From Amphibalanus amphitrite (lineage: Eukaryota; Arthropoda; Thecostraca; Balanomorpha; Balanidae): 64,000 bases of DNA. The DNA is taken from positions 62,001-126,000 of the forward strand of contig NW_024883046.1 in the NCBI RefSeq assembly GCF_019059575.1. Direction: 5' to 3'. Below the pieces are notes generated by a model. It had not been told where the DNA came from, did not search any database, and saw only the letters and a program-made list of their open reading frames with translations. The position numbers and the translations under genes are program-made. Below are positions 1 to 64,000 of the stretch, piece by piece; within the stretch, counting starts at the first letter, position 1; each line of letters opens with the position of its first letter.

Positions 1-1287
1 CACTCTCCTCCTGGGCGCGACAGGCTGGGATTGAGACCAATGCAGTGATATTCTATGCTATTTACCTAATCGTGTCGCACCGGATCTTTAGGCATCCGGG
101 TACCTATATCTCGGTACTTTGATATTAATCCCTGTCAGCTCAGCTTTCAAGATCCACCCGGGAAATCATCTGTGTAAGTCTGAGTAGGTGTTTCTTGACA
201 GATCTCGGTATCATGTAGGCTTTCTGATAGACCTGATGGGCATACGTTAGGCTTTTAGCGTACAGGTCTCGCGGGTTTTAGCGGTAGGTTTTGCACCTAG
301 AAAATTTAGTGTACTTCAGGATATATCTTCGTCGTCTCAAGCTTTTAAGTGTTGAAGATGCGATCGACTTGTTGGGTAACAAGCCGGCCATGATCGTGTA
401 AAATGGCTTCATCGTAGATCGATTAGTTTCTGAGATATAACCGGAAATGTAAAAGTGCAAAACCTACCGCTTAATCTCGCGAGACCTGTACATGCGATAA
501 TCTGTTTTGACCCACCGTTCGGTGCATCTACATCACCTCTACGACGGGGAATATTTCACATTTGTTCGTATAAATCACACCAGACTTCTCCACTGCGCCA
601 CACTCCACTGGACGTGGTGAAAGTTTGACGATGATACATTAACGAAAGGCTTCTAGAGGCTGCAAACTTATATGCAATCAGCCCACTGAACCGACTTTGT
701 ACTGCCGATCAGTCGGACCGATGAATCTGGACGAAATTTCACGCTCAGCTGGTTAACTGATACAACTTTGTAGAGGAACGCTCAATAAAGGCGTACGAGA
801 TACGAATCCGCCAAGTTTAACCAGGATCCTGCCACTAACACGGTTAAATGAGGCGTTAGCGCTGCAGAAGATAATTTGAAGAACTTGTCAGTGGGAGAAA
901 TCTAGTGCTTGAATTGATCTCATCGCACTTTTGAATGCCCTTTCAGCTCGACTTCGGCGATGCTGGTGATCAAACGAGATTTGATTCTGAGTTTTATGAC
1001 AGATCTAGCATGCTTTGATGCACACATTTTATGTATTTCGGACGGTAGACGCCACAATGTGAAGAAAGACGTTGCAACAATGAAAAATAATGTAGGTAGG
1101 TAAGTACAGCATATGCAAAGTACAACTCATTCTTCAACTCTACAAATATAACATACAATTCATTCTTAATTTTTCATTCTAACTAGACTACTAATGCATC
1201 CATGAACTTGCTCTTTACCACAGCTGTAGGACTAGGGGCAACGGTCTGCCTTATCCGTCTTGAACCTCCCACCCTCTCCATCTCCAG
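1..1287 (+). other. Intron of the gliotactin-like gene (5' part outside window)
   Basis: The first recognisable exon opens at 1288 in phase 1 after a tctccag acceptor, so this stretch should be intron of the same gene. I see no conserved coding sequence in it. Its one clear structure is the inverted-repeat element at 260-491. The short open frames here have no supporting features. Confidence 0.6.
260..491. repeat. MITE-like element with 37-bp terminal inverted repeats
   Basis: The arm at 260-296 (starting GTACAGGTCTCGCG, ending GGTAGGTTTTGCAC) is repeated in inverse orientation at 455-491 with only a few mismatches. The interior of about 158 bp is non-coding. No target-site duplication is obvious, so the true ends may lie slightly outside the arms. 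The superfamily is not recognised. Confidence 0.55.
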
Positions 1288-1499
1288 GCTACCTGAGCAC
1301 GGGCGACGACCAGTCACCAGGAAACTACGGACTGCTCGACCAGGCCATGGCCCTGCGCTGGATCCACGAGAACATCCACTACTTCAACGGTGATCGCAGC
1401 CGCGTGACCGTATTCGGGGACGACGCCGGTGCGGCCAGCGCCGGTCTCCTGGCCGTGTCGCCGCGCACTTCTCAGCTGGTACACCGAGTGATCGCGCAG
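1288..1499 (+). CDS. Gli: Gliotactin-like exon a (nucleophile-elbow exon)
   Basis: The exon starts after tctccag in phase 1 and ends at VIAQ before gtgagc. It holds GNYGLLDQAMALRW and FNGDRSRVTVFGDDAGAASAG, the classic esterase-family helix and elbow. Asp replaces the catalytic Ser. Confidence 0.88.
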
Positions 1500-4400
1500 G
1501 TGAGCCGTCTACTAGAGATTATCAGGCGTTCACTTGCGTATAGTCGACTACAGAATGATGTTCCACTCCTTACAAGCTATCAGTTGACCGGAGCGCTAAG
1601 TTGTGCCGTTCATCACGCAATTAAGCGTGCCGATTGTGAGCATTAGGACAAAGCTATAATTTGTGAACTCAGCCCGTGTGATGCGGCACAGCCTACCACT
1701 CCAGGCAAATAATTGCCTGTGAAAAGTGGAACATCATTCTGATTCTGTAGTCAACTATACATCTGTAGACCGGTATAATCTTTAGATTATTAGTTTTTTT
1801 TTTCGCTGATTTTCCATGCTAGCTGTTTGTGAGCGACTCGAACATTTGTCACGAGCACGCACATCTGCCTACGAAATGTTCCTGTATCATGTATCTATAC
1901 CTGTTCACGTATTTCCTGATAATAATAGCGTTCCCACTTTTCATCATGTCCGCTGAGCGGATAATGCTCCCGTGTTTTCCAAAAGTGCTTCCAGCTCATG
2001 CACACCAATATATTCAAGTGCCGGTGTGCTCCCCTCCCCCCTTTCCTGACATATGTCAGCTGACGCCTCTGCGCTCGGGCAGAGCGGCTCTCCTCTGGCC
2101 GACTGGGGCGCTCTCTCCGACCCGGAGCGAGCGAGGAACACCTCTCGGGTGTTCGCTGAACGGATCGGATGTCTGGCCGACACCTCGTCCAAGCTGGTCA
2201 ACTGTCTGATGCGCGGCAGGAGCGCCCTGGAAATCGGAGACGTCGATTTTATGGTAAGCGCTGAAAACGTGCTCTTGAAAAGCAATTTTGTGAGTCGTGT
2301 TGAAGGTGCCAAATTAAGTTGAAATAGGTGAATGATAACAATATCAAATAGTTATGTCGGGAAAATCGTATTTTTTAATTGCCTTCGTGGATGCAGTTAG
2401 AAAGCTCAAAGTAAGTTCCATTTTAACCTACATTAGAGCTCTGTTCGCCCCCAGTTTATTTATCAGCAGGCTGCGAGCATGCTCCTACTGCTTGGCTCCT
2501 CATTGGTCGAATTCAAGTTGTCTATTCGTTAGACCAATGAGAGGCCAAGAAGCACACGCAAAAACTTCCTTATATGGGGAAAACCGACAGCACGCTGATA
2601 TAAAAACAGCGACCGAACAGAGCTCAGGCTGAGGTGGAATGATTGAATCTCCCTCATCGGCTAATGTCGGATAGAACGCTGAAAAATCTTGACGAAATCG
2701 TATGCTGATTATTTGATCATCAAAGCAAAACATAAGGTAAATGCATTACTTGTCACTGACGATTACATAAATGCAGTAATTGAAATCAGAGGTAATAGCA
2801 ATGTGCGTCTTCTTCAAATTTGTCAGTGACAGGAGACTTGCCTTTATGAACGCCATATCGATACCCATTGATGGGGAAGGTTATATCCTGAGCTACAGCG
2901 AACAGACTCACCGATGTGAACCCTTCCCTGAAACTGCATCCATTAGCTAGGCGCAGCATTTCTCGGGACCATGTGCACAGCGCGGCACTTTGCCGCTGCC
3001 TGCCCTGTCCGGTGCCTCGAGCAGCCATTCGTAAGGGTGCGGCCGTGTGTATGACACTCGACATCAGCATTCATTGGCGTTGTTCCGAGCGGGTGCCTGC
3101 CACCGCTCACAGCTCAGGGTCGTTTGCCCCGAGGCGTTTCTGCGTGCCGCCGCGCCGCGTCGGACAGGTCGGTCGTCTGCCGCCGCGCTAGCTGACTGCG
3201 CCCGTTTCCATGGCAACGTCGTCGTCACAGCTGTGTGGTCGGCTCAGCGGGACCGAGGTGGCAGGGGCCGGTCACACTCGGATGAACAGGATATCCGTCG
3301 GAAGGGAGTGGGGGGAGGGGGGTCCGGTCAGAGGGGCGGTCTGCAGCCTGTTGCGGGAGGGCGGATCCGAGGAGAGCGAGGAAGATGGATGAGGGGGAGA
3401 AAGGGAAGCTGGAAAGAGAGAGGAGATAACGGAGACCGTGGCTGACGGAGCGTGGACGGACAAGTGGATGAGATGGCTCTAGTGTTATTGGGCTCGTTTA
3501 GCCATGGCAGGGCGCTGGCTACTGGACATTGACCTCTGGCTTGTTTCCTACCCACACAGCTCATATGTATGTGCGTAATCATAAATCAAGTGAGTCAATT
3601 TATATCCTGATGTAACTCTCCCGAATCCTTGCATTGGAGTATCATAGAACTGGGAAGGCCAGTAAACTCACACAGATACGGTGAGCACAAACGCCTCTAA
3701 TTCAAATTTGGGCAGAAATGATAGGTGCTGAGCTAGCAAGGTCATGACATCAGCTCCTTATTCATTAGCTGCATGTAAAGAGGATGCACACAATAAGCCA
3801 AATTGCGCCTATATCCAGCTGGATTGTTGCAATATTCTTTAAAAGCCGTTACGTTGCATCATTCCTGCAATTTATTGCAAGTAGTGACGAAATTTGACTG
3901 TATAATTATCGTCAATTATGTTGCATAACTGCTTCATTTCAGTTCATTTCATTTCATTCATTCTGGCATCATCGACGGGAATTACTCCAATGACAGGCGA
4001 AGTCAATATATAGATGAAGACTGATAACTGTGCTCTGAGCTCTTTATAGGTGGAGTTGAGTAATGTGATGCCACGGTACCAACTGTCCCGACCTGCTGAC
4101 CCCCTCTCGTGCTGTGTCGACCGTTTGGCCGCAGTGCTGACCTCCTGTCTGTTCTCCCCGCAGCCCGACGTCGGTATGTTCCCGTGGGCGCCGGTGGTAC
4201 AGTCTAACATCTCGCTACCTCCGACCGACTGGTACCGCGGCTGGACTCAGCAGGACTGGCAGGTGCTCCCCGATCACCCGGAGCGTCTCTACAGAGAGCG
4301 CGCCTTCAGCTCCGAGCTGCGACTGCTCACGGGCGCCAACCGCGACGAGGCGGCCGGATTCATATGTGAGTCAGGGCGAGATAGCTGTCTTCACAGGCCA

Positions 4401-7400
4401 GTCGAGATGAGTGAGTGGTCTTTGTTAGCGAGTCTGGTTGAGGTAGCTGTGTTCATAAGTTATATGCCTATCAGTGCAGATCGAGATAGGCACCCAGCAG
4501 GCAGCTTTTCTATGCCGGGAGAGATACATTATATGCTACTCGGGTTGGGAGTTGGTGTTGTTTTTTACATGTTGAGATGGCCAGCTGAATTGTAAATGGG
4601 CAAAAAATGACATTTATTAGCTGCTCTCCGATTAGGAGAAGCAGTAACCTAAATTGCATACTACTTACTGCATTCAAAGCTGGCAATTTTTGCAGCCCAG
4701 CTAGCAAGCCAGTCATCAACCTACTGTATATTGACAGACATTTGAAACCACGCTAGCTTTTTCAGATTTTACCGTTGAGTGAAACTGTCAAACGTTTCAC
4801 TTAAATGGAGCACAATGATACATTTACTCGTCTACGCAATTTATTCTTCACTCATGCTATTCCTCTAAAATGATTGGCTGTAAAACACGAAATATGCTTC
4901 AGAACTCCCAATATGTTGATGCGATGTCTGTGTTACCAGAAATTACGCTGTGCCGCAAATTACGGCATGGGTTTGTATAGCTGCCGCTAGGTGGCATGAG
5001 TCTTGACGCCTGAAATCACGCTGTGCCGTAAGACACGACCTTGGTTTCTACAACTGCCGCTAGATGGCAGGAGTTGTGGCGCCTGAGATCACGCTGTGCC
5101 GCAAGACACGGCCTTAGTTTCTACATCTGCCGCTAGGTGGTAAAAGTTTTGGCGCCTGAAACCACGCTGTGCCGCAAGACACGACTCATGTTTCTAAAAC
5201 TGTCGCTAAATGGCAGTACTTATTAGTGATGTCAATTATGGAAAATCGTAATACCGATACCAAACCAAATACCAACAATATCCATGGAAAAATACCGATA
5301 CCGAACCGACTTGGGAATATGAAGAAAATACCAACTTTTTACCAAAGTCACAGTCTCTTTTACATTAGTGACAATTCATAATACCAACAAAATACCAAAT
5401 GCACTCGCCTTGAAATACCAAATACCAAGTTGGTATCGGTTTGGTATCGGTATACCAAAAAGTTGGTATCCGATTGACACCTCTAGTACTTATAGCCCTG
5501 AAAACCTGCTGCACCGTAGGATGCCTTGTCGGCTCATCATTCCCGTATCCCGTTCGAGGGACATCAGCTGCTGTGCCACCGCGCCGGCCGACGACGCTAT
5601 CGATTCAGCTATATCACGTGCCGCGCCTGTAGCGACCCACGATATGAGCTGCAGGATGATGCATGTGGGCTAAAGTGGGACGGCCACCCAACTAAGCAGC
5701 GGTTCGACAACGGTCTCTACTAATCCGACCCATTTAGAAGGCGTAATAATGAAACGGAATGACCGTAATAAGTCAAATATTATAATCCAAGGCAGCTGTT
5801 ACATACGCCGATATGCAGCTTGAGATGAACGACATGTTTTTAAAAGATGTGTTTCCTTTGTAATTTCAGTCCAAGTGTTTTTCATTTACACATGCCATCT
5901 GCAATGACTGGAGTCCCGCGCCCCACTGGGGGGGGGGGGCTATTTATAGCCCCCCCTCCCGTTTTTCTGCAATAACTTCCAAACCGCTTGACGGATCGAC
6001 GCCAAACTTACAGTACCTTTGGCTGCATCAATTTGACACCTTGTGTCAAAATTTGAACTTCGTAGCTACCATAGGTCGGCCGGAAATGACGTCAGAGTGA
6101 CGTCATGTTCGGCCGATTTCGACGCAAAACATTGAACCACGGCAATCGCTCCCAAGAGCTCAGTTTTTAAGCTAGATCCAATTTTTTTGCATGAAAGGAC
6201 TCAGAATTGACCGCGCTATCAAACTGCTATCTCGAATTTTCAAAATTTTGAAAATTTCGAAAATTTGATATAATAATATTCAAAATATGTATTTTTATAT
6301 TTTTTTCAAAAAGTTTTTGACTTTTCGAAAAAACCGGAATATATGTGACAGAACGCTTGATTATGACTAACTCTAGCAAGTTTTAGCTAAATATCTTCAA
6401 AAATGGCCAAGTTATACGCATTATTGCAAAAAATTCACAATTATTAATTTTTCAAATCAATTTTTCAGTACGTATTTGACATCGTACACCAATATAAATG
6501 GCACCATCGTGTTCCTGAGCTCAAACTGCATCCAATAGACACCTTTTTTGTTGAAAAATTTTAACTTCAAAATTTGACCTTTTTTGACCTGAAAGTGACC
6601 TGACCTAAGCTAAATTCGACTCAAAATGACCTCGAATGACACAGACGACATCAAATTCGAAATCTATGGCCTAAATGGACCATAAAACATGTGTCACGTG
6701 ACCGACGCATGATAAAATATTTTCGTGACCTGTGATGACCTGACCTTGACCTGAAAATCAAAGTAAAAGCTTGGTACCCTTCAGGGTATCTAGAGCATCT
6801 GTTTAAGAGTGTGTGTACCAAAAATGAGCCTGATCTGACTTGTAAGACGGCGGCCAGAGCCCAAAATGTGAACAAGCCAAAATGCTAATAATTTTTACTT
6901 TGACCTGACCTGTGACGTCATCGGTGACCTCGAGGTCAATGAAATTAGGTTTCGCTCGACAGTTTTTCCGGGCTATCAGACGCCGTTTGAATTTTGACGA
7001 TCGGCCCAGTAGTTTCGGAGTTAGGAGGGGGGGCTATGAATAGCCCCCCCCCCCCCCAGTAGGGCGTGTTATACACAGACCCCAGTGGGGCGCGGGTTAA
7101 ATGTCGGAATAACGGTCAATGTAATCGTAGAGCCTGTGCTAAATGCTCATATAACTCTAAACTAAAGGGTCTGTTTTCCTTACAGTGCATTTTACAGCTT
7201 CTATCGGCACATAGGTGTGTGGGCATTTCAATAAATGTCTCTTTTTAGCAACAAATTATGTAGGCCATACATGCGCTTGTGACGATAATGACGTAACATT
7301 TTCCAGACGGTTTTCTCTCCAGGTAAGGCAAATGTGTGACAATGCGCCGCCTTCATCGCACCGTGGCACATTTCTGGCCCCTTTTTAGAGCCTAGAGCCC

Positions 7401-10400
7401 CTTTTTACCGTCGACCGTCGTTTACCGTCGTTTTATCTCCTTTTCGATTCTCATTTTTCACAGATACGAACAGTAGTCTGGGGCCGGAGTTTGACATTGA
7501 CCAGCGGTGGGTGGACGAGCGAATCCACGAGTGGGTTCTTCAGAACAACTACACACTGAATGTGCGCGGCGTGGAGACTGCTGTTCGACATCTGTACACT
7601 TACTGGCCCGACCCGCTCAACAGGACATGGACCAGGCACATGTTCGTCAATGTAAGTTCAGCATATGGATTGAAATATAGACAGCGCTTGTTATTTGGCT
7701 GGTTGTGTGTAGGCGGGCAACAGTTTGATACAGTGCATGCCAATTGGTAAGTAAGGCTAGCTCAGCCGGGTCGGTGCTCCAAATGTAGCATATCAAGACA
7801 GACATAAGGATGGATGTATTTGCGCTCCCTCCCCCTTCCAACTCCACTCTTGGACCACGTAGCGACAATCGGAATGGCGATGAATATGGCACTGCTAGCT
7901 TAACCACACCAGATGCCCTAGAATGCCCAACAACTATCGCATTGCGTTGCAATCTCAGCGCTTGCACCACACAAATGTGGACAGCGCATGTCGAAATGCC
8001 TCAGGTCCATTTCTAAGAGTTGTCTGGTCTCATCACATCGAGTTGCTGTCAATCGTCGACCGTCGATCGTCGATCGTCGGTCGTCGGTCACAGCTCAACA
8101 TGGATCGGTAGGACTCACTGAACGAATTCGAAACCATCGCGGGGCCAGCCTGCAAACGTCCTCGACAGGCTTTTACAATCAGCTTCGCAGCTTCTCGCTG
8201 CCGAGCGCCTCTGCCGGGCGATTGATTGGAACACTCTGGGGAGTGGTTTCACTGGAATTGCAGATTGGATGACGGACAGGTAGTGACTAGGCGGCACGTG
8301 CTGAGATATAAGGTGATAATTTGCACGTACACAATTTGCTACATTATAATATCGTACCTTAATTCGTAAATAACCTTTAGCAAGGATACTCGTGCGTGAC
8401 CTTGACCTTGAGACAGCCTCGCACCTTAACATTGACCACAAATAGAGTCCTGATAACCTTCTTACTATATCAAAGCAATTTGGAATTTATTATACAAGGT
8501 ATATAAATAAGGGCAAAGTTTGAGGTCAAATTTGAGGATGACCTCGACCTTGATTGTGAAGTTTCAAGACATGATCGGATTCCTCAGATTCTCTCCTTTT
8601 GTTTCCTATCCATTTTGGCCGGTTTCATGCATCACGCCGTCCTCTGAAAGTTGAAACACTGAGTTTGAGGTTACTACACATATGACGTTTTTATACCTTG
8701 ACCCCTGACCTTGAAAAGTGATTTTAGCCATTTTCCCACTATGCGCTAGATATAATTGCATCAATTATTGAAGAGCAAAGTGATTTCTAATTCTATTGCA
8801 TCTGCTACAGGTTCCTGAGATATTACGAGTACTCCTACGATGTTGAATGAAAATAAGCACATATGGTAAATAAGCTTATTGTCAATGGAACCTAACGGCT
8901 CATACGAGTATGTAGATACTTGAATGCGCTAGCTTTGCATTATGCATGCTGATGTGTCTCACGAGTGTCTCACGAGTCTCACAGCTCGTCTGTGGATGGC
9001 TCCCTCAAACTGCGCAAATTTTCTCTGGCGCTCACTTTTGGCTTTGTCGGTCCACTCAGCGCGCTGACGCAGTCTCTGGCTGTGCGTGATTTTTGCCTGT
9101 CAGTCAAGGGGATGGCACTATGTAATATGTATGTACTTTGCTTTGCCATGGATTGAGTACCTACTGAATACTGATGTCATTGGCTTCGATCCCAGTGACG
9201 TCAGAGCTGTCTACATCCGGGAACTTTTTGCACCTGCGTCTCCTTAGAGGTGGCCATATTGTTTTGCCCAATGACGACACAGTTGCGTCATTACGTTCCT
9301 TATTGGCTGTAACCAGTAAAACGCCTTTGGGGCGTCTAACGGAGCGAGCGAGAGGGTGAGCCTTGCACGTGCGAAATTTCTGTGTGTGTGGGGGGGGGGG
9401 GGGGTACCTCCAACTGACTTGTGCACGGCACCCTACTAACCAGTCTCTAGCGATGTGCCAAATTTGAGCATAATCGGCCAAGCCGATCTCGAGATCTGGA
9501 AGCGGTGCACCCTGCACGGGCGCACGTGCAAAATGGGTCCTAACTCCTAACTGACTTGTGCACGGCACCCTACTAACTGGTCCCCAATCGTGTACCAAAT
9601 TTGAGCGCCATCGGTCCAGCCGTTCTCGAGATGGAAACGACCCCTGCACGTGCGCACGTGGAGCAGCACCCCAACTCTGGCACATGGATATGCAATGCAT
9701 GGCCTAGTGGGTGCCTATGTATAACATGCCAACTTTCAGCGCAATCGGCCAAATAGTTACCGAGATATTGCAACTATTACAAAACTGACACCTCTTCTTT
9801 TTGCACGTGGCACGTGCATAAGGGGTCACCCACATACATCGGGAATAGTCCAATACTTGGTAGAAGGAATGAAGCCACCCTACAAAAATTACCGCATGTA
9901 AATCGGTCAAGTGGTTGCTGAGATATGAGCCTCGCAAAAGCGTCCGCACGGCCGGCCGCTGATACTCAGAAATTTCCGTTATTCTAAGGAAAGTGTCGCT
10001 ATCTCCAATATGTGTATGGCCATGTTATCAGTTTACTGGTATGTATGTCTGTATGACCAGTATAGCGCCTTTTGGGGCGACTAACGGAGCGAGCGAGAGG
10101 GTGAGCCTTCCACGTGCGAAATTTCGAGGGGGTACCTCCAACTGACTTGTGCACGGCACCCTACTAACCGGTCTCTAGCGATGTGCCAAATTTGAGCACA
10201 ATCGGCCCAGCCATTCTCGAGATCTGGAAGCGGCACCCTGCACGTGCGCACGTGCAGAATGGGTCCCAACTGACTTGTGCACGGCACCCTACTAACTGGT
10301 CCCTAACCGTGTACCAAATTTGAGCGCCATCGGTCCAGCCGTTCTCGAGATCTGGAAACGACCCCTGCACGTGCGCACGTGCAGCAGCACCCCAACTCTG

Positions 10401-13400
10401 GCACATGGATATGCAGTGCCTAGTGGGTGCCTACCTACATGCCAACTTTCAGCGCAATCGGCCAAGTAGTTACCGAGATATTGCAACAATTATAAAACTG
10501 ACACCTCTTCGTTTTGCGCGTAGCACGTGCATAAGGGGTCACCCACATGCATCGGGAATAGTCCGATACTTGGTAGAAGGAATGAAGCTACCCTACAAAA
10601 ATTACCCCGTGTAAATCGGTCAAGTGGTTGCTGAGATATAAGCCTCGCAAAAGCGTCCGCACGGCCGGCCGGCCGGCCGGCCCATAGAGATCTTATATAC
10701 CTACATAGAGATGACATGCACTTAAAATCGTGGCGATTCAGTGGGTCTTTTAAGCAACTTATTTTCAGCCAGTAGCGTGCCAATATGGCTGAGGCATTGT
10801 TAGTCTGAAGAAATCATTACGGAGCGAGCGAAGCGAGCGTAGTCTTTCGTAGATTAACGGAAATTTCTGAGTATGAGCGGCCGGCCGGCCGTGGTTACGC
10901 TTTTGCGAGGCTTACCTATCTCAGCAATCACTTGACCGATTTACATGCAATAATTTTTGTACGGTAGCTTCATTCCTTCTACCAAGTATTGGACTATTTT
11001 CGATGCATGTGGGTGACCGCTTATGCACGTGCCACGTGCAAAACGAAGAGGTGTCAGTTTTGTAATTGTTGCAATATCTTGGTAACTACTTGGCCGATTG
11101 CGCTGAAACATGGTATGTAGGTAGGCACCCACTAGGCAATGCATATCCATGTGCCACAGTTGGGGTGCTGCTGCACGTGCGCACGTGCAGGGGTCGATTC
11201 CAGATCTCGAGAACGGCTGAACCGATTGTGCTGAAATTTGGTACATGGTTAGGAACCAGTTAGTAGGGTGCCGTGAAAAGTCGGTTGGGACCCACTTCGC
11301 ACGTGCGCACGTGCAGGGTGCCGCTTCCAGATCTCGAGAACGGCTAGGCCGATTGCGCTCAAATTTGGCACATCGCTAGGGAGCGGTTAGTAGGGTGCAG
11401 TGCACAAGTTAGTTGGAGGTGTCCCTGGCAATTTCACTTGTCCAAGGCCCACCCTCTCGCTCGTTCTGTTGATCGCCTCAAAAGGCGTTTTACTGGTTAA
11501 AAATATTGCTGTTCTTTCCTCGCTGATTTCATTCCTAAGGTGAGCACTGAAATTGGTAGCATGATTTCATTTTGTGTTTTTATTGAATTCCTTAAAAGCT
11601 CGCCTAAAAACATTCTCTCTCATTCAGGCTCTCATCAACCGGGCAGGCGGTGGACCTCCCGGCCACCTTCCGCGCGGTGGGGGAGGCATTTTTTTTTTGT
11701 CCCCCTCCCGTATCTCCGAAACTACTGGACGGATCCGTAACATTCAAACGATGCTCGATAGCCCTGTCAAATTTGTCGACGGAACTCCAATTTCATTGAC
11801 CTCGGGGTCACCGACGACGTCACAGGTCAGGTCAAAGATAAATGTTTCGCCGTTCACAGGTCTTCTAGGGAATGCGCTATAACAAAGAGTAAAACGCATT
11901 TTGTCGAAAATCAGCAATAGGGCGTACGTTGCCTAGTTACGAGCGAGTGAGCGCAGCGAGCGAAGCGAAGTCTTTTCAATATAACGGAAAAATCTCAGTA
12001 TGAGCGGCCCGGCCCGGCCTGTAACGCTTTTGAGAGGCTTATATCTCAACAACCGCTGGACCGATTAGCCTGCGGTCTTTTTTGCTGGGTAGCCCCATCC
12101 CTTCTACCCCGTAATTGACTACTTTTGATACATCTCAGTGACCGTCGTGGCACGTGCCACATGAAAAGTCAAGGGTGTTCAAGCAGTTTTGCAAAAGTAA
12201 TTATTTTGAGAGGCCCATATCTCAGCAGCGGCTTAAGCGATTGCCTTGCGGTAATTTTTATAGGGTAGCTGCATCTCTTCTACTAAAGGTCGGATACTTT
12301 TGATCTATGTGAGGCACCCCCACTGCACCTGTAAAATACAAAAAGAAGAGGTGCCAAATTTGTTCCCATTTCAGTAACTCGGTAATTACTGGGGCGATCT
12401 CGCTGAAACTTGGCATACAGGTAGGCACCCACCAGGCAATACATTCCCATGTGTTGCGGTTAGGGTGCTACTGCACGTGCGCACGTGCAGGGGGCGTTTC
12501 CAGTTCTCGAGAACGGCTGGGCCGATTGCGCTCAAATTTGGTACACCGCTAGCGACCGGTTAGAAGGGTGCTTTGCACAAGCCCGTTGGAAGTACCCTGT
12601 CGCCCTTCCGCACGTGCAGGGCTCACTATCTCGCTCGCTCGTTCTTCGCCCAAAAGGCGTTTTACTGGTATGTATATATGTTGCTATTAGAGGTCACTGA
12701 TAATACCATGTCAGGTCACAGGTCAGGTCACCAAGGGTCAGCACATGAACCCAACTTTACTTGGGTTGTGCTATGCATGTTTTATGGCCCCTCGACATGG
12801 TCCCCCCAAAAAAGGTCACAGGTCTTAGGTCATTTGGGTCAGGTTCATGGAATTTTCAGGGTAGGTTTCTTGAGATTTGGTCAAGTTTGGCGCTTTCGGT
12901 CAACCGTCGCGAAAACGGCTGTTCTGAACCTTTCTGAGCACGGTGCAAGCTCAAATATACATATGTTACATGTTCCCATTCAATGATACATTAACCCTCC
13001 CCGGACCTATTGGTTTTCTACATACGCGCCGTCCGAGGGGGGGGGGGGTACGATTTCCCTCGCCATTTCGCCCCTGATGAAGCTACTAGCTAGAGCGTCG
13101 CGGAAAAAAAACAAGCGCGTGCGCCGTTGCAAGAAGCAGCGAACCCGATTTTAAGGTCTCAGGTCAACCGGTGTCCGCTGAGGTCAGGTCAAGTGACCAA
13201 GGGCAAGGGTTCAGTTTTTCATAACTTCGCAAAAAACGGTCGGAGAGCCGCGATTTTGGCATCATCGTGTTCACCTCGCTCAGGCGCGTCGAATGGTATA
13301 CTTTTTGTTCGGGTGAGGTCAACTTGAGGTGTCAACCTCGGGTCAAGGGCAGGTCAGCGCCCCCAGATCACGAAGATGATTGAAAGAGGTCATGTTACAT

Positions 13401-14510
13401 ATTACTCGAATCGGCAGGTCTTCCTGCGTTTTTTTTTTTTTTTGGTGGCCTTCCCGACTCGCTAACTCAATTTGATGGGGAGTTATTGATGAAAAACTCT
13501 AATGACCCAAGTGACCATAAATGACGTCACGCAATGACAACAATGCAAAAGTGAAGAATCGGACGTTGCAAGGCGTGCAAGAAATCACGATTCCATGTGC
13601 TGGAGACAGTTTGAGATAGTTCTCGGCGCTAACATAGCAGTTTTCATTTTTCCCCATTGAGTTATACCTAATGGTGATTATTGGTGAGGTCACGTGGCCG
13701 ACCTGACCTCATGTGATTTTTAGGGAAAATCCGAGATATACAAGCTGTGAGACCTCTGGAGGATACTACATCCTGTATGTAAGTTTCATCTCCCTGTGAA
13801 AGTTCCTCTGGCACTGACGGCGTTGCGAAGTTGCGACATCTGAGGACTGTGCAGAGGTTCACTTATGACGTCACAGGTCAGTGACCTGACCTGACCTGAA
13901 AATGCGGTTGGTGTCACAAAATGCGGCTTGGATCAAAGGTCAGGTAGGTATGCCAAGTTTCAGCTCTCTATCGCCGGCGTGTTCGGAGCTATCGTGAAAA
14001 CCCCTATGGGGGGCGGCACCCCCCCCCCCCCGTCGGCCGGCGAGGGTAAATGATACATGTAGTGCCCGATACGAGCATAAGGTTAAAACATGCCTAATTT
14101 CATTTCAATAATAACGCTCGAAAGCGTCACAGCTAGACAAAAAAGAAAAGCTGTACTTAAAAATAAGCGGATGTGAACACAATCTCCTTGACCGAATCCT
14201 TACAAAATGCAAGTCACGGGCCATGGCACCCCAGAAAACCTTGCTTAAAAATACCCACTGAATCGCCACGAAATCAAGTGCTTTAACATAGGCGTGTCAT
14301 CTCTATGTATATAAGATCTCTATGGGCCGGCCGGCCGGCCGCTCATACTCAGAAATTTCCGTTAATCTAAGGAAAGACTACGTTCGCTTCGCTCGCTCCG
14401 TAATTATTTGTATCTTTATCACCGTCAGTGCGTCTGTCTGTCTGTCTGTCTGTCTGTGTCTGTCTGTCTGTCTGTCTATCTGTCTGTCTCTCTGTATGTC
14501 TGTTTGTCTG

Positions 14511-14609
<99 letters not shown>

Positions 14610-15981
14610 CTGATGACGCCGTCTCTGTCCACAGTTTCTCTCGGACTCGCTCTATCGAGCTCCCGTTGACGCCATGGTAAAGCTGGCTCTGGATATGGAC
14701 ATTCCGACGTACCAGTATGTGTTCAATACCAGCGTGGAGGCACTGAAGGCACCCTTCTGGAGAGAGGTCCCCCACGGACTCCAGTATTACCTGCTGACGG
14801 GAGCACCCTTCATGGATCCAGGTGAGTATGTGTTCAAGTAAATCCAACAACTGGTCGATGTGATAGGTAATACTTAATTTTAGGTCCACGATTTCAACTG
14901 ATGATACTTAGGTTCAGGGATGAAAAAGATATTATCCAGCTGTTGCTATAGAGATCCTAGTGGGAGTATCCAGTTGCTGTTGAGCTCCGAGGGACCCTTG
15001 TGCGATTCCTGTTGCCATCGTCCTGTTGATTGTCGTTCCCAGCTATCTACCAGTTCAAAGGGAACTAAGCAACAGAAAAAGCTAACTAACAACTCTGAAA
15101 CCAAGCTACGGTATCAGTTGTTACGTTGTCTTCTGAGTGATATGCGAATTTATAAGTGTGTGTATTTTTTCAGAGTTCTTCCCTGGAGACATCCGGATCG
15201 ACAGAAGCGAATGGACGGAGCGAGACAGGAACATGAGCCAGCTATTCATAGAGGCGTTTTCTAATTTTGCCAAATACGGGTGAGCGCGCTCTGTTAAATT
15301 GGAAAAGAGTGATGCCAGTTTCTGTGGTGCCTGGCAGCTGACGTGGCCGAACAGAGGTGGATATGTTTTTTTAATAGGTCTTTATTGTTATTTTACTCAC
15401 AGCTTGAGATGTAAAAATTTGGGGAAGGTACATATGCAGTTATCCAGCACGAACTTAGCCATTTGAATCAATTAGACAAATCTTTTGATTACAAATAGTT
15501 TATGTTCAAATCTGAGTACCTTTTATTCGTTTTATTCACGCGCTTCAATGTACCTAAGTGCATTAAAATGCCGGAGAACGTAAATTCACAATGCGTAAAG
15601 CGATCTTTCTTGGGTCAAATTAATGCTTAGTGGACGTAAGGTTCCTACCAGCCGTTCTCTTGTATGCAGTTCTCTTGCTGGTGTGCGTAATGCGTTCTGA
15701 CATTACACACTCCATTTCTTAGGGGATATTGAACCCACTTCTCCCCGACAGCCAACGGCACTTCTGCCTAAAATATTGCGGTGTTAAAAAGGCATCCACA
15801 TTCCGTTTGAAATTGAAACCACAATGTGCCGACCTGTTAGAACGCAAGAGCGGGTTACAAGGATATCCAGAAAAGAGATAGGCAAAGTGACAATGGCTTT
15901 GTCATGAAGATTGACTTTTGATGAGCAAATAATAAGATGCTAAGTAGAAATTGAGCATGCACAGACTGATATTTCTCTCTC

Positions 15982-16026
<45 letters not shown>

Positions 16027-16115
16027 CTCTGTCTCTGTCTCTGTCTCTGTCTCTGTCTCTGTCTCTGTCTCTGTCTCTGTCTCTGTCTCTGTCTCTGTCT
16101 CTGTCTCTGTCTCTG

Positions 16116-16207
<92 letters not shown>

Positions 16208-18362
16208 TCTCTCTCTCTCCCGGCAGTCGCCCATCCCCACGTCAGATCCTGGGCTACGTCAGCTGGAAGTCTGCTCTGCCGGGCGACCAGCGCTTCCTCA
16301 GCATCAACAACACGTTCAACAGCACGATGCACAGCAACTACCGGCAGACGGAGACGGCCTTCTGGACGTCCTACCTACCCACGCTGACTGCGAGGGAATT
16401 GGTCACCTATCGGCCGATCACAGAGGTCAGTGGACGGGGGCCACTGCCTGTGGCAGCCCGGTCAGTTGGACCGGTGGACTGTTAAAGGGACTATCCCACC
16501 TTTAACATGGGGTTTAAGTTGAGATAGCCAAGTTTGCGGCGAGGTTCAGAAACCACTATCTATCTAGGTTGCAACCCCCGCGGCCTCTTGGTGTTGAAGA
16601 AATTCGTTCCCTTTATTTGAAAATGGGCCTTGTACAAGGCCCTATCTTCAACATGGAGCGACCGTTAGTGTGACGTCACCTCGTTTAGTCATTCTGATTT
16701 AAATGGGTTTGTTCGTTGAAAAATTGTTTAAAACTTGGTCTGAACTTTGTTGTGGTGCCTACAGAGTAAAAAGAATCAGCTTTATGACAGTAATGTGGCC
16801 TGGGGAAGGAGGTAATTTTGGGCTGTGACGTCACATATTTGAAGGTTTGTGTTTGGAATATGGGAAACCTAAGATGTTTAATGAAAAATAAATGCCGGAA
16901 CCGTGTTCCTGGTCATCCAATCTATAAAGTCGGGCACAATTTAACTGGTTTTAACAACATTTTAGAAGGTGGGATAGTCCCTTTAATGCATATATAATAT
17001 GTAAAGGTAGAGTTCAGCGGTGAGCGGACCAGGGCGTACAGGACCATCACTTACCCTTACTTGCTCACTCACTTAGTCACTCACTCATTCACGCACTCAC
17101 TCACTCACTCACTCACTCACTCACTCACTCACTCACCAATTCACCCACTCATTCATTCTTATATCCAGAGTCGTAAGAAACAGACGCTGAACATCATTAC
17201 ATGACTTGTCTATGTTATGTCGAACTCAACGGTTTCACAGCCTAAGTAGTCGCCTCCAACTATGTACAATAAGACAGAATCTGACAGGACCGGATGCGAC
17301 CTGTCCCACCTCGCAGCCGAGGTCAAGTCATTCGTAATGTTGCTTCACACTGATGCAAAATATCAATAGTCACCAGTTACCGACATTTGGAAAGTCAAAA
17401 GATTCCGGTGGTATCGTATTACTAATAACTCTGTTTAATTTTGTAAATGGATAACACCTATTATTATGTTTTAATATCATCAAGCACCGAATAGGTATAC
17501 ATGAAACACAATACACTGCATCGACTCAGCTGAACAAGATTCGGGTGACATGTTTGTTTGCTTTTTATCAGTGGATTTGATAGCTGCCCAATGCTCCGAG
17601 TCATCAAAGCGCTGGGAATAATGAACACAATTATTTATACAGTTGGTTGACCGCCTACTGTTGCTGTATCGGCTTTCAGGGACGCCTGTTACAGCGCTTG
17701 TTAGTTCGTTCACACTTTGTTGTCATTGCTTCTGGTGCTCATGCAATAGCTAAAAACCAGCTCTTTGTTTTATTTTTTATTACATTGGTGTCATATAAGC
17801 CATAGAGACCCATTCCGCACCCTTATAGCCTCCAGTTTATGTGATGTGTTTCTTTGACTCTCAGTTCTGGTGGGACAAACCCAGCGAGCCGCTGCACATC
17901 GCGTTTTGGACGGTGACCGCGCTGGCCTTTTTACTGCTGCTGGTGGTAGCAGTGTTCTGCTTCCTCTGGCAGAACAATAAACGGTAAATGAAAATCATTT
18001 GAATGAGTGATTGAACAATTTTTAGCCTTCCTAATGAGTTTAATTGTTTATTGCAACAATTAAAAGGGTGACATTTACTGTTGTTAGTCAAACGGAATGA
18101 CTTACATTCTCGTAAAAATCGATCTTATTTCTACCCTTCCCGCTTACCTTCCAGCTCCGTTTCATTGCGTAACTCCATTGCCCTGCTGATTTATCGGCAA
18201 TGTTTCAGAAAACACGAGCGTTTCTACGAGGAGACCTTCCTGGATGGGAACATGGGTGTGAAGGAGAACGCCCACTTTGCCTCGAGCATCAGCAAGCCGC
18301 CATCGCTGGCCACGGTTCAGGATAACGACATCAGCACGGCTACGAACCAAACCGAACTGTGA
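1288..18362 (+). CDS. Gli: Gliotactin-like transmembrane cholinesterase-like protein, C-terminal part (nine exons, 5' partial)
   Basis: Seen: nine exons (1288-1499, 2083-2253, 4164-4365, 7464-7651, 14635-14821, 15174-15279, 16227-16425, 17865-17983, 18209-18362), all with GT-AG borders and matching phases, join into 511 residues plus stop. Residues 1 to about 420 read as the carboxylesterase-like fold of neuroligin/gliotactin proteins. The nucleophile elbow is G-D-D-A-G (residues 43-47), so the catalytic Ser is Asp45. Glu189 (NRDEAAGF) and His304 (VPHG) of the triad positions remain. There are several N-glycosylation sequons. One membrane helix lies at about 433-456, followed by a tail of about 55 residues ending Q-T-E-L, a class I PDZ ligand. 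Known: gliotactin organises tricellular septate junctions and binds Dlg through its C-terminal PDZ motif. Inferred: the same adhesive, non-enzymatic role. The choice of gliotactin over other neuroligin-family members rests on the TGAPFMDPEFFPGD stretch, the FWW...IAFW membrane region and the RFYEE tail. The N-terminal half lies upstream of the window. Confidence 0.85.
2083..2253 (+). CDS. Gli: Gliotactin-like exon b
   Basis: This is a phase 0-0 exon of 57 codons between gggcag and gtaagc. It begins SGSPLADWG, which continues VIAQ of the previous exon as esterase-family VIAQSGS does. It contains the sequon NTS and two Cys (IGC...VNC) typical of the family's second disulphide. Confidence 0.87.
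2254..4163 (+). other. Gliotactin-like intron b-c, no other feature recognised
   Basis: The stretch is mostly AT-rich, with a GC-rich block at about 2940-3440 whose open frames (for example 3047-3445) resemble nothing known and look like composition effects. No inverted-repeat element or RNA gene was seen. Confidence 0.5.
4164..4365 (+). CDS. Gli: Gliotactin-like exon c
   Basis: Acceptor ctccccgcag, donor gtgagt; the exon begins in phase 0 and ends with one base of a split Tyr codon. It encodes PDVGMFPWAPVVQSNISLPP through LLTGANRDEAAGF, with the acidic triad Glu retained and the sequon NIS. Confidence 0.87.
4940..5215. repeat. 73-bp tandem repeat, about 3.8 units, with CTCF-like cores
   Basis: The word ACGCTGTGCCG recurs at 4945, 5018, 5091 and 5164, exactly 73 bp apart. 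Each unit carries CCGCTAGGTGGCA or a variant. The first two units fit the 13-bp CTCF core consensus at every position, the third has one mismatch and the fourth is degraded. The array ends at the insertion site of the hAT MITE. Confidence 0.8.
5224..5485. mobile_element. hAT-type MITE, 262 bp, with 8-bp target duplication
   Basis: The ends are TAGTGATGTCAAT and ATTGACACCTCTA, inverted repeats with two mismatches. Exact 8-bp duplications GTACTTAT flank the element (5216-5223 and 5486-5493). An 8-bp duplication plus TAG(N)G(N)TGTCAAT-type ends fits hAT. The interior is AT-rich with repeated ACCAATACC/GGTATCGG words and is non-coding. It inserted into the fourth 73-bp tandem unit. Confidence 0.85.
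5915..7096. mobile_element. TTAA-type G-capped element, family A copy 1
   Basis: The ends are CCCGCGCCCCACTGGGG and its complement. The right flank is TTAA; the left flank is mutated (gagt). Just inside each end is a long G-run/C-run palindrome around GGCTATNNATAGCC. The 1.18-kb interior is non-coding and carries repeated TGACCT words. Two further copies lie at 21621-22797 and 53023-54160. The TTAA sites and CCC...GGG ends suggest a piggyBac-type non-autonomous element. Confidence 0.8.
7464..7651 (+). CDS. Gli: Gliotactin-like exon d
   Basis: Acceptor tttttcacag, donor gtaagt. The exon completes the split Tyr codon and encodes an acidic helical stretch (FDIDQRWVDERIHEWV) with sequons NSS, NYT and NRT, ending RHMFVN in phase 0. 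It joins directly to FLSDSLYRAP of the next exon. Confidence 0.86.
8052..8089. repeat. Short TCGTCGATCG-type simple repeat
   Basis: Imperfect tandem copies of a roughly 8-10 bp unit built from GTCGATC and GTCGGTC. A similar GTCGACCGTCG word occurs at about 7410-7430. No function is implied. Confidence 0.5.
9313..9996. mobile_element. CACGTG-rich element, copy 1
   Basis: It starts CCAGTAAAACGCC followed by TTTGGGGCG, then GGAGCGAGCGAGAGGG, and runs to a GGCCGGCC block and ATACTCAGAAATTTCCG. Inside are two imperfect copies of a roughly 125-bp unit, each ending in paired CACGTG boxes. Read on the opposite strand, one end is a small CGCC/GGCG hairpin followed by TTTTACTGG, which recalls a Helitron 3' end, but the other end does not clearly fit. 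The class is left open. Confidence 0.65.
10057..10682. mobile_element. CACGTG-rich element, copy 2
   Basis: Same orientation and order of blocks as copy 1: the CCAGTA...GCC end, two roughly 125-bp internal units with the palindrome TGCACGTGCGCACGTGCA, then the GGCCGGCCGGCC block. The outer ATACTCAG tail is missing and is replaced by sequence also found inverted at about 14245-14325. It forms a long inverted repeat with copy 3. Confidence 0.65.
10818..11496. mobile_element. CACGTG-rich element, copy 3 (inverted)
   Basis: The same family in the opposite direction. It opens TACGGAGCGAGCGAAGCG, passes GGAAATTTCTGAGTATGAGC and GGCCGGCC, and ends AAAAGGCGTTTTACTGG. With copy 2 it makes arms of about 620 bp around a 135-bp spacer. 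Confidence 0.65.
11640..12990. mobile_element. TTAA-type element family G, split by a CACGTG-rich element
   Basis: The parts 11640-11930 and 12680-12990 match consecutive stretches of the element at 56502-57580 (for example GTTCACAGG...TTCAAGAAATGTGCT and GAGGTCACTGATA). The sequence in between is CACGTG-rich copy 4. A G-run hairpin is recognisable at about 11675-11710. The outer ends are eroded. Confidence 0.55.
11937..12668. mobile_element. CACGTG-rich element, copy 4 (inverted, nested)
   Basis: It opens TTACGAGCGAGTGAGCG and ends AAAAGGCGTTTTACTGG. It carries diverged versions of the GGCCCGGCC block and one paired-CACGTG palindrome near 12472. It interrupts the family G element and is therefore younger than it. 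Confidence 0.6.
12995..14046. mobile_element. TTAA-type G-capped element, family C copy 1
   Basis: Left flank TTAA (12991-12994) and end CCCTCCCCGG; the right end CCGGCGAGGG is followed by TAAA. G-run and C-run blocks lie inside both ends. The interior is non-coding, with TGACCT and AGGTCA words and GTTGCGAAGTTGCGACATC, which recurs in the family C copies at 48359-49396 and 54220-57880 and in the 21303-21498 fragment. Confidence 0.75.
14250..14402. repeat. CACGTG-family terminal fragment
   Basis: It contains the GGCCGGCCGGCC block, ATACTCAGAAATTTCCGTTA and the TTCGCTCGCTCCGTAA terminus. The part before the block (CCCACTGAATCGCCACGA through AAGATCTCTATGG) is the inverse of 10683-10745, linking this fragment to copy 2. 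Confidence 0.6.
14430..14604. repeat. (TCTG)n then (CT)n microsatellite next to a 3' splice site
   Basis: About 80 bp of TCTG repeats followed by about 90 bp of pure TC repeats, ending 30 bp before the acceptor of exon e (ctgtccacag, 14625-14634). On the + strand it is an extreme polypyrimidine tract. The open frames across it are low-complexity artefacts. Confidence 0.95.
14635..14821 (+). CDS. Gli: Gliotactin-like exon e (catalytic-His region)
   Basis: Acceptor gtccacag, donor gtgagt; phase 0 in, phase 1 out. It encodes FLSDSLYRAPVDAMVKLAL, a YVFNTSVEAL strand, and WREVPHGLQYYLLTGAPFMDP. VPHG is the position of the esterase-family catalytic His, and TGAPFMD is gliotactin-like. Confidence 0.88.
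15174..15279 (+). CDS. Gli: Gliotactin-like exon f
   Basis: A phase 1-in, phase 2-out exon between ttttttcag and gtgagc. It encodes EFFPGDIRIDRSEWTERDR and MSQLFIEAFSNFAKYG, the conserved helix of neuroligin-family proteins that precedes the C-terminal strand region. Confidence 0.87.
15280..16226 (+). other. Gliotactin-like intron f-g
   Basis: No element is recognised before the microsatellite at 15974-16220. The sequence is otherwise moderately AT-rich and non-repetitive to the eye. Confidence 0.5.
15974..16220. repeat. (CT)n(CTGTCT)n(CT)n microsatellite directly at a 3' splice site
   Basis: About 245 bp of polypyrimidine: (CT)n, then about 19 units of CTGTCT, then (CT)n. It runs into the acceptor ccggcag of exon g at 16226, so it is the polypyrimidine tract of that splice site. 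Reading frames through it are repeats of SLSL or REREDR and are not genes. Confidence 0.95.
16227..16425 (+). CDS. Gli: Gliotactin-like exon g (end of ectodomain)
   Basis: It completes a split Gly codon and encodes RPSPRQILGY, FLSINNTFNSTMHSNYRQTE and AFWTSYLPTL, the family's last strands, with two sequons. The donor gtcagt is less usual but is a GT donor. Phase 0 out. Confidence 0.87.
16486..16982. mobile_element. TTAA-flanked MITE (AGGGACTATCCCACC ends), 497 bp
   Basis: TTAA at 16482-16485 and 16983-16986 flank inverted ends AGGGACTATCCCACCTT and AAGGTGGGATAGTCCCT. The interior is non-coding. A relative with AGGAACCCTCCCACCTT ends lies at 39130-39616. It starts 60 bp downstream of exon g. 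Confidence 0.8.
16983..17864 (+). repeat. Remainder of intron g-h, with a (CTCA)n microsatellite at 17063-17136
   Basis: Imperfect then perfect CACT repeats run from 17063 to about 17136. The rest, up to the acceptor tgactctcag of exon h, shows no recognisable feature. Confidence 0.7.
17865..17983 (+). CDS. Gli: Gliotactin-like exon h (transmembrane exon)
   Basis: The exon starts FWWDKPSEPLHIAFW and runs into a strongly hydrophobic helix (TALAFLLLLVVAVFCFLW), then QNNK and two bases of an Arg codon before gtaaat. Outside-to-inside topology follows from the preceding glycosylated ectodomain and the following basic residues. Confidence 0.87.
18209..18362 (+). CDS. Gli: Gliotactin-like exon i (cytoplasmic tail and stop)
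   Basis: Two in-frame acceptors exist: tgtttcag (exon from 18209) and the pyrimidine-rich ccttccag (exon from 18155, adding 18 residues). I chose 18209 because NNKR-KHERFYEETF then keeps the gliotactin spacing of the juxtamembrane RFYEE tyrosine. The tail ends NQTEL, a class I PDZ ligand, then TGA. Confidence 0.75.
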
Positions 18363-18741
18363 TGTGAGCGGGCTGAAAGATCGATCGATGCTTGGATCTG
18401 AGATCTGAGATCTGAGATCTGAGAGGTCGCTAGCTGTGCTGGATTTTGCTAGCTGTGCGCTAGCTGTGCGTTTAGTTTGTAGGCAAGACACTGCTGGAAC
18501 CGGTGCCGGTGCAGTGCTGGCTTGATTCTGTGCTTGATCAACGCTGCCCTGTTGATTTTTTGCTTGGCAGGGCTAGGAAAGAAGCTGTTACAGATTGTTG
18601 TGCGTTGTAGGTTAGCGGTCCAAGATTTTGCTAACAGGTTATAGGGCCAGAGGCCAGAGCTGCTCCATTCATTAGAATTATGTATAGACAGGTGTAGGCA
18701 TACTTCAGCGAGAAATGACCACGGTGTCATTTAAAAATAAA
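18363..18741 (+). other. Gliotactin-like 3' UTR with 10-bp repeats
   Basis: From the TGA to the AATAAA at 18736. A GATCTGA(GA) repeat of about three to four units lies at 18395-18424, and a duplicated GCTAGCTGTG follows. No other structure was recognised. Confidence 0.6.
18736..18741 (+). terminator. Poly(A) signal of the gliotactin-like gene
   Basis: AATAAA about 375 bp after the stop codon. It is the first full hexamer on the + strand after the gene. Confidence 0.6.
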
Positions 18742-19913
18742 GCCATACGGTAGTACCCGCCAAACCGATTCCGTCCATTGCACGCACAACGTGGCATTGT
18801 TGTCATTATCATTATCATTTCCATTGTATATGTACCATGCAGTGTTTTTATTTGCTAATTTCTACACAATAATGCTATAACGGTTCAAAGAATCGGTGGG
18901 CAAACATTTCATGTTAACTTTTAGCACGCTGCAAACTTGTTCGTGTTAGTCACAGCGTAAGGCTGAATCGAAGTTTTTTTTCAAGAGCATGCATGCAGCA
19001 TGCATGGCATGCTGAACCGCCAGAGCATGTTAGGAAGAATTGACCAAAAAGTTAGCCTGCTCTAGATCGTACCAATTTCAGCCTGAGTAAATAATCAACA
19101 ATCATGTCGTGGATATCGGGTATGCTTATTGTTCAAAAAACGAAGCTTGTTTTTATGTTACTAAGGCTGCATGCTGGCGAATGGGTTTCCATTTTGCATA
19201 CATGTATGCAGATTGCAGATCGACCATGTGTATTGCTCAGCGCACTCTTTTGAGAGTCTTTGATACTCGGACCCTCTGATGAGAGATATCGAACCTGAAT
19301 AGACCTGACGAACTTAGAATAGACCGAAACGCTGTATTATTACGCGTCATGGTAGGGCGTTTTGTGCGGTGGTAGACGCTCTACGAGCCCTCCATGTTAT
19401 TTGCGTTTGAACGCTATGTGGCATCGTTCACATGTCATTTTTTTTATTATAGGATTTGATATTTGCTGCGTTTTGATAAAAGTGTTCGCATTCTGATAAC
19501 TAATAAACACGGTAAAGACCATGCATTTTTTATTTGAAGCATAGCCCATAGGTAGGTATGTGCACTTGCTTTGTATTTCTTTGATGGCGATGAAGAGTAA
19601 CATTGCCGCTTATAGTGACAACATTCTTCTTAGACATAAACATGTTGGCGACTGATTTCATCACTTATTTCTTTCATTGGCCGAAGCTTTCCAGCATGTC
19701 TCTTTCCAACGGACCAGAGCTGCGGTATTGGCTAGTCAGGCACCATCCAAAGAGGGCAGGGTAGTCGCCAAGGTTCCGCAGGAGATGGCGGTGGGAACAC
19801 TAGTGAGGCTGTGTAAAAGAGGAAAATGTGGATTATACTCTCGAAGCAGGCCTAAATAGTTTTGTGGAGGCATCAAACGGACAAAAGAAACTCCATATTA
19901 AAGATCAATTTCG
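18742..19913. other. Intergenic, nothing recognised
   Basis: An AT-rich spacer between the gliotactin-like gene and GY-A. The only oddity is a GCATGC/ATGCATGC-rich palindromic patch near 18990-19015. Confidence 0.5.
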
Positions 19914-19919
19914 TTTATT
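19914..19919 (-). terminator. Poly(A) signal of GY-A
   Basis: AATAAA on the minus strand in CTCGCTCAATAAACG, about 65 bp after the stop. GY-C and GY-D carry the same CGCTCAATAAA context, and GY-B has a very similar one. Confidence 0.8.
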
Positions 19920-19982
19920 GAGCGAGAGGTTGATGACACCATAGCAAGCACTTGTGAAAAGGAACATTTGGTGATATGACAT

Positions 19983-20595
19983 TTAGTGGTAGTACCCGGA
20001 GCGGTAACCATATCCGTAAGACCGGGGTGCGTATCCGTACGAGCGAGAGGCGTATCCGTAGCTACGGGGAGCGTATCCGTATCCGGTGTGTCCGTATCCG
20101 TAGCTGCGGGGAGTGTATCCGTATCCGTAGGAGTTGTAGCCCAGAGAGCGGCGGTGGCGGCCGTGGTAGCCGTAGCTACGGGGGGCGTAGCTGCCGTAGC
20201 TGCCGTAACCGCCGTAGCCGTATCCGGCACGACGGTATCCACCGTAGTGGGCAGGGGCGGAGCGGTATCCGGAGTATCCGTATCCGTATCCGTGTCCGCT
20301 AGCAGAGACGACAGCCACCAGGGCAGCCAGACACAGCAGCTGTGGAGAAGAATACGCTGATCAGGAAAAATCGTGCACGTATCATTATTTGATTGAATGT
20401 GACAACAACAGCAAACTTTCAGTTATGCCGTTTTTCCCAAGAACTATAATGCCGTGTGTTATAGCAACTGCTTAAAGTAAACATATAAATAATTTACCGT
20501 TTTAGTTGAGTGGTATGAAAATGAAGCCGCAGCATGTTATGACGATCCGGATAAAAAAGAAATTGTAAAAAGCTTACCGCAAGCTTGGCGTTCAT
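19983..20595 (-). CDS. GY-A: secreted Gly/Tyr-rich cuticle-like protein, 124 aa
   Basis: Exon 1 is complement(20578-20595), MNAKLA, donor gtaagc. Exon 2 is complement(19983-20339), 118 codons plus stop, after ccacag. Residues 1-19 or 20 form a signal peptide (ALLCLAALVAVVSA). The mature part is GHGYGYGYSGYRS, then a GYG/SYG region, a furin-like RHRR at 67-70, and four YxPRSYGYG-type repeats ending GYYH. The intron that splits the signal peptide after six codons is typical of arthropod cuticle-protein genes. Being Gly/Tyr-rich, it could be a structural cuticle or matrix component, or a GY-type antimicrobial peptide precursor. No chitin-binding domain is visible. The coding sequence is intact, but its promoter is split by inserted DNA (20652-21006), so expression may be lost or altered. 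Confidence 0.85.
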
Positions 20596-20651
20596 CTCTG
20601 CGGCTTGTAGTTCCTCCGACTGCTGGGAGAGTAGATCAGTGAGTGTGTGAT

Positions 20652-21006
20652 AATATATTCCTGCCCGGGGCCGGGATGATTCAATAAATGTCACCGAGGT
20701 TTTTTAGCGAAAACTCCGAGGGCCGTTAGGCCCGAGGTGCTTTTCGCTAAAAAAGCGAGGTGACATTTATTGAATTCCCGGCCTTAGGGCTGGAAGGTGT
20801 TTCCCATACCTGCCAAAAAGCTCACAACTATAATTGATAGTGACGTCAGCAGCCGTGTGGTTCAACGCGTTTAACCACACCCCTTGAACCACACGGCTGG
20901 CAATATTAAAGCACTGCATTAAACTTTGAAAAGTGTGGTACAGTGCACGTGCCATTAAAATGCCTGGATGTCTCGATTTAATCATGCAATGTAGCAGGTA
21001 TGGGAA
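20652..21006. mobile_element. Composite foldback insertion in the GY-A core promoter
   Basis: In GY-B, the minus-strand sibling, GTGTGAT is followed directly by ATCCACCCGCC. In GY-A about 355 bp separate the two. The insert holds a foldback at 20669-20783 (GGCCGGGA...TCAATAAATGTCACC and its inverse). A second unit at 20800-21007 is bounded by TTTCCCATACCTGC/GCAGGTATGGGAAA and has an inner GTGTGGTTCAA palindrome. The target duplication is not resolved. Confidence 0.8.
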
Positions 21007-21025
21007 ATCCACCCGCCGTCCGACG

Positions 21026-21061
21026 CTTTTATACGCGGCCCGCCCGTATGTCCGACCTTGG
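21026..21061 (-). promoter_or_regulatory. GY-A TATA box and FTZ-F1-type site, displaced from the gene
   Basis: Minus strand: TATAAAAG at 21033-21026, and CCAAGGTCG at 21061-21053, a perfect YCAAGGYCR. The TATA box is about 438 bp from the ATG, against about 75-85 bp in the siblings, because of the insertion. The upstream block GCGGAAG...GACG is conserved with GY-B, C and D. Confidence 0.75.
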
Positions 21062-21302
21062 CTTCCGCCTCACGGACAGGCTGCTCGGTTGAACGATGAC
21101 GTGTTCCATTTGGTCAAGCTACATACACACACTTTTGGTGTGGTGCTATATACATTCGAGAAGCCAGATGAATTCAGATGATTTTGTTTCTTGATGCTTG
21201 TAATAAACTTAAAATTCGGAATTCGTACCAACTACTCTCAGTGCCTAGAATGCTCGTATGTTGTGTTTGTTGAACCGACGTGCGGTATGGTTTCGTGTGG
21301 TC

Positions 21303-21498
21303 GAACCTCTCTGACAGTGAGGGCGTTGCGAAGTTGCGACATCTGAGGGTCAGTGACCTGACCTGACCTGAAAATTCGGTTGGTGTCACAAGATCTGGCC
21401 TGGAGAAGTTTCAGCTCTATCCCGGTGTGTTATGAGCTATCGCGAAAAATATCCTATGGGGGCGGCATCCACCCGCACCCCCGGCCGGCGACGGTTAA
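21303..21498. mobile_element. TTAA-type family C, terminal fragment
   Basis: It shares GGGCGTTGCGAAGTTGCGAC, the TGACCTGACCTGACCTG run and the end CCGGCCGGCGACGG followed by TTAA with the right part of 12995-14046. The left part is absent. Confidence 0.65.
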
Positions 21499-21620
21499 AG
21501 CTGGCATTGCATTATATTGTATTGTATTGCTATATATACAAGGAAAGACATAATGACACGATATTACAATTCGACTTCGAGCCAAAATACCTATTGTGTT
21601 GCAGACGATAGGAAATTTAA

Positions 21621-22797
21621 CCCGCGCCCCACTGGGGGGGGGGGGGCTATTCATAGCCCCCCCCCCTCCCATTTTTCTGCAATGACTTCCCAACCACTTG
21701 ACATATCGACGCCAAACTTTCAGTACCTTCGGCTGCATCAATTTGACACCTTGTGTTAAAATTTTAACTTCGTAGCTACCATAGGTCGGCCGGAAATGAC
21801 GTCAGAGTGACGTCATGTTCGGCCGATTTCGACGCAAAATATTGAACCACGACAATCGCTTCCAAGAGCTCAGTTTTTAAGCTAGATCCAATTTATTTAC
21901 ATGAAAGGACTCAGAATTGACTGCGCTATCAAACTGCTATCTCGGATTGTCAAATTTTGTTGATTTTGAAACTTTTATAATAATATTCCAAATTTATATT
22001 TTTATTTTTTTCATAAAGTTTTTAATTTTTCGGAAAAACCGGAATATATGTGACAGAACGCTTGCTTATGACTAACTCTAGCAAGTTTTAGCTAAATATC
22101 TTCAAAAATGGCCAAGTTATACGCATTATTGCAAAAATTTCACAATTAATAATTTTTCAAATCCATTTTTCAGTACGTTTTTGACATCGTACACCAAAAT
22201 AAATAGCACCATCGTGTTCTGGAGCTCAAACTGCATCCAATAGACACCTTTTTTGTTGGAAACATTAAACTTCAAAATTTGACCATTTGTGAACTGAAAG
22301 TGACTTGACCTAAGCTAAATTCGACTCAAAATGACCTCGAATGACACAGACGACATCAAATTCGAAATATATGGCCTAACTTGACCATAAAACATGCGTC
22401 ACGTGACCGACGCATGATATAATATTTCCGTGACCTGTGATGACCTGACCCTGACCTGAAAATCAAAGTACAAGTTTTGTACCCTCAAGGTATCTAGAGC
22501 ATCTGTTCACGAGTGTGTACACCAAAAATGAGCCTGATCTGACTTGTAAGACGGCGGTCAGAGCCCAAAATGTGAACAAGCCGAAATGCTAATAATTTTT
22601 ACTTTGACCTGACCTGTGACGTCATCGGTGACCTCGAGGTAAATGAAATTAGGTTTCGCGCGACAGTGTTTCGAGGGCTATCAGACGCCGTTTGATTTTT
22701 TACGATCGGCCCAGTAGTTTCGGAGTTAGGAAGGGGGCTATGGAGAGGCCCCCCCCCCAGTAGGGCGTGTTATACGCAGACCCCAGTGGGGCGCGGG
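21621..22797. mobile_element. TTAA-type G-capped element, family A copy 2
   Basis: The best-preserved copy. TTAA flanks both sides (21617-21620, 22798-22801), with perfect ends CCCGCGCCCCACTGGGG and inverse, a G/C-tract palindrome GGCTATTCATAGCC at the left and a degenerate one at the right. The interior is non-coding, with many TGACCT words. Confidence 0.85.
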
Positions 22798-22801
22798 TTA
22801 A

Positions 22802-23917
22802 GGAGCTTTTAAAACGCCTATAAAGCACCATCAGTTAGTGTAATTTTGATATTGTGTTGATCTATGTGTGTAGACATTTTCAATAAAGGGAAGCGTAGCA
22901 AACCTGAACAAGACCGCTAGCATGGCCGAGAGCAGGCCAAAAGGACATCTGGGAGGACACGAGATTGTGAATATTTTGTTTTGAGAATAAAGAGGGCGGG
23001 AGTGAGACAATGAACGCCCAGTGGCACACAGCAGTGCTTTTCAGGCTTTGGACGCCGCTGAAGAAGAGACTAGCCCCGTTTACATAGGGCTCATTGCCAG
23101 ATGGTGGAATTCCGTTACCGAGATATTTATTCCACTGACCACTAACAAGACATTTCGGGTACATTCCGCTAGTTCTGACGACCTATCCGGCCAGAAGGCC
23201 GGATAGGTCTAGCGGAATGTACCCGAAATGTCTCGTTAGTGGAAAAAATGTATCGGTATCGGAATTCCGCTATCTGGCAACGAGCCCTATGTAAACGCGG
23301 CTCCTGCGAGGCAGAGGACGCAGCAGGACGGAGCAGCGGCGCACAAACAGCCCCCGTAGCCCGTTACTGGCTTAGTGACTACGACGCGCTTCGGGGGGGA
23401 GCCGCTGCTCTAGTCTGATCTCTCAGCTGGCTATGGACTCCTCACTCCTGAACCGCGCGTTATCCCAATTTTAAGCCCTAGAGCTCAATTTTGAGATATT
23501 TCAAGGTTCACGTGTAGGTACTGAATGAAAAGGAAAACCATGAATGAGATGAATGAGTCAGTTAAGGGTGCTGTTCGGGGCATGCGACCAGAGATCTGCC
23601 GCACGGCAGTGGCAGAAGTGAGGCAGCGCACGGCTCCGTATCTGGAGTGTTTTGGTATAGCCCTACGGAAAATGTGTTGTACGGAAGGCACCGAGCATGA
23701 AACACTAACAAGAGTAGGCCACGCCACTAAATCACACTGTGTAATCTATCGTTTGTGGGATTTCTGGGATTTCTAGGGTTTATGATTAGCAATATGTACG
23801 CAATTTAAATCCCTCCGTATTTTTCGGTAACTCCAAGTAACTTTATCACACAACTTTGTGTTACCATTTTCTCAACGCTGTGCTTTTATCGATGATATAC
23901 GTTGAATGTTTCATCAT
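22802..23917. other. Intergenic with one foldback MITE
   Basis: Apart from the 23072-23302 foldback I recognise nothing. The open frame 23525-23776 and its antisense partner have no recognisable motif. Confidence 0.5.
23072..23302. repeat. Foldback MITE, about 230 bp
   Basis: The two halves are inverse copies: CCGTTTACATAGGGCTC at the left end and GAGCCCTATGTAAACGCGG at the right. The near-perfect centre is ACCTATCCGGCC/GGCCGGATAGGT. It is non-coding and no clear target duplication was found. Confidence 0.8.
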
Positions 23918-23921
23918 TTAA

Positions 23922-24927
23922 CCCGCGCACCGACGGGGGGGGCGGATATCCGCCCCCCCCCCTGAGGTTTTTCGCGAATAGCGGGAAAACCGCGGCGCGT
24001 AGCGCCGCGAAATTTGGTATGACTATTCCCTTATCAATTTTACACATGGTGTGCAAGTTTGAACCTCCTACCTTTCAAGGTCAGGTCACCAGGTCACTTT
24101 GAATGACCCAACCTCAAGTCACTTTTTTGCAACTTTGTCACCGTGCCAGAGCTACAGTAGATGTCGGAGGCCTTTGAAAGTCGCAGGATGTTATTAGGTC
24201 ATTAGTAGCTACAATTTGTATATCTCGGAATTTTGATATCGGTGACCTAAGGTCAGGTCAATTTCGCGACCTCCCCATTATAAGTCAATGGGGGAAAAAT
24301 CAACTCCCTGTTTTTACCACTAAAACGGGTCGGAATGGCCCCATATACCATACATGACTTCATATACGATCAACCTTCACTACCTTGAGGTCTGTTTTGC
24401 TGTTGGGCAGCTGTGAGGTCATGTGACGTCATCAAAGGTCACCAAAGGTTTTTGGCCAATAACTCCGTACAGGAACAAGATACAGACGCGTGGATGGTCT
24501 CATTGTGTTCAGCTCGTCAAGACGCATCGAATGATATACATGATGACCTCGAGGTCACGTGACCTGAGGTCAACCTTTGACCTTGACCTTTCGAGGTCAA
24601 CATATATATCATTCGATGCGGATTGACGAGAGGATCACGATGATGCCCTTAGTTTGTTCCTAGCTTGACTAATTCGAAAGTTATTCGAGAAAAACTCTCT
24701 CCATATTTAGCGCCGCCATTTTGACTTTTTCGACCCCTGTGACGTCATCTTTGACCTGACCTGAAAATGACCTTAGTAAAAATTGTAGATCTTGACCGTG
24801 CGTATCCGATGCCGTTTACCGCTTGTCGCTATCTTGCTTCGTTCTCGAGATCTCTGGGGGGGGCGGTCATCCGCCCCCCCCCCCCCCGTCGGTACTAAGT
24901 TGGCGCAGACCCCCGTCGGTGCGCGGG
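23922..24927. mobile_element. TTAA-type G-capped element, family B copy 1
   Basis: TTAA at both sides (23918-23921, 24928-24931); ends CCCGCGCACCGACGGGG and inverse; terminal hairpins GGCGGATATCCGCC and GGCGGTCATCCGCC inside long G/C tracts. Internal AGGTCA words include everted and inverted pairs near 24546-24565. It is not protein-coding. Relatives lie at 49401-50408 and 58329-59327. Confidence 0.85.
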
Positions 24928-25502
24928 TTAACCCTTGCCCGTACAGGGGATCGAACAGACCCCCTCGGTTTTTCGCAAATAACTCGCGTAAAAAGCGGCC
25001 GATCGCGACGAAACTTTCAGTACCCTCAAGCTGATCAATTTTACATCTATCCTGAAAATTTGATGACCCTGACCCCAATGACCTTTAACCTCTGACCTAC
25101 TTTTCGAGACCATGTTTGGCCAGATCGCGATTCGGCGTATGTCGGCTCGCATTAGCCGCGCGTTGGCAATCATTTCATGGTCTCAAGCGTTCAAACATGT
25201 GATGTGATGTTAGTCCCACGCATTAGGGTGGGTGTCAAGGTCACCTGAAGGTCAGGTCAGGTCACTGACCTTTGATGACCTCAGTTAACTTTTTCGAGTT
25301 TTACATGCTTCTAGGCTAGTTTTTTAGCTGAGTTCGAATTTAGCAACCATTTGAACATTTACGAAGTAGTTTTGGTGCATTCGTAACATGTTACGAAGCT
25401 TTCAGAGGCGGTTGACACGTATTACGATTATCCGGCAGGACCCCTACTGCTTGACCTGACCTGACCTTACCCGACCTGGCCTAAATGCATGACGACATCA
25501 TA

Positions 25503-27672
25503 GGGTAGGGTGGGGTAATTTGAACATGTGGGGCAATTTGAACATAGTGTGAATAACAGAAAATTACAGAAAATCCATAAGTGGCATGACAATAAGACCA
25601 ATGAGAGAAATTATCGTAACTAAAAGGGCTATCATATGAACGGGGTTTTAAGTTTCAGGGAATGAAGATGTTGACGCACAGTGTAAAACATCAATTTCGC
25701 AAATAAAAACACCTAACAACACGTCATTGCAACTTCATTGCAGCGCAAAATCTTGCATTGCTAGCGCCTAATACGCAACGGCTTTTGTTGTATAATGACC
25801 TAATCAGCTCCGTCAATCCAAGAAATTTGCTTTTGAACCCTGTTTTTTAAAATGGCAAAATAACTTTTAGCGTGGGGTAATTTGAACATAGTGTGAGAAT
25901 TTGAATGAAGACAGGGATAGCTCCGAAAAAACAACGCTCCCAGTTTTTTTTTTTTGCCAATATTTTCGACCCAAGGCAGTAGCTGATAAGTGATGCCAGT
26001 TCTAGAAAATTTACGTCTAATATCCGTCTAATGTCCGGCATTTTTGTTGATTTTCCGTCCAAAAATGTTAAAGTAAACTATTTGTCCGAATATGTCCGAA
26101 AATTATGCAGCTATCAACACTCAAAACCGTCATTTATATTGCTTATCATGTAATTTTACCAGCCGAAAAGTGTTCATTATATTGAGATCTTAACAAGCTT
26201 TCCATTCGCCAATCAATGCTATGCACGATTACTTTATAAAAAGCGCTGAAGTGTAGCAAGCCATCGTCCAATATTGTCCAGTCTGCTACCTTTGTCCAAA
26301 CAATTCCGAATTGGACATTGGACAAAATCAGCACTCCAAATGTCCAGGTTTCGATTGGCACCACTTTAACAGATGTGGTACGGTTGGGAGAGTTGTTATC
26401 GAACAAAAATGATAGACGTTCTGTTAATTGAAGAGGGGCGAATTCTGTCAACTGACCGGTGTGCAGCGTGCAGATATTGATACTCTGCAACTGTTATTTT
26501 TGCTGTTGTGTAGATTTTTCAAGTGAAGGTATGTTTAGAATTGTTCTCCCTATTTGTTTATGGGTCAAACAACATCGGTGCTGGCGAGACTATCGTTTTT
26601 ATGACAGGTAAAGGCAGTATGTTCAAATTACCCCACGGTTGGGCAATTTGAACACACCGTGACTTGGTGGAGAAGTGAGGCTATACTATTCAAGGTATGC
26701 TCGGCTCGTCCAAAAATGAGCGTTAGGCGGCATGGGCGGACATCGATAGCAGCGCCTCTATCGGTCACTAGGGAAAGCTGGGCTGTAGGCGACGAAATAC
26801 CGGCTGGGTTGTCACACGTTGAATAGGTTAATAGCCATCCGTCTTGTGAAAAAGTTGAACTTTTGCCTTTAATATTTCTACTGGCAATTTTAGAAGTGTC
26901 TTCTCATGGATTACAAAACCGTTTAGATTATTGTATTCACTTCAAGCCTTCCCTATTGTTCTTGATGATGCGGGAACTATTTCTAATTAGTGTTTCTAGC
27001 TTTGTAAAAGAACATATTGTGCAAACGATGAAAAAAGCATAAATGGAAGATTTTAAATGCAATCTTCTCTAACAATTAATGATAAATTCTCTACATATCA
27101 AGGAAAAGGTGCATGCTATTTGATAATTTAAAGTTCTTGGGGCCAGTTGTTTTCTTCTTTTCTTACGTCGCCCCAATGGCCGCGAATACACTTGTGATAA
27201 CGCCTATCGGGCTTGCATGGTGAAAGCAAGTGACACTTGCGCTACTGAAGCAGTTTTTCTTCATCCAGGGTTCACACAGAAAAATATTGACACCGTTAGC
27301 GGTGTAATTGCACAGTACATATCTGAGCACTTGAGGAAAGTTGATTTAGTCCCTTCCCCGCTTAAATTACTCGCGCTTCTAAATGAACACCAGGAAGAAG
27401 GTAATAGAACACTGTTAGGAGGGTTGGGTGTTTTACTACATGTAGCAAAACACCCAACCCTCCTAACAGTGTTCTATTACCTTCTTCCTGGTGTTCATTT
27501 AGAAGCGCGAGTAATTTAAGCGGGGAAGGGACTAAATTAACTTTCCTCAAGTGCTCAGATATGTACTGTGCAATTACACCGCTAACGGTGTTAATATTTT
27601 TCTGTGTGTTGAACTGGAATTTGGTACAACGGAGAAGACGTAAAAATATGTTCAAATTACCCCACACTACCC
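25503..27672. mobile_element. 2.17-kb element with GGGTAG(N)GTGGGGTAATTTGAACA ends
   Basis: Inverted ends GGGTAGGGTGGGGTAATTTG and its near-inverse CAAATTACCCCACACTACCC are flanked by TA on both sides. Subterminal copies of GGGGTAATTTGAACA recur at about 25531, 25873 and 26621-26650. No transposase motif is visible in its short open frames, so it is probably non-autonomous. The TA flanks would suit a Tc1/mariner-like duplication, but the family is not recognised. Confidence 0.7.
27273..27608. repeat. 336-bp near-perfect hairpin MITE, copy 1
   Basis: CACACAGAAAAATATT at one end and its inverse at the other. The arms of about 160 bp match almost base for base around a tiny loop near 27440. Open frames on the two strands are near-identical because the element is palindromic. 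A second copy of the same length lies in the GY-E intron. Confidence 0.9.
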
Positions 27673-27967
27673 TATGTGATTACAACTAGAAAAAAACAGC
27701 AGCCACACTTTACGACTTTCTAACAGGTCCCGATTTTCCCGACATTTGTGTCATTGACCTGACCTGAAATATCACCCAATGACCTAGGACCCTAAAATTG
27801 TGCATCATCGGCTTCCTCTCGTCACGGGCAACACGCTCGGTTTTTTTTTGCAAACTTCTAACTCGATCAGGGGCCAAACAGCAAGAAGGGTCCAACGGAC
27901 CCCCTCCCCCAAAATAAGCCCCTTTTACGTTCGAGGCTGGCAAAATACCATTAAGGGCGAGGGTTAA

Positions 27968-28712
27968 GCGTAGAGTGCAAGTTAAAATTTGTCCTAAATC
28001 CAGTGCAGTTAATTGGCCGGTAAAGGTTCTGTCGTAAGCTATCCATTCCGCTGTCAATCAATCTATGTATGCTGAAGGGCTGGACACCGCAAAAAAATCA
28101 TCTTTGTTCTACCGTAGTTCAGCAAATGTTGTTGATAAATGTCTGACAGCCATTTGTTTGCATACTCGTATGACTTGACTTTTGGACATCTTGACATGCC
28201 TTGAAGGTGCAATGTGTGAGTGCAGGTGCTACTTCCAATTATATAATTTTACCTTTTAAATTAATTCAATAAGGATATAATATTAGCCGGGCTCACGACG
28301 GGCATCTGGCAAATGCACCCAATCCCACGAAATCTGCAGTTAATCTCTTTTATTACAAATACATTCATTTCATGAATTTTTCAGGATTTTAATCGAAAAT
28401 AATATCTGATAATTCGAATAATAATGTCTAGAAGCATCTGTGCAACCCAAACGGACAACTTTCAAGAACCACAATGAACCTTATTTGACCAAATATGCAC
28501 CTAATCTACACCAAGTGTGTACTGGAAGGCCGTCGTGGAAACGGCTATTATACCACTTTCCTTTTTGCATTTTCCTAAATGTTGTCATTTCAGTAAAGCA
28601 ATCATAGATATGCATAAGGATTCCACTTAAAAAAAGTCAAGTCTGCGTGTGCATAAGCACAGCTCTCCCTTCGGTGCAAAAAGACAAAACAATAGGAGAT
28701 GAAATGCAATTT
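27968..28712. other. Intergenic, nothing recognised
   Basis: AT-rich spacer between the nested elements and the GY-B poly(A) signal. No repeat or gene-like signal was seen. Confidence 0.5.
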
Positions 28713-28718
28713 TTTATT
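28713..28718 (-). terminator. Poly(A) signal of GY-B
   Basis: AATAAA on the minus strand, in CTCGCTCAATAAAAA, about 55 bp after the stop. Confidence 0.8.
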
Positions 28719-28772
28719 GAGCGAGAGATGAATCAAAATGGCAAAGACACACATGCATGGCGAACACAAAAC

Positions 28773-29373
28773 TTAGTGGTAATAGCCGGAGCGGTATCCA
28801 TATCCGTAAGACCGGGGTGCGTATCCGTACGAGCGGGAGGCGTATCCGTAGCTACGGGGAGCGTATCCGTATCCGGTGTGTCCGTATCCGTAGCTGCGAG
28901 GAGCGTATCCGTATCCGTAGGAGTTGTAGCCCAGAGAGCGGCGGTGGCGGCCGTGGTAGCCATAGCTACGGGGGCCATAGCTGCCGTAGCTGCCGTAGCC
29001 GTATCCGGCACGACGGTATCCACCGTAGTAGGCTGGGGCGGAGCGGTATCCGGAGTATCCGTATCCGTATCCGTGTCCGCTAGCAGAGACAACAGCCACC
29101 AGGGCAGCCAGACACAGCAGCTGCAAAGAAGAAAACATTCATCAGGAAAAATCGTACGCGTGTCATTCTTTGCCAGGATGTAAGAACAGCAGGCTTTCAC
29201 TCATGTTCCTTGTTTTTATGCCTAAGCGGTGTTATAGCAACTGATAAGCTTTAAAGTTACATGTGCCTGACCCTTCTCGATGAGTGCTGTGAAAATGAAA
29301 TCGCAACATGTTTTAACAGTCAGAGCAAAAAAAAAATATTTTTTCCAAAACTTACCGCAAGCTTGGCGTTCAT
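28773..29373 (-). CDS. GY-B: secreted Gly/Tyr-rich cuticle-like protein, 121 aa
   Basis: Exon 1 is complement(29356-29373), MNAKLA, donor gtaagt. Exon 2 is complement(28773-29120) after ctttgcag, 115 codons plus stop. Domain order is as in GY-A: signal peptide, GHGYGYGYSGYRSAPAYYGG, GYG/SYG block, RHRRS, then YAPRSYGYG repeats. A three-residue deletion in the GYG/SYG block (GYGSYGSYGPRS) makes it shorter than its siblings. The promoter is intact and adjacent. It lies on the minus strand like GY-A, with the opposite orientation to C, D and E. Confidence 0.88.
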
Positions 29374-29448
29374 CTCTGCGGCTTGTAGTTCCTCCGACTG
29401 CTGGGAGAGTAGATCAGTGAGTGTGTGATATCCACCCGCCGTCCGGCG

Positions 29449-29485
29449 CTTTTATACGCGGCCCGCCCCGTATGTCCGACCTTGG
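29449..29485 (-). promoter_or_regulatory. GY-B core promoter: TATAAAAG and FTZ-F1-type site
   Basis: Minus strand: TATAAAAG at 29456-29449; CCAAGGTCG at 29485-29477, 20 bp upstream of it. The presumed start site is the TATCACACACTCACTG about 30 bp downstream of the TATA box. The ATG follows about 76 bp after the TATA box. Confidence 0.8.
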
Positions 29486-29702
29486 CTTCCGCCTCACGGT
29501 GATTGGTTTGGTGCTGACGTGTTCCATTTGGTCGAACAGTATCGCAAGGCACAGCTCATGCAACCGAGGAATGCCTTTAGTACGTATATAGTATATTATG
29601 AAAGCAGATTTGAAAGGTAAAATGCGACTTTTGCACGAAAAGCATCTAATTCTAGCCCTCGCGGGACCTATCGGTTTTCTACATATATGTTACAGGCAAA
29701 GT

Positions 29703-31004
29703 GAAAATTCGGGCATTTTGCAAAATGCCTAGGCAGTTTGCAAACTGCCTGACCCACCAGGCATTTTGCAAACTGCCTGAAATTGTTTTCTCAGGCATTT
29801 TCCAAAATGCCTGACATCAAACCCACACTAGCGAAGATGTATGGGTAAGCATCATTTGTAACTGCCGATTACAAAAGTTAAGCGCTGTCAATGCGCACCA
29901 AGTGAGAGGACACTGCGTTCTCCGGGTAGCGCCGCCGAGTTCAGGTCAGTGAGCCCCAGCGGCCGTCGGGTGACGAGCACCGGGCGTGGTTTCGTTGGTA
30001 AACATGCGCTCGGTACAATGATTGCACTGTTTCTAAGAGCCCTTGGTGGCTTTTTGAAAATACTATGGGTGGATATTGATCAGAAAAGAATGTTTTTTTA
30101 TTTACAAAAATTTGACTGTTACACGTTTACATTATCAATCGTCTCTGCCGGAACAGTAGCCCACCGGGGCAGAATAGGTACTGGACATCGCAGCTTTTAT
30201 ACACACGGCTACAACTCCGTATATATGAAAGGTACGGAGACGGTGGCTCAAGTCCATTCAGTGGTGGCTCCATCTCGACGGAATTGACGCAAGGCGTTGG
30301 TATACAGTGTCACGAAATTGATGCACGATTGGCACGGTTTGTTATGTTGTCCCTCCCATGTCCCTCCTGAGTGCTGAATGGATGTAATTTTAACGGGTCC
30401 GGCACCAGGGCACCTGGTCCAGCTGGCACTCGGCATCTAACTCGGCCATGCCCCGGTATCTGAAGACTTTACCCTGAAGCTGAAGCCGCTCAACCTCAGG
30501 TTGCAACGCTGACTTACCGTCAGCCAGAAGTGATGCAGCTGGATTTAACCAAGACCCACCAAATATGGACCATTCAGGACTAGACATTCAGACTTTTTCA
30601 GTGATGAGGCGATATTAGAGCTCTTCTAAGACATTGACAGTCCCCAACAACCAGTTCTGGGCCAACAGCATCTCCGGAGGCGCTGCACCGTCGAGATGGT
30701 GAAGCATCCACTGGGGATTCTCGTTTGAGGCATGATGGGCTACAGAGGCGTCTTTGAGCTTTTTCAGGTGCCGCAGGGAAAGACCACGCCGCTGATAACT
30801 TGTCAGCGAGGTGATGGAGAACACTGACGCAACTATACGCTGCAATCAATTTTGGGACACAAGTACAACATCCCGCAACAATTTCGTGACACCCTGTAGG
30901 TATTCGTGACCGTGGAATGTGTTTAGGCTCAGGCACAGTGGAACGTTGATGGCCAATGCCTGTAGTCAACAAAATGGAAACTCAGGCATTTTGCAAAATG
31001 CCTG
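29703..31004. mobile_element. Probable transposon relic bounded by AGGCATTTTGCAAAATGCCT palindromes
   Basis: Several near-palindromes of the type GGCATTTTGCAAAATGCC and GGCAGTTTGCAAACTGCC cluster at 29713-29813 and recur at 30983-31002. In between, minus-strand frames at 30390-30587 and 30598-30972 are broken by stops and could be the remains of one protein (motifs such as EWSIFGGSWLNPAASLLADG). I do not recognise the family. The boundaries are approximate. Confidence 0.45.
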
Positions 31005-33621
31005 GCCTATTCAGCTTTGAACTATTTCAGCCCGAAACAGCCCGAAACCATTTCCAGCCCGAACCCATTTCCAGAAGCCCAACATTATGCTGAGTGGTCC
31101 AAGTGCAATGAGGGAACCAGCCTTAGAAGGATAATAGACTGACATGCTGGAAAGACACTTTTAGGTTATATCATTACGTTCATTATTTTAAAATTAACAA
31201 ATTTGTAATGGTTGGAAAAAAACTGAAGCACAATCTGTGCTGTCATCGTGACAGGGCTAGCTAACACCCGTCAATGACCTATCTCAGATCTGATCTCGAT
31301 ATGTCCCTCAAATTGCTTTGGATAAAAGCGGCCACCTTGTGATAGGTCGGATATTCGCGAGGCCTTTTCAGCTCCGCTGCCCTTCACCTTGACGGTAATC
31401 GGCGGCGTGGCTCTGAGACCGGCGCCGCCATGTAATTAATAGGCCCACGCCCCGGCCAATCCGTCGCCCCTGCAGTGGACGCAGCGCGGCCATAGACGAA
31501 CGCAGCCAGCCGTGACGCGCCGGAGGCGTTCCTGACGCGCCATCTGTCCCCTCTGCGCCACAAGTCGCGCTCAAAAGTGATAAATGTTCCGTGTCGGAAG
31601 TTAGGTGCTCAAGGTCACACAAATCGCGGAACGCTATTTTTATCTTTTGTAAAAATGCTCGAGTGACATGAGACATCATTGGAAGGAGCGAACAATTTCT
31701 ACGCCGCATTATATGAAACGTTCTCCAATGGACACTTGTGCCGTTGCGCTCGTTTGAAAACTGTAGCTCACGGAATATTTATCAAAGCTCCTACAGCAAT
31801 GCATATTCATTCATAAACAAAACAATCCTTTCCTCTAAATTTGGAAATAGTCAACGCCTTACAGTATAGATCTGCTAATCTTTTCCAGACTTACCAGAAT
31901 AACAGATCACGATTTGCCAGCAATCAGCACCCTATCTGATCGCACGCGCCGAGTTGTAATGCTTAACAACAGGTCCTTGGATTTCACTGCAATAGAATGG
32001 GGCTTGCGGCATGGCCCTGACTGTCACCTCCGGCCGGTTTTCAATACCAGTAGCTGCTGACAAGGTACCGTAGACTGCTTCAGCTTTAGACTACTGGCAA
32101 CAATGAAAATTACAAACAAACAGCGGTGAAAACATTCTCCTGCTTTGGCGTGCTGGCTGGTGTCATTGTCCTCCAAAGAAAGCCGTTGAATGCATCATAT
32201 CTGTCATCATATCTGTAACATCATGTCTGCAACAAGCACAACATATCTATACCCAAGCTGCAAGGGAGACAAAGCAGACCGGAAGAGAGCACTAAGTTTC
32301 TCAGTGTTGCTTAGTGTCTGGAGAGCTTCTCGGAACTTCCGAGTATCCAAATGTTATATATTCTATTCAATGCTAGTCTGCCATATGGAGCATACTCGTA
32401 CATACATACCCGAAAGCAACACGTCAAAAAGAGAGCATTTATTTCTAGGCTAACCCAAAACATTCGAAATTCACCTCTTTTATAAGCGCAATATCTGCCC
32501 ACTCAGCACGGATGGTAATTGAAGTCATGTCAGCCCCCTGTGGGAGCCCCGCCGGACTCGGGGCCGGCTCTCTCCCACATTCATCCCCAGCGAGTGGCCC
32601 CTCGCCAGCGGGCAGTGCCTGCAGCCCCGCTCCAGCAGGGGCCAGTCATGCCGCCCCGGCAGAACGCCTCTAACCGCAGACAGTAGACACCCGATGGCGC
32701 CCCTGATCGAATTTCCGTCACTGGGGGGCCAGGGTTATCGTGTCCCGCGCCGGCACTTCCACTGTGAGCAGACGAGACCTTGAGGTAGGAAGTCAAGCAT
32801 AAAGAAAATACAAATGGGCTATTAGTTGCGCTCGTCTTAGGAAAAGGTCACAACAATGGGCTAGAATTGCTTTCCCAGCCTTCACTGCATTATAACATGA
32901 TATGCCTGTAAATAACTAGTGGTTGGTGAAATCATGTGATCAAAAATGCACTTATAGAACCGGAAATTGTACGTTTATTCTGTAAAATGTATATCAAGTA
33001 TTTCTATTATGTCAATTCGCTCAATGTTAATTAAGAAGTATAAAACGAATTCTTATCATATTTTGAGTGCAAGAATTCTCGTCAGAGAGCTAAGGGAGCA
33101 CTGTATGTATGTATAGGTAGGCATGTTACCAAGGCATCAAATTAGATGACCGTTCATTTTCAATTCATCTCCATGCTTAATTTGCGTCAATCACTTCATT
33201 TTAACCGTACTTGCAAAGACAAGTTTATACTTTGATTTCTAATTCGTATATGATGTAAGATACACCAAAACCACCCAACGTTTAGTGTTATTTACTTTTT
33301 TCAAGGGTGATATGACACATTTTACCTAGAGTCTAGTACGTTTTTCGGTTTCGTTCGAATATAGTGCGGGTACTTTTTCACAAATTTATTCTGCCTTGCA
33401 TGACATGTTGACATAGTTATACATACACACATACTACAAATTAACGTCTTTCCTAGCCAACAAAGCAGACGCTTTGATTTCGGTAGGTAACTAGAAGAAA
33501 AATCGTAAAATGATATAAGAATGGTAAAAGTTGATTCTACTTTGGTGAAGGAATCAATCGCTCTTTATTGATATATTTAATCTTTATGATGCAGCGCCAC
33601 TTGCAATTTGACATTCATGCA
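31005..33621. other. Intergenic, no supported gene
   Basis: A GC-rich patch at about 31370-31600 and another at 32520-32770 carry short open frames without recognisable motifs. The rest is AT-rich. No transposon ends were recognised. Confidence 0.45.
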
Positions 33622-33918
33622 CACTGAAAACAATTTAACCCAAGGCTGGCGAGTAAACCGGTGTTTTACGGGTACCCCTATCCGCAACCATTTTTAACCA
33701 CCCTCCCAGGAGTAGTGCTAGGTCCCATTGCGGTGTAGTCGTACTTGCTCTGAGCGGATATAACCGCTGTCAGCGAACAAGTCCACTGAGAGCAGGGACG
33801 TCTACACTGCAATGGGACCTTACTGTACTCCTGGGACGGTGGTTAAAAATGGTTGCGGATAGGGGTACCCGCAAAACACCGGTTTACTCGCGGGCCTTGG
33901 GTTAAATTGTTTTCAGTG
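33622..33918. repeat. 297-bp foldback MITE
   Basis: CACTGAAAACAATTTAACCC at the left matches GGGTTAAATTGTTTTCAGTG at the right. The arms continue inward through GTAAACCGGTGTTTT, GGGTACCCCTATCCGC and GGTCCCATTGC. The centre is less well matched. Both flanks show CA next to the element, but no longer duplication. Confidence 0.85.
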
Positions 33919-35997
33919 CAGAACAAACGAAAAGGAGAAAGCAATATATGAGATGTTGCATCAACGTAGGTTTATGAACCGATAGAAAAAGGTTACAAAA
34001 CTGAAAGTGCATTTCTGCTTGAGATATCGAATGTGTTGTTAGATGTAAAAGCTATTACCTATGTAACCAATCTCAATGTGCATATTTTGCTACAGCAGAT
34101 AATGTCGTACGCAGTCTAATTTTCAGTGGTTGATTTTATCCGTAAAACGTGCAATCTAAATCCACGTGAAAGACGTTACACCTTCCCTGATCCGGGACCC
34201 CACCAACTCCATCTAACACTTCTCCCCTATGAGCGCTGTTTCTCGAATCATGACGCACCACCTGGCGCCCCGCACCACCGCGCCGCCCCCGCCGCGCCGC
34301 GGGGCGCCGCCCGCGTCCGCAGTCGCGAGGTTCCGGGTCGTTCCCCAGATTTGCCCTCGGGCGGTGCCTGCACGCAGCTCCGGCAGTCACTGGGGAGGGG
34401 AGCGGAGGGAGGGTGTGGTCCGCTCGACGTGCGCTAAGCAGCGCCGGCGCCGGCCCGCGGCTGCCACGCCCTCTGCACGGCGTGCAGTAAGACCCGGGAT
34501 TCGGGACCGGGTCCAAGGTGGATTGTGGGTGGGGACCGGGGAAGGTTGAGTGACGAGGGAGGTGACGCTGACGGGTTAGGGGTGGGTGCACAATGCGGAT
34601 GTGCGCGTGTGTCATAGACATTTATGTTTTTTTATATCCAGGACCCTCTTGACCACTTCCCTGATGATATGCGCCGGTGTATCAGCCTGGGCCCCGGGCT
34701 AGATTAATGTCAGTAACAAGGATAGAAGTGGGGGACCGAAAAGCTCACTTCGAATCAACTTTTAGGCGGTGGCCGTTAGCGCAACTCGGTGGCCACTGCC
34801 AGTCTCTCAGGCAGTGGCCACCGCTTAGTCTCGGCGCTTAGTCTCAGCAAAGCGCCATCGGGTAGTCATTCCCTCCCAGTGTCTCCCCCATCCCCCACCC
34901 CCACCCCTTACCAAAATTCCATTTTTTATCATCATATGACCCAGAGATGATCAGTTTGAACGGAAGGGTCTCAAACAAAAAATGTCATGGCAGGATCCCT
35001 TCAGTCTCACGCGTTCATGATAAGGTTATGTAACAAAAAAAAAAAAAAAAATACCGAGTAGTACTCCTTGGAGCGTAAAAAGGCGTGGCCTCAGCGCTGT
35101 GGTTTTTGTGCTGTCGGAAGAGGGTCATTTGGTATTCACGGAAGGCATCAGGGTCGTGAGCGATGTGGTCCAATGACTCAAAACACTTAATTCGGGGCCT
35201 AATGTGTTCGCGCTACTTGAGCTCCTAAACGGCGTGTATAATGCATTTGGGCTAACCACATGTGTAAGGGCTGGTGACAGATGATCTCTCACAGCTTGAC
35301 AGCAAGGAATAAGGATGCTGCAAAATCACATAAAGCTGACTTTGTAGTTAGAGGATAGTTTGTAGGTATGCTATCAAGCACGCTGCACATACATAGGAAC
35401 AAAAGCTAGGCGATAAACGTATGCGAAAGATTGCCCACTTTATGGTGTTGCATGGCTAGCCTTATAAAATATTTTCATCTACATATATAGGTGCAGTCTC
35501 TTGTTAGTGCAGATATATCGGTTTCGCCGTTCTCAGAATATTACACAAAACAGTTTCTGCCATGAACACAACCTTGAACTGTCAGGTGTCTGAATAATGC
35601 ATATGCTTCACTGATTGTAAGACACGCAATCGGGTTGCAAGGCAATAACGTGGTTTTATGCTATGATTTTCTGCTCAGCAGCTGATTGACTCATCCGGCA
35701 GGTAAAATGAGAGCATACTAAACACGGTACTTGGGCGGTAGACGGGTTCCGTCTTTCCTGGTTTTTGCTTTGTTATACCTCGCAGCGAGTGAAGACGTGA
35801 TTCAAAGTACTTTATTGAGGTTGCAGCCAGCTCTGCTTCCATGCTACCATGATTTTAAAGTAAAACACTCATGCAAGCTTTCATGCAAGCCAGCAGAGCG
35901 TGCGAGGTCACGGAAATGCATCAGACAATCAACAATAAAATGTCGGGCCTCGTTCCGATTTTTGCAGGTATATTCGCTTCATGGCCCTTTCATAAAT
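33919..35997. other. Intergenic with a CpG-rich block at 34230-34500
   Basis: The block 34230-34500 is strikingly GC- and CpG-rich within AT-rich surroundings and might be a promoter or first-exon region. I see no TATA box, splice structure or conserved protein there. A perfect 13-bp hairpin (GGTGGCCACTGCC and inverse) lies at 34788-34822, and a poly(A) run at about 35034-35050. Confidence 0.4.
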
Positions 35998-36000
35998 TAA

Positions 36001-38055
36001 GGCTGGGGGGATCCAGAGCGTCGTAAGCCTCGTCGCAGCTGCGACGTGTCGCAAGTTGTGTAGTAAGTCGTTTTTGGAGGGATCAATTGATGAGTAGCGT
36101 TACTTAAGAAGTAAAGTCTATCGCAAAGTGCCTGATTTGCGACACAACTTACGAATTTGAAATAGCAGTCGTAAGTTGTGTCGGAAGTTGATATGGCCTT
36201 GAGGGAGAGGTCACAGGTCACAGGTCATTGGGGTCATGGTCATGAAATTTGCATGGTACGTGGAAAATTGTTGAAACTTGAGATCCTGAAAATTTCGTTG
36301 CAATCCGTTGCCGCTAACGCGAGTTATAAAGCAAAAACCAACGGTTCGTCTATGAGGCCTCAATCCGCGCCAGCGAGAGTGTTGAACATGGTGCATAATA
36401 TGTTATATTCACATTTATTGGGGTATTCAGGGATATATAGTAGCCTAACACCATTCCAGCAACTACTGGCGAATCCAGAAAGGCGGTCTTGGACGTTGCG
36501 AGGGGCATCCCCCAAAAGATTCTCCAAATTCTAAAAACGATGTGTCCCAGATGACCCCCATGACCTCGAATTGATCTCTGTGATGACCCCAAGTTGACCT
36601 CTGTGACCTGACGTGTCCCAGATGACCTCCAATTGAGCTTTGTGATGACCCCAAGTTGACCTCTGTAACCTGACGTGTCCCAGATGACCTCCGTGACCTC
36701 CAATAGAGCTCTGTGATGACCCCAAGTTGACCTCTGTGACCTGACGTGTCCCTTGATGACCCCCATGACCTCCAATATAGCTCTGTGATGACCCCAAGTT
36801 GACCTCTGTTACCTGAAGTGTCCCAGATGACCTCCGTGACCTCCAATTGAGCTCTCTGATGACTCCAAGCTGACCTCTGTCACCTGATGTGTCCCAGATG
36901 ACCTCCAGTTGAGCTCTGTGATGACCCCAAGTTGACCTCTGTAGCCTGACGTGTCACAGATGACCTGCGTGATCTCAAATAGAGCTCTGTGGTGACCCCA
37001 AGTTGACCTCTGTGACCTGACGTGTCCCAGATGACCTCCAATTGAGCTCTGTGATGACCCCAAGTTGACCTCTGTAACCTGACGTGTCCCAGATGACCTC
37101 CGTGACCTCCAATGGAGCTCTGTGATGACCTCAAGTTGACCTCTGTGACCTGACGTGTCCCATATGACCTCTGTAACCTCTAAGTGACCCCTCTGATGAC
37201 TCCAAGCTGACCTATCTGACCTGATGTGCCCCAGATAACCGCCATGACCTTCAATTGAGCTCTGTGATGACCCCAAGTTGACCTCTGTGACTTGACGTGT
37301 CCCAGATGACCTCCGTGACCTCCAATTGAGCTCTTTGATGACCTCAAGCTGACCTCTGTGACCTGGCGTGTCCCAGATGACCCCCAATTGAGCTCTGTGA
37401 TGACCCCGAGTTGACCTCTGTAACCTGACGTGCCCTCAAGCTGCCTTCTGTGACCTGACGTGTCTCAGATTACTTCCGTGGTCTCCAATTGAGCTCTGTG
37501 ATGACCCCAAGTTGACCTCCGTGACCTGAAGTGTCCCAGATGACCTCTGTAACTTCCAATTGTGACCTCAATCTCCAACTCTACTAACTCTCTGTGACCT
37601 CATACTCTCTTAACTCATTTCTTCTAGAGATCGCTTCTAGATGCCCTATAGCGCCACGAATCTCCTGTGATCGATCCCAAAATTCATGGCAACTCACGTG
37701 AGCGTTAGCAACCACAAGTCACCCAGTTGAGACAAAACTTCAGAATCAGAGAACATGCTTGAACTGGCTGTCTCATAAGCTCGCAAACCAGAAGGGTGAA
37801 TGTTCCTTCATGCTTGATAGAGTTTTCGACCTTACTGACGCTTACTACGGGATCAGCTGATCGTGTAGCCTTTTAAATTCTCGAGTAAAGCGGGTATTTA
37901 AACCTTGTCGCAGCTACGTTCTGTCGTATCCTCCGACAAACCCCTCTTTCCTCAACATCCCTCCTTTTTCGCTACGACACAACTTGCGACGGGACATGTG
38001 TCGTAACTTGCGACGTGTCGTAGATGGACTTGCGACGCCCTGGATCCCCCCGGCC
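36001..38055. mobile_element. Harbinger-like non-autonomous element with TAA duplication
   Basis: The ends GGCTGGGGGGATCCAGAGCG and its near-inverse (CGCCCTGGATCCCCCCGGCC) are flanked by TAA on both sides (35998-36000, 38056-38058). A 3-bp TWA duplication with GG-starting ends fits PIF/Harbinger. Subterminal stretches CGTCGCAAG/ACACAACTTGCGACG recur in inverse orientation. The interior holds a DR1-type AGGTCA triplet near 36209 and the minisatellite at 36541-37560. No transposase is visible. Confidence 0.7.
36541..37560. repeat. TGACCT minisatellite, units of about 59 and 71 bp
   Basis: About 15 tandem units of the type GTCCCAGATGACCTCC, (GTGACCTCC), AATTGAGCTCTGTGATGACC, CCAAGTTGACCTCTGTGACC, TGAC. 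Long and short units differ by an internal GTGACCTCC-type segment. Each unit has three to five TGACCT half-sites. The long minus-strand frames are translations of this repeat. Confidence 0.9.
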
Positions 38056-38215
38056 TAAAAGTTACGTAACTGCTAACGCTTATGCAACTTTTACATCTTA
38101 CGTAATAAATTGCAAGGTAATACAAGAACACCTACACTATCGAGCATGCAAGATAACGACAGATAGTTTCCAATACCCACCATAAGAAGCAAACAAACTT
38201 ATTAACCCGCGAGTT

Positions 38216-39125
38216 GCTGGGGGGGGGGGGCGTTAAACGCCCCCACTTTTTTCGCCGGGCCATAGCATAAAAACGGCGCGCCACAGGCGCGCCAAATTTT
38301 GGTTACCTGTAGGAAATTGATTGCAGTTTATTGTGACAAAGTTTCAAAAAAATCGGTCGGAAATTTTTGAGATATCGAGGTTTTAGTGACGTCATGATTT
38401 CCGAGTTTTCGACAAAAACGGCATATGTTCAAAAAATCATAAAATCACAGAATAGACATACAGACATGCCGTAAACGCCATTAGACTGCCAATACAATGA
38501 ACAATCAAATGGCCATCTTCGATTATTGATTATCGTTCCACATTTTCCAAAATCTTGAACTGAATCTTGGCAATTTCTCGTGACTATACTTCACAACCAT
38601 GATACATGCATTTCTTAAATTGAACTTTTTGAGCGAAATACGTACACATATGATAAAATGAATGTCACCATCGTGTTCTACGCCCCAAATTACCCATAAA
38701 ACATGTGTCACAGGCTGCAAATATCAGTTTTGATTTTCGGGGATGTGTGCCTACCCGGTTGACCTGACCTTGACCCTGGCCTATGCTTGACTGACCTCTA
38801 CATGGAGCTGACACTCTTGTAGGCCTTATATGATGGATTAGTGCACCGTTTTGACAGAGTTTATGACGAGAGGCGCCCATTGCGAAGTCCTGAAGTCCAT
38901 GCTACTGTCAGCCCGATTTCAGGTGTTTGACCTGACCTTGACCCGACCTGTGACCTCAAAATTCAACTTAAAAGTATTCATCTGAAGCGTCTCGTCGCGT
39001 TCTTTCGTTTGCCGCCTCGTGCGTTTCGCTGCGCCTATTGGTTCTCGAGTAATCGGCTGGGGGCGTTTAACGCCCCCCCCCCCCCAGCAAACGGTGGGTG
39101 GCGAAATACCCCAGCAACTGCCGGG
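38216..39125. mobile_element. TTAA-type G-capped element, family H
   Basis: TTAA on both sides (38212-38215, 39126-39129). Ends CCCGCGAGTTGCTGGGG and CCCCAGCAACTGCCGGG. Terminal hairpins GGGGCGTTAAACGCCCC at both ends. It is non-coding, with TGACCT words in the right half. The right TTAA is shared with the next element. Confidence 0.8.
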
Positions 39126-39129
39126 TTAA

Positions 39130-39616
39130 AGGAACCCTCCCACCTTCAAAAAAGTTAATGAATTGGCATGAAAGTGATGTCCCTTGGTTCAGAAAGAGCG
39201 AAAACGAATATCTACCAAATTTCCCCGAAAAATATTCACTGGTTTCAAGATATTAGGCTTTTACTTTTGTTTACTTTTGGGATCTCCCCTGTTACTAGCG
39301 ACTTTATTTGGAAGCAATAATTTGGCAGCCTTAAAGTGCGGCAGACGTTGCGCGCAAAGCAGCGTATACCACCACGTGTTAACGATGGTTTTAGTCTAAG
39401 ATTTAAAAATCGTTAGATCTCCGCTGACGTCACAAATTCTAAGGGGGCATTCCAATGTATTAGCCCCTTAGAATCCGAAAACTGCAAGTTTGAAATTTCA
39501 TATCTTCGAATTAAAGCATTTTTCGATGTTGTGAGTGCCCAAACCGGTATTTGCAGGCCATGGCCACCAATTTGGCTATCTCAACTCAAAACTAATGTTA
39601 ATGTGGGAGTGTCCCT
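39130..39616. mobile_element. TTAA-flanked MITE related to 16486-16982
   Basis: The ends AGGAACCCTCCCACCTT and TGTGGGAGTGTCCCT lie between TTAA at 39126-39129 and 39617-39620. The body shares TTCACT..., GACGTCAC and GGTATTTGCAGGCC-type words, but it is diverged from the intronic copy. Confidence 0.7.
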
Positions 39617-39620
39617 TTAA

Positions 39621-42361
39621 ACAGAATATGCAGTTCAACAACCTCAACAATCGTTCGGCTGCTCAATCTTTACCAGCTTGTAAATTGTATTCGAGTGTAT
39701 TATACATTTAAGAGTGATCCACATTCCAATTGCGTGACAATTACTGCTCAGAAACCTTCAACTTTCTTGGCTCTTGCTAGCAAAATACTCCCCCCCCCCT
39801 CCCCCTCTAACACACACACAGATAAAAAAGCGATCTCGCTCGACGGTTCGGCGCCCACCGGAAGTTCGGCGATCTCCGCTCAGTTTTGGGCGTCACCGTC
39901 CGGCACCATGGGTGTCACGTGCGGCCTTCGGCCGGCTACTGACCGGTCGTTGTGACGTTCCGCGCCGTGACGCAGTCACGGTCGGCCCGTGACGTGGCAC
40001 CCAAGTCGTGATCATGCTGACCAGACGGTCTGCTGTGCCGGGTTCCCAGAAATGTGAGTGGCGTGAGACGCTGCGCGAATGGATGAAGTTACAGCGTGGG
40101 GATCGTGATATAAACGAGCGTCAGTCAGGACTCGGCTCCTTGGAAAGTGGCTGATAATTCCACGCAAACGGTGACAACTAAATGCAGGTGGAATGTAGTG
40201 GTTAGGTATTCGAAATTGATCGTTGCCAGTTTGCATAGAATTCAATCGGAATGCAAATGCGATCGATACAGTCTTCTGTTCTTCGGCTACGGGGTCTTCT
40301 GAACAATAAGTTACCCACGACTAATTAGTCCAACAACCTCAATAGCTCACCGTCGACCAGCCTGAATAATTACCGTAAACTGTTGTTGTGTCCGCCTGTA
40401 ACGGCCGATTGCGCTACGCTCCATTGCCCGTGACGTCACAGACCAGGATCCGTGACGTCACCGGGGGCTGGGCCGGGCCGCCGGCTACGGAAGGGACCAC
40501 GCCCGCCCGCCTCCCACTGCACGGCAGGCCGGTGGCGGAGGTCAGGGCGGGCCACGACCTCGGCACCGCAGCGCAGCCGGCCCTGTCAGCCGGTAAAATG
40601 GAGCTCTAGCCGATCACAAGAGCGTCACGGGGGGCGGGCCAACGCAGAAGGTCCGGCGATGAATCGGCCGTAAACCGTCGGGCGCATAGGGCGGTCACGC
40701 TTCGGGGCCCGACAAGCCGCGATGAGCAGTCCAGATACTGCCTGAAGGACGGAATGCGAAATGGAGGCAGGCACAGACGCCCGAATGGGTCTGCGGTTCC
40801 ATGGTGACGGCGATACGGGAGCTGTAACCGCCGTGATTACGAGCCTGGCAGCCAGTACCGGGACGGATTATGAGCTTTATACACGGTATGGTTCGCTGAG
40901 AGAGCATATAGAGATGTGTATCACCTGTATTAAGTGAGAAGGTATGCGGCTGTTAGCGATAATGAGTTGACACGGACCTTGGCCCTCGCATCCTTCTCAC
41001 GTTGATGTCATGATGATCACGAATCTGAGTCATGAACCTCTCGTTTATCTCGCTTCTTATAGTGAGCACGCATGGGATCTAAAAACTCGGCGTTACGTCG
41101 CATGCATTTGGTTCGATTCGTAGGGGTGAAATTTATTTTATGAAGACTTTTTTTTAATAATTTATACCACGATATATGTATATAACCAATTTCGATAGGA
41201 AATATCTTGCAGCAATGACCAGTGTCTAAGGTTACGAAGAAAACGTGAAAGAGGTATCATAACGTTGTACACTTTTGTAGAAATTGGTGGGTCTGAAGTT
41301 TTCAGCTAGTTTTCTGATGTTGATTTGAAAATTTCATCACTATGCTTGGGACATGAGGCGGAACAATTAAATTGCTCGTGATCAGTTAAATCAAGTTTAG
41401 TCGTTTTTTGTTGCGCTAGACAGAAGTAAAATGTTAGCAATAGCATTGAAGCTCAAACACAAGGCTTTACGAAAAGCCCCAGCTGAACTGGTTCTATAGG
41501 TATTCATAATTTATTCTTCAGAACTTTTAGAAAATTAGAAGGTTCTTCTAAAAATTCTACAAGAGCTCTGAAGGTTCTTGAGTCATCTTCTCATCTGCCC
41601 AAAATACTTTAGGTCTAATAAATCTCTAGCGTCTGTCAACAAAAGCTCACGCAGTCTCTGATGGCGTAGGACTGTACAGTGTACCCTACACCAGCCAGTC
41701 CATCTGACAAGACACTGGTTTCTTCTCGCAGCTTCTCAACCATCAAATATCAAAGTCACCGTCGGCGGCCGGTACAGGGTGGGGATTCCAGAACATGATT
41801 CGCTGTCTGAAGGCGGAACCACGCCTGCCGAGCTCCCCCCCCCCCTCCCCCCCCCCCCCCGCGCGGTCATGGCACCCACACCGTCATCGCGCTGGAGTCA
41901 TCCGTCAGCGCCGATGGCGTCATCGGCCCGCAGATGGAGCCGGTGTCCGGGTTTTGTTGTTTAATGATCCAATTAACGATGGCGCGCTGATCGGCGGCGC
42001 TGAGACGCCAGTTGGAGGAGACGACGGGAGGTCCTCTGTTGGTTCAAGGAGAACCCAGGAGGTCCAAAGCTGTTTTGACGAAAAAATCCGGGGAATCCCC
42101 ATTAGTTTATATTATAAAAAATCAGTGACTACAAAAATACAAATTGTATATCAAATACACGAGATACTTCTACCAAGCTGAAACCACATTGGTAATGGTC
42201 AGTAATGAATATTTCAAGCTTACATCTGGCCTTTTATTGTTAACGTATCCTAGTTTGCGTCGTAAATAATAGCTCAGTTTGTATATTTGGGTGAGGATCA
42301 ATTATTTATTAGAACTATTACCGAAAACTAACTAGCTACCTGACCTAGAGGCTCGAGTGAC
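39621..42361. other. Intergenic with GC-rich block and paired CRE sites
   Basis: The block 39830-40900 is GC- and CpG-rich, with several GTGACG words and two perfect TGACGTCA sites at 40431-40438 and 40453-40460. Short frames here are unrecognised. A C-run lies at 41828-41862. The stretch 40900-41700 is AT-rich and featureless. Confidence 0.4.
40431..40460. promoter_or_regulatory. Two CRE-type TGACGTCA palindromes 22 bp apart
   Basis: Perfect 8-bp CRE sequences start at 40431 and 40453, about two helical turns apart, in a CpG-rich stretch. No transcript start or gene is visible next to them, so function is uncertain. Confidence 0.4.
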
Positions 42362-42365
42362 TTAA

Positions 42366-43251
42366 CCCTCGCCGGCACAGGCCATTTTGAGTCCTTCGAC
42401 GGCATAAGGGCGGCGTTGGTACGACCTCCCCCCCTCGCGTTTGGCCCCTGATGGAGCTAGAGCTTCGCGTAAAAAAACCAACGTGTTGCCCGTCACGAGA
42501 GGAAGCCAATGATACCCAATTTTAAGGTCCTAGGTCATCGGGTGACCTTCCAGGTCAGGTCAATGACACAAAAATCGGGAATATCGGAACCTGTTAGAAA
42601 GTCGTAAAGTGTGGCTGCTATGGGGTTTTCCGGGGTGCTGATCACGAATATCGTGTTAGTTTTGATCAGAGATGATGTCTTTAAGCATTTAGACCAGATC
42701 GGGTCAGGTCAGGTAAGGTCAACCGGTAGGGGTCGTGACGGGTATTCGTAATACGTGTCAACCGCCTCTGACAGCTTCGTAACATGTTACGAAGGCACCA
42801 AAACTACTTCGGAAATGTTCAAATGGTTGCTAAATTCGAAATCAGCTCCAAAAACTAGTCTAGAAACATGTAAAACTCGAAAAAGTGAACCGAGGTCACC
42901 AAAGGTCACTGACCTGACCTGATCTTCAGGTGACCTTGACACCCACCCTAATGCATGGCAGCAACATCCAATCACATGTTTGAACGTTTGAAACCACGAA
43001 AAGCTTTCAAAACGCGCGGCTAATGCGAACCGACATACGCCGAATCGCGATTCCGGCCAAACATGGTCTCGGAAAAGAGGTCACAGGGCAAAGGTCAATT
43101 GGGTCAGGGTCATGAAATTTTTAGGATAGGTGTGAAATCAAAAATTGCGAAGGTACTAAAAGTTTCGTCGCGATCGGTCGCTTTTTACGCGAGTTATTTG
43201 CGAAAAACCTTAGGGGGGTTGCATCACCCCCCCCCCCTGTGCCGGTGATGG
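42366..43251. mobile_element. TTAA-type G-capped element, family D copy 2
   Basis: Left flank TTAA and end CCCTCGCCGGCACAG; the right end CTGTGCCGGTGATGG is followed by TTAG. The right half is the inverse of 24950-25440. Contains TGACCT words, a C-run near the right end, and TAACATGTTACGAAG shared with the other copy. Confidence 0.75.
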
Positions 43252-43307
43252 TTAGACTATTTTTTACAATATGTGCAGAATTGATGCTTGATGGGATACG
43301 CTAAAAC

Positions 43308-45829
43308 CACGGGCGTAGGAACGTCATGAAAAGTGGGTGGGCCACCCTGTCAAGGGGCCTCCTTTTCCAGGGACCTCCTATTGTCAGGGGCCTCCAACTT
43401 TTGCCTCGTCCTGCTGGCTGCTTTCAAGTATGACCTCCAAATTTGGCACGCAGACGCCCATCTTTCGTACGGAGGAGCCGCTGTGGTTCTTAGAGACGGC
43501 ATGGTGCTCCCAGACGCAGATGGGGCTCTCGGAGTCGACAGTGTGGGACCTTCAGTCGCTGATGGGTGCCCGCCAGATGTGGACCCTCGGAGACGCCAGT
43601 ATGGGGCCCCCAGAGATGCCGGTATGTGGCCCTTAGAGACACCGGTGTGGAACCCTCAGATACTTCAGTATATGAAGCCCTTACAATTGCTGGTGTTGAG
43701 CTATGAATGCGCTGGTTTAAATCCCTCAGAGGCCGGTACATGGACATTAGAGCTCAGTGAGAGCTTGTGTGGTGCCTTCAGTGGCCTTGTGGAGCCGTTA
43801 GACATCAACATGGTGCTCTCAGGAGCCGGTGAGTCCTCAGAGTCACCGGTGCAGTGTGGGGCCTTCAGAGCTCCGAGATACTGGTGTGGGGCCCTCAGAG
43901 GTGTCGGTGTGGGTCCTTCAGATGTACCTTTAGAGCCTTGAGATGCCCAGGTGTGGTGGCCCACAGAGGCGCCGGTGTGGGGCCCCCAGAGCCACCGATA
44001 TAGGGCCCTAAGAGACACTAGTATGACCCTCAAAGGCGCCGCTGTGTGGCGCTCATAAACACTGGTGTGGAGCCGTTAGAGGCCGGAAAGGGCCCTTAGA
44101 TGCCTACAAGGAGCCTTCAGAAGCCGGCGTGGCACCCTTATGGGGATAAGCGTATCTACTTAGGAGCCCTTGAGGTGCTCTCATGAGCTCTGTGGGGCCC
44201 TACCGAGCCGAAATATGGCCACGGCCAGTTGCCGCCGCATGGCTCTTCGGACTACATTCTCAGGGGCCTCGTCTGCCTAGTTTGAATAGAAGGGCCTCTC
44301 AGACCATCAGTCTCATGGGCCTCCTCTGGCTAGTATAAATAGAAGGGCCTGTTAGACCATCAATCCTAGGGGCCACCTCGTTAGTATTAATAGAAGAGCC
44401 TCTCAGACCATTAATCTCAGGGGGGCTCCTGTGGACAGTACAATAAAATAAAAGGGCCTCTCAGCAGGCGCGGATACAAGGGGGGGGCCATGGGGGCCAT
44501 GGCCCCCCCCCCTTGGCCGATTTTTTTCAAAAATAAAATAAAAAGTTAAAAAGTTAAAAGGCTGAAAAGGGGGCCTCCTGAAAATAAAGTGGCCGAAATC
44601 CGATGAGTTTTTTTTTTAACCTACCCACTTAGTTATTTCTTAGAAGACTAGCTGAGAAGACTTCTTTGTTAGAAGATTGGTAAAGCTTTTCATAACTTGG
44701 AGGTCTCTTATACTCACAGAGATGACCACTTTTACAGGGCCTCCTAACCTGCACAGAGGGCCTCCAAGCCTGCACAGATGTTGAGATGTTGCCTGAACAG
44801 CTAGATAAGCTCAATAGACGCAGTTTTTTTTTTGGGGGGGGGGCCCAACAAGTGGGAAGATGGGGCCTCCAACAGGTGGGATTATGGGGGGGGCCTCCTG
44901 GTTTCTAATGGCCCCTCCCTTGGAGATTTTCTGGATCCGCCCCTGCCTCTCAGACCATCAGTCTCGGGGGCCTCCCTAGAAAAGTGTAAATGTGGATAGA
45001 GGGCCCCTTCAGATTCATTAGGAGTGGACCTCTCTGACTATCAGTCTCAGGGGCCTCTTGTGACCAGTATGAATATAAGAGCCTCTCAGACCATCGGTCT
45101 CAGGGGCCTCTTCTGACTAGTGTGGATAGAGGGCCCTCCCAGACCACCGGTTTCAGGGGCCTCCAGTGGCCAGTTATATGAACAGAAGGGCCTCACAGCC
45201 ATCAGCCTCGGGGGCCTCTTCTGACTGGTGTGAATATAAAGGGCTCTCATACCATCAGTCTCAGGGGCCTCCGCTGCCTAGTGTGAATATAAGGGCTTCC
45301 CAGGCCATCAGTCTCAGGGGACTCTTCTGACTATTGAGGATACAGGGGCCTCCTCTGACTAGTGAGAGTAGGGGGCCTCGGCTAGACCGCCAGTGTCAGG
45401 GGCCTATTCTGACTAGTGTGGATGGAGGCGCCTCCCAGACCACCAGTCTCAGACCTCTGACTAGTGTGGATAGAGGGGCCTCCCAGACCGCCAGTGTCAG
45501 GGGCCTCCCCAGACCAGTGTGGATATTGGGGCCTCCTCAGATCCACTAGGGCCTCTCAGGCCATCAGTCTCAGGGGCTTCGACTGACAAGTATGAACAGA
45601 GGGCCTCCTTGGATCCATCACGGCCCCTTGGAGTCCGTGCGTGGGGATTCGTGGAACTTATTTTTACCAAGTTTGTTTATTCTGGAAGGTGACGACGTCC
45701 TCTCAAATCGAGACGAGGGGCCTCGAGTAAAAAGTGGGTGGGCCAAAACACATGGTTGCCCCCCCCCCCCCCACCTCGAAAAGTAGGTGGGCACTTGCCC
45801 ACCTGGCCCCCCTTGTTCCTACGCCTATG
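43308..45829. mobile_element. hAT-type non-autonomous element, 2.5 kb, filled with GGCCTC repeats
   Basis: An exact 8-bp duplication GCTAAAAC (43300-43307, 45830-45837) flanks ends CACGGGCGTAGGAAC and GTTCCTACGCCTATG. The inside holds degenerate tandem repeats: roughly 30-bp units with CCTCAGAGGCGCCGGTGTGG at about 43440-44200, then roughly 60-70-bp units with GACCATCAGTCTCAGGGGCC at about 44240-45650. It has no transposase. The open frames (for example 43333-43941) are repeat translations. Confidence 0.85.
44465..44945. mobile_element. hAT-type element nested in the 2.5-kb hAT
   Basis: Exact 8-bp duplication CCTCTCAG (44457-44464, 44946-44953). The ends CAGGCGCGGATAC and GGATCCGCCCCTG are inverse with mismatches. 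It is 481 bp, non-coding, with a GGCCATGG-centred G/C palindrome. It lies inside a tandem unit of the host and is younger than it. Confidence 0.85.
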
Positions 45830-45837
45830 GCTAAAAC

Positions 45838-46659
45838 GATAGCGCTTACGCACGGTATGACTATGTAAGTACATAATTGTATAGATGATATTCTCGAAAT
45901 CATGGAGAATGGGATGCAACCCCCCTAAGGTTGATGGCCTCTTACCTTAGAACCCCGTAAGAGGCCATCACCCCGTCGCGTGTAGGAGGCTTCCGCAGAA
46001 GACGGTCACTATAATTTGGCTAGCAATGTTGATCTAGAATTAGATCATTATCACTTTATATAATATGAAGCAAAACTCCTACGCCCTATCAAATGCTGAA
46101 TAAACAACCTCAAACAAACGAATGTGTCACGCTGCAACCATTTATAGAGAAATGTTCGAGGCAGATCGTCGTATATTTGTAACCGCACGCACCGACGCTT
46201 ACACCACAACCCGGCTTGATTATTTCATGGAGTAGTGTAAACAAACACCAAAGTTATGTGATTTCTGGAAAGTTTGTGAGTTAACGACATTCATGGGCCA
46301 TTACAGTTCACTGCTACAATTCTACATTTTTTAACTTAAACATTCACATGACATAGTTACATACACATACAGTTTGCACATTCAAAATTATCGTCATACC
46401 ATGTATTACCCTGACACATTAGATTGCTTAGGTACTGTTTATCAATGGACTCCGAAGGCAAGCTTCAACATTTCAGGAGTTCTTCATTCAATAAAACTAG
46501 CGTAAAGTACGAAAGCTGACAAGCATATTCTTATTGTTACACAAAATATTGAACTTTCGCATCATATTTGTATCGAAAAAGTGATTCTTTGAAACGAGGC
46601 GTGTATAGCAAAGCCATGTGGTCAAGCGTAACACGTCAGCGTCCAACCGAGCACCCTAA
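45838..46659. other. Intergenic upstream of GY-C
   Basis: Contains one 14-bp inverted repeat (TGATGGCCTCTTAC and inverse) at about 45932-45970. The rest, up to the conserved promoter block, is AT-rich and featureless. Confidence 0.5.
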
Positions 46660-46667
46660 GGCGGAAG

Positions 46668-46704
46668 CCAAGGTCGGACATACAGGCCAGGCCGCGTATA
46701 AAAG
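46668..46704 (+). promoter_or_regulatory. GY-C core promoter: FTZ-F1-type site and TATAAAAG
   Basis: CCAAGGTCG at 46668-46676 and TATAAAAG at 46697-46704, separated by 20 bp. The presumed start lies in TATCACACACTCACTG, about 30 bp after the TATA box. An upstream ACACGTCAGC word (about 46631-46640) is shared with GY-D and, inverted with the gene, GY-B. Confidence 0.82.
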
Positions 46705-46779
46705 CGCCGGACGGCGGGTGGATATCACACACTCACTGATCTACTCTCCCAGCAGTCGGAGGACCTACAAGCCGCAGAG

Positions 46780-47331
46780 ATGAACGCCAAGCTTGCGGTA
46801 AGTTTTGCACATGTTTCTTTCGCTAACGTTTAAAACATAATGCCCTTCAGTTTCTATCACTTACCTGAAGAAGTCCAACAATGACTGAATGTTTGTTTTA
46901 CTTTTAACATCCAGTCAAATAATGAATTGTATGCCAGTGTTATTGATGCGTTTTATTTTCTTTCTTCTCCGCAGCTGCTGTGTCTGGCTGCCCTGGTGGC
47001 TGTTGTCTCTGCTAGCGGACACGGATACGGATACGGATACTCCGGATACCGCTCCACCCCTGCCCACTACGGCGGATACCGTCGTGCCGGATACGGCTAC
47101 GGCGGCTACAGCAGCTACGGCAGCTACGCCCCCCGTAGCTACGGCTACCACGGCCGCCACCGCCGCTCTCTGGGCTACAACTCCTACGGATACGGATACG
47201 CTCCCCGCAGCTACGGATACGGACACACCGGATACGGATACGCTCCCCGTAGCTACGGATACGCCTCCCGCTCGTACGGATACGCTCCCCGTTCCTACGG
47301 ATACGGATACCGCTCTGCTTACTACCATTAA
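46780..47331 (+). CDS. GY-C: secreted Gly/Tyr-rich cuticle-like protein, 124 aa
   Basis: Exon 1 is 46780-46797 (MNAKLA, donor gtaagt). Exon 2 is 46975-47331 after tctccgcag, 118 codons plus stop. Signal peptide to about residue 19; then GHGYGYGYSGYRSTP, the GYG/SSYGSYAPRS block, RHRRS at 67-71, and YAPRSYGYG repeats ending RSAYYH. A 177-bp intron splits the signal peptide in phase 0. Exon 2 is nearly identical to the other four copies while intron and flanks differ, which suggests strong constraint or gene conversion. Role as for GY-A: probable cuticle or extracellular-matrix component. Confidence 0.9.
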
Positions 47332-47386
47332 GTGTGCCTTTTCATCATGAATGAGTGTCTTTGTCATTTTGATTCCTCTCTCGCTC

Positions 47387-47392
47387 AATAAA
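47387..47392 (+). terminator. Poly(A) signal of GY-C
   Basis: AATAAA in CTCGCTCAATAAATC, about 55 bp after the stop; same context as in the sibling genes. Confidence 0.85.
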
Positions 47393-47529
47393 TCATTTTC
47401 AATGTCTTCTGTGGGTTCCAAGAAAGGCATGAAGTAAGTCGATCAGTATCGTGGATGTCACCTGAACGTCGGAGCATTGACACACAAAACACAGATGCAT
47501 AGGTATCCTCATATTTGTTTGCTCTCCAC

Positions 47530-47960
47530 CAGTGTTCGCCATGGACCGGGTCAGCTCAATGGGCCATGGGCTGGGCTGGGCTGCGGGCTGGGCTGGGCCC
47601 TCAAATATGAAGTATCGATGGGCTGTGGATGGGCTGGGCCGAGAACTGTAAAGTTGAGTCAGGGGTTCGCAACTGTGACAAAAACTATAACTATATAGCT
47701 TATTACTGTGCAAGACTAAAAAACGAGTTAATAAAGCATGCATGCGATGTGCATTGTGCATGCTGCTCGCAAAAGATTGTTTCTTTGCTACTTCGGGTAC
47801 CAATGTGGTGTCACTAATTTTTAAACCATTCATTTTTGATGGGCTGGGCCGGGCTGGGCTTTGACGCTTTTACCGTGGCTGGGCTCGGGGTGGGCCGGGC
47901 TGTGAACCCATGGGCCTGGGCTGGGCTGGACTGGGATTTTACGGCCCGTGGCGAACACTG
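47530..47960. mobile_element. hAT-type MITE with GGGCTGGGC repeats, 431 bp
   Basis: The ends CAGTGTTCGCCA and TGGCGAACACTG are perfect inverse copies. The flanks CTCTCCAC (47522-47529) and CTCACCAC (47961-47968) form an 8-bp duplication with one mismatch. GGGCTGGGCTGGGC-type tracts lie near both ends. It is non-coding. Confidence 0.85.
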
Positions 47961-47968
47961 CTCACCAC

Positions 47969-48354
47969 CATAAGCAGCTGATGAAAGGACAACCAGTGTC
48001 TCCATGTCACCTGGCCAATGAGTGCTGTTCACTTATAATGGAGGTGTCACAAAAGTAGTTCTGGCTCTGTTAGTTGACGAGACAAGTGCCGATATGTCAA
48101 TTAAGATTTCGCCAGAGAAATATGCAGCCCCATGAAGGCTAACATGGGGCCATCGGAGGCCAATGTGGGCACCTTAGAGGTCGACCTGATGCCTTCTCAG
48201 TTGGGCCCTGTCAAATGGAGCGTGAAGCCCGTGCAAGCCAGTATGAGACACCCAGAGGCCCTTGTATGTGAGAACGTAGAACTCGATGCAGCTATGTTAA
48301 GGGTATGCTTCGGGCCTATATCAGGTCGATTGGGGTATTGAATAGCAAAGACCT
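47969..48354. other. Intergenic spacer
   Basis: The stretch 48130-48330 has GAGGCC...ATGTGGG words resembling the repeat units inside the 43308-45829 element, possibly a fragment of the same family. Otherwise nothing. Confidence 0.35.
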
Positions 48355-48358
48355 ATAA

Positions 48359-49396
48359 CCCTCGCCGGCCTAGGGGGGGGGGGTGCAGCCCCCCCCCCCT
48401 AGGTTTTTTCGCGATAGCTCCGAACACGCTAGTGATAGAGAGCTGACACTTGGCATACCTGATTTTTCATTCAAGCCGGATCTTTTGACACCAACCGAAT
48501 TTTCGGGTCAGGTCAGGTCACTGACCTATGACGTCATAAGTGAACCTCTGTACGGTCTTCAGATGTCGCAACTTCGCAACGCCCTCACTGCCAGAGGAGC
48601 TTTCGCAGGGAAATGAAACTTGCAGGATTTAGTATCCATTAGTCTCATAACTTGTATATCTCGGATTTTTCCTAGAGGTCATATGAGGTCAGGTCATTTT
48701 CGTGACCTCACCATTATAAGTCAATGGGAAAAATGAAAACTGCTATTCTGGCGCCGGGAACGATCTTCAACTATCTCAAGCACACAGAATCGTGATTTGA
48801 TGCACTCCTTACAAGGTAAGATGCGTCACTTTTGCAATGTTGACCTTGCGTGACGTCATTTATGACGTCATCAAGGGCATATTAGTTTTTCGTCAATAAC
48901 TCTTGATCAAATTGAGCTAGCGAGTCGGGGAAGCCACCAATGGACTCAGGAAGACCTGCCGAATCGAATGATATGCGACATGACCTATAACATATATTCC
49001 GTTTTTTTGGAAATTCTCAAAATTTTGGATTTTATTAGCTATTTTCCCAAAAAATATAGTTTTTTGAATTTATAGGGGTGAAAGACGCATTTTATGGAAA
49101 ATCCGAGACAGCCATTTTAAAGAACTCGTTTAGCTGCGTTTTTTCATGTCCTTAATTTGCAATTTGCTTTAAACCCTGATTTTTGGCGATTTTTTAAACA
49201 TTTGCCACTTTTTGACTGAAAACGCAATGCAGTTACATCACTGGAAAAAAAAATCTTAAAATTACACAGGAGACGTCAAATTGATGGGGGAGAAGGTATG
49301 CCAAGTTTCAAGTTGATAGCGTAAGCGGTTCATGAGTTATTCAAGAAAAACGGAGGGGGTCGGATCCGACCCCCCCCCCCCCCCGGCGGTCGCGGG
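48359..49396. mobile_element. TTAA-type G-capped element, family C copy 2 (inverted)
   Basis: It opens CCCTCGCCGGCC, then a G-run/C-run palindrome around GGTGCAGCC. It is the inverse of the right half of 12995-14046 (CACCAACCGAATTTTCGGG, CGCAACTTCGCAACGCC). It ends at a C-run and GCGGG followed by TAAA. First of three elements lying end to end. Confidence 0.7.
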
Positions 49397-49400
49397 TAAA

Positions 49401-50408
49401 CCGCGCACTGACGGGGGTCTGCGTCAACTTAAAACCGACGGGGGGCGGATGACCGCCCCCCCCCCTGAGATCTCGAGAACGAAGCAAGATAGCGACAAGC
49501 GGTAAACGGCATGGGGTACACACGGACAAGGTCTACAATTTTTACAAAGGTCATTCTCAGGTCAGGTCAAAGATGGCGTCACAGGGGTAAAAAGTCAAAA
49601 TGGCGGCGCTAGATAAGGAAAGAGTTTTTCTCGAAAAACTTTCGGACATAGGCAAGATAGGAACAAGCTAAGGGCATCATCGTGATCCTCTCGTCGATCC
49701 GCATCAAATGCTATATATGTTGACCTCGAAAGGTCAAGGTCAAAGGTTGATCTCAAGTAACGTGACATCGAGGTTATCATGCATATCATTCGATGCACCT
49801 TGACGAGCTGAACACAATGAGACCATCCGCGCGTCTGTATCTTGTTCCTGTACGGAGTTATTGGCAAAAAAACTTTGGTGACCTTTGATGACGTCACATA
49901 ACCTTACAGCTGCCCAACAGCAAAAACAGACCTCAAGGTAGTGAAGGTTGATCGTATATGAAGTCATGTATGGTTTATGGGGCCATTCCGACCCGTTTTA
50001 GTGGTAAAAACAGGGAGTTGATTTTTCCCCCATTGACTTGCATATAATGGAGAGATCGAGAAATTGACCTGACCTTAGGTCATCGATATCAAAATTCCGA
50101 GACACACAAATTGTAGCTACTAATCACCTTATGACATCCTGCGACTTTCAAAGGCCTCCAACATCTACTGTAGCTCTGGCACGGTGACATAGTTGCAAAA
50201 AAGTGACTTGAGGTTGGGTCATTCGAAGTGACCTGGTGACCTGCCCTTCAAAGTTAGGAGGTTTAAACTTGCACACCATGTGTAAAATTGATGAGAGAAT
50301 AGTCGTAACAAATTTCGCGGAGCTACGCGTCGCAGTTTTTCCGCTATCTACGAAAAATCTCAGGGGGCGGATATCCGCTCCCCCCCCCCCCCCCCGTCGG
50401 TGCGCGGG
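49401..50408. mobile_element. TTAA-type G-capped element, family B copy 2
   Basis: It opens CCGCGCACTGACGGGGG and ends CCGTCGGTGCGCGGG. The flanks TAAA and CTAA are worn TTAA sites. The interior follows 58329-59327 closely, including the paired AGGTCA words and the GGATATCCGC hairpin at the right end. Confidence 0.78.
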
Positions 50409-51078
50409 CTAACACGCGCAGTGGAAGGGGGGGGGGCGGATGTCGCCCACCCCTCCTGTTTTTCGCTAATAACTCGCGCCGCAAGCAAATATTGAAGTGA
50501 AATTTGGGCTACCTGTCCAGAATTGAATTGCGGATCTTCTCGTGCAGGAAATAAGGAAATCGGTTCACAACTTTTCTAGTAATAGCGGTGTAAAGCCAAA
50601 CACAGGCCGGCGCCAGCCGTTGCGCGCCGCCTGAATTGTAGACTGTGCCGGGGTGGGACGGTCCCGTCTTTACATCGCGCTGCTTACCGCTGATTACATT
50701 GGATGCGCGTCAATGTTTGTAAGAAGACTAAGAAATGTACAGGCAATCTTATGGTTAAATAATTTTGAAAATCGGTCGGTAAAAGTTTGAGTTATGAGTG
50801 TGTAAACACAAAATTGTGATTGCCGCGTTTCCCGCGTCGGCCGATCCCGCTTCAGCCGGTGACATCTTACCCTTAGCAGGCTTCTAACTGCCAAATTGAT
50901 TGTTGGATTAACTAGAAATTCACCATACATACTCACAAACGTACGTTCTTTCGTTTAAAGAAAGAAAAAAGGAAATCGCCGGTAACTTTTTGAGTTATCG
51001 GCGTGTAAACACAAAAAAGTCGCTCAAACGGCAGATTTGACCACATTTGACCTCATTTGACCTTGAAGATATTCCGAG

Positions 51079-51238
51079 CATAGGCGGCGGAATAGGGAGG
51101 GCACCGGGGCACCGGACCCCCCTTTGATTTTGGCATTTAACAATAGCCCTATGGGCGTTGCATGGAAAGAATGGGACTAAAGTCCAAAAGTCGGCAGTGC
51201 CCCCCCCCCCCTTAATTGAAGGTGTTCCGCCGCTACTG
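51079..51238. mobile_element. hAT-like MITE, 160 bp
   Basis: The ends CATAGGCGGCGGAA and TTCCGCCGCTACTG are near-inverse. It splits family E sequence that is continuous in the copy at 55300-56158 (GAAGATATTGACC...GGTCATGAAATT). The flanks share CCGAG, the remnant of a probable 8-bp duplication TGACCGAG. Confidence 0.6.
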
Positions 51239-51376
51239 TGACCGAGGGTCATGAAATTTGCACACAACAGAGTTCCCCAGTGCCCCCACCTACCCTCCAA
51301 ATTTCGTCTTTCTAGCTCCAGTGGGAGCTGAGATCTTAGGGGGGCGGCATCCGCCCCCCCCCTTCCACTGGGCGTA

Positions 51377-51704
51377 TTTTTTTGTTTGTTTTGTTTTGTT
51401 GGGTTAGGCCCTTTCGGTCGACAAGACCATTGCAGAGCCGGAAGGATGATAGGAATTAGGGGGAGACATTGGTCTGGGCAGGCACCCTAGTGAGTTGCCG
51501 GGGTTGAGCCCGTCCAGAGGACAGGCCACCCAACCCCAAGGCACTCACTGCACCCGGCTACGGGGTGCGCTCCCTCAGGAGCAGCGGTGCCGCTCCAAGG
51601 GAGCAGCCCGCATGAGATAAAGTTGCCTGTCCAGCCCGGAGGGGGGTTGCGGCGTGGAGGAGAAGGATTTCTGTTTCCTGAGGATAGAAGCACGGATAGG
51701 TGTG
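51377..51704 (-). mobile_element. 5'-truncated LINE 3' end with 11-bp target duplication
   Basis: CACTGGGCGTA occurs at 51366-51376 and 51705-51715, although the copy at 55300-56158 has it once. The insert begins with a T-rich (TTTTG)n run, i.e. an A-rich tail on the minus strand, preceded there by GTCTTGTCGACCGAAAGGGC. It fits target-primed insertion of a non-LTR retrotransposon. No reverse-transcriptase domain remains. Confidence 0.75.
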
Positions 51705-51909
51705 CACTGGGCGTAGTACCCGCAACCCTTTCTCTGCGCGTGTTAAGGTCCTGGCTACAAGTTTTGAAAGAAGTCTACTTCACGTTTGGCCGGGTCCTCT
51801 AAAAATCACTTCCTAAATTTAAAGGTGCAAACAGTGTGTTTTATAGCCATGTTTTTGGATAAGTTGCAGCTGAATACCATTGGCCTCCTCTTCGACGGCC
51901 ACCATTGAG

Positions 51910-51953
51910 TTGAGACTATCACACGATCATAAAAGATCGTGTGATAGTCTCAA
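51910..51953. other. Perfect 19-bp hairpin followed by AATAAA
   Basis: TTGAGACTATCACACGATC, six bases, then its exact complement. The right arm runs into CAATAAAG. It could be a tiny MITE or a structured 3' end. No adjacent gene is seen. Confidence 0.7.
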
Positions 51954-52149
51954 TAAAGTAAATAACTTTGATGATTCCGTCATAGCAAACTCTTTTTAGA
52001 AGTCTTTTTTGAGCTGATTGTCTGCATACCGCGTGAACATCAAAAATGTGTATCTCATCCAATATCCTAAGTGTGTGGCGATATACGAGCATTGCGAATG
52101 AACCGAACACGTCAGCACCCAACCGAGCAGCAAGTCCGTGAGGCGGAAG

Positions 52150-52186
52150 CCAAGGTCGGACGTACGGGGCGGGCCGCGTATAAAAG
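52150..52186 (+). promoter_or_regulatory. GY-D core promoter: FTZ-F1-type site and TATAAAAG
   Basis: CCAAGGTCG at 52150-52158 and TATAAAAG at 52179-52186, 20 bp apart. An upstream GAACACGTCAGCACCCAACC block matches GY-C. The presumed start is in TATCACACACTCACTG. Confidence 0.82.
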
Positions 52187-52261
52187 CGTCGGACGGCGGG
52201 TGGATATCACACACTCACTGATCTACTCTCCCAGCAGTCGGAGGAACTACAAGCCGCAGAG

Positions 52262-52836
52262 ATGAACGCCAAGCTTGCGGTAAGTTTCGGAATTGTCTTG
52301 GATACTAAAGACTTTATTTTACTATTGTTTTACTAAAAATGGTCAACTTTTCTTACACGGCTGACGGATAACTGATCGACAAACAGTAATAATGTGCTAA
52401 CTGTTTTAACTCCTGTGCTTCTAGTCAAATAATTCCTCATGTGTACGATTTTTCCTAATATGTTTTTTCTTCTCCACAGCTGCTGTGTCTGGCTGCCCTG
52501 GTGGCTGTTGTCTCTGCTAGCGGACACGGATACGGGTACGGATACTCCGGATACCGCTCCGCCCCTGCCCACTACGGTGGATACCGTCGTGCCGGATACG
52601 GCTACGGCGGCTACGGCAGCTACGGCAGCTACGCCCCCCGTAGCTACGGCTACCACGGCCGCCACCGCCGCTCTCTGGGTTACAACTCCTACGGATACGG
52701 ATACGCTCCTCGCAGCTACGGATACGGACACACCGGATACGGATACGCTCCCCGTAGCTACGGATACGCCTCCCACTCGTACGGATACGCTCCCCGCTCC
52801 TACGGATACGGATACCGCTCTACTTACTACCACTAA
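52262..52836 (+). CDS. GY-D: secreted Gly/Tyr-rich cuticle-like protein, 124 aa
   Basis: Exon 1 is 52262-52279 (MNAKLA, donor gtaagt). Exon 2 is 52480-52836 after ttctccacag, 118 codons plus stop. The order is as in the siblings: signal peptide, GHGYGYGYSGYRSAPAHYGG, GYGGYGSYGSYAPRS, RHRRS, YAPRSYGYG repeats. In the third repeat block it has YASHSYG where the siblings have YASRSYG, and it ends YRSTYYH. The intron is 200 bp. It has an intact promoter and poly(A) signal and is probably functional. Confidence 0.9.
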
Positions 52837-52892
52837 GTGCATTTTCTAATGGAGTGCCTTTATTGTTGCTACTTTTGAACCTCTTTTCGCTC

Positions 52893-52898
52893 AATAAA
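52893..52898 (+). terminator. Poly(A) signal of GY-D
   Basis: AATAAA in TTCGCTCAATAAACG, about 57 bp after the stop. Confidence 0.85.
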
Positions 52899-53022
52899 CG
52901 AAATTGATTTTCATTTTCAAACTGTATTTTGTGTTTTTTATGAATATATGAAGCAAGGCAAGAGCATGGCACGAGCGGCTTGACCGATCATTGATAGCAT
53001 ATGCATTATGCACTGACGTTAG

Positions 53023-54160
53023 CCCGCGCCCCACTGGGGGATAGCCCCCCTCCCGTTTTTCTGCAATAACTTCCAAACCGCTTGACGTAACGACGCCAAA
53101 CTTTCAGTACCTTCGGCTGCATCCATTTTACACCTTGTGTCAAAATATGAACTTCGTAGCTACCATAGGTCGGCCGGTAATGGCGTCAGAGTGACGTCAT
53201 GTTCGGCCGATTTTGACGCAAAACATTGAGCTATGGCAATCGCTGCCAAGAGCTCAGTTTTTAAGCTAGATCCAATTTATTTGCATGATAGGACCCAGAA
53301 TATACTGTGCTATCAAACTGCTATCTCGGATTTTCAAAATTTTGAAATTTTCGCAAAATATATATCATAAAATTCAATAATTATGTTTTTATGTTTTTTC
53401 AAAAACTTTTTGACTTTTCGAAAAACAAACGCAATATATGTGATAGAACACATGCTTATGACTTTCTCTAGCAAGTTATACGCATTATTGCAAAAAAATT
53501 CACAATTATAATTTTTTTGAATCAATTTTTCAGTACGTTATTGAAATCGTACACCATTAAAAATAGCACCATCGTGTTTCTGAGCTCAAACTGCATCCAA
53601 TAGACACCTTTTTGGTTGAAAAATTCAGCTTCAAAATTTGACCTTTTTTTACCTGAAAGTGACCTGACCTAAGCTAAATTCAGCTCCAAATGACCTCGAA
53701 TGACACAACCGACATCAAATTCGAAATCTATGGCCTAAATGGACCATAAAACATGTGTCACGTGACTGACGCATGATATAATATTTCCGTGGCCTGTGAT
53801 GACCTGACCCTGACCTGAAAATCAAAGCACAAGTTTGGTACCCTCAGGGTATCTAAAGCATCTGTTCACAAGTGTGTAAACAAAAAATGAGCCTGATCTG
53901 ACTTGTAAGACGGCGCGGCTAGAGCCCAAAACGTGAACAAGCCAAAATGCTAATAATTTTTACTTTGACCTGACCTGTGACGTCATCAGTGACCTCGAGG
54001 TCAATAAAATTAGGTTTCACTCGACAGTTTTTCCGGGGCTATCAGACGCCGTTTGAATTTTGACGATCGACCCAGTAGTTTCGGAGTTAGGAGGGGGGCT
54101 ATGAAGAGCCCCCCCCCCCCCCGTAGGGCGTGTTATACGCAGACCCCAGCGCAGCGCGGG
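53023..54160. mobile_element. TTAA-type G-capped element, family A copy 3
   Basis: Left end CCCGCGCCCCACTGGGG after TTAG; right end CCCCAGCGCAGCGCGGG before TTAA. The left G/C hairpin has shrunk to GGGGGATAGCCCCCC. The interior aligns with copies 1 and 2 throughout by eye and is non-coding. Confidence 0.8.
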
Positions 54161-54474
54161 TTAAGTTACCTTCATAATCAACCGTATTGTAACAATCATG
54201 AATCGCTGGTTATGTTAAACCCTCGCCGGAATTATTGGTTTTCTACATACCCCGCGGCCGAAGGGAGGATACGAGCCCCTGTCCTCATCGTTTCACCTCT
54301 AATGGAGCTGGAGTCTCGCGATGTGTGTAATGTGTATGCTTGAGACAGTTTTAGAACATTTCCAGCGCTAAAATAACAGTTTCCCTAATTCCCCCATTTA
54401 CTTTTTATGGTGGGGTGACATACCTGACCCTACCTCATGTGACCTTTAGGAAGAATCCCAGCTAAAAAATTTAG

Positions 54475-56492
54475 CCCGCGCCGTGCTGGTGGCCTGTGTT
54501 TTCCGTGTCGTGCTGGGAGGGGGGGGGGGTGTTTTCACGCCCCCTTCCCCCTCTAGCTCGGCTTCGGCTCCTGGGCCACGTAGCGACACGCGGTAAGCGG
54601 CAATCGAAAAAGAGTCAAAACAATGAAGGAAGCACTTCGGTCATTTTAAGGTCAGGTCGAAGATCAGGTCACCGGAGGTCATCAAAGGTCAAATTTAGTC
54701 CATTTCAACAACTTTGGAAACTGCCAGCGGTTAACTCGGGAACCAATAGAGCTAGAGCGCCGCGGAAAAGCGCATTCGATAGCCCTTTTACACACCTTTC
54801 TGGAAGTTGCTATGAGATTTGACCTCAGGTCAACGGTTTGGCCTCCATAGGGCAAAAACTCTAAAGATAACTTTTTTCACGTTTTTTTTTTCGGTAATAA
54901 CCTTTGACTCAAGAGATCCATGACATTACTTTTGCCAGCATCGTGTTCCTCTCGTCGAAACGCGTCGAATGAACTATACGTTGACCTTGAAAGGTCATTT
55001 GGAAAAGTTGACCCCATGACCTGGCCGGAAAGGGTCATATCATAACAGTCGATCCATGTCGTCGAGCTGAGCACAGCTGACGTGTTTTCACCGCTCTAGC
55101 ACGTCTCTATCAAAAGTTAGAGCCAAAAAATTGCTGGTGACCGTTCATGACCTGAGATGACCTTAGGGGCACACAGAGGGGTCACCGGTGCATTTTACTG
55201 ATTCAGTGTGTCATTTTTACCTATGAACTGATGTTTGAGAGGGGTTTGAACGACATTGGTCCAAAAGAGGCGCATTTCAATTTTCTCCCTTTGACTTAAC
55301 ACGCGCAGTGGAAGGGTTGCGAGTACTACGCCCAGTGGAAGGGGGGGCGGATGTCGCCCCCCCCCTAAGATCTCAGCTCCCACTGGAGCTAGAAAGACGA
55401 AATTTGGAGGGTAGGTGGGGGCCATGGGGAACTCTGTTGTGTGTGAATTTCATGACCCTAGGTCAATATCTTCAAGGTCAAATGAGGTCAAATCTGGTCA
55501 AATCTGCCATATTAGCGACTTTTTTTGCGTTTACACGCCGATAACTCAAAAAGTTACCGGCCGATTTTCTTTTTTCTTTTACTATACGAAAGAAAAAACA
55601 TTTGTGAGTATGTATGGTGAATTTCTAGATAATCCAACAATAAATATGGCAGTTAGAAGCCTGCTAAGTGTAAGATGTCGCCGGCTGAAGCGGGATCGGC
55701 CGACGCGGGAAACGCGGCAATCACAATTTTGTGTTTACACACTCATAACTCAAATTGTTACCGGCCGATTTTCAAAATTCTTTGACCATATGATTGCCTG
55801 TACATTTCTCAGTCTTCTCACCGAATTTGACGCGAATCTAATATAATCAGCGGTAAGGAGCGCGATGTAATGACGGAACCGTCCCGCCCCGGCACAGTCT
55901 ACAATTCAGGCGGCGCGTAACGGCTAGCGCCGGCCGCCGCGCCGCCGCGCCGCCGCGGCGGCAGGATGTTTGACTTTAGACCGCTATTACTAGAAAAGTT
56001 GTGAACCGATTTTCTTATTTCTTGCACGAGAAGATCCGCAATTCAATTCTGGGCAGGTAGCCGAAATTTCACATTAATATTGTGGTTGCGACGCGAGTTA
56101 TTGGCGAAAAACAGGAGGGGTGGGCGAAATCCGCCCCCCCCCCCTTCCACTGCGCGTGTTAAAACGGGGAGGTCGCAAAATTGACCTGACCTTAGGTGAC
56201 AGATTTCAAAAATCGAAGATATATATTTTATACATATTGTTATTTTTTCAATCGCTAAAAGTTTGAAAAGTGATCGTTCTGTCGGTGTAGCTATAGCGAG
56301 CCTTTGAAGAAAAAAAAAATCTGATATAAGGTCACTTGACGTGACCGGCTGACCTAACGACCCGGGTCTGAAATTTTCATATGTGTGGAAAAGATGTATG
56401 AAGAGGCATACCGAAAACGGCGGCACTGCGTGCCGCAGTTTTTGAGATTTTCGCGGAAAGCCTGAAGCCTCCCCCTTCAAGCACGGCGCGGG
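54475..56492. mobile_element. TTAA-type family F element, itself interrupted
   Basis: Ends CCCGCGCCGTGCTGG and CAAGCACGGCGCGGG; left flank TTAG, right flank TTAA. A G-run with GTGTTTTCACGCCCC lies inside the left end. A family E element occupies 55300-56158. A relict relative lies at 58138-59790. Confidence 0.7.
55300..56158. mobile_element. TTAA-type family E copy 2, nested
   Basis: Exact TTAA on both sides (55296-55299, 56159-56162). Ends CACGCGCAGTGGAAGGG and CCTTCCACTGCGCGTG. Left hairpin GGGGCGGATGTCGCCCC. It contains a CGCCGCGCCGCC-rich patch near 55930. Confidence 0.82.
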
Positions 56493-56501
56493 TTAAGTTA
56501 A

Positions 56502-57580
56502 CCCGCGCCCCGTAGGGCTATCGGCGGACCCTACCGGGGAATTACCTTGTGACCAAATTTCATTGACCTAGGTCAAACCGATGACGTCACAGGTCAGGTC
56601 AAAGGTCGGATTTTCACCGTTCACAGGCATTTCAAGAAATGTGCTGTGAAATCGAGTAAATTGGTAATTTATTGAAAACCATCGATGGTACATTGTTCGT
56701 CAAACACATACTTTACTATCTGAGGTCACTGATACCAGGTCAGGTCACAGCGAGGTTAGGTCACTGGGGGGGTCACAACATGAACGTGTCGTGTGATACA
56801 TGTTTTATGGTCCATTTTACATGACAAATGCGATTATGTGGGTTAAGCAGCCTTTGGGGCCAGCCTGGGTCACATTTTGGTGAAGGTCAGGTCAAGGTCA
56901 GGTCAAATTAGGTCAAATTTCAAAGTTGATATTTTTGCATAAAATGGGTATTGATTCGATGCAGCTCGTCACGGGGAGTCTAATGGTGGTCTTTGTTCTG
57001 CTCTACGAGGTCTAGAATTGCCAAAAAATGAGTTTGAAAATTTGACGTCATCATTTTTGAACAGTTTTTTCGCTATAACTTGGCCAAAAAAGGAGGTATC
57101 GATCTGAAATTTGGTATGTAGATAGAATACGGTAGGTACTATCACATATATTCCGGTTTTCTCGAAACTCATAAAACTTTATGGATTTTTTGGCTAATAT
57201 AGCAAAAAAATGCTTTTTTGATTTTTGAGGGTCAAAACTCAAAAATCTTAAAAATCCGAGATAGCAGTTTTGTAGCCCTGTTAATTCTACACCTTTTACG
57301 TTTTATCATTTTTCTGTATCTTTAAAGCTGTAGGCCTGACAGGTCTTCTCGCAAAGGTCTTTTTTTCGGTCGAAAATGACAGAACATGACGTCATTCTGA
57401 CGTCATTTATGGCCAACCTATCATAGTCTCTGGAGAAATTTTTGGTCACCATGTGTAAAATTGATGCTCGGAGGGGTCCTGAAAGTTTGGTGGCGATATC
57501 TAAAGCCGTTTAGGAGATATCGACGGAAAAGGAAAGGGAGGGGCCGTTTCGGCCCCCCCCCCCTCCCTACGGGGCGCGGG
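56502..57580. mobile_element. TTAA-type family G element
   Basis: It opens CCCGCGCCCCGTAGGG after TTAA (56498-56501) and ends CCCTACGGGGCGCGGG before a T-run. C-run and GGGCCGTTTCGGCCC hairpin near the right end. Five bases separate it from the family F element. Non-coding, with AGGTCAGGTCA words. Confidence 0.75.
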
Positions 57581-57884
57581 TTTTTAAGAGACCTCCCAAT
57601 GATACTAGGTCCTGTAAGTTTCAGCTCCCTGTGAAAGCTCCTCTGACACTGAGGGTGTTGTGAAGTTGTGACATTTTAGGACCGTGCAGAAGTCTGCTTA
57701 TGACGTCATAGGTCAGTGACCAGACCTGACCTAAAAATGATATTTTTGTCAACATTTGTATTTGAATTAGAGGTAAGGTATGCAAATTTTCAACTCTATC
57801 GCCGCCATGTTCCGTGTTATCGCGAAAAAAACCTATGGGGGGGGGGCGGCACCTGCCCCTCCTCAGCCAGTGAGCTAGGGTTAA

Positions 57885-58133
57885 TGGACGTATTGTAGAA
57901 GCCATGCCCTAATCGGCTGAACATGACATCACTCTGACGTAATTTCCGACCGATCTAAAGTAGCTCCAAAGTTTTGCTAACGCAAGGTGCCATATTGATG
58001 CGGCCGAAGTTCCTGATGTCGATGCGCCAGTGGTTTGGAAGATATTGCAGAAAAACGGAAGGGGTCTGTAGAGCCTCACAGTCACTACCCAACCCGCACC
58101 CACCCCCACCCCACCCCTGCAAGGCATGCGTGG
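57885..58133. mobile_element. Family A-like terminal fragment (inverted)
   Basis: Words such as CTGACGTAATTTCCGACCGA and GGTTTGGAAGATATTGCAGA are the inverse of the left part of family A. It ends in a C-rich run and GCGTGGG before TTAA. Confidence 0.5.
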
Positions 58134-58137
58134 GTTA

Positions 58138-59790
58138 AAGTCAACGGTTTAGTCTTCAGAGAACAAAAACTGCCACAATCAACGTTTCGAAGAAAATGTT
58201 TGTCTGCAATAGGTAACTGTTGATTCAAAGCTGGCACCATATTGATTTTACTGGATCATGTTCCTTCTGTCGAGGCGCAACGAACGAAAAACAATTTGAC
58301 CTTAAATCGTATTAAGTTTTTAAATTAACCCGCGCACCGACGGGGGTCTGCGCCAACTTCGCACCGACGGGGGGCGGATGACCGCCCCCCCCCCCCGAAG
58401 ATCTCGAGAACGAAGCAAGATAGCGACAAGCGGTAAACGGCATCGGATACGCACGGTCAAGATCTACAATTTTTACGTAGGTCATTTTCAGGTCAGGTCA
58501 AAGATGACGTCACAGGGGTCGAAAAAGTCAAAATGGCGGCGCTAGATATGGAGAGTTTTTCTCGAATAACTTTCGAATTAGTCAAGATAGGAACAAACTA
58601 AGGGCATCATCGTGATCCTCTCGTCAATCCGCATCAAATGATATATATGTTGACCTCGAAAGGTCAAGGTCAAAGGCTGACCTCAGGTCACGTGACCTCG
58701 AGGTCATCATGTATATCATTCGATGCGTCTTGACGAGCTGAACACAATGAGACCATCCACGCGGCTGTATCTTGTTCCTGTACGGAGTTATTGGCCAAAA
58801 ACCTTTGGTGACCTTTGATGACGTCACATGACCTCACAGCTGCCCAACAGCAAAACAGACCTCAAGGTAGTGAAGGTTGATCGTATATGAAGTCATGTAT
58901 GGTATATGGGGCCATTCCGACCCGTTTTAGTGGTAAAAACAGGGAGCTGATTTTTCCCCCATTGACTTATAATGGGGAGGTCGCGAAATTGACCTGACCT
59001 TAGGTCACCGATATCAAAATTCCGAGATAAACAAATTGTAGCTACTAATGACCTAATAACATCCTGCGACTTTCAAAGGCCTCCGACATCTACTGTAGCT
59101 CTGGCACGGTGACAAAGTTGCAAAAAAGTGACTTGAGGTTGGGTCATTCAAAGTGACCTGGTGACCTGACCTTAAAAGATAGGAGGTTCAAACTTGCACA
59201 CCATGTGTAAAATTGATTAGGGAATAGTCGTACTAAATTTCGCGGCGCTACGCGCCGCGGTTTTCCCGCTATACGCGAAAACCCTCAGGGGGCGGATATC
59301 CGCCCCCCCCCCCCGTCGGTGCGCGGGTTAAGACTAAGGTCATCACTTTAACGGACAATGTCGTGTCGCATATTAGCCGATCCGTACTGTTGAGCTGACC
59401 ACATCCAAGCTTTCATCGCTCAACATGCAAATATCAAACGTCGTTGTCAAAATCGGCTGAACACCTATTCATGGCCTGAGATGACCTCAGGGACATGCAA
59501 AGGGGCCACATTTGCAATTTTTCGATTCATTGACTAATTTTTTATGTTGCCAGATGTTTGAGAGTTTCAGCATGATTTTCACCCAAAAAGAAGCGCAGTT
59601 AGATTTTCTCTCCCATTGACTTTTAATGGAAAGGCCTAAAAATTGACCTGACATTAGGTCATTAATACCGAATTCCGAGAAAAACATTTTATGCTTTATC
59701 AATCGCTCCAAGTTTCAAGCGAACGTTCAGTCGGTAGCGATATGGAGACATATAACTTTTTCTGAGGTAAGTAGATTCCTGTAATGCAAG
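58138..59790. mobile_element. Family F relic split by a family B element
   Basis: The parts 58138-58328 and 59332-59790 resemble the interior of 54475-56492 (AACGGTTT...CAAAAACT, CCTGAGATGACCT, TTCGATTCATTGAC). The family B element 58329-59327 lies between them. The outer ends are not found. Confidence 0.5.
58329..59327. mobile_element. TTAA-type G-capped element, family B copy 3 (inverted)
   Basis: Exact TTAA flanks (58325-58328, 59328-59331). Ends CCCGCGCACCGACGGGGG and CCGTCGGTGCGCGGG. It is near-identical by eye to 23922-24927 read on the other strand, including its TGACCTCGAGGTCA everted repeat, which suggests recent movement. Confidence 0.85.
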
Positions 59791-60093
59791 AGAGCACCCG
59801 TTGGTGAAGACAAGTGACCATCGCTCGCGGTATTCATTCGGGGAAGAACCGCTGCACAATTACGTGCCAGCCGCCATTGTCAGACGTCCCGCAGCGACAT
59901 GCACCATGCCCTCCGCTCCCACACCTCACCATGAGTCCCCTGGACGTCCAAGTACCGACTCGCTGAAGGACAGGGTCCCAGCCGTCAATTGCTCGGCGGT
60001 GCAGCGGCCGAGTCATGGCGGTACGCCCCGGGGCGATCCGCAAACCACACCCAGGGCGTCAGTAGCGCAGAACCGACCGCCACGCCGCCAACT
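59791..60093. other. Spacer upstream of GY-E
   Basis: A moderately GC-rich region whose open frame (59801-60127) runs through the TATA box and resembles nothing. Probably distal promoter. It does not share the upstream block of the other GY genes. Confidence 0.45.
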
Positions 60094-60130
60094 TCAAGGG
60101 CAACTCCACGGAACGGGAGCCCTATAAAAG
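60094..60130 (+). promoter_or_regulatory. GY-E core promoter: degenerate FTZ-F1-type site and TATAAAAG
   Basis: TCAAGGGCA at 60094-60102 fits YCAAGGYCR with one mismatch and lies 20 bp before TATAAAAG (60123-60130), the same spacing as in GY-B, C and D. The flanking promoter sequence is otherwise diverged. The presumed start is in ACCACACACTCACTGG. Confidence 0.7.
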
Positions 60131-60203
60131 CACCGAGACAGTGTGAGAACCACACACTCACTGGTCAACCTTCCCAGCGTCCGGAGAACTCCAAACTGCA
60201 GAG

Positions 60204-61199
60204 ATGAACGCCAAGCTTGCGGTAAGTGACGCCGACGCTGCATCCACACACAGAAAAATATTAACACCGTTAGCGGTGTAATTGCACAGTACATATCTGA
60301 GCACTTGAGGAAAGTTAATTTAGTCCCTTCCCCGCTTAAATTACTCGCGCTTCTAAATGAACACCAGGAAGAAGGTAATAGAACACTGTTAGGAGGGTTG
60401 GGTGTTTTGCTACACGTAGTAAAACACCCAACCCTCCTAACAGTGTTCTATTACCTTCTTCCTGGTGTTCATTTAGAAGCGCGAGTAATTTAAGCGGGGA
60501 AGGGACTAAATTAACTTTCCTCAAGTGCTCAGATATGTACTGAGCAATTACACCGCTAACGGTGTCAATATTTTTCTGTGTGCAGCTTGAGGGACTTGGA
60601 CTTTCTGGCTTTGTCGAACTCTTCATTTTTCAGCCATCACTCTGACTCCATAGCGAGTAAATGGTTTTATGTTGCTTGCAGTTCGACTGAATCTGATGAG
60701 AAGAGAGGGAGGTTGAATGTAAAACCAATATTCAAACAAATAAATGTTTTTTCATGATTCTAAAAAGTTTTCAACAGATGCACATATGCCTGAAGCATTG
60801 ACGCGTGCTGTTTACATGAATGGATGGTCCCCTCTCCCGCAGCTGCTGTGTCTGGCTGCCCTGGTGGCTGTTGTCTCTGCTAGCGGACACGGATACGGAT
60901 ACGGATACTCCGGATACCGCTCCACCCCTGCCCACTACGGCGGATACCGTCGTGCCGGATACGGCTACGGTAGCTATCGTGGCTACGGCAGCTACGCCCC
61001 TCGTAGCTACGGCTACCACGGCCGCCACCGCCGCTCTCTGGGCTACAACTCCTACGGATACGGATACGCTCCTCGCAGCTACGGATACGGACACACCGGA
61101 TACGGATACGCTCCCCGTAGCTACGGATACGCCTCCCGCTCGTACGGATACGCTCCCCGTTCCTACGGATACGGATACCGCTCCGCCTACTACCACTAA
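60204..61199 (+). CDS. GY-E: secreted Gly/Tyr-rich cuticle-like protein, 124 aa
   Basis: Exon 1 is 60204-60221 (MNAKLA, donor gtaagt). Exon 2 is 60843-61199 after tctcccgcag, 118 codons plus stop. The signal peptide and GHGYGYGYSGYRSTP are as in GY-C. The middle reads GYGSYRGYGSYAPRS, with an extra Arg. RHRRS and the YAPRSYGYG repeats are kept, ending RSAYYH. The 621-bp intron holds a 336-bp hairpin MITE (60247-60582). Without it the intron would be about 285 bp. Promoter and 5' UTR are the most diverged of the family, so expression may differ. Confidence 0.88.
60247..60582. repeat. 336-bp hairpin MITE, copy 2, in the GY-E intron
   Basis: Same ends (CACACAGAAAAATATT and inverse), same length and nearly the same sequence as 27273-27608, with arms of about 160 bp. 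It begins 25 bp after the GY-E donor site and would fold strongly in the pre-mRNA. Confidence 0.9.
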
Positions 61200-61277
61200 G
61201 TACCTATGTCTTTTCTTCCGTGCTTTTGACCTGTCTGACTTTGAACAAGTAAAAATACACTGATGATCATTTGATGC

Positions 61278-61283
61278 AATAAA
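61278..61283 (+). terminator. Poly(A) signal of GY-E
   Basis: AATAAA in TGATGCAATAAATG, about 78 bp after the stop. The context differs from that of the sibling genes. Confidence 0.7.
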
Positions 61284-62255
61284 TGTTCTTTTTAGAGAGG
61301 TTGGCCGAATCTCGCATGGTTCATTACAATAACTGCTACGCGACTAAGAGATACTCTTCCTTGAATCGTGCTTCAGTCGCTGAAGCCTCAATCAGGCATC
61401 GCCTACAATCAGATAAGGTCGATGCATACAAAGCTCCTGACATGCTGGTGATCTTGTTGAAATCAAATTTGCCTACAGATAAGATGGTTTGCTGTTGCTA
61501 GTGCATCTATTTTATGTTTTAATTTTGAGCTTAACTTTCTTATAATAAGAAATGAAATATGTCTAGTAACGTGAAAGCAAAACGTGACTAGGATTTAGGT
61601 ACAGCTCCTTTGAAACGTTAAATAAATTCAAGTCTTACCGGGCCTTTGCGGCCATTAGAAAATAGCCCCTAACAACAGTACAACTTCACTTAGCAGATTT
61701 TATTCATTCGAGCTACATTTGCCAACAGCTTTGATTGCGAAACAAATGCTGACTCTCCGTACACCATAGCCCAAATAACCGTTATAACATGTTTGAAACA
61801 ATATCGACATTCGACATCAAAGTGACGGCGGAAAGACAGCAAAAGGTCGAAGAAATGTGCGCTTTGTAAGTGTCCATGAATTTGTTTAGCACTGCAAGTA
61901 CCTATATTAAATAAAATATAATGTAGGCATGTTAATAAGGAACATACTAACTTCATAGCATCGCTCTAGAAAGGGGAAGATTGGTAAAAGGACAAGAAGG
62001 ATTGCAGCTTATCGATCCACTATAACAAACAGCAGTCTTCGCGTGCAATTTTGCAATGTTGCGTGCTTTGTCGGCTGAGCTATGCATGGATGGGGCGTGG
62101 TTGAGTGCGAAAGGACGTCGCAATGTCACAGCTCAGGCTGGCTTAGTTGCTCTAGACTTATCTATTGCGGGCTCTTATGGACCATAACCATAGATAAGCA
62201 CGCTATACGGGAACAAGCCATCGGGAACATAGGCCATGTCCGCTCAGCGCTATAG
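61284..62255. other. Intergenic, nothing recognised
   Basis: AT-rich sequence with short frames (61283-61501, 61690-61956 antisense) that show no known motif. Confidence 0.45.
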
Positions 62256-62827
62256 CCAGTAAAACGCCTTCTGGGGCGAGCAACAGGGCGAACGAGAGGG
62301 TGGGCCTTGCGCGTGCGATATTGCGAGGGGGTACCACCAACTAACTTGTGCACTGCACCATGCTAACCGGTCCCTGGTGATGTGCCAAATTTTAAGCGCA
62401 ACCAGCCTAGCCGTTTTTTTATAAATGATGAAATACCGACGTGCCAAATGATGAATGATGAATGATGAATAAATGATGATACCAATGTGCCAATTGATGA
62501 ATGCAATCAGCCTAGCCGTTTTTTATTGAAGCGGCACCCTGCACGTGCGAACGTGCAAAATGGGTCCCAACTGACTTCTGCACGGCACCCTACCAACCGG
62601 TGACTAACCATGTACCAAAGTTCAGTGCAATCGGTTCAGCCGTCCTCGAAATCTATAGAATAGACCCCTGCACGTGCGCTCGTGCAGCAGCAGCCCGACT
62701 GTGGCACATGGAAATGTATTGCCTAGGCTGTGTGGCTACCTACATGCCAACTTATAGCCGGCCGGCCGCTCATACTCGGAAATTTCCATTTCCCATTAAT
62801 CTACGAAAGACTTCGCTCGCTCTGTAA
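62256..62827. mobile_element. CACGTG-rich element, copy 5
   Basis: It opens CCAGTAAAACGCC then TTCTGGGGCG, carries CTGCACGTGCGAACGTGCAA and a second related palindrome, and ends GGCCGGCCGCTCATACTCGG and TCGCTCGCTCTGTAACC. An (ATGA)n patch at about 62448-62487 duplicates part of its interior. Confidence 0.65.
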
Positions 62828-63159
62828 CCACTTATTTGATCACCAGGACAACACAATCACGTTCCACTATCCCGTGAGCACTTCGATGATGTGGGTAACC
62901 GACGTCTGGCGTAAATTTATGCGCACCCTCTACACCCTGATTTATATTTGATTTATGAAAATTTATGGTAATCTGCAATTGGTATTTGCTGTCAATTGAA
63001 TGTGTTCATTGAACAGCTTCTGATTAGTCCTTCGAGTGTGAGCCAATAGCCTTTTCAGTTTCCATTGTGCCGGGAAGTGGGTAGACCATCCATTATATAC
63101 CCCGCAATTGACAACTATTAATTTCTTGAATGATGAATCTAGGTGATCGTCGTGACATG

Positions 63160-63550
63160 TGCTTCGAGTGAAGTCAAGGGTGTCAAAGTTATTGTACTCG
63201 CAATGCATGTGGGGCTACCACCGCTGCAGGTGCTACGTGCAAAACGTTCCCATTTTATTCAACAATGACTGCACATACTTGGCCGATTGCGCTGGAACTT
63301 GGCACCAGAGCTGCGGAGTTGAGAGTCGGATTTGGAGACGAATTTTGGAAGCCAGAGTCGGAGTCACCGAGAATCTATCGATTCCGCTGTCCTTCTTAGC
63401 ATGTTGGGAGGCACCCACCGGGTAACGCATTCCTCTGTGTCACAGCTAAGGTGCGCACGGTAAAATGCTTTTTCTATATCTCCAAAATAGATAGGTCGAT
63501 GGTGCTAAAAATTGGCACACGGTTAGCGACCAGTTACCTATACCTAGTCT
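63160..63550. repeat. Degenerate CACGTG-family fragment
   Basis: Words such as TTGGCCGATTGCGCTGGAAC, GGCACCCACCGGGTAACGCA and AAAATTGGCACACGGTTAGC follow the order of the CACGTG-rich elements but are strongly diverged, with no clear ends. Confidence 0.4.
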
Positions 63551-64000
63551 GTTTCCATGTCCAGCTTGCAGCCGAAATGCTCTGCTGAAAGCAGTGCTTG
63601 ATTTCTGTACATATAGCTCTTACATTCAGATACGCTTGTTTTTAACGGAGGAGCGAACTGCCTAAGGATTTAAGGAACTCCGGCCGCAAGCTTGACATGG
63701 AACAGACTACAGTACAAAGAGTGGCCCACACAAGTTCGTGAGAGGTACCATTTCGTAATTCACAAGTGCATTGCTTACTCTCGCCCTCGCTTCGACGATG
63801 GAACAACAAATATAGGTACAATCTTCAAACCAGCCATTTCATTGTACAAAAGCAAACATTCATACCAAACAGCAATTAAAAATTATAACCGTGAATAAAT
63901 TTCCACAACAATCTTCCAAAGCAACTATAGCTATCATCATCTCCATTTATCTTTGTAACTTCCCACAATACACCTTGCTCACCAAAAGCATCCCAAGCTA
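63551..64000. other. Window end, nothing recognised
   Basis: AT-rich sequence. The frame at 63692-63898 has no recognisable motif. Confidence 0.4.

Follow-up and report, generated by a model that had tools for sequence, protein, structure and literature searches.

The piggyBac transposon of Trichoplusia ni (T. ni), one of the closest described systems, has a left end of 35 bp and a right end of 63 bp, and bp 34-63 of the right end are almost identical to bp 7-35 of the left end (PMC7351741). In the available text of that structural study, the catalytic domain of the transposase contacts bp 2-6 and another domain bp 9-14, a dimer of the cysteine-rich domain sits on an internal repeat of 19 bp (bp 17-33 in the structure), which is palindromic, and the native enzyme carries out excision and integration in cells from an unequal pair of ends only (PMC7351741). 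In piggyBat, an imperfect palindrome is bound by two cysteine-rich domains, according to the sections of its description that are accessible (PMC11707139). Amphibalanus amphitrite itself has been reported to carry five piggyBac elements, three of them intact, of 2,708-4,732 bp, and the accessible part of that survey gives transposases of 506-645 aa and TIRs of 13-18 bp (PMC10813416).

We analyzed a 64-kb window of this genome (C1549:62001-126000; 808 Mb in 2,644 contigs). The single COX1 match, located on contig C2644, contains 10 in-frame TGA codons, in line with a mitochondrial code of invertebrate type, and the presence of glycine/tyrosine-rich genes would fit a barnacle. An earlier note on this DNA had described capped, TTAA-flanked units between 5915 and 59327, and such units are indeed present over that range, both edges having been read. 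Edge reading, with the boundaries re-read, delimited 19 units or fragments with a total length of ~15.7 kb: three of family A, three of B, five of C (three of them fragments and one truncated), two of W, one each of E, F, G and R, a fragment of H, and an I-like element that an insertion has divided in two. Unless otherwise stated, the boundaries given below come from edge reading.

In the self-comparison of the window, the three B copies were 85-92% identical and the three A copies 88-96%. B1 (5915..7096, - strand) is full-length, with its long end on the right and its left TTAA lost; B2 (21621..22797, - strand) has TTAA on both flanks and its long end on the right; and B3 (53023..54160, - strand) is flanked by TTAG and TTAA. 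A1 (23922..24927, - strand) has TTAA on both flanks and its long end on the right, A2 (49401..50408, + strand) has its long end on the left and a degenerate TTAA, and A3 (58329..59327, + strand) has TTAA on both flanks, its long end on the left and an empty paralogous site elsewhere in the genome. The self-comparison also brought out copies and pieces of C. The five delimited in the window are a copy with its long end on the left (12995..14046, + strand), a truncated copy with a short end (48359..48986, - strand, inner boundary from the self-alignment), two short-end fragments (21309..21494 and 57601..57880, both - strand) and a long-end fragment whose right boundary is approximate (54220..54469, + strand). 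E (38206..39125, - strand) has TTAA on both flanks and its long end on the right, F (42366..43251, + strand) has its long end on the left and is flanked by TTAA and TTAG, and G (56502..57580, + strand) retains its left TTAA and has lost its right flank; the H fragment (49334..49396, - strand) is a short end. The R element (54475..56492, + strand) contains the nested W2 (55300..56158, + strand), which has a CAC tip and TTAA on both flanks, and W1 (50413..51377, - strand) also has a CAC tip, its outer long-end tip being lost. The I-like element (24932..27963, - strand) is related to F and interrupted from ~25501 to 27698, and its two pieces align in order to an F copy; the TTAA at 24928-24931 is common to this element and A1.

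The plan proposed in the earlier note therefore has to be amended in several places. TTAA is not retained on both flanks of every copy, the left flank of B1 reading GAGT and one of those of B3 TTAG, with degenerate flanks in A2 and others; CCC tips are usual, but the W copies begin with CAC. The claim that the interiors have few or no homologies between families was wrong, since families have blocks in common. Beneath different tips, the interiors of K and V are 92% identical over 1,022 bp, those of F and I 91% over 741 bp and those of Q and T 83% over 1,035 bp; the A and N interiors are 97% identical over 644 bp, in a match that begins at position 45-47, just inside the differing caps. The families with common interior blocks form two large linked groups, and the interiors change more slowly than the tips.

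Two further regularities, an asymmetry between short and long ends and a phasing of AGGTCA words, are absent from the earlier note. One short and one long end were present in 31 of 32 elements, 5 in the window and 27 at other loci, which were delimited by hand and chosen as recognizable cap pairs; the window's B1, A2, C, F, G, R and W copies and I-like element were omitted, as were the S copy and L058, whose second end seen belongs to another family. In the remaining element the short end was missed by the rule, the C-run there being broken. The short end consists of a 13-15 bp TIR followed by a palindrome of G-run, dyad and C-run. In the long end, the G-run starts 38-42 bp after the TTAA, and the palindrome lies 25-28 bp deeper than in the short end, preceded by a near-copy of about TIR positions 7-13. 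The long-minus-short offset was 25 bp in one element, 26 bp in four, 27 bp in 20 and 28 bp in six (n = 31). In an unselected listing of every capped end at the loci then retrieved, 61 of 65 belonged to one of the two classes (13-15 bp or 38-42 bp); the other four, at 23, 44, 45 and 53 bp, have interrupted G-runs. When the pattern was restricted to 11-43 bp, 80 of 81 capped ends fell in the two classes.

A genome-wide search for TTAA followed by CCCNCG, seven bases and a G-run/C-run hairpin (the two runs 2-16 bases apart) gave 9,827 forward matches, against 0 for the reversed-pattern control; the reverse-strand count of 27,687 is inflated, one end being listed several times in the places shown. 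If each element has one short end and the strands are equal, the ends of the families with a 13-bp TIR would number roughly 20,000. Over 21 TIR rows (K being entered twice), positions 1-3 are invariant, partly through the choice of pattern, positions 5 and 6 are nearly constant (19/21 and 20/21) and positions 8-13 are the most variable. All 21 rows start with CCC, which agrees with the CC[C/T] start of short piggyBac TIRs but is partly built into the search; the exceptions are CCT at the S short end and CAC in W. Among 18 distinct cores, which were read by eye, 60 of 78 base pairs are complementary compared with about a quarter expected, and the dyad is perfect in five. The G-run varies in length from 5 to 16, and the distance from tip to dyad is therefore not fixed, unlike that in T. 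ni.

The resemblance of the ends to piggyBac that the earlier note had pointed out was borne out, and the search that it proposed for an autonomous copy sharing the ends was positive: piggyBac transposase genes are present in longer elements that bear the same caps. At least 116 matches to PF13843 (DDE_Tnp_1_7) are present in the genome, 37 of which were opened (12 short loci, 20 long loci and five by parts, on C257, C919, C412, C33 and C552). Capped ends of the same family enclose a transposase in three J loci of 3.96-3.97 kb (L031, L029 and L032), in a K copy of 5.97 kb that holds a nested N element (L034), in an F copy of about 6.6 kb that holds a nested E element (L026), and in an S copy of about 4.7 kb, the flanks of which were retrieved apart (C33). 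A single capped end was found next to a transposase on C919 (G), C552 (E), C412 (U) and C257 (S), and no second capped end in the DNA retrieved there. No source copy of A, B or C, which are the commonest families of the window, turned up among the 37 matches opened out of at least 116.

L031 and L034 provide two full-length open frames, of 646 and 673 aa, with a DDD triad and a cysteine-rich domain, and the cysteines of this C-terminal domain are common to both; they score 2.2e-69 and 2e-64, respectively, against PF13843, and each lies inside matching caps. The transposases of L032 and L029 are damaged or shorter, L029 having lost its cysteine-rich end. The L031 protein matches T. ni piggyBac with an E value of 2e-78, the catalytic D268/D346/D447 and the cysteine-rich C-terminal end lining up, and its match to piggyBat is weaker (E 3.2e-30). 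A midpoint-rooted tree was built from 31 transposases together with two references, and the tool flagged long branches in it; six capped transposases group together (90/90), next to T. ni piggyBac (100/99) and separate from the 25 others. One non-capped transposase (L009) fits piggyBat (4.8e-31) better than piggyBac (8.3e-21). The ends of several non-capped elements were not found; non-capped elements with visible ends often begin with TTAACCCATTA or similar.

Judged by their sequence, the units are non-autonomous transposons of the piggyBac superfamily, and the end-types of the genome, at least 20 in number and with at least 18 different dyad cores, appear to come from the splitting of one piggyBac lineage. 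The short F units arose by internal deletion of a transposase-bearing F element: the short unit at L023 is collinear with the transposase-bearing copy at 92-96% identity, its segments 1-164, 161-211 (beyond a nested E), 412-510, 495-713 and 723-901 matching at 92%, 96%, 93%, 93% and 96%, respectively. TTAA lies on both flanks in 31 of the 32 delimited elements, which were selected by their recognizable ends, and the remaining one has TTAG and TTAA. Within this genome, an exact empty site was found for an E element nested in F, with a single TTAA in the unfilled F copy and two around E. When the genome was searched with the two flanks of E, B2 or A3 joined together, a continuous match was obtained for A3 only, on C783, where a diverged paralogue is 82% identical and a single CTAA corresponds to the two TTAA; for N nested in K, there was no alignment across the junction. 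The right flank of E is a high-copy repeat.

The richness of the units in TGACCT words stands with a correction. AGGTCA/TGACCT words occur at 12.6/kb in the masked stretches, which comprise the capped units and one array, and at about 10.8/kb without the array, compared with 0.9/kb in the rest of the window, but a non-capped minisatellite at 36.5-37.6 kb accounts for 43 of the 255 words. The density was 6.5-20.3/kb in 21 non-autonomous copies, 3.0-4.6/kb in four capped source stretches (L041 being counted to the edge of the sequence retrieved) and 0-1.5/kb in four non-capped piggyBac elements. AGGTCA is a classical nuclear-receptor half-site. The words could also be telomere-like in origin, (TCAGG)n being the telomere repeat of beetles, and overlapping AGGTCAGGTC is common, but the TTAGG-type tandem is absent from the 29 stretches counted and we rejected this origin.

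The positions of the words were compared in 16 family representatives oriented from the long end, a set that omits G, H, R and W, as well as O, Y and others of which one end lay beyond the retrieved DNA. In all 16, words are absent at 0-139 and 215-299 bp from the long end and present at 140-214 and 300-399 bp. The first cluster is centered 161-186 bp from the long end, and the intervals between clusters measure 136-214 bp in 50 cases of 52. The 15 representatives with at least three clusters gave a best period of 170 bp (z 13.5; 0/500 random placements), which is near the nucleosome repeat length. Because families have blocks in common, the test was repeated on six elements that have no common interior alignment of at least 100 bp, and the best period was then 175 bp (z 7.9; 0/1000). 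The GC content folded at 170 bp gave no clear nucleosome-like profile. Clusters were also seen in the source copies: in S at 169-201, 333-372, 496-557 and 665-675 bp from the long end, plus a word at 743 bp, and, counted from the short end, at 152-170, 312-329, 474-495 and 642-655 bp; in F at 168-200, 367-377, 506-526 and 591-618 bp; and in J at 161, 344-349 and 531-536 bp on the short side, the long side having no second cluster. In K, single words were found at 133 and 407 bp. Most words read inward (143:29 in the half of the element next to the long end, 61:27 in the other half). The commonest geometry of neighbors is the one-base overlap AGGTCAGGTCA, with 37 pairs and in 11 of 11 representatives, followed by 12 DR4, 10 DR0, 7 IR5, 6 DR5, 3 IR1 and fewer of the remainder.

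Our main reading, to which we give a probability of about 0.9, is that of one piggyBac lineage with unequal capped ends, which inserts at TTAA and the short copies of which use the enzyme in trans; this figure excludes any host-factor or nucleosome step. By analogy with T. ni piggyBac, the transposase would recognize the tip and the palindrome at both ends, cut-and-paste at TTAA would then follow, and the short copies would move in trans with the transposase of the source copies. The hairpin cap is best read as a dyad that would be bound by the cysteine-rich C-terminal domain of the transposase, because the T. ni layout is repeated and the cores differ yet stay complementary. Of the three roles guessed for the caps in the earlier note, transposase binding is the best fit, on the grounds of position, spacing, dyad symmetry and published contacts. 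That the palindromes act instead as DNA structures, such as cruciforms, G-quadruplexes or replication-stalling caps, and are not protein sites at all is very improbable: the dyad does sit within long G-runs and C-runs in every family seen, but its symmetry is retained while the letters of the core differ by family, the palindrome occupies the place at which the cysteine-rich domain binds in T. ni piggyBac, and the lengths of the two arms are not coupled (no positive correlation, r -0.20).

What the phased words do is a separate question, on which we hold only tentative views. A host factor might bind them and organize the ends in chromatin, their spacing being near one nucleosome repeat; the broader proposal, that a directional array at both ends, spaced by about one nucleosome repeat, sets the chromatin of the ends through a nuclear-receptor-like host factor or the transposase itself, seems to us quite unlikely as it stands. 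It is somewhat unlikely, though possible, that the phasing reflects shared descent alone, as one inherited arrangement that has had no time to be lost; the blocks common to families and their two large linked groups would agree with this, but the period persists in the six elements that lack a common interior alignment of at least 100 bp. The words therefore outlast the surrounding sequence, although distant homology below detection is possible. We also consider it fairly unlikely that the clusters are host nuclear-receptor sites for transcription or chromatin, with a 170-bp spacing that has no role. The word is that of the classical half-site, and the source copies of J and S have clusters on either side of the gene, but the clusters are phased, occur at both ends and are kept in gene-less copies, and the commonest pair, the overlapping AGGTCAGGTCA, is no standard receptor spacing. 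That the interiors go back to tandemly repeated units of ~170 bp, of which the words would be the remnant, is distinctly unlikely: it would account for the regular spacing, 61 of 266 unit comparisons exceeded the 99.5% point of shuffles under a loose mask, and under a strict mask four pairs from within one element (in Q, A, N and J), out of 60, exceeded the best of 107 controls, but with the strict mask segments within an element were overall no more alike than those of unrelated families (p 0.84).

Families with the same interior can differ in their tips, and the caps and the array would accordingly be two separable modules; if the chromatin proposal for the array holds, the caps would serve as the module of enzyme specificity and the array as that of chromatin layout. 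On a single scaffold, the caps present at least 18 natural variants of the dyad core, for some of which a cognate transposase is available, and form a data set for how piggyBac transposases choose their ends and why unequal ends are needed. It may be, as the phased AGGTCA arrays suggest, that transposons bring with them a layout of their own on the scale of chromatin.

The superfamily and the plan of the ends are already known, and the statement in the earlier note that no described family has the double cap needs to be narrowed, in that a TIR with a palindromic repeat at unequal spacing is known from T. ni piggyBac (PMC7351741); the part that stands, within the papers searched, concerns the long G-run/C-run arms. 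Neither these G/C-run palindromes nor the phased AGGTCA array was met in the literature searched, which was mostly without subscription papers, Repbase and Dfam. Some of the source copies may be among the published A. amphitrite piggyBac elements; that survey left MITEs aside, and the string 'palindrom' is absent from its main text (PMC10813416). The coral CMITEs are likewise short elements of piggyBac type, with interiors more conserved between families than their TIRs and with tandem arrays, and differ in that the accessible part of their description mentions no G/C palindromes or AGGTCA arrays (PMC2872659). PiggyBat of Myotis lucifugus (9c0f) belongs to the same superfamily and has a tip motif followed by an imperfect palindrome, but its right end, as described in the available sections, has no palindrome (PMC11707139). 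T. ni piggyBac (6x67/6x68), in the portions of its account at hand, shares with our elements the TTAA target, a DDD transposase with a cysteine-rich domain, a palindromic internal repeat, and a long end that repeats the short end from bp 7 onward (PMC7351741). On this T. ni layout, the palindrome of the elements described here starts at bp 14-16 and is shifted by 25-28 bp, and they differ from T. ni piggyBac in their long G-run/C-run arms and in cores that vary among at least 18 types (PMC7351741); the phased AGGTCA clusters behind the palindrome are a feature of the elements here, T. ni piggyBac having been compared on its ends and transposase only.

A single TTAA was common to two adjacent capped elements at five places, at 24928-24931 in the window and at four loci elsewhere in the same genome (L008, 1501-1504; L031, 2115-2118; L032, 6128-6131; and L055, 1222-1225), as if the target duplication of one element had served as the insertion site for its neighbour. 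To the right of the capped element E (38206-39125, minus strand), the sequence from 39126 onward, which starts with TTAA, was found by a genome search to be a repeat present in many places at 96-99% identity.

The window also holds a TGACCT-rich minisatellite (36539-37567; units of ~71 and ~133 bp), which is distinct from the capped elements, and minisatellite-like stretches at 43958-45546 with units of the CCTCTCAGACCATCAGTCTCAGGGG type. Two copies of a ~336-bp foldback element (27273-27608 and 60247-60582), whose 167-168-nt arms have hardly any spacer between them, are 98% alike, and a separate foldback repeat of ~297 bp lies at 33622-33918, with an arm complementarity of 87%. A cluster of direct and inverted repeats, each of a few hundred bp and with GGCCGGCC stretches, occupies 9304-12669 and 62249-62753.

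Finally, five copies of a small gene (19898-20652, 28713-29430, 46630-47392, 52105-52911 and 60744-61201), in both orientations and with a pairwise likeness of 83-97%, encode a protein that is rich in glycine and tyrosine and appears to be secreted.
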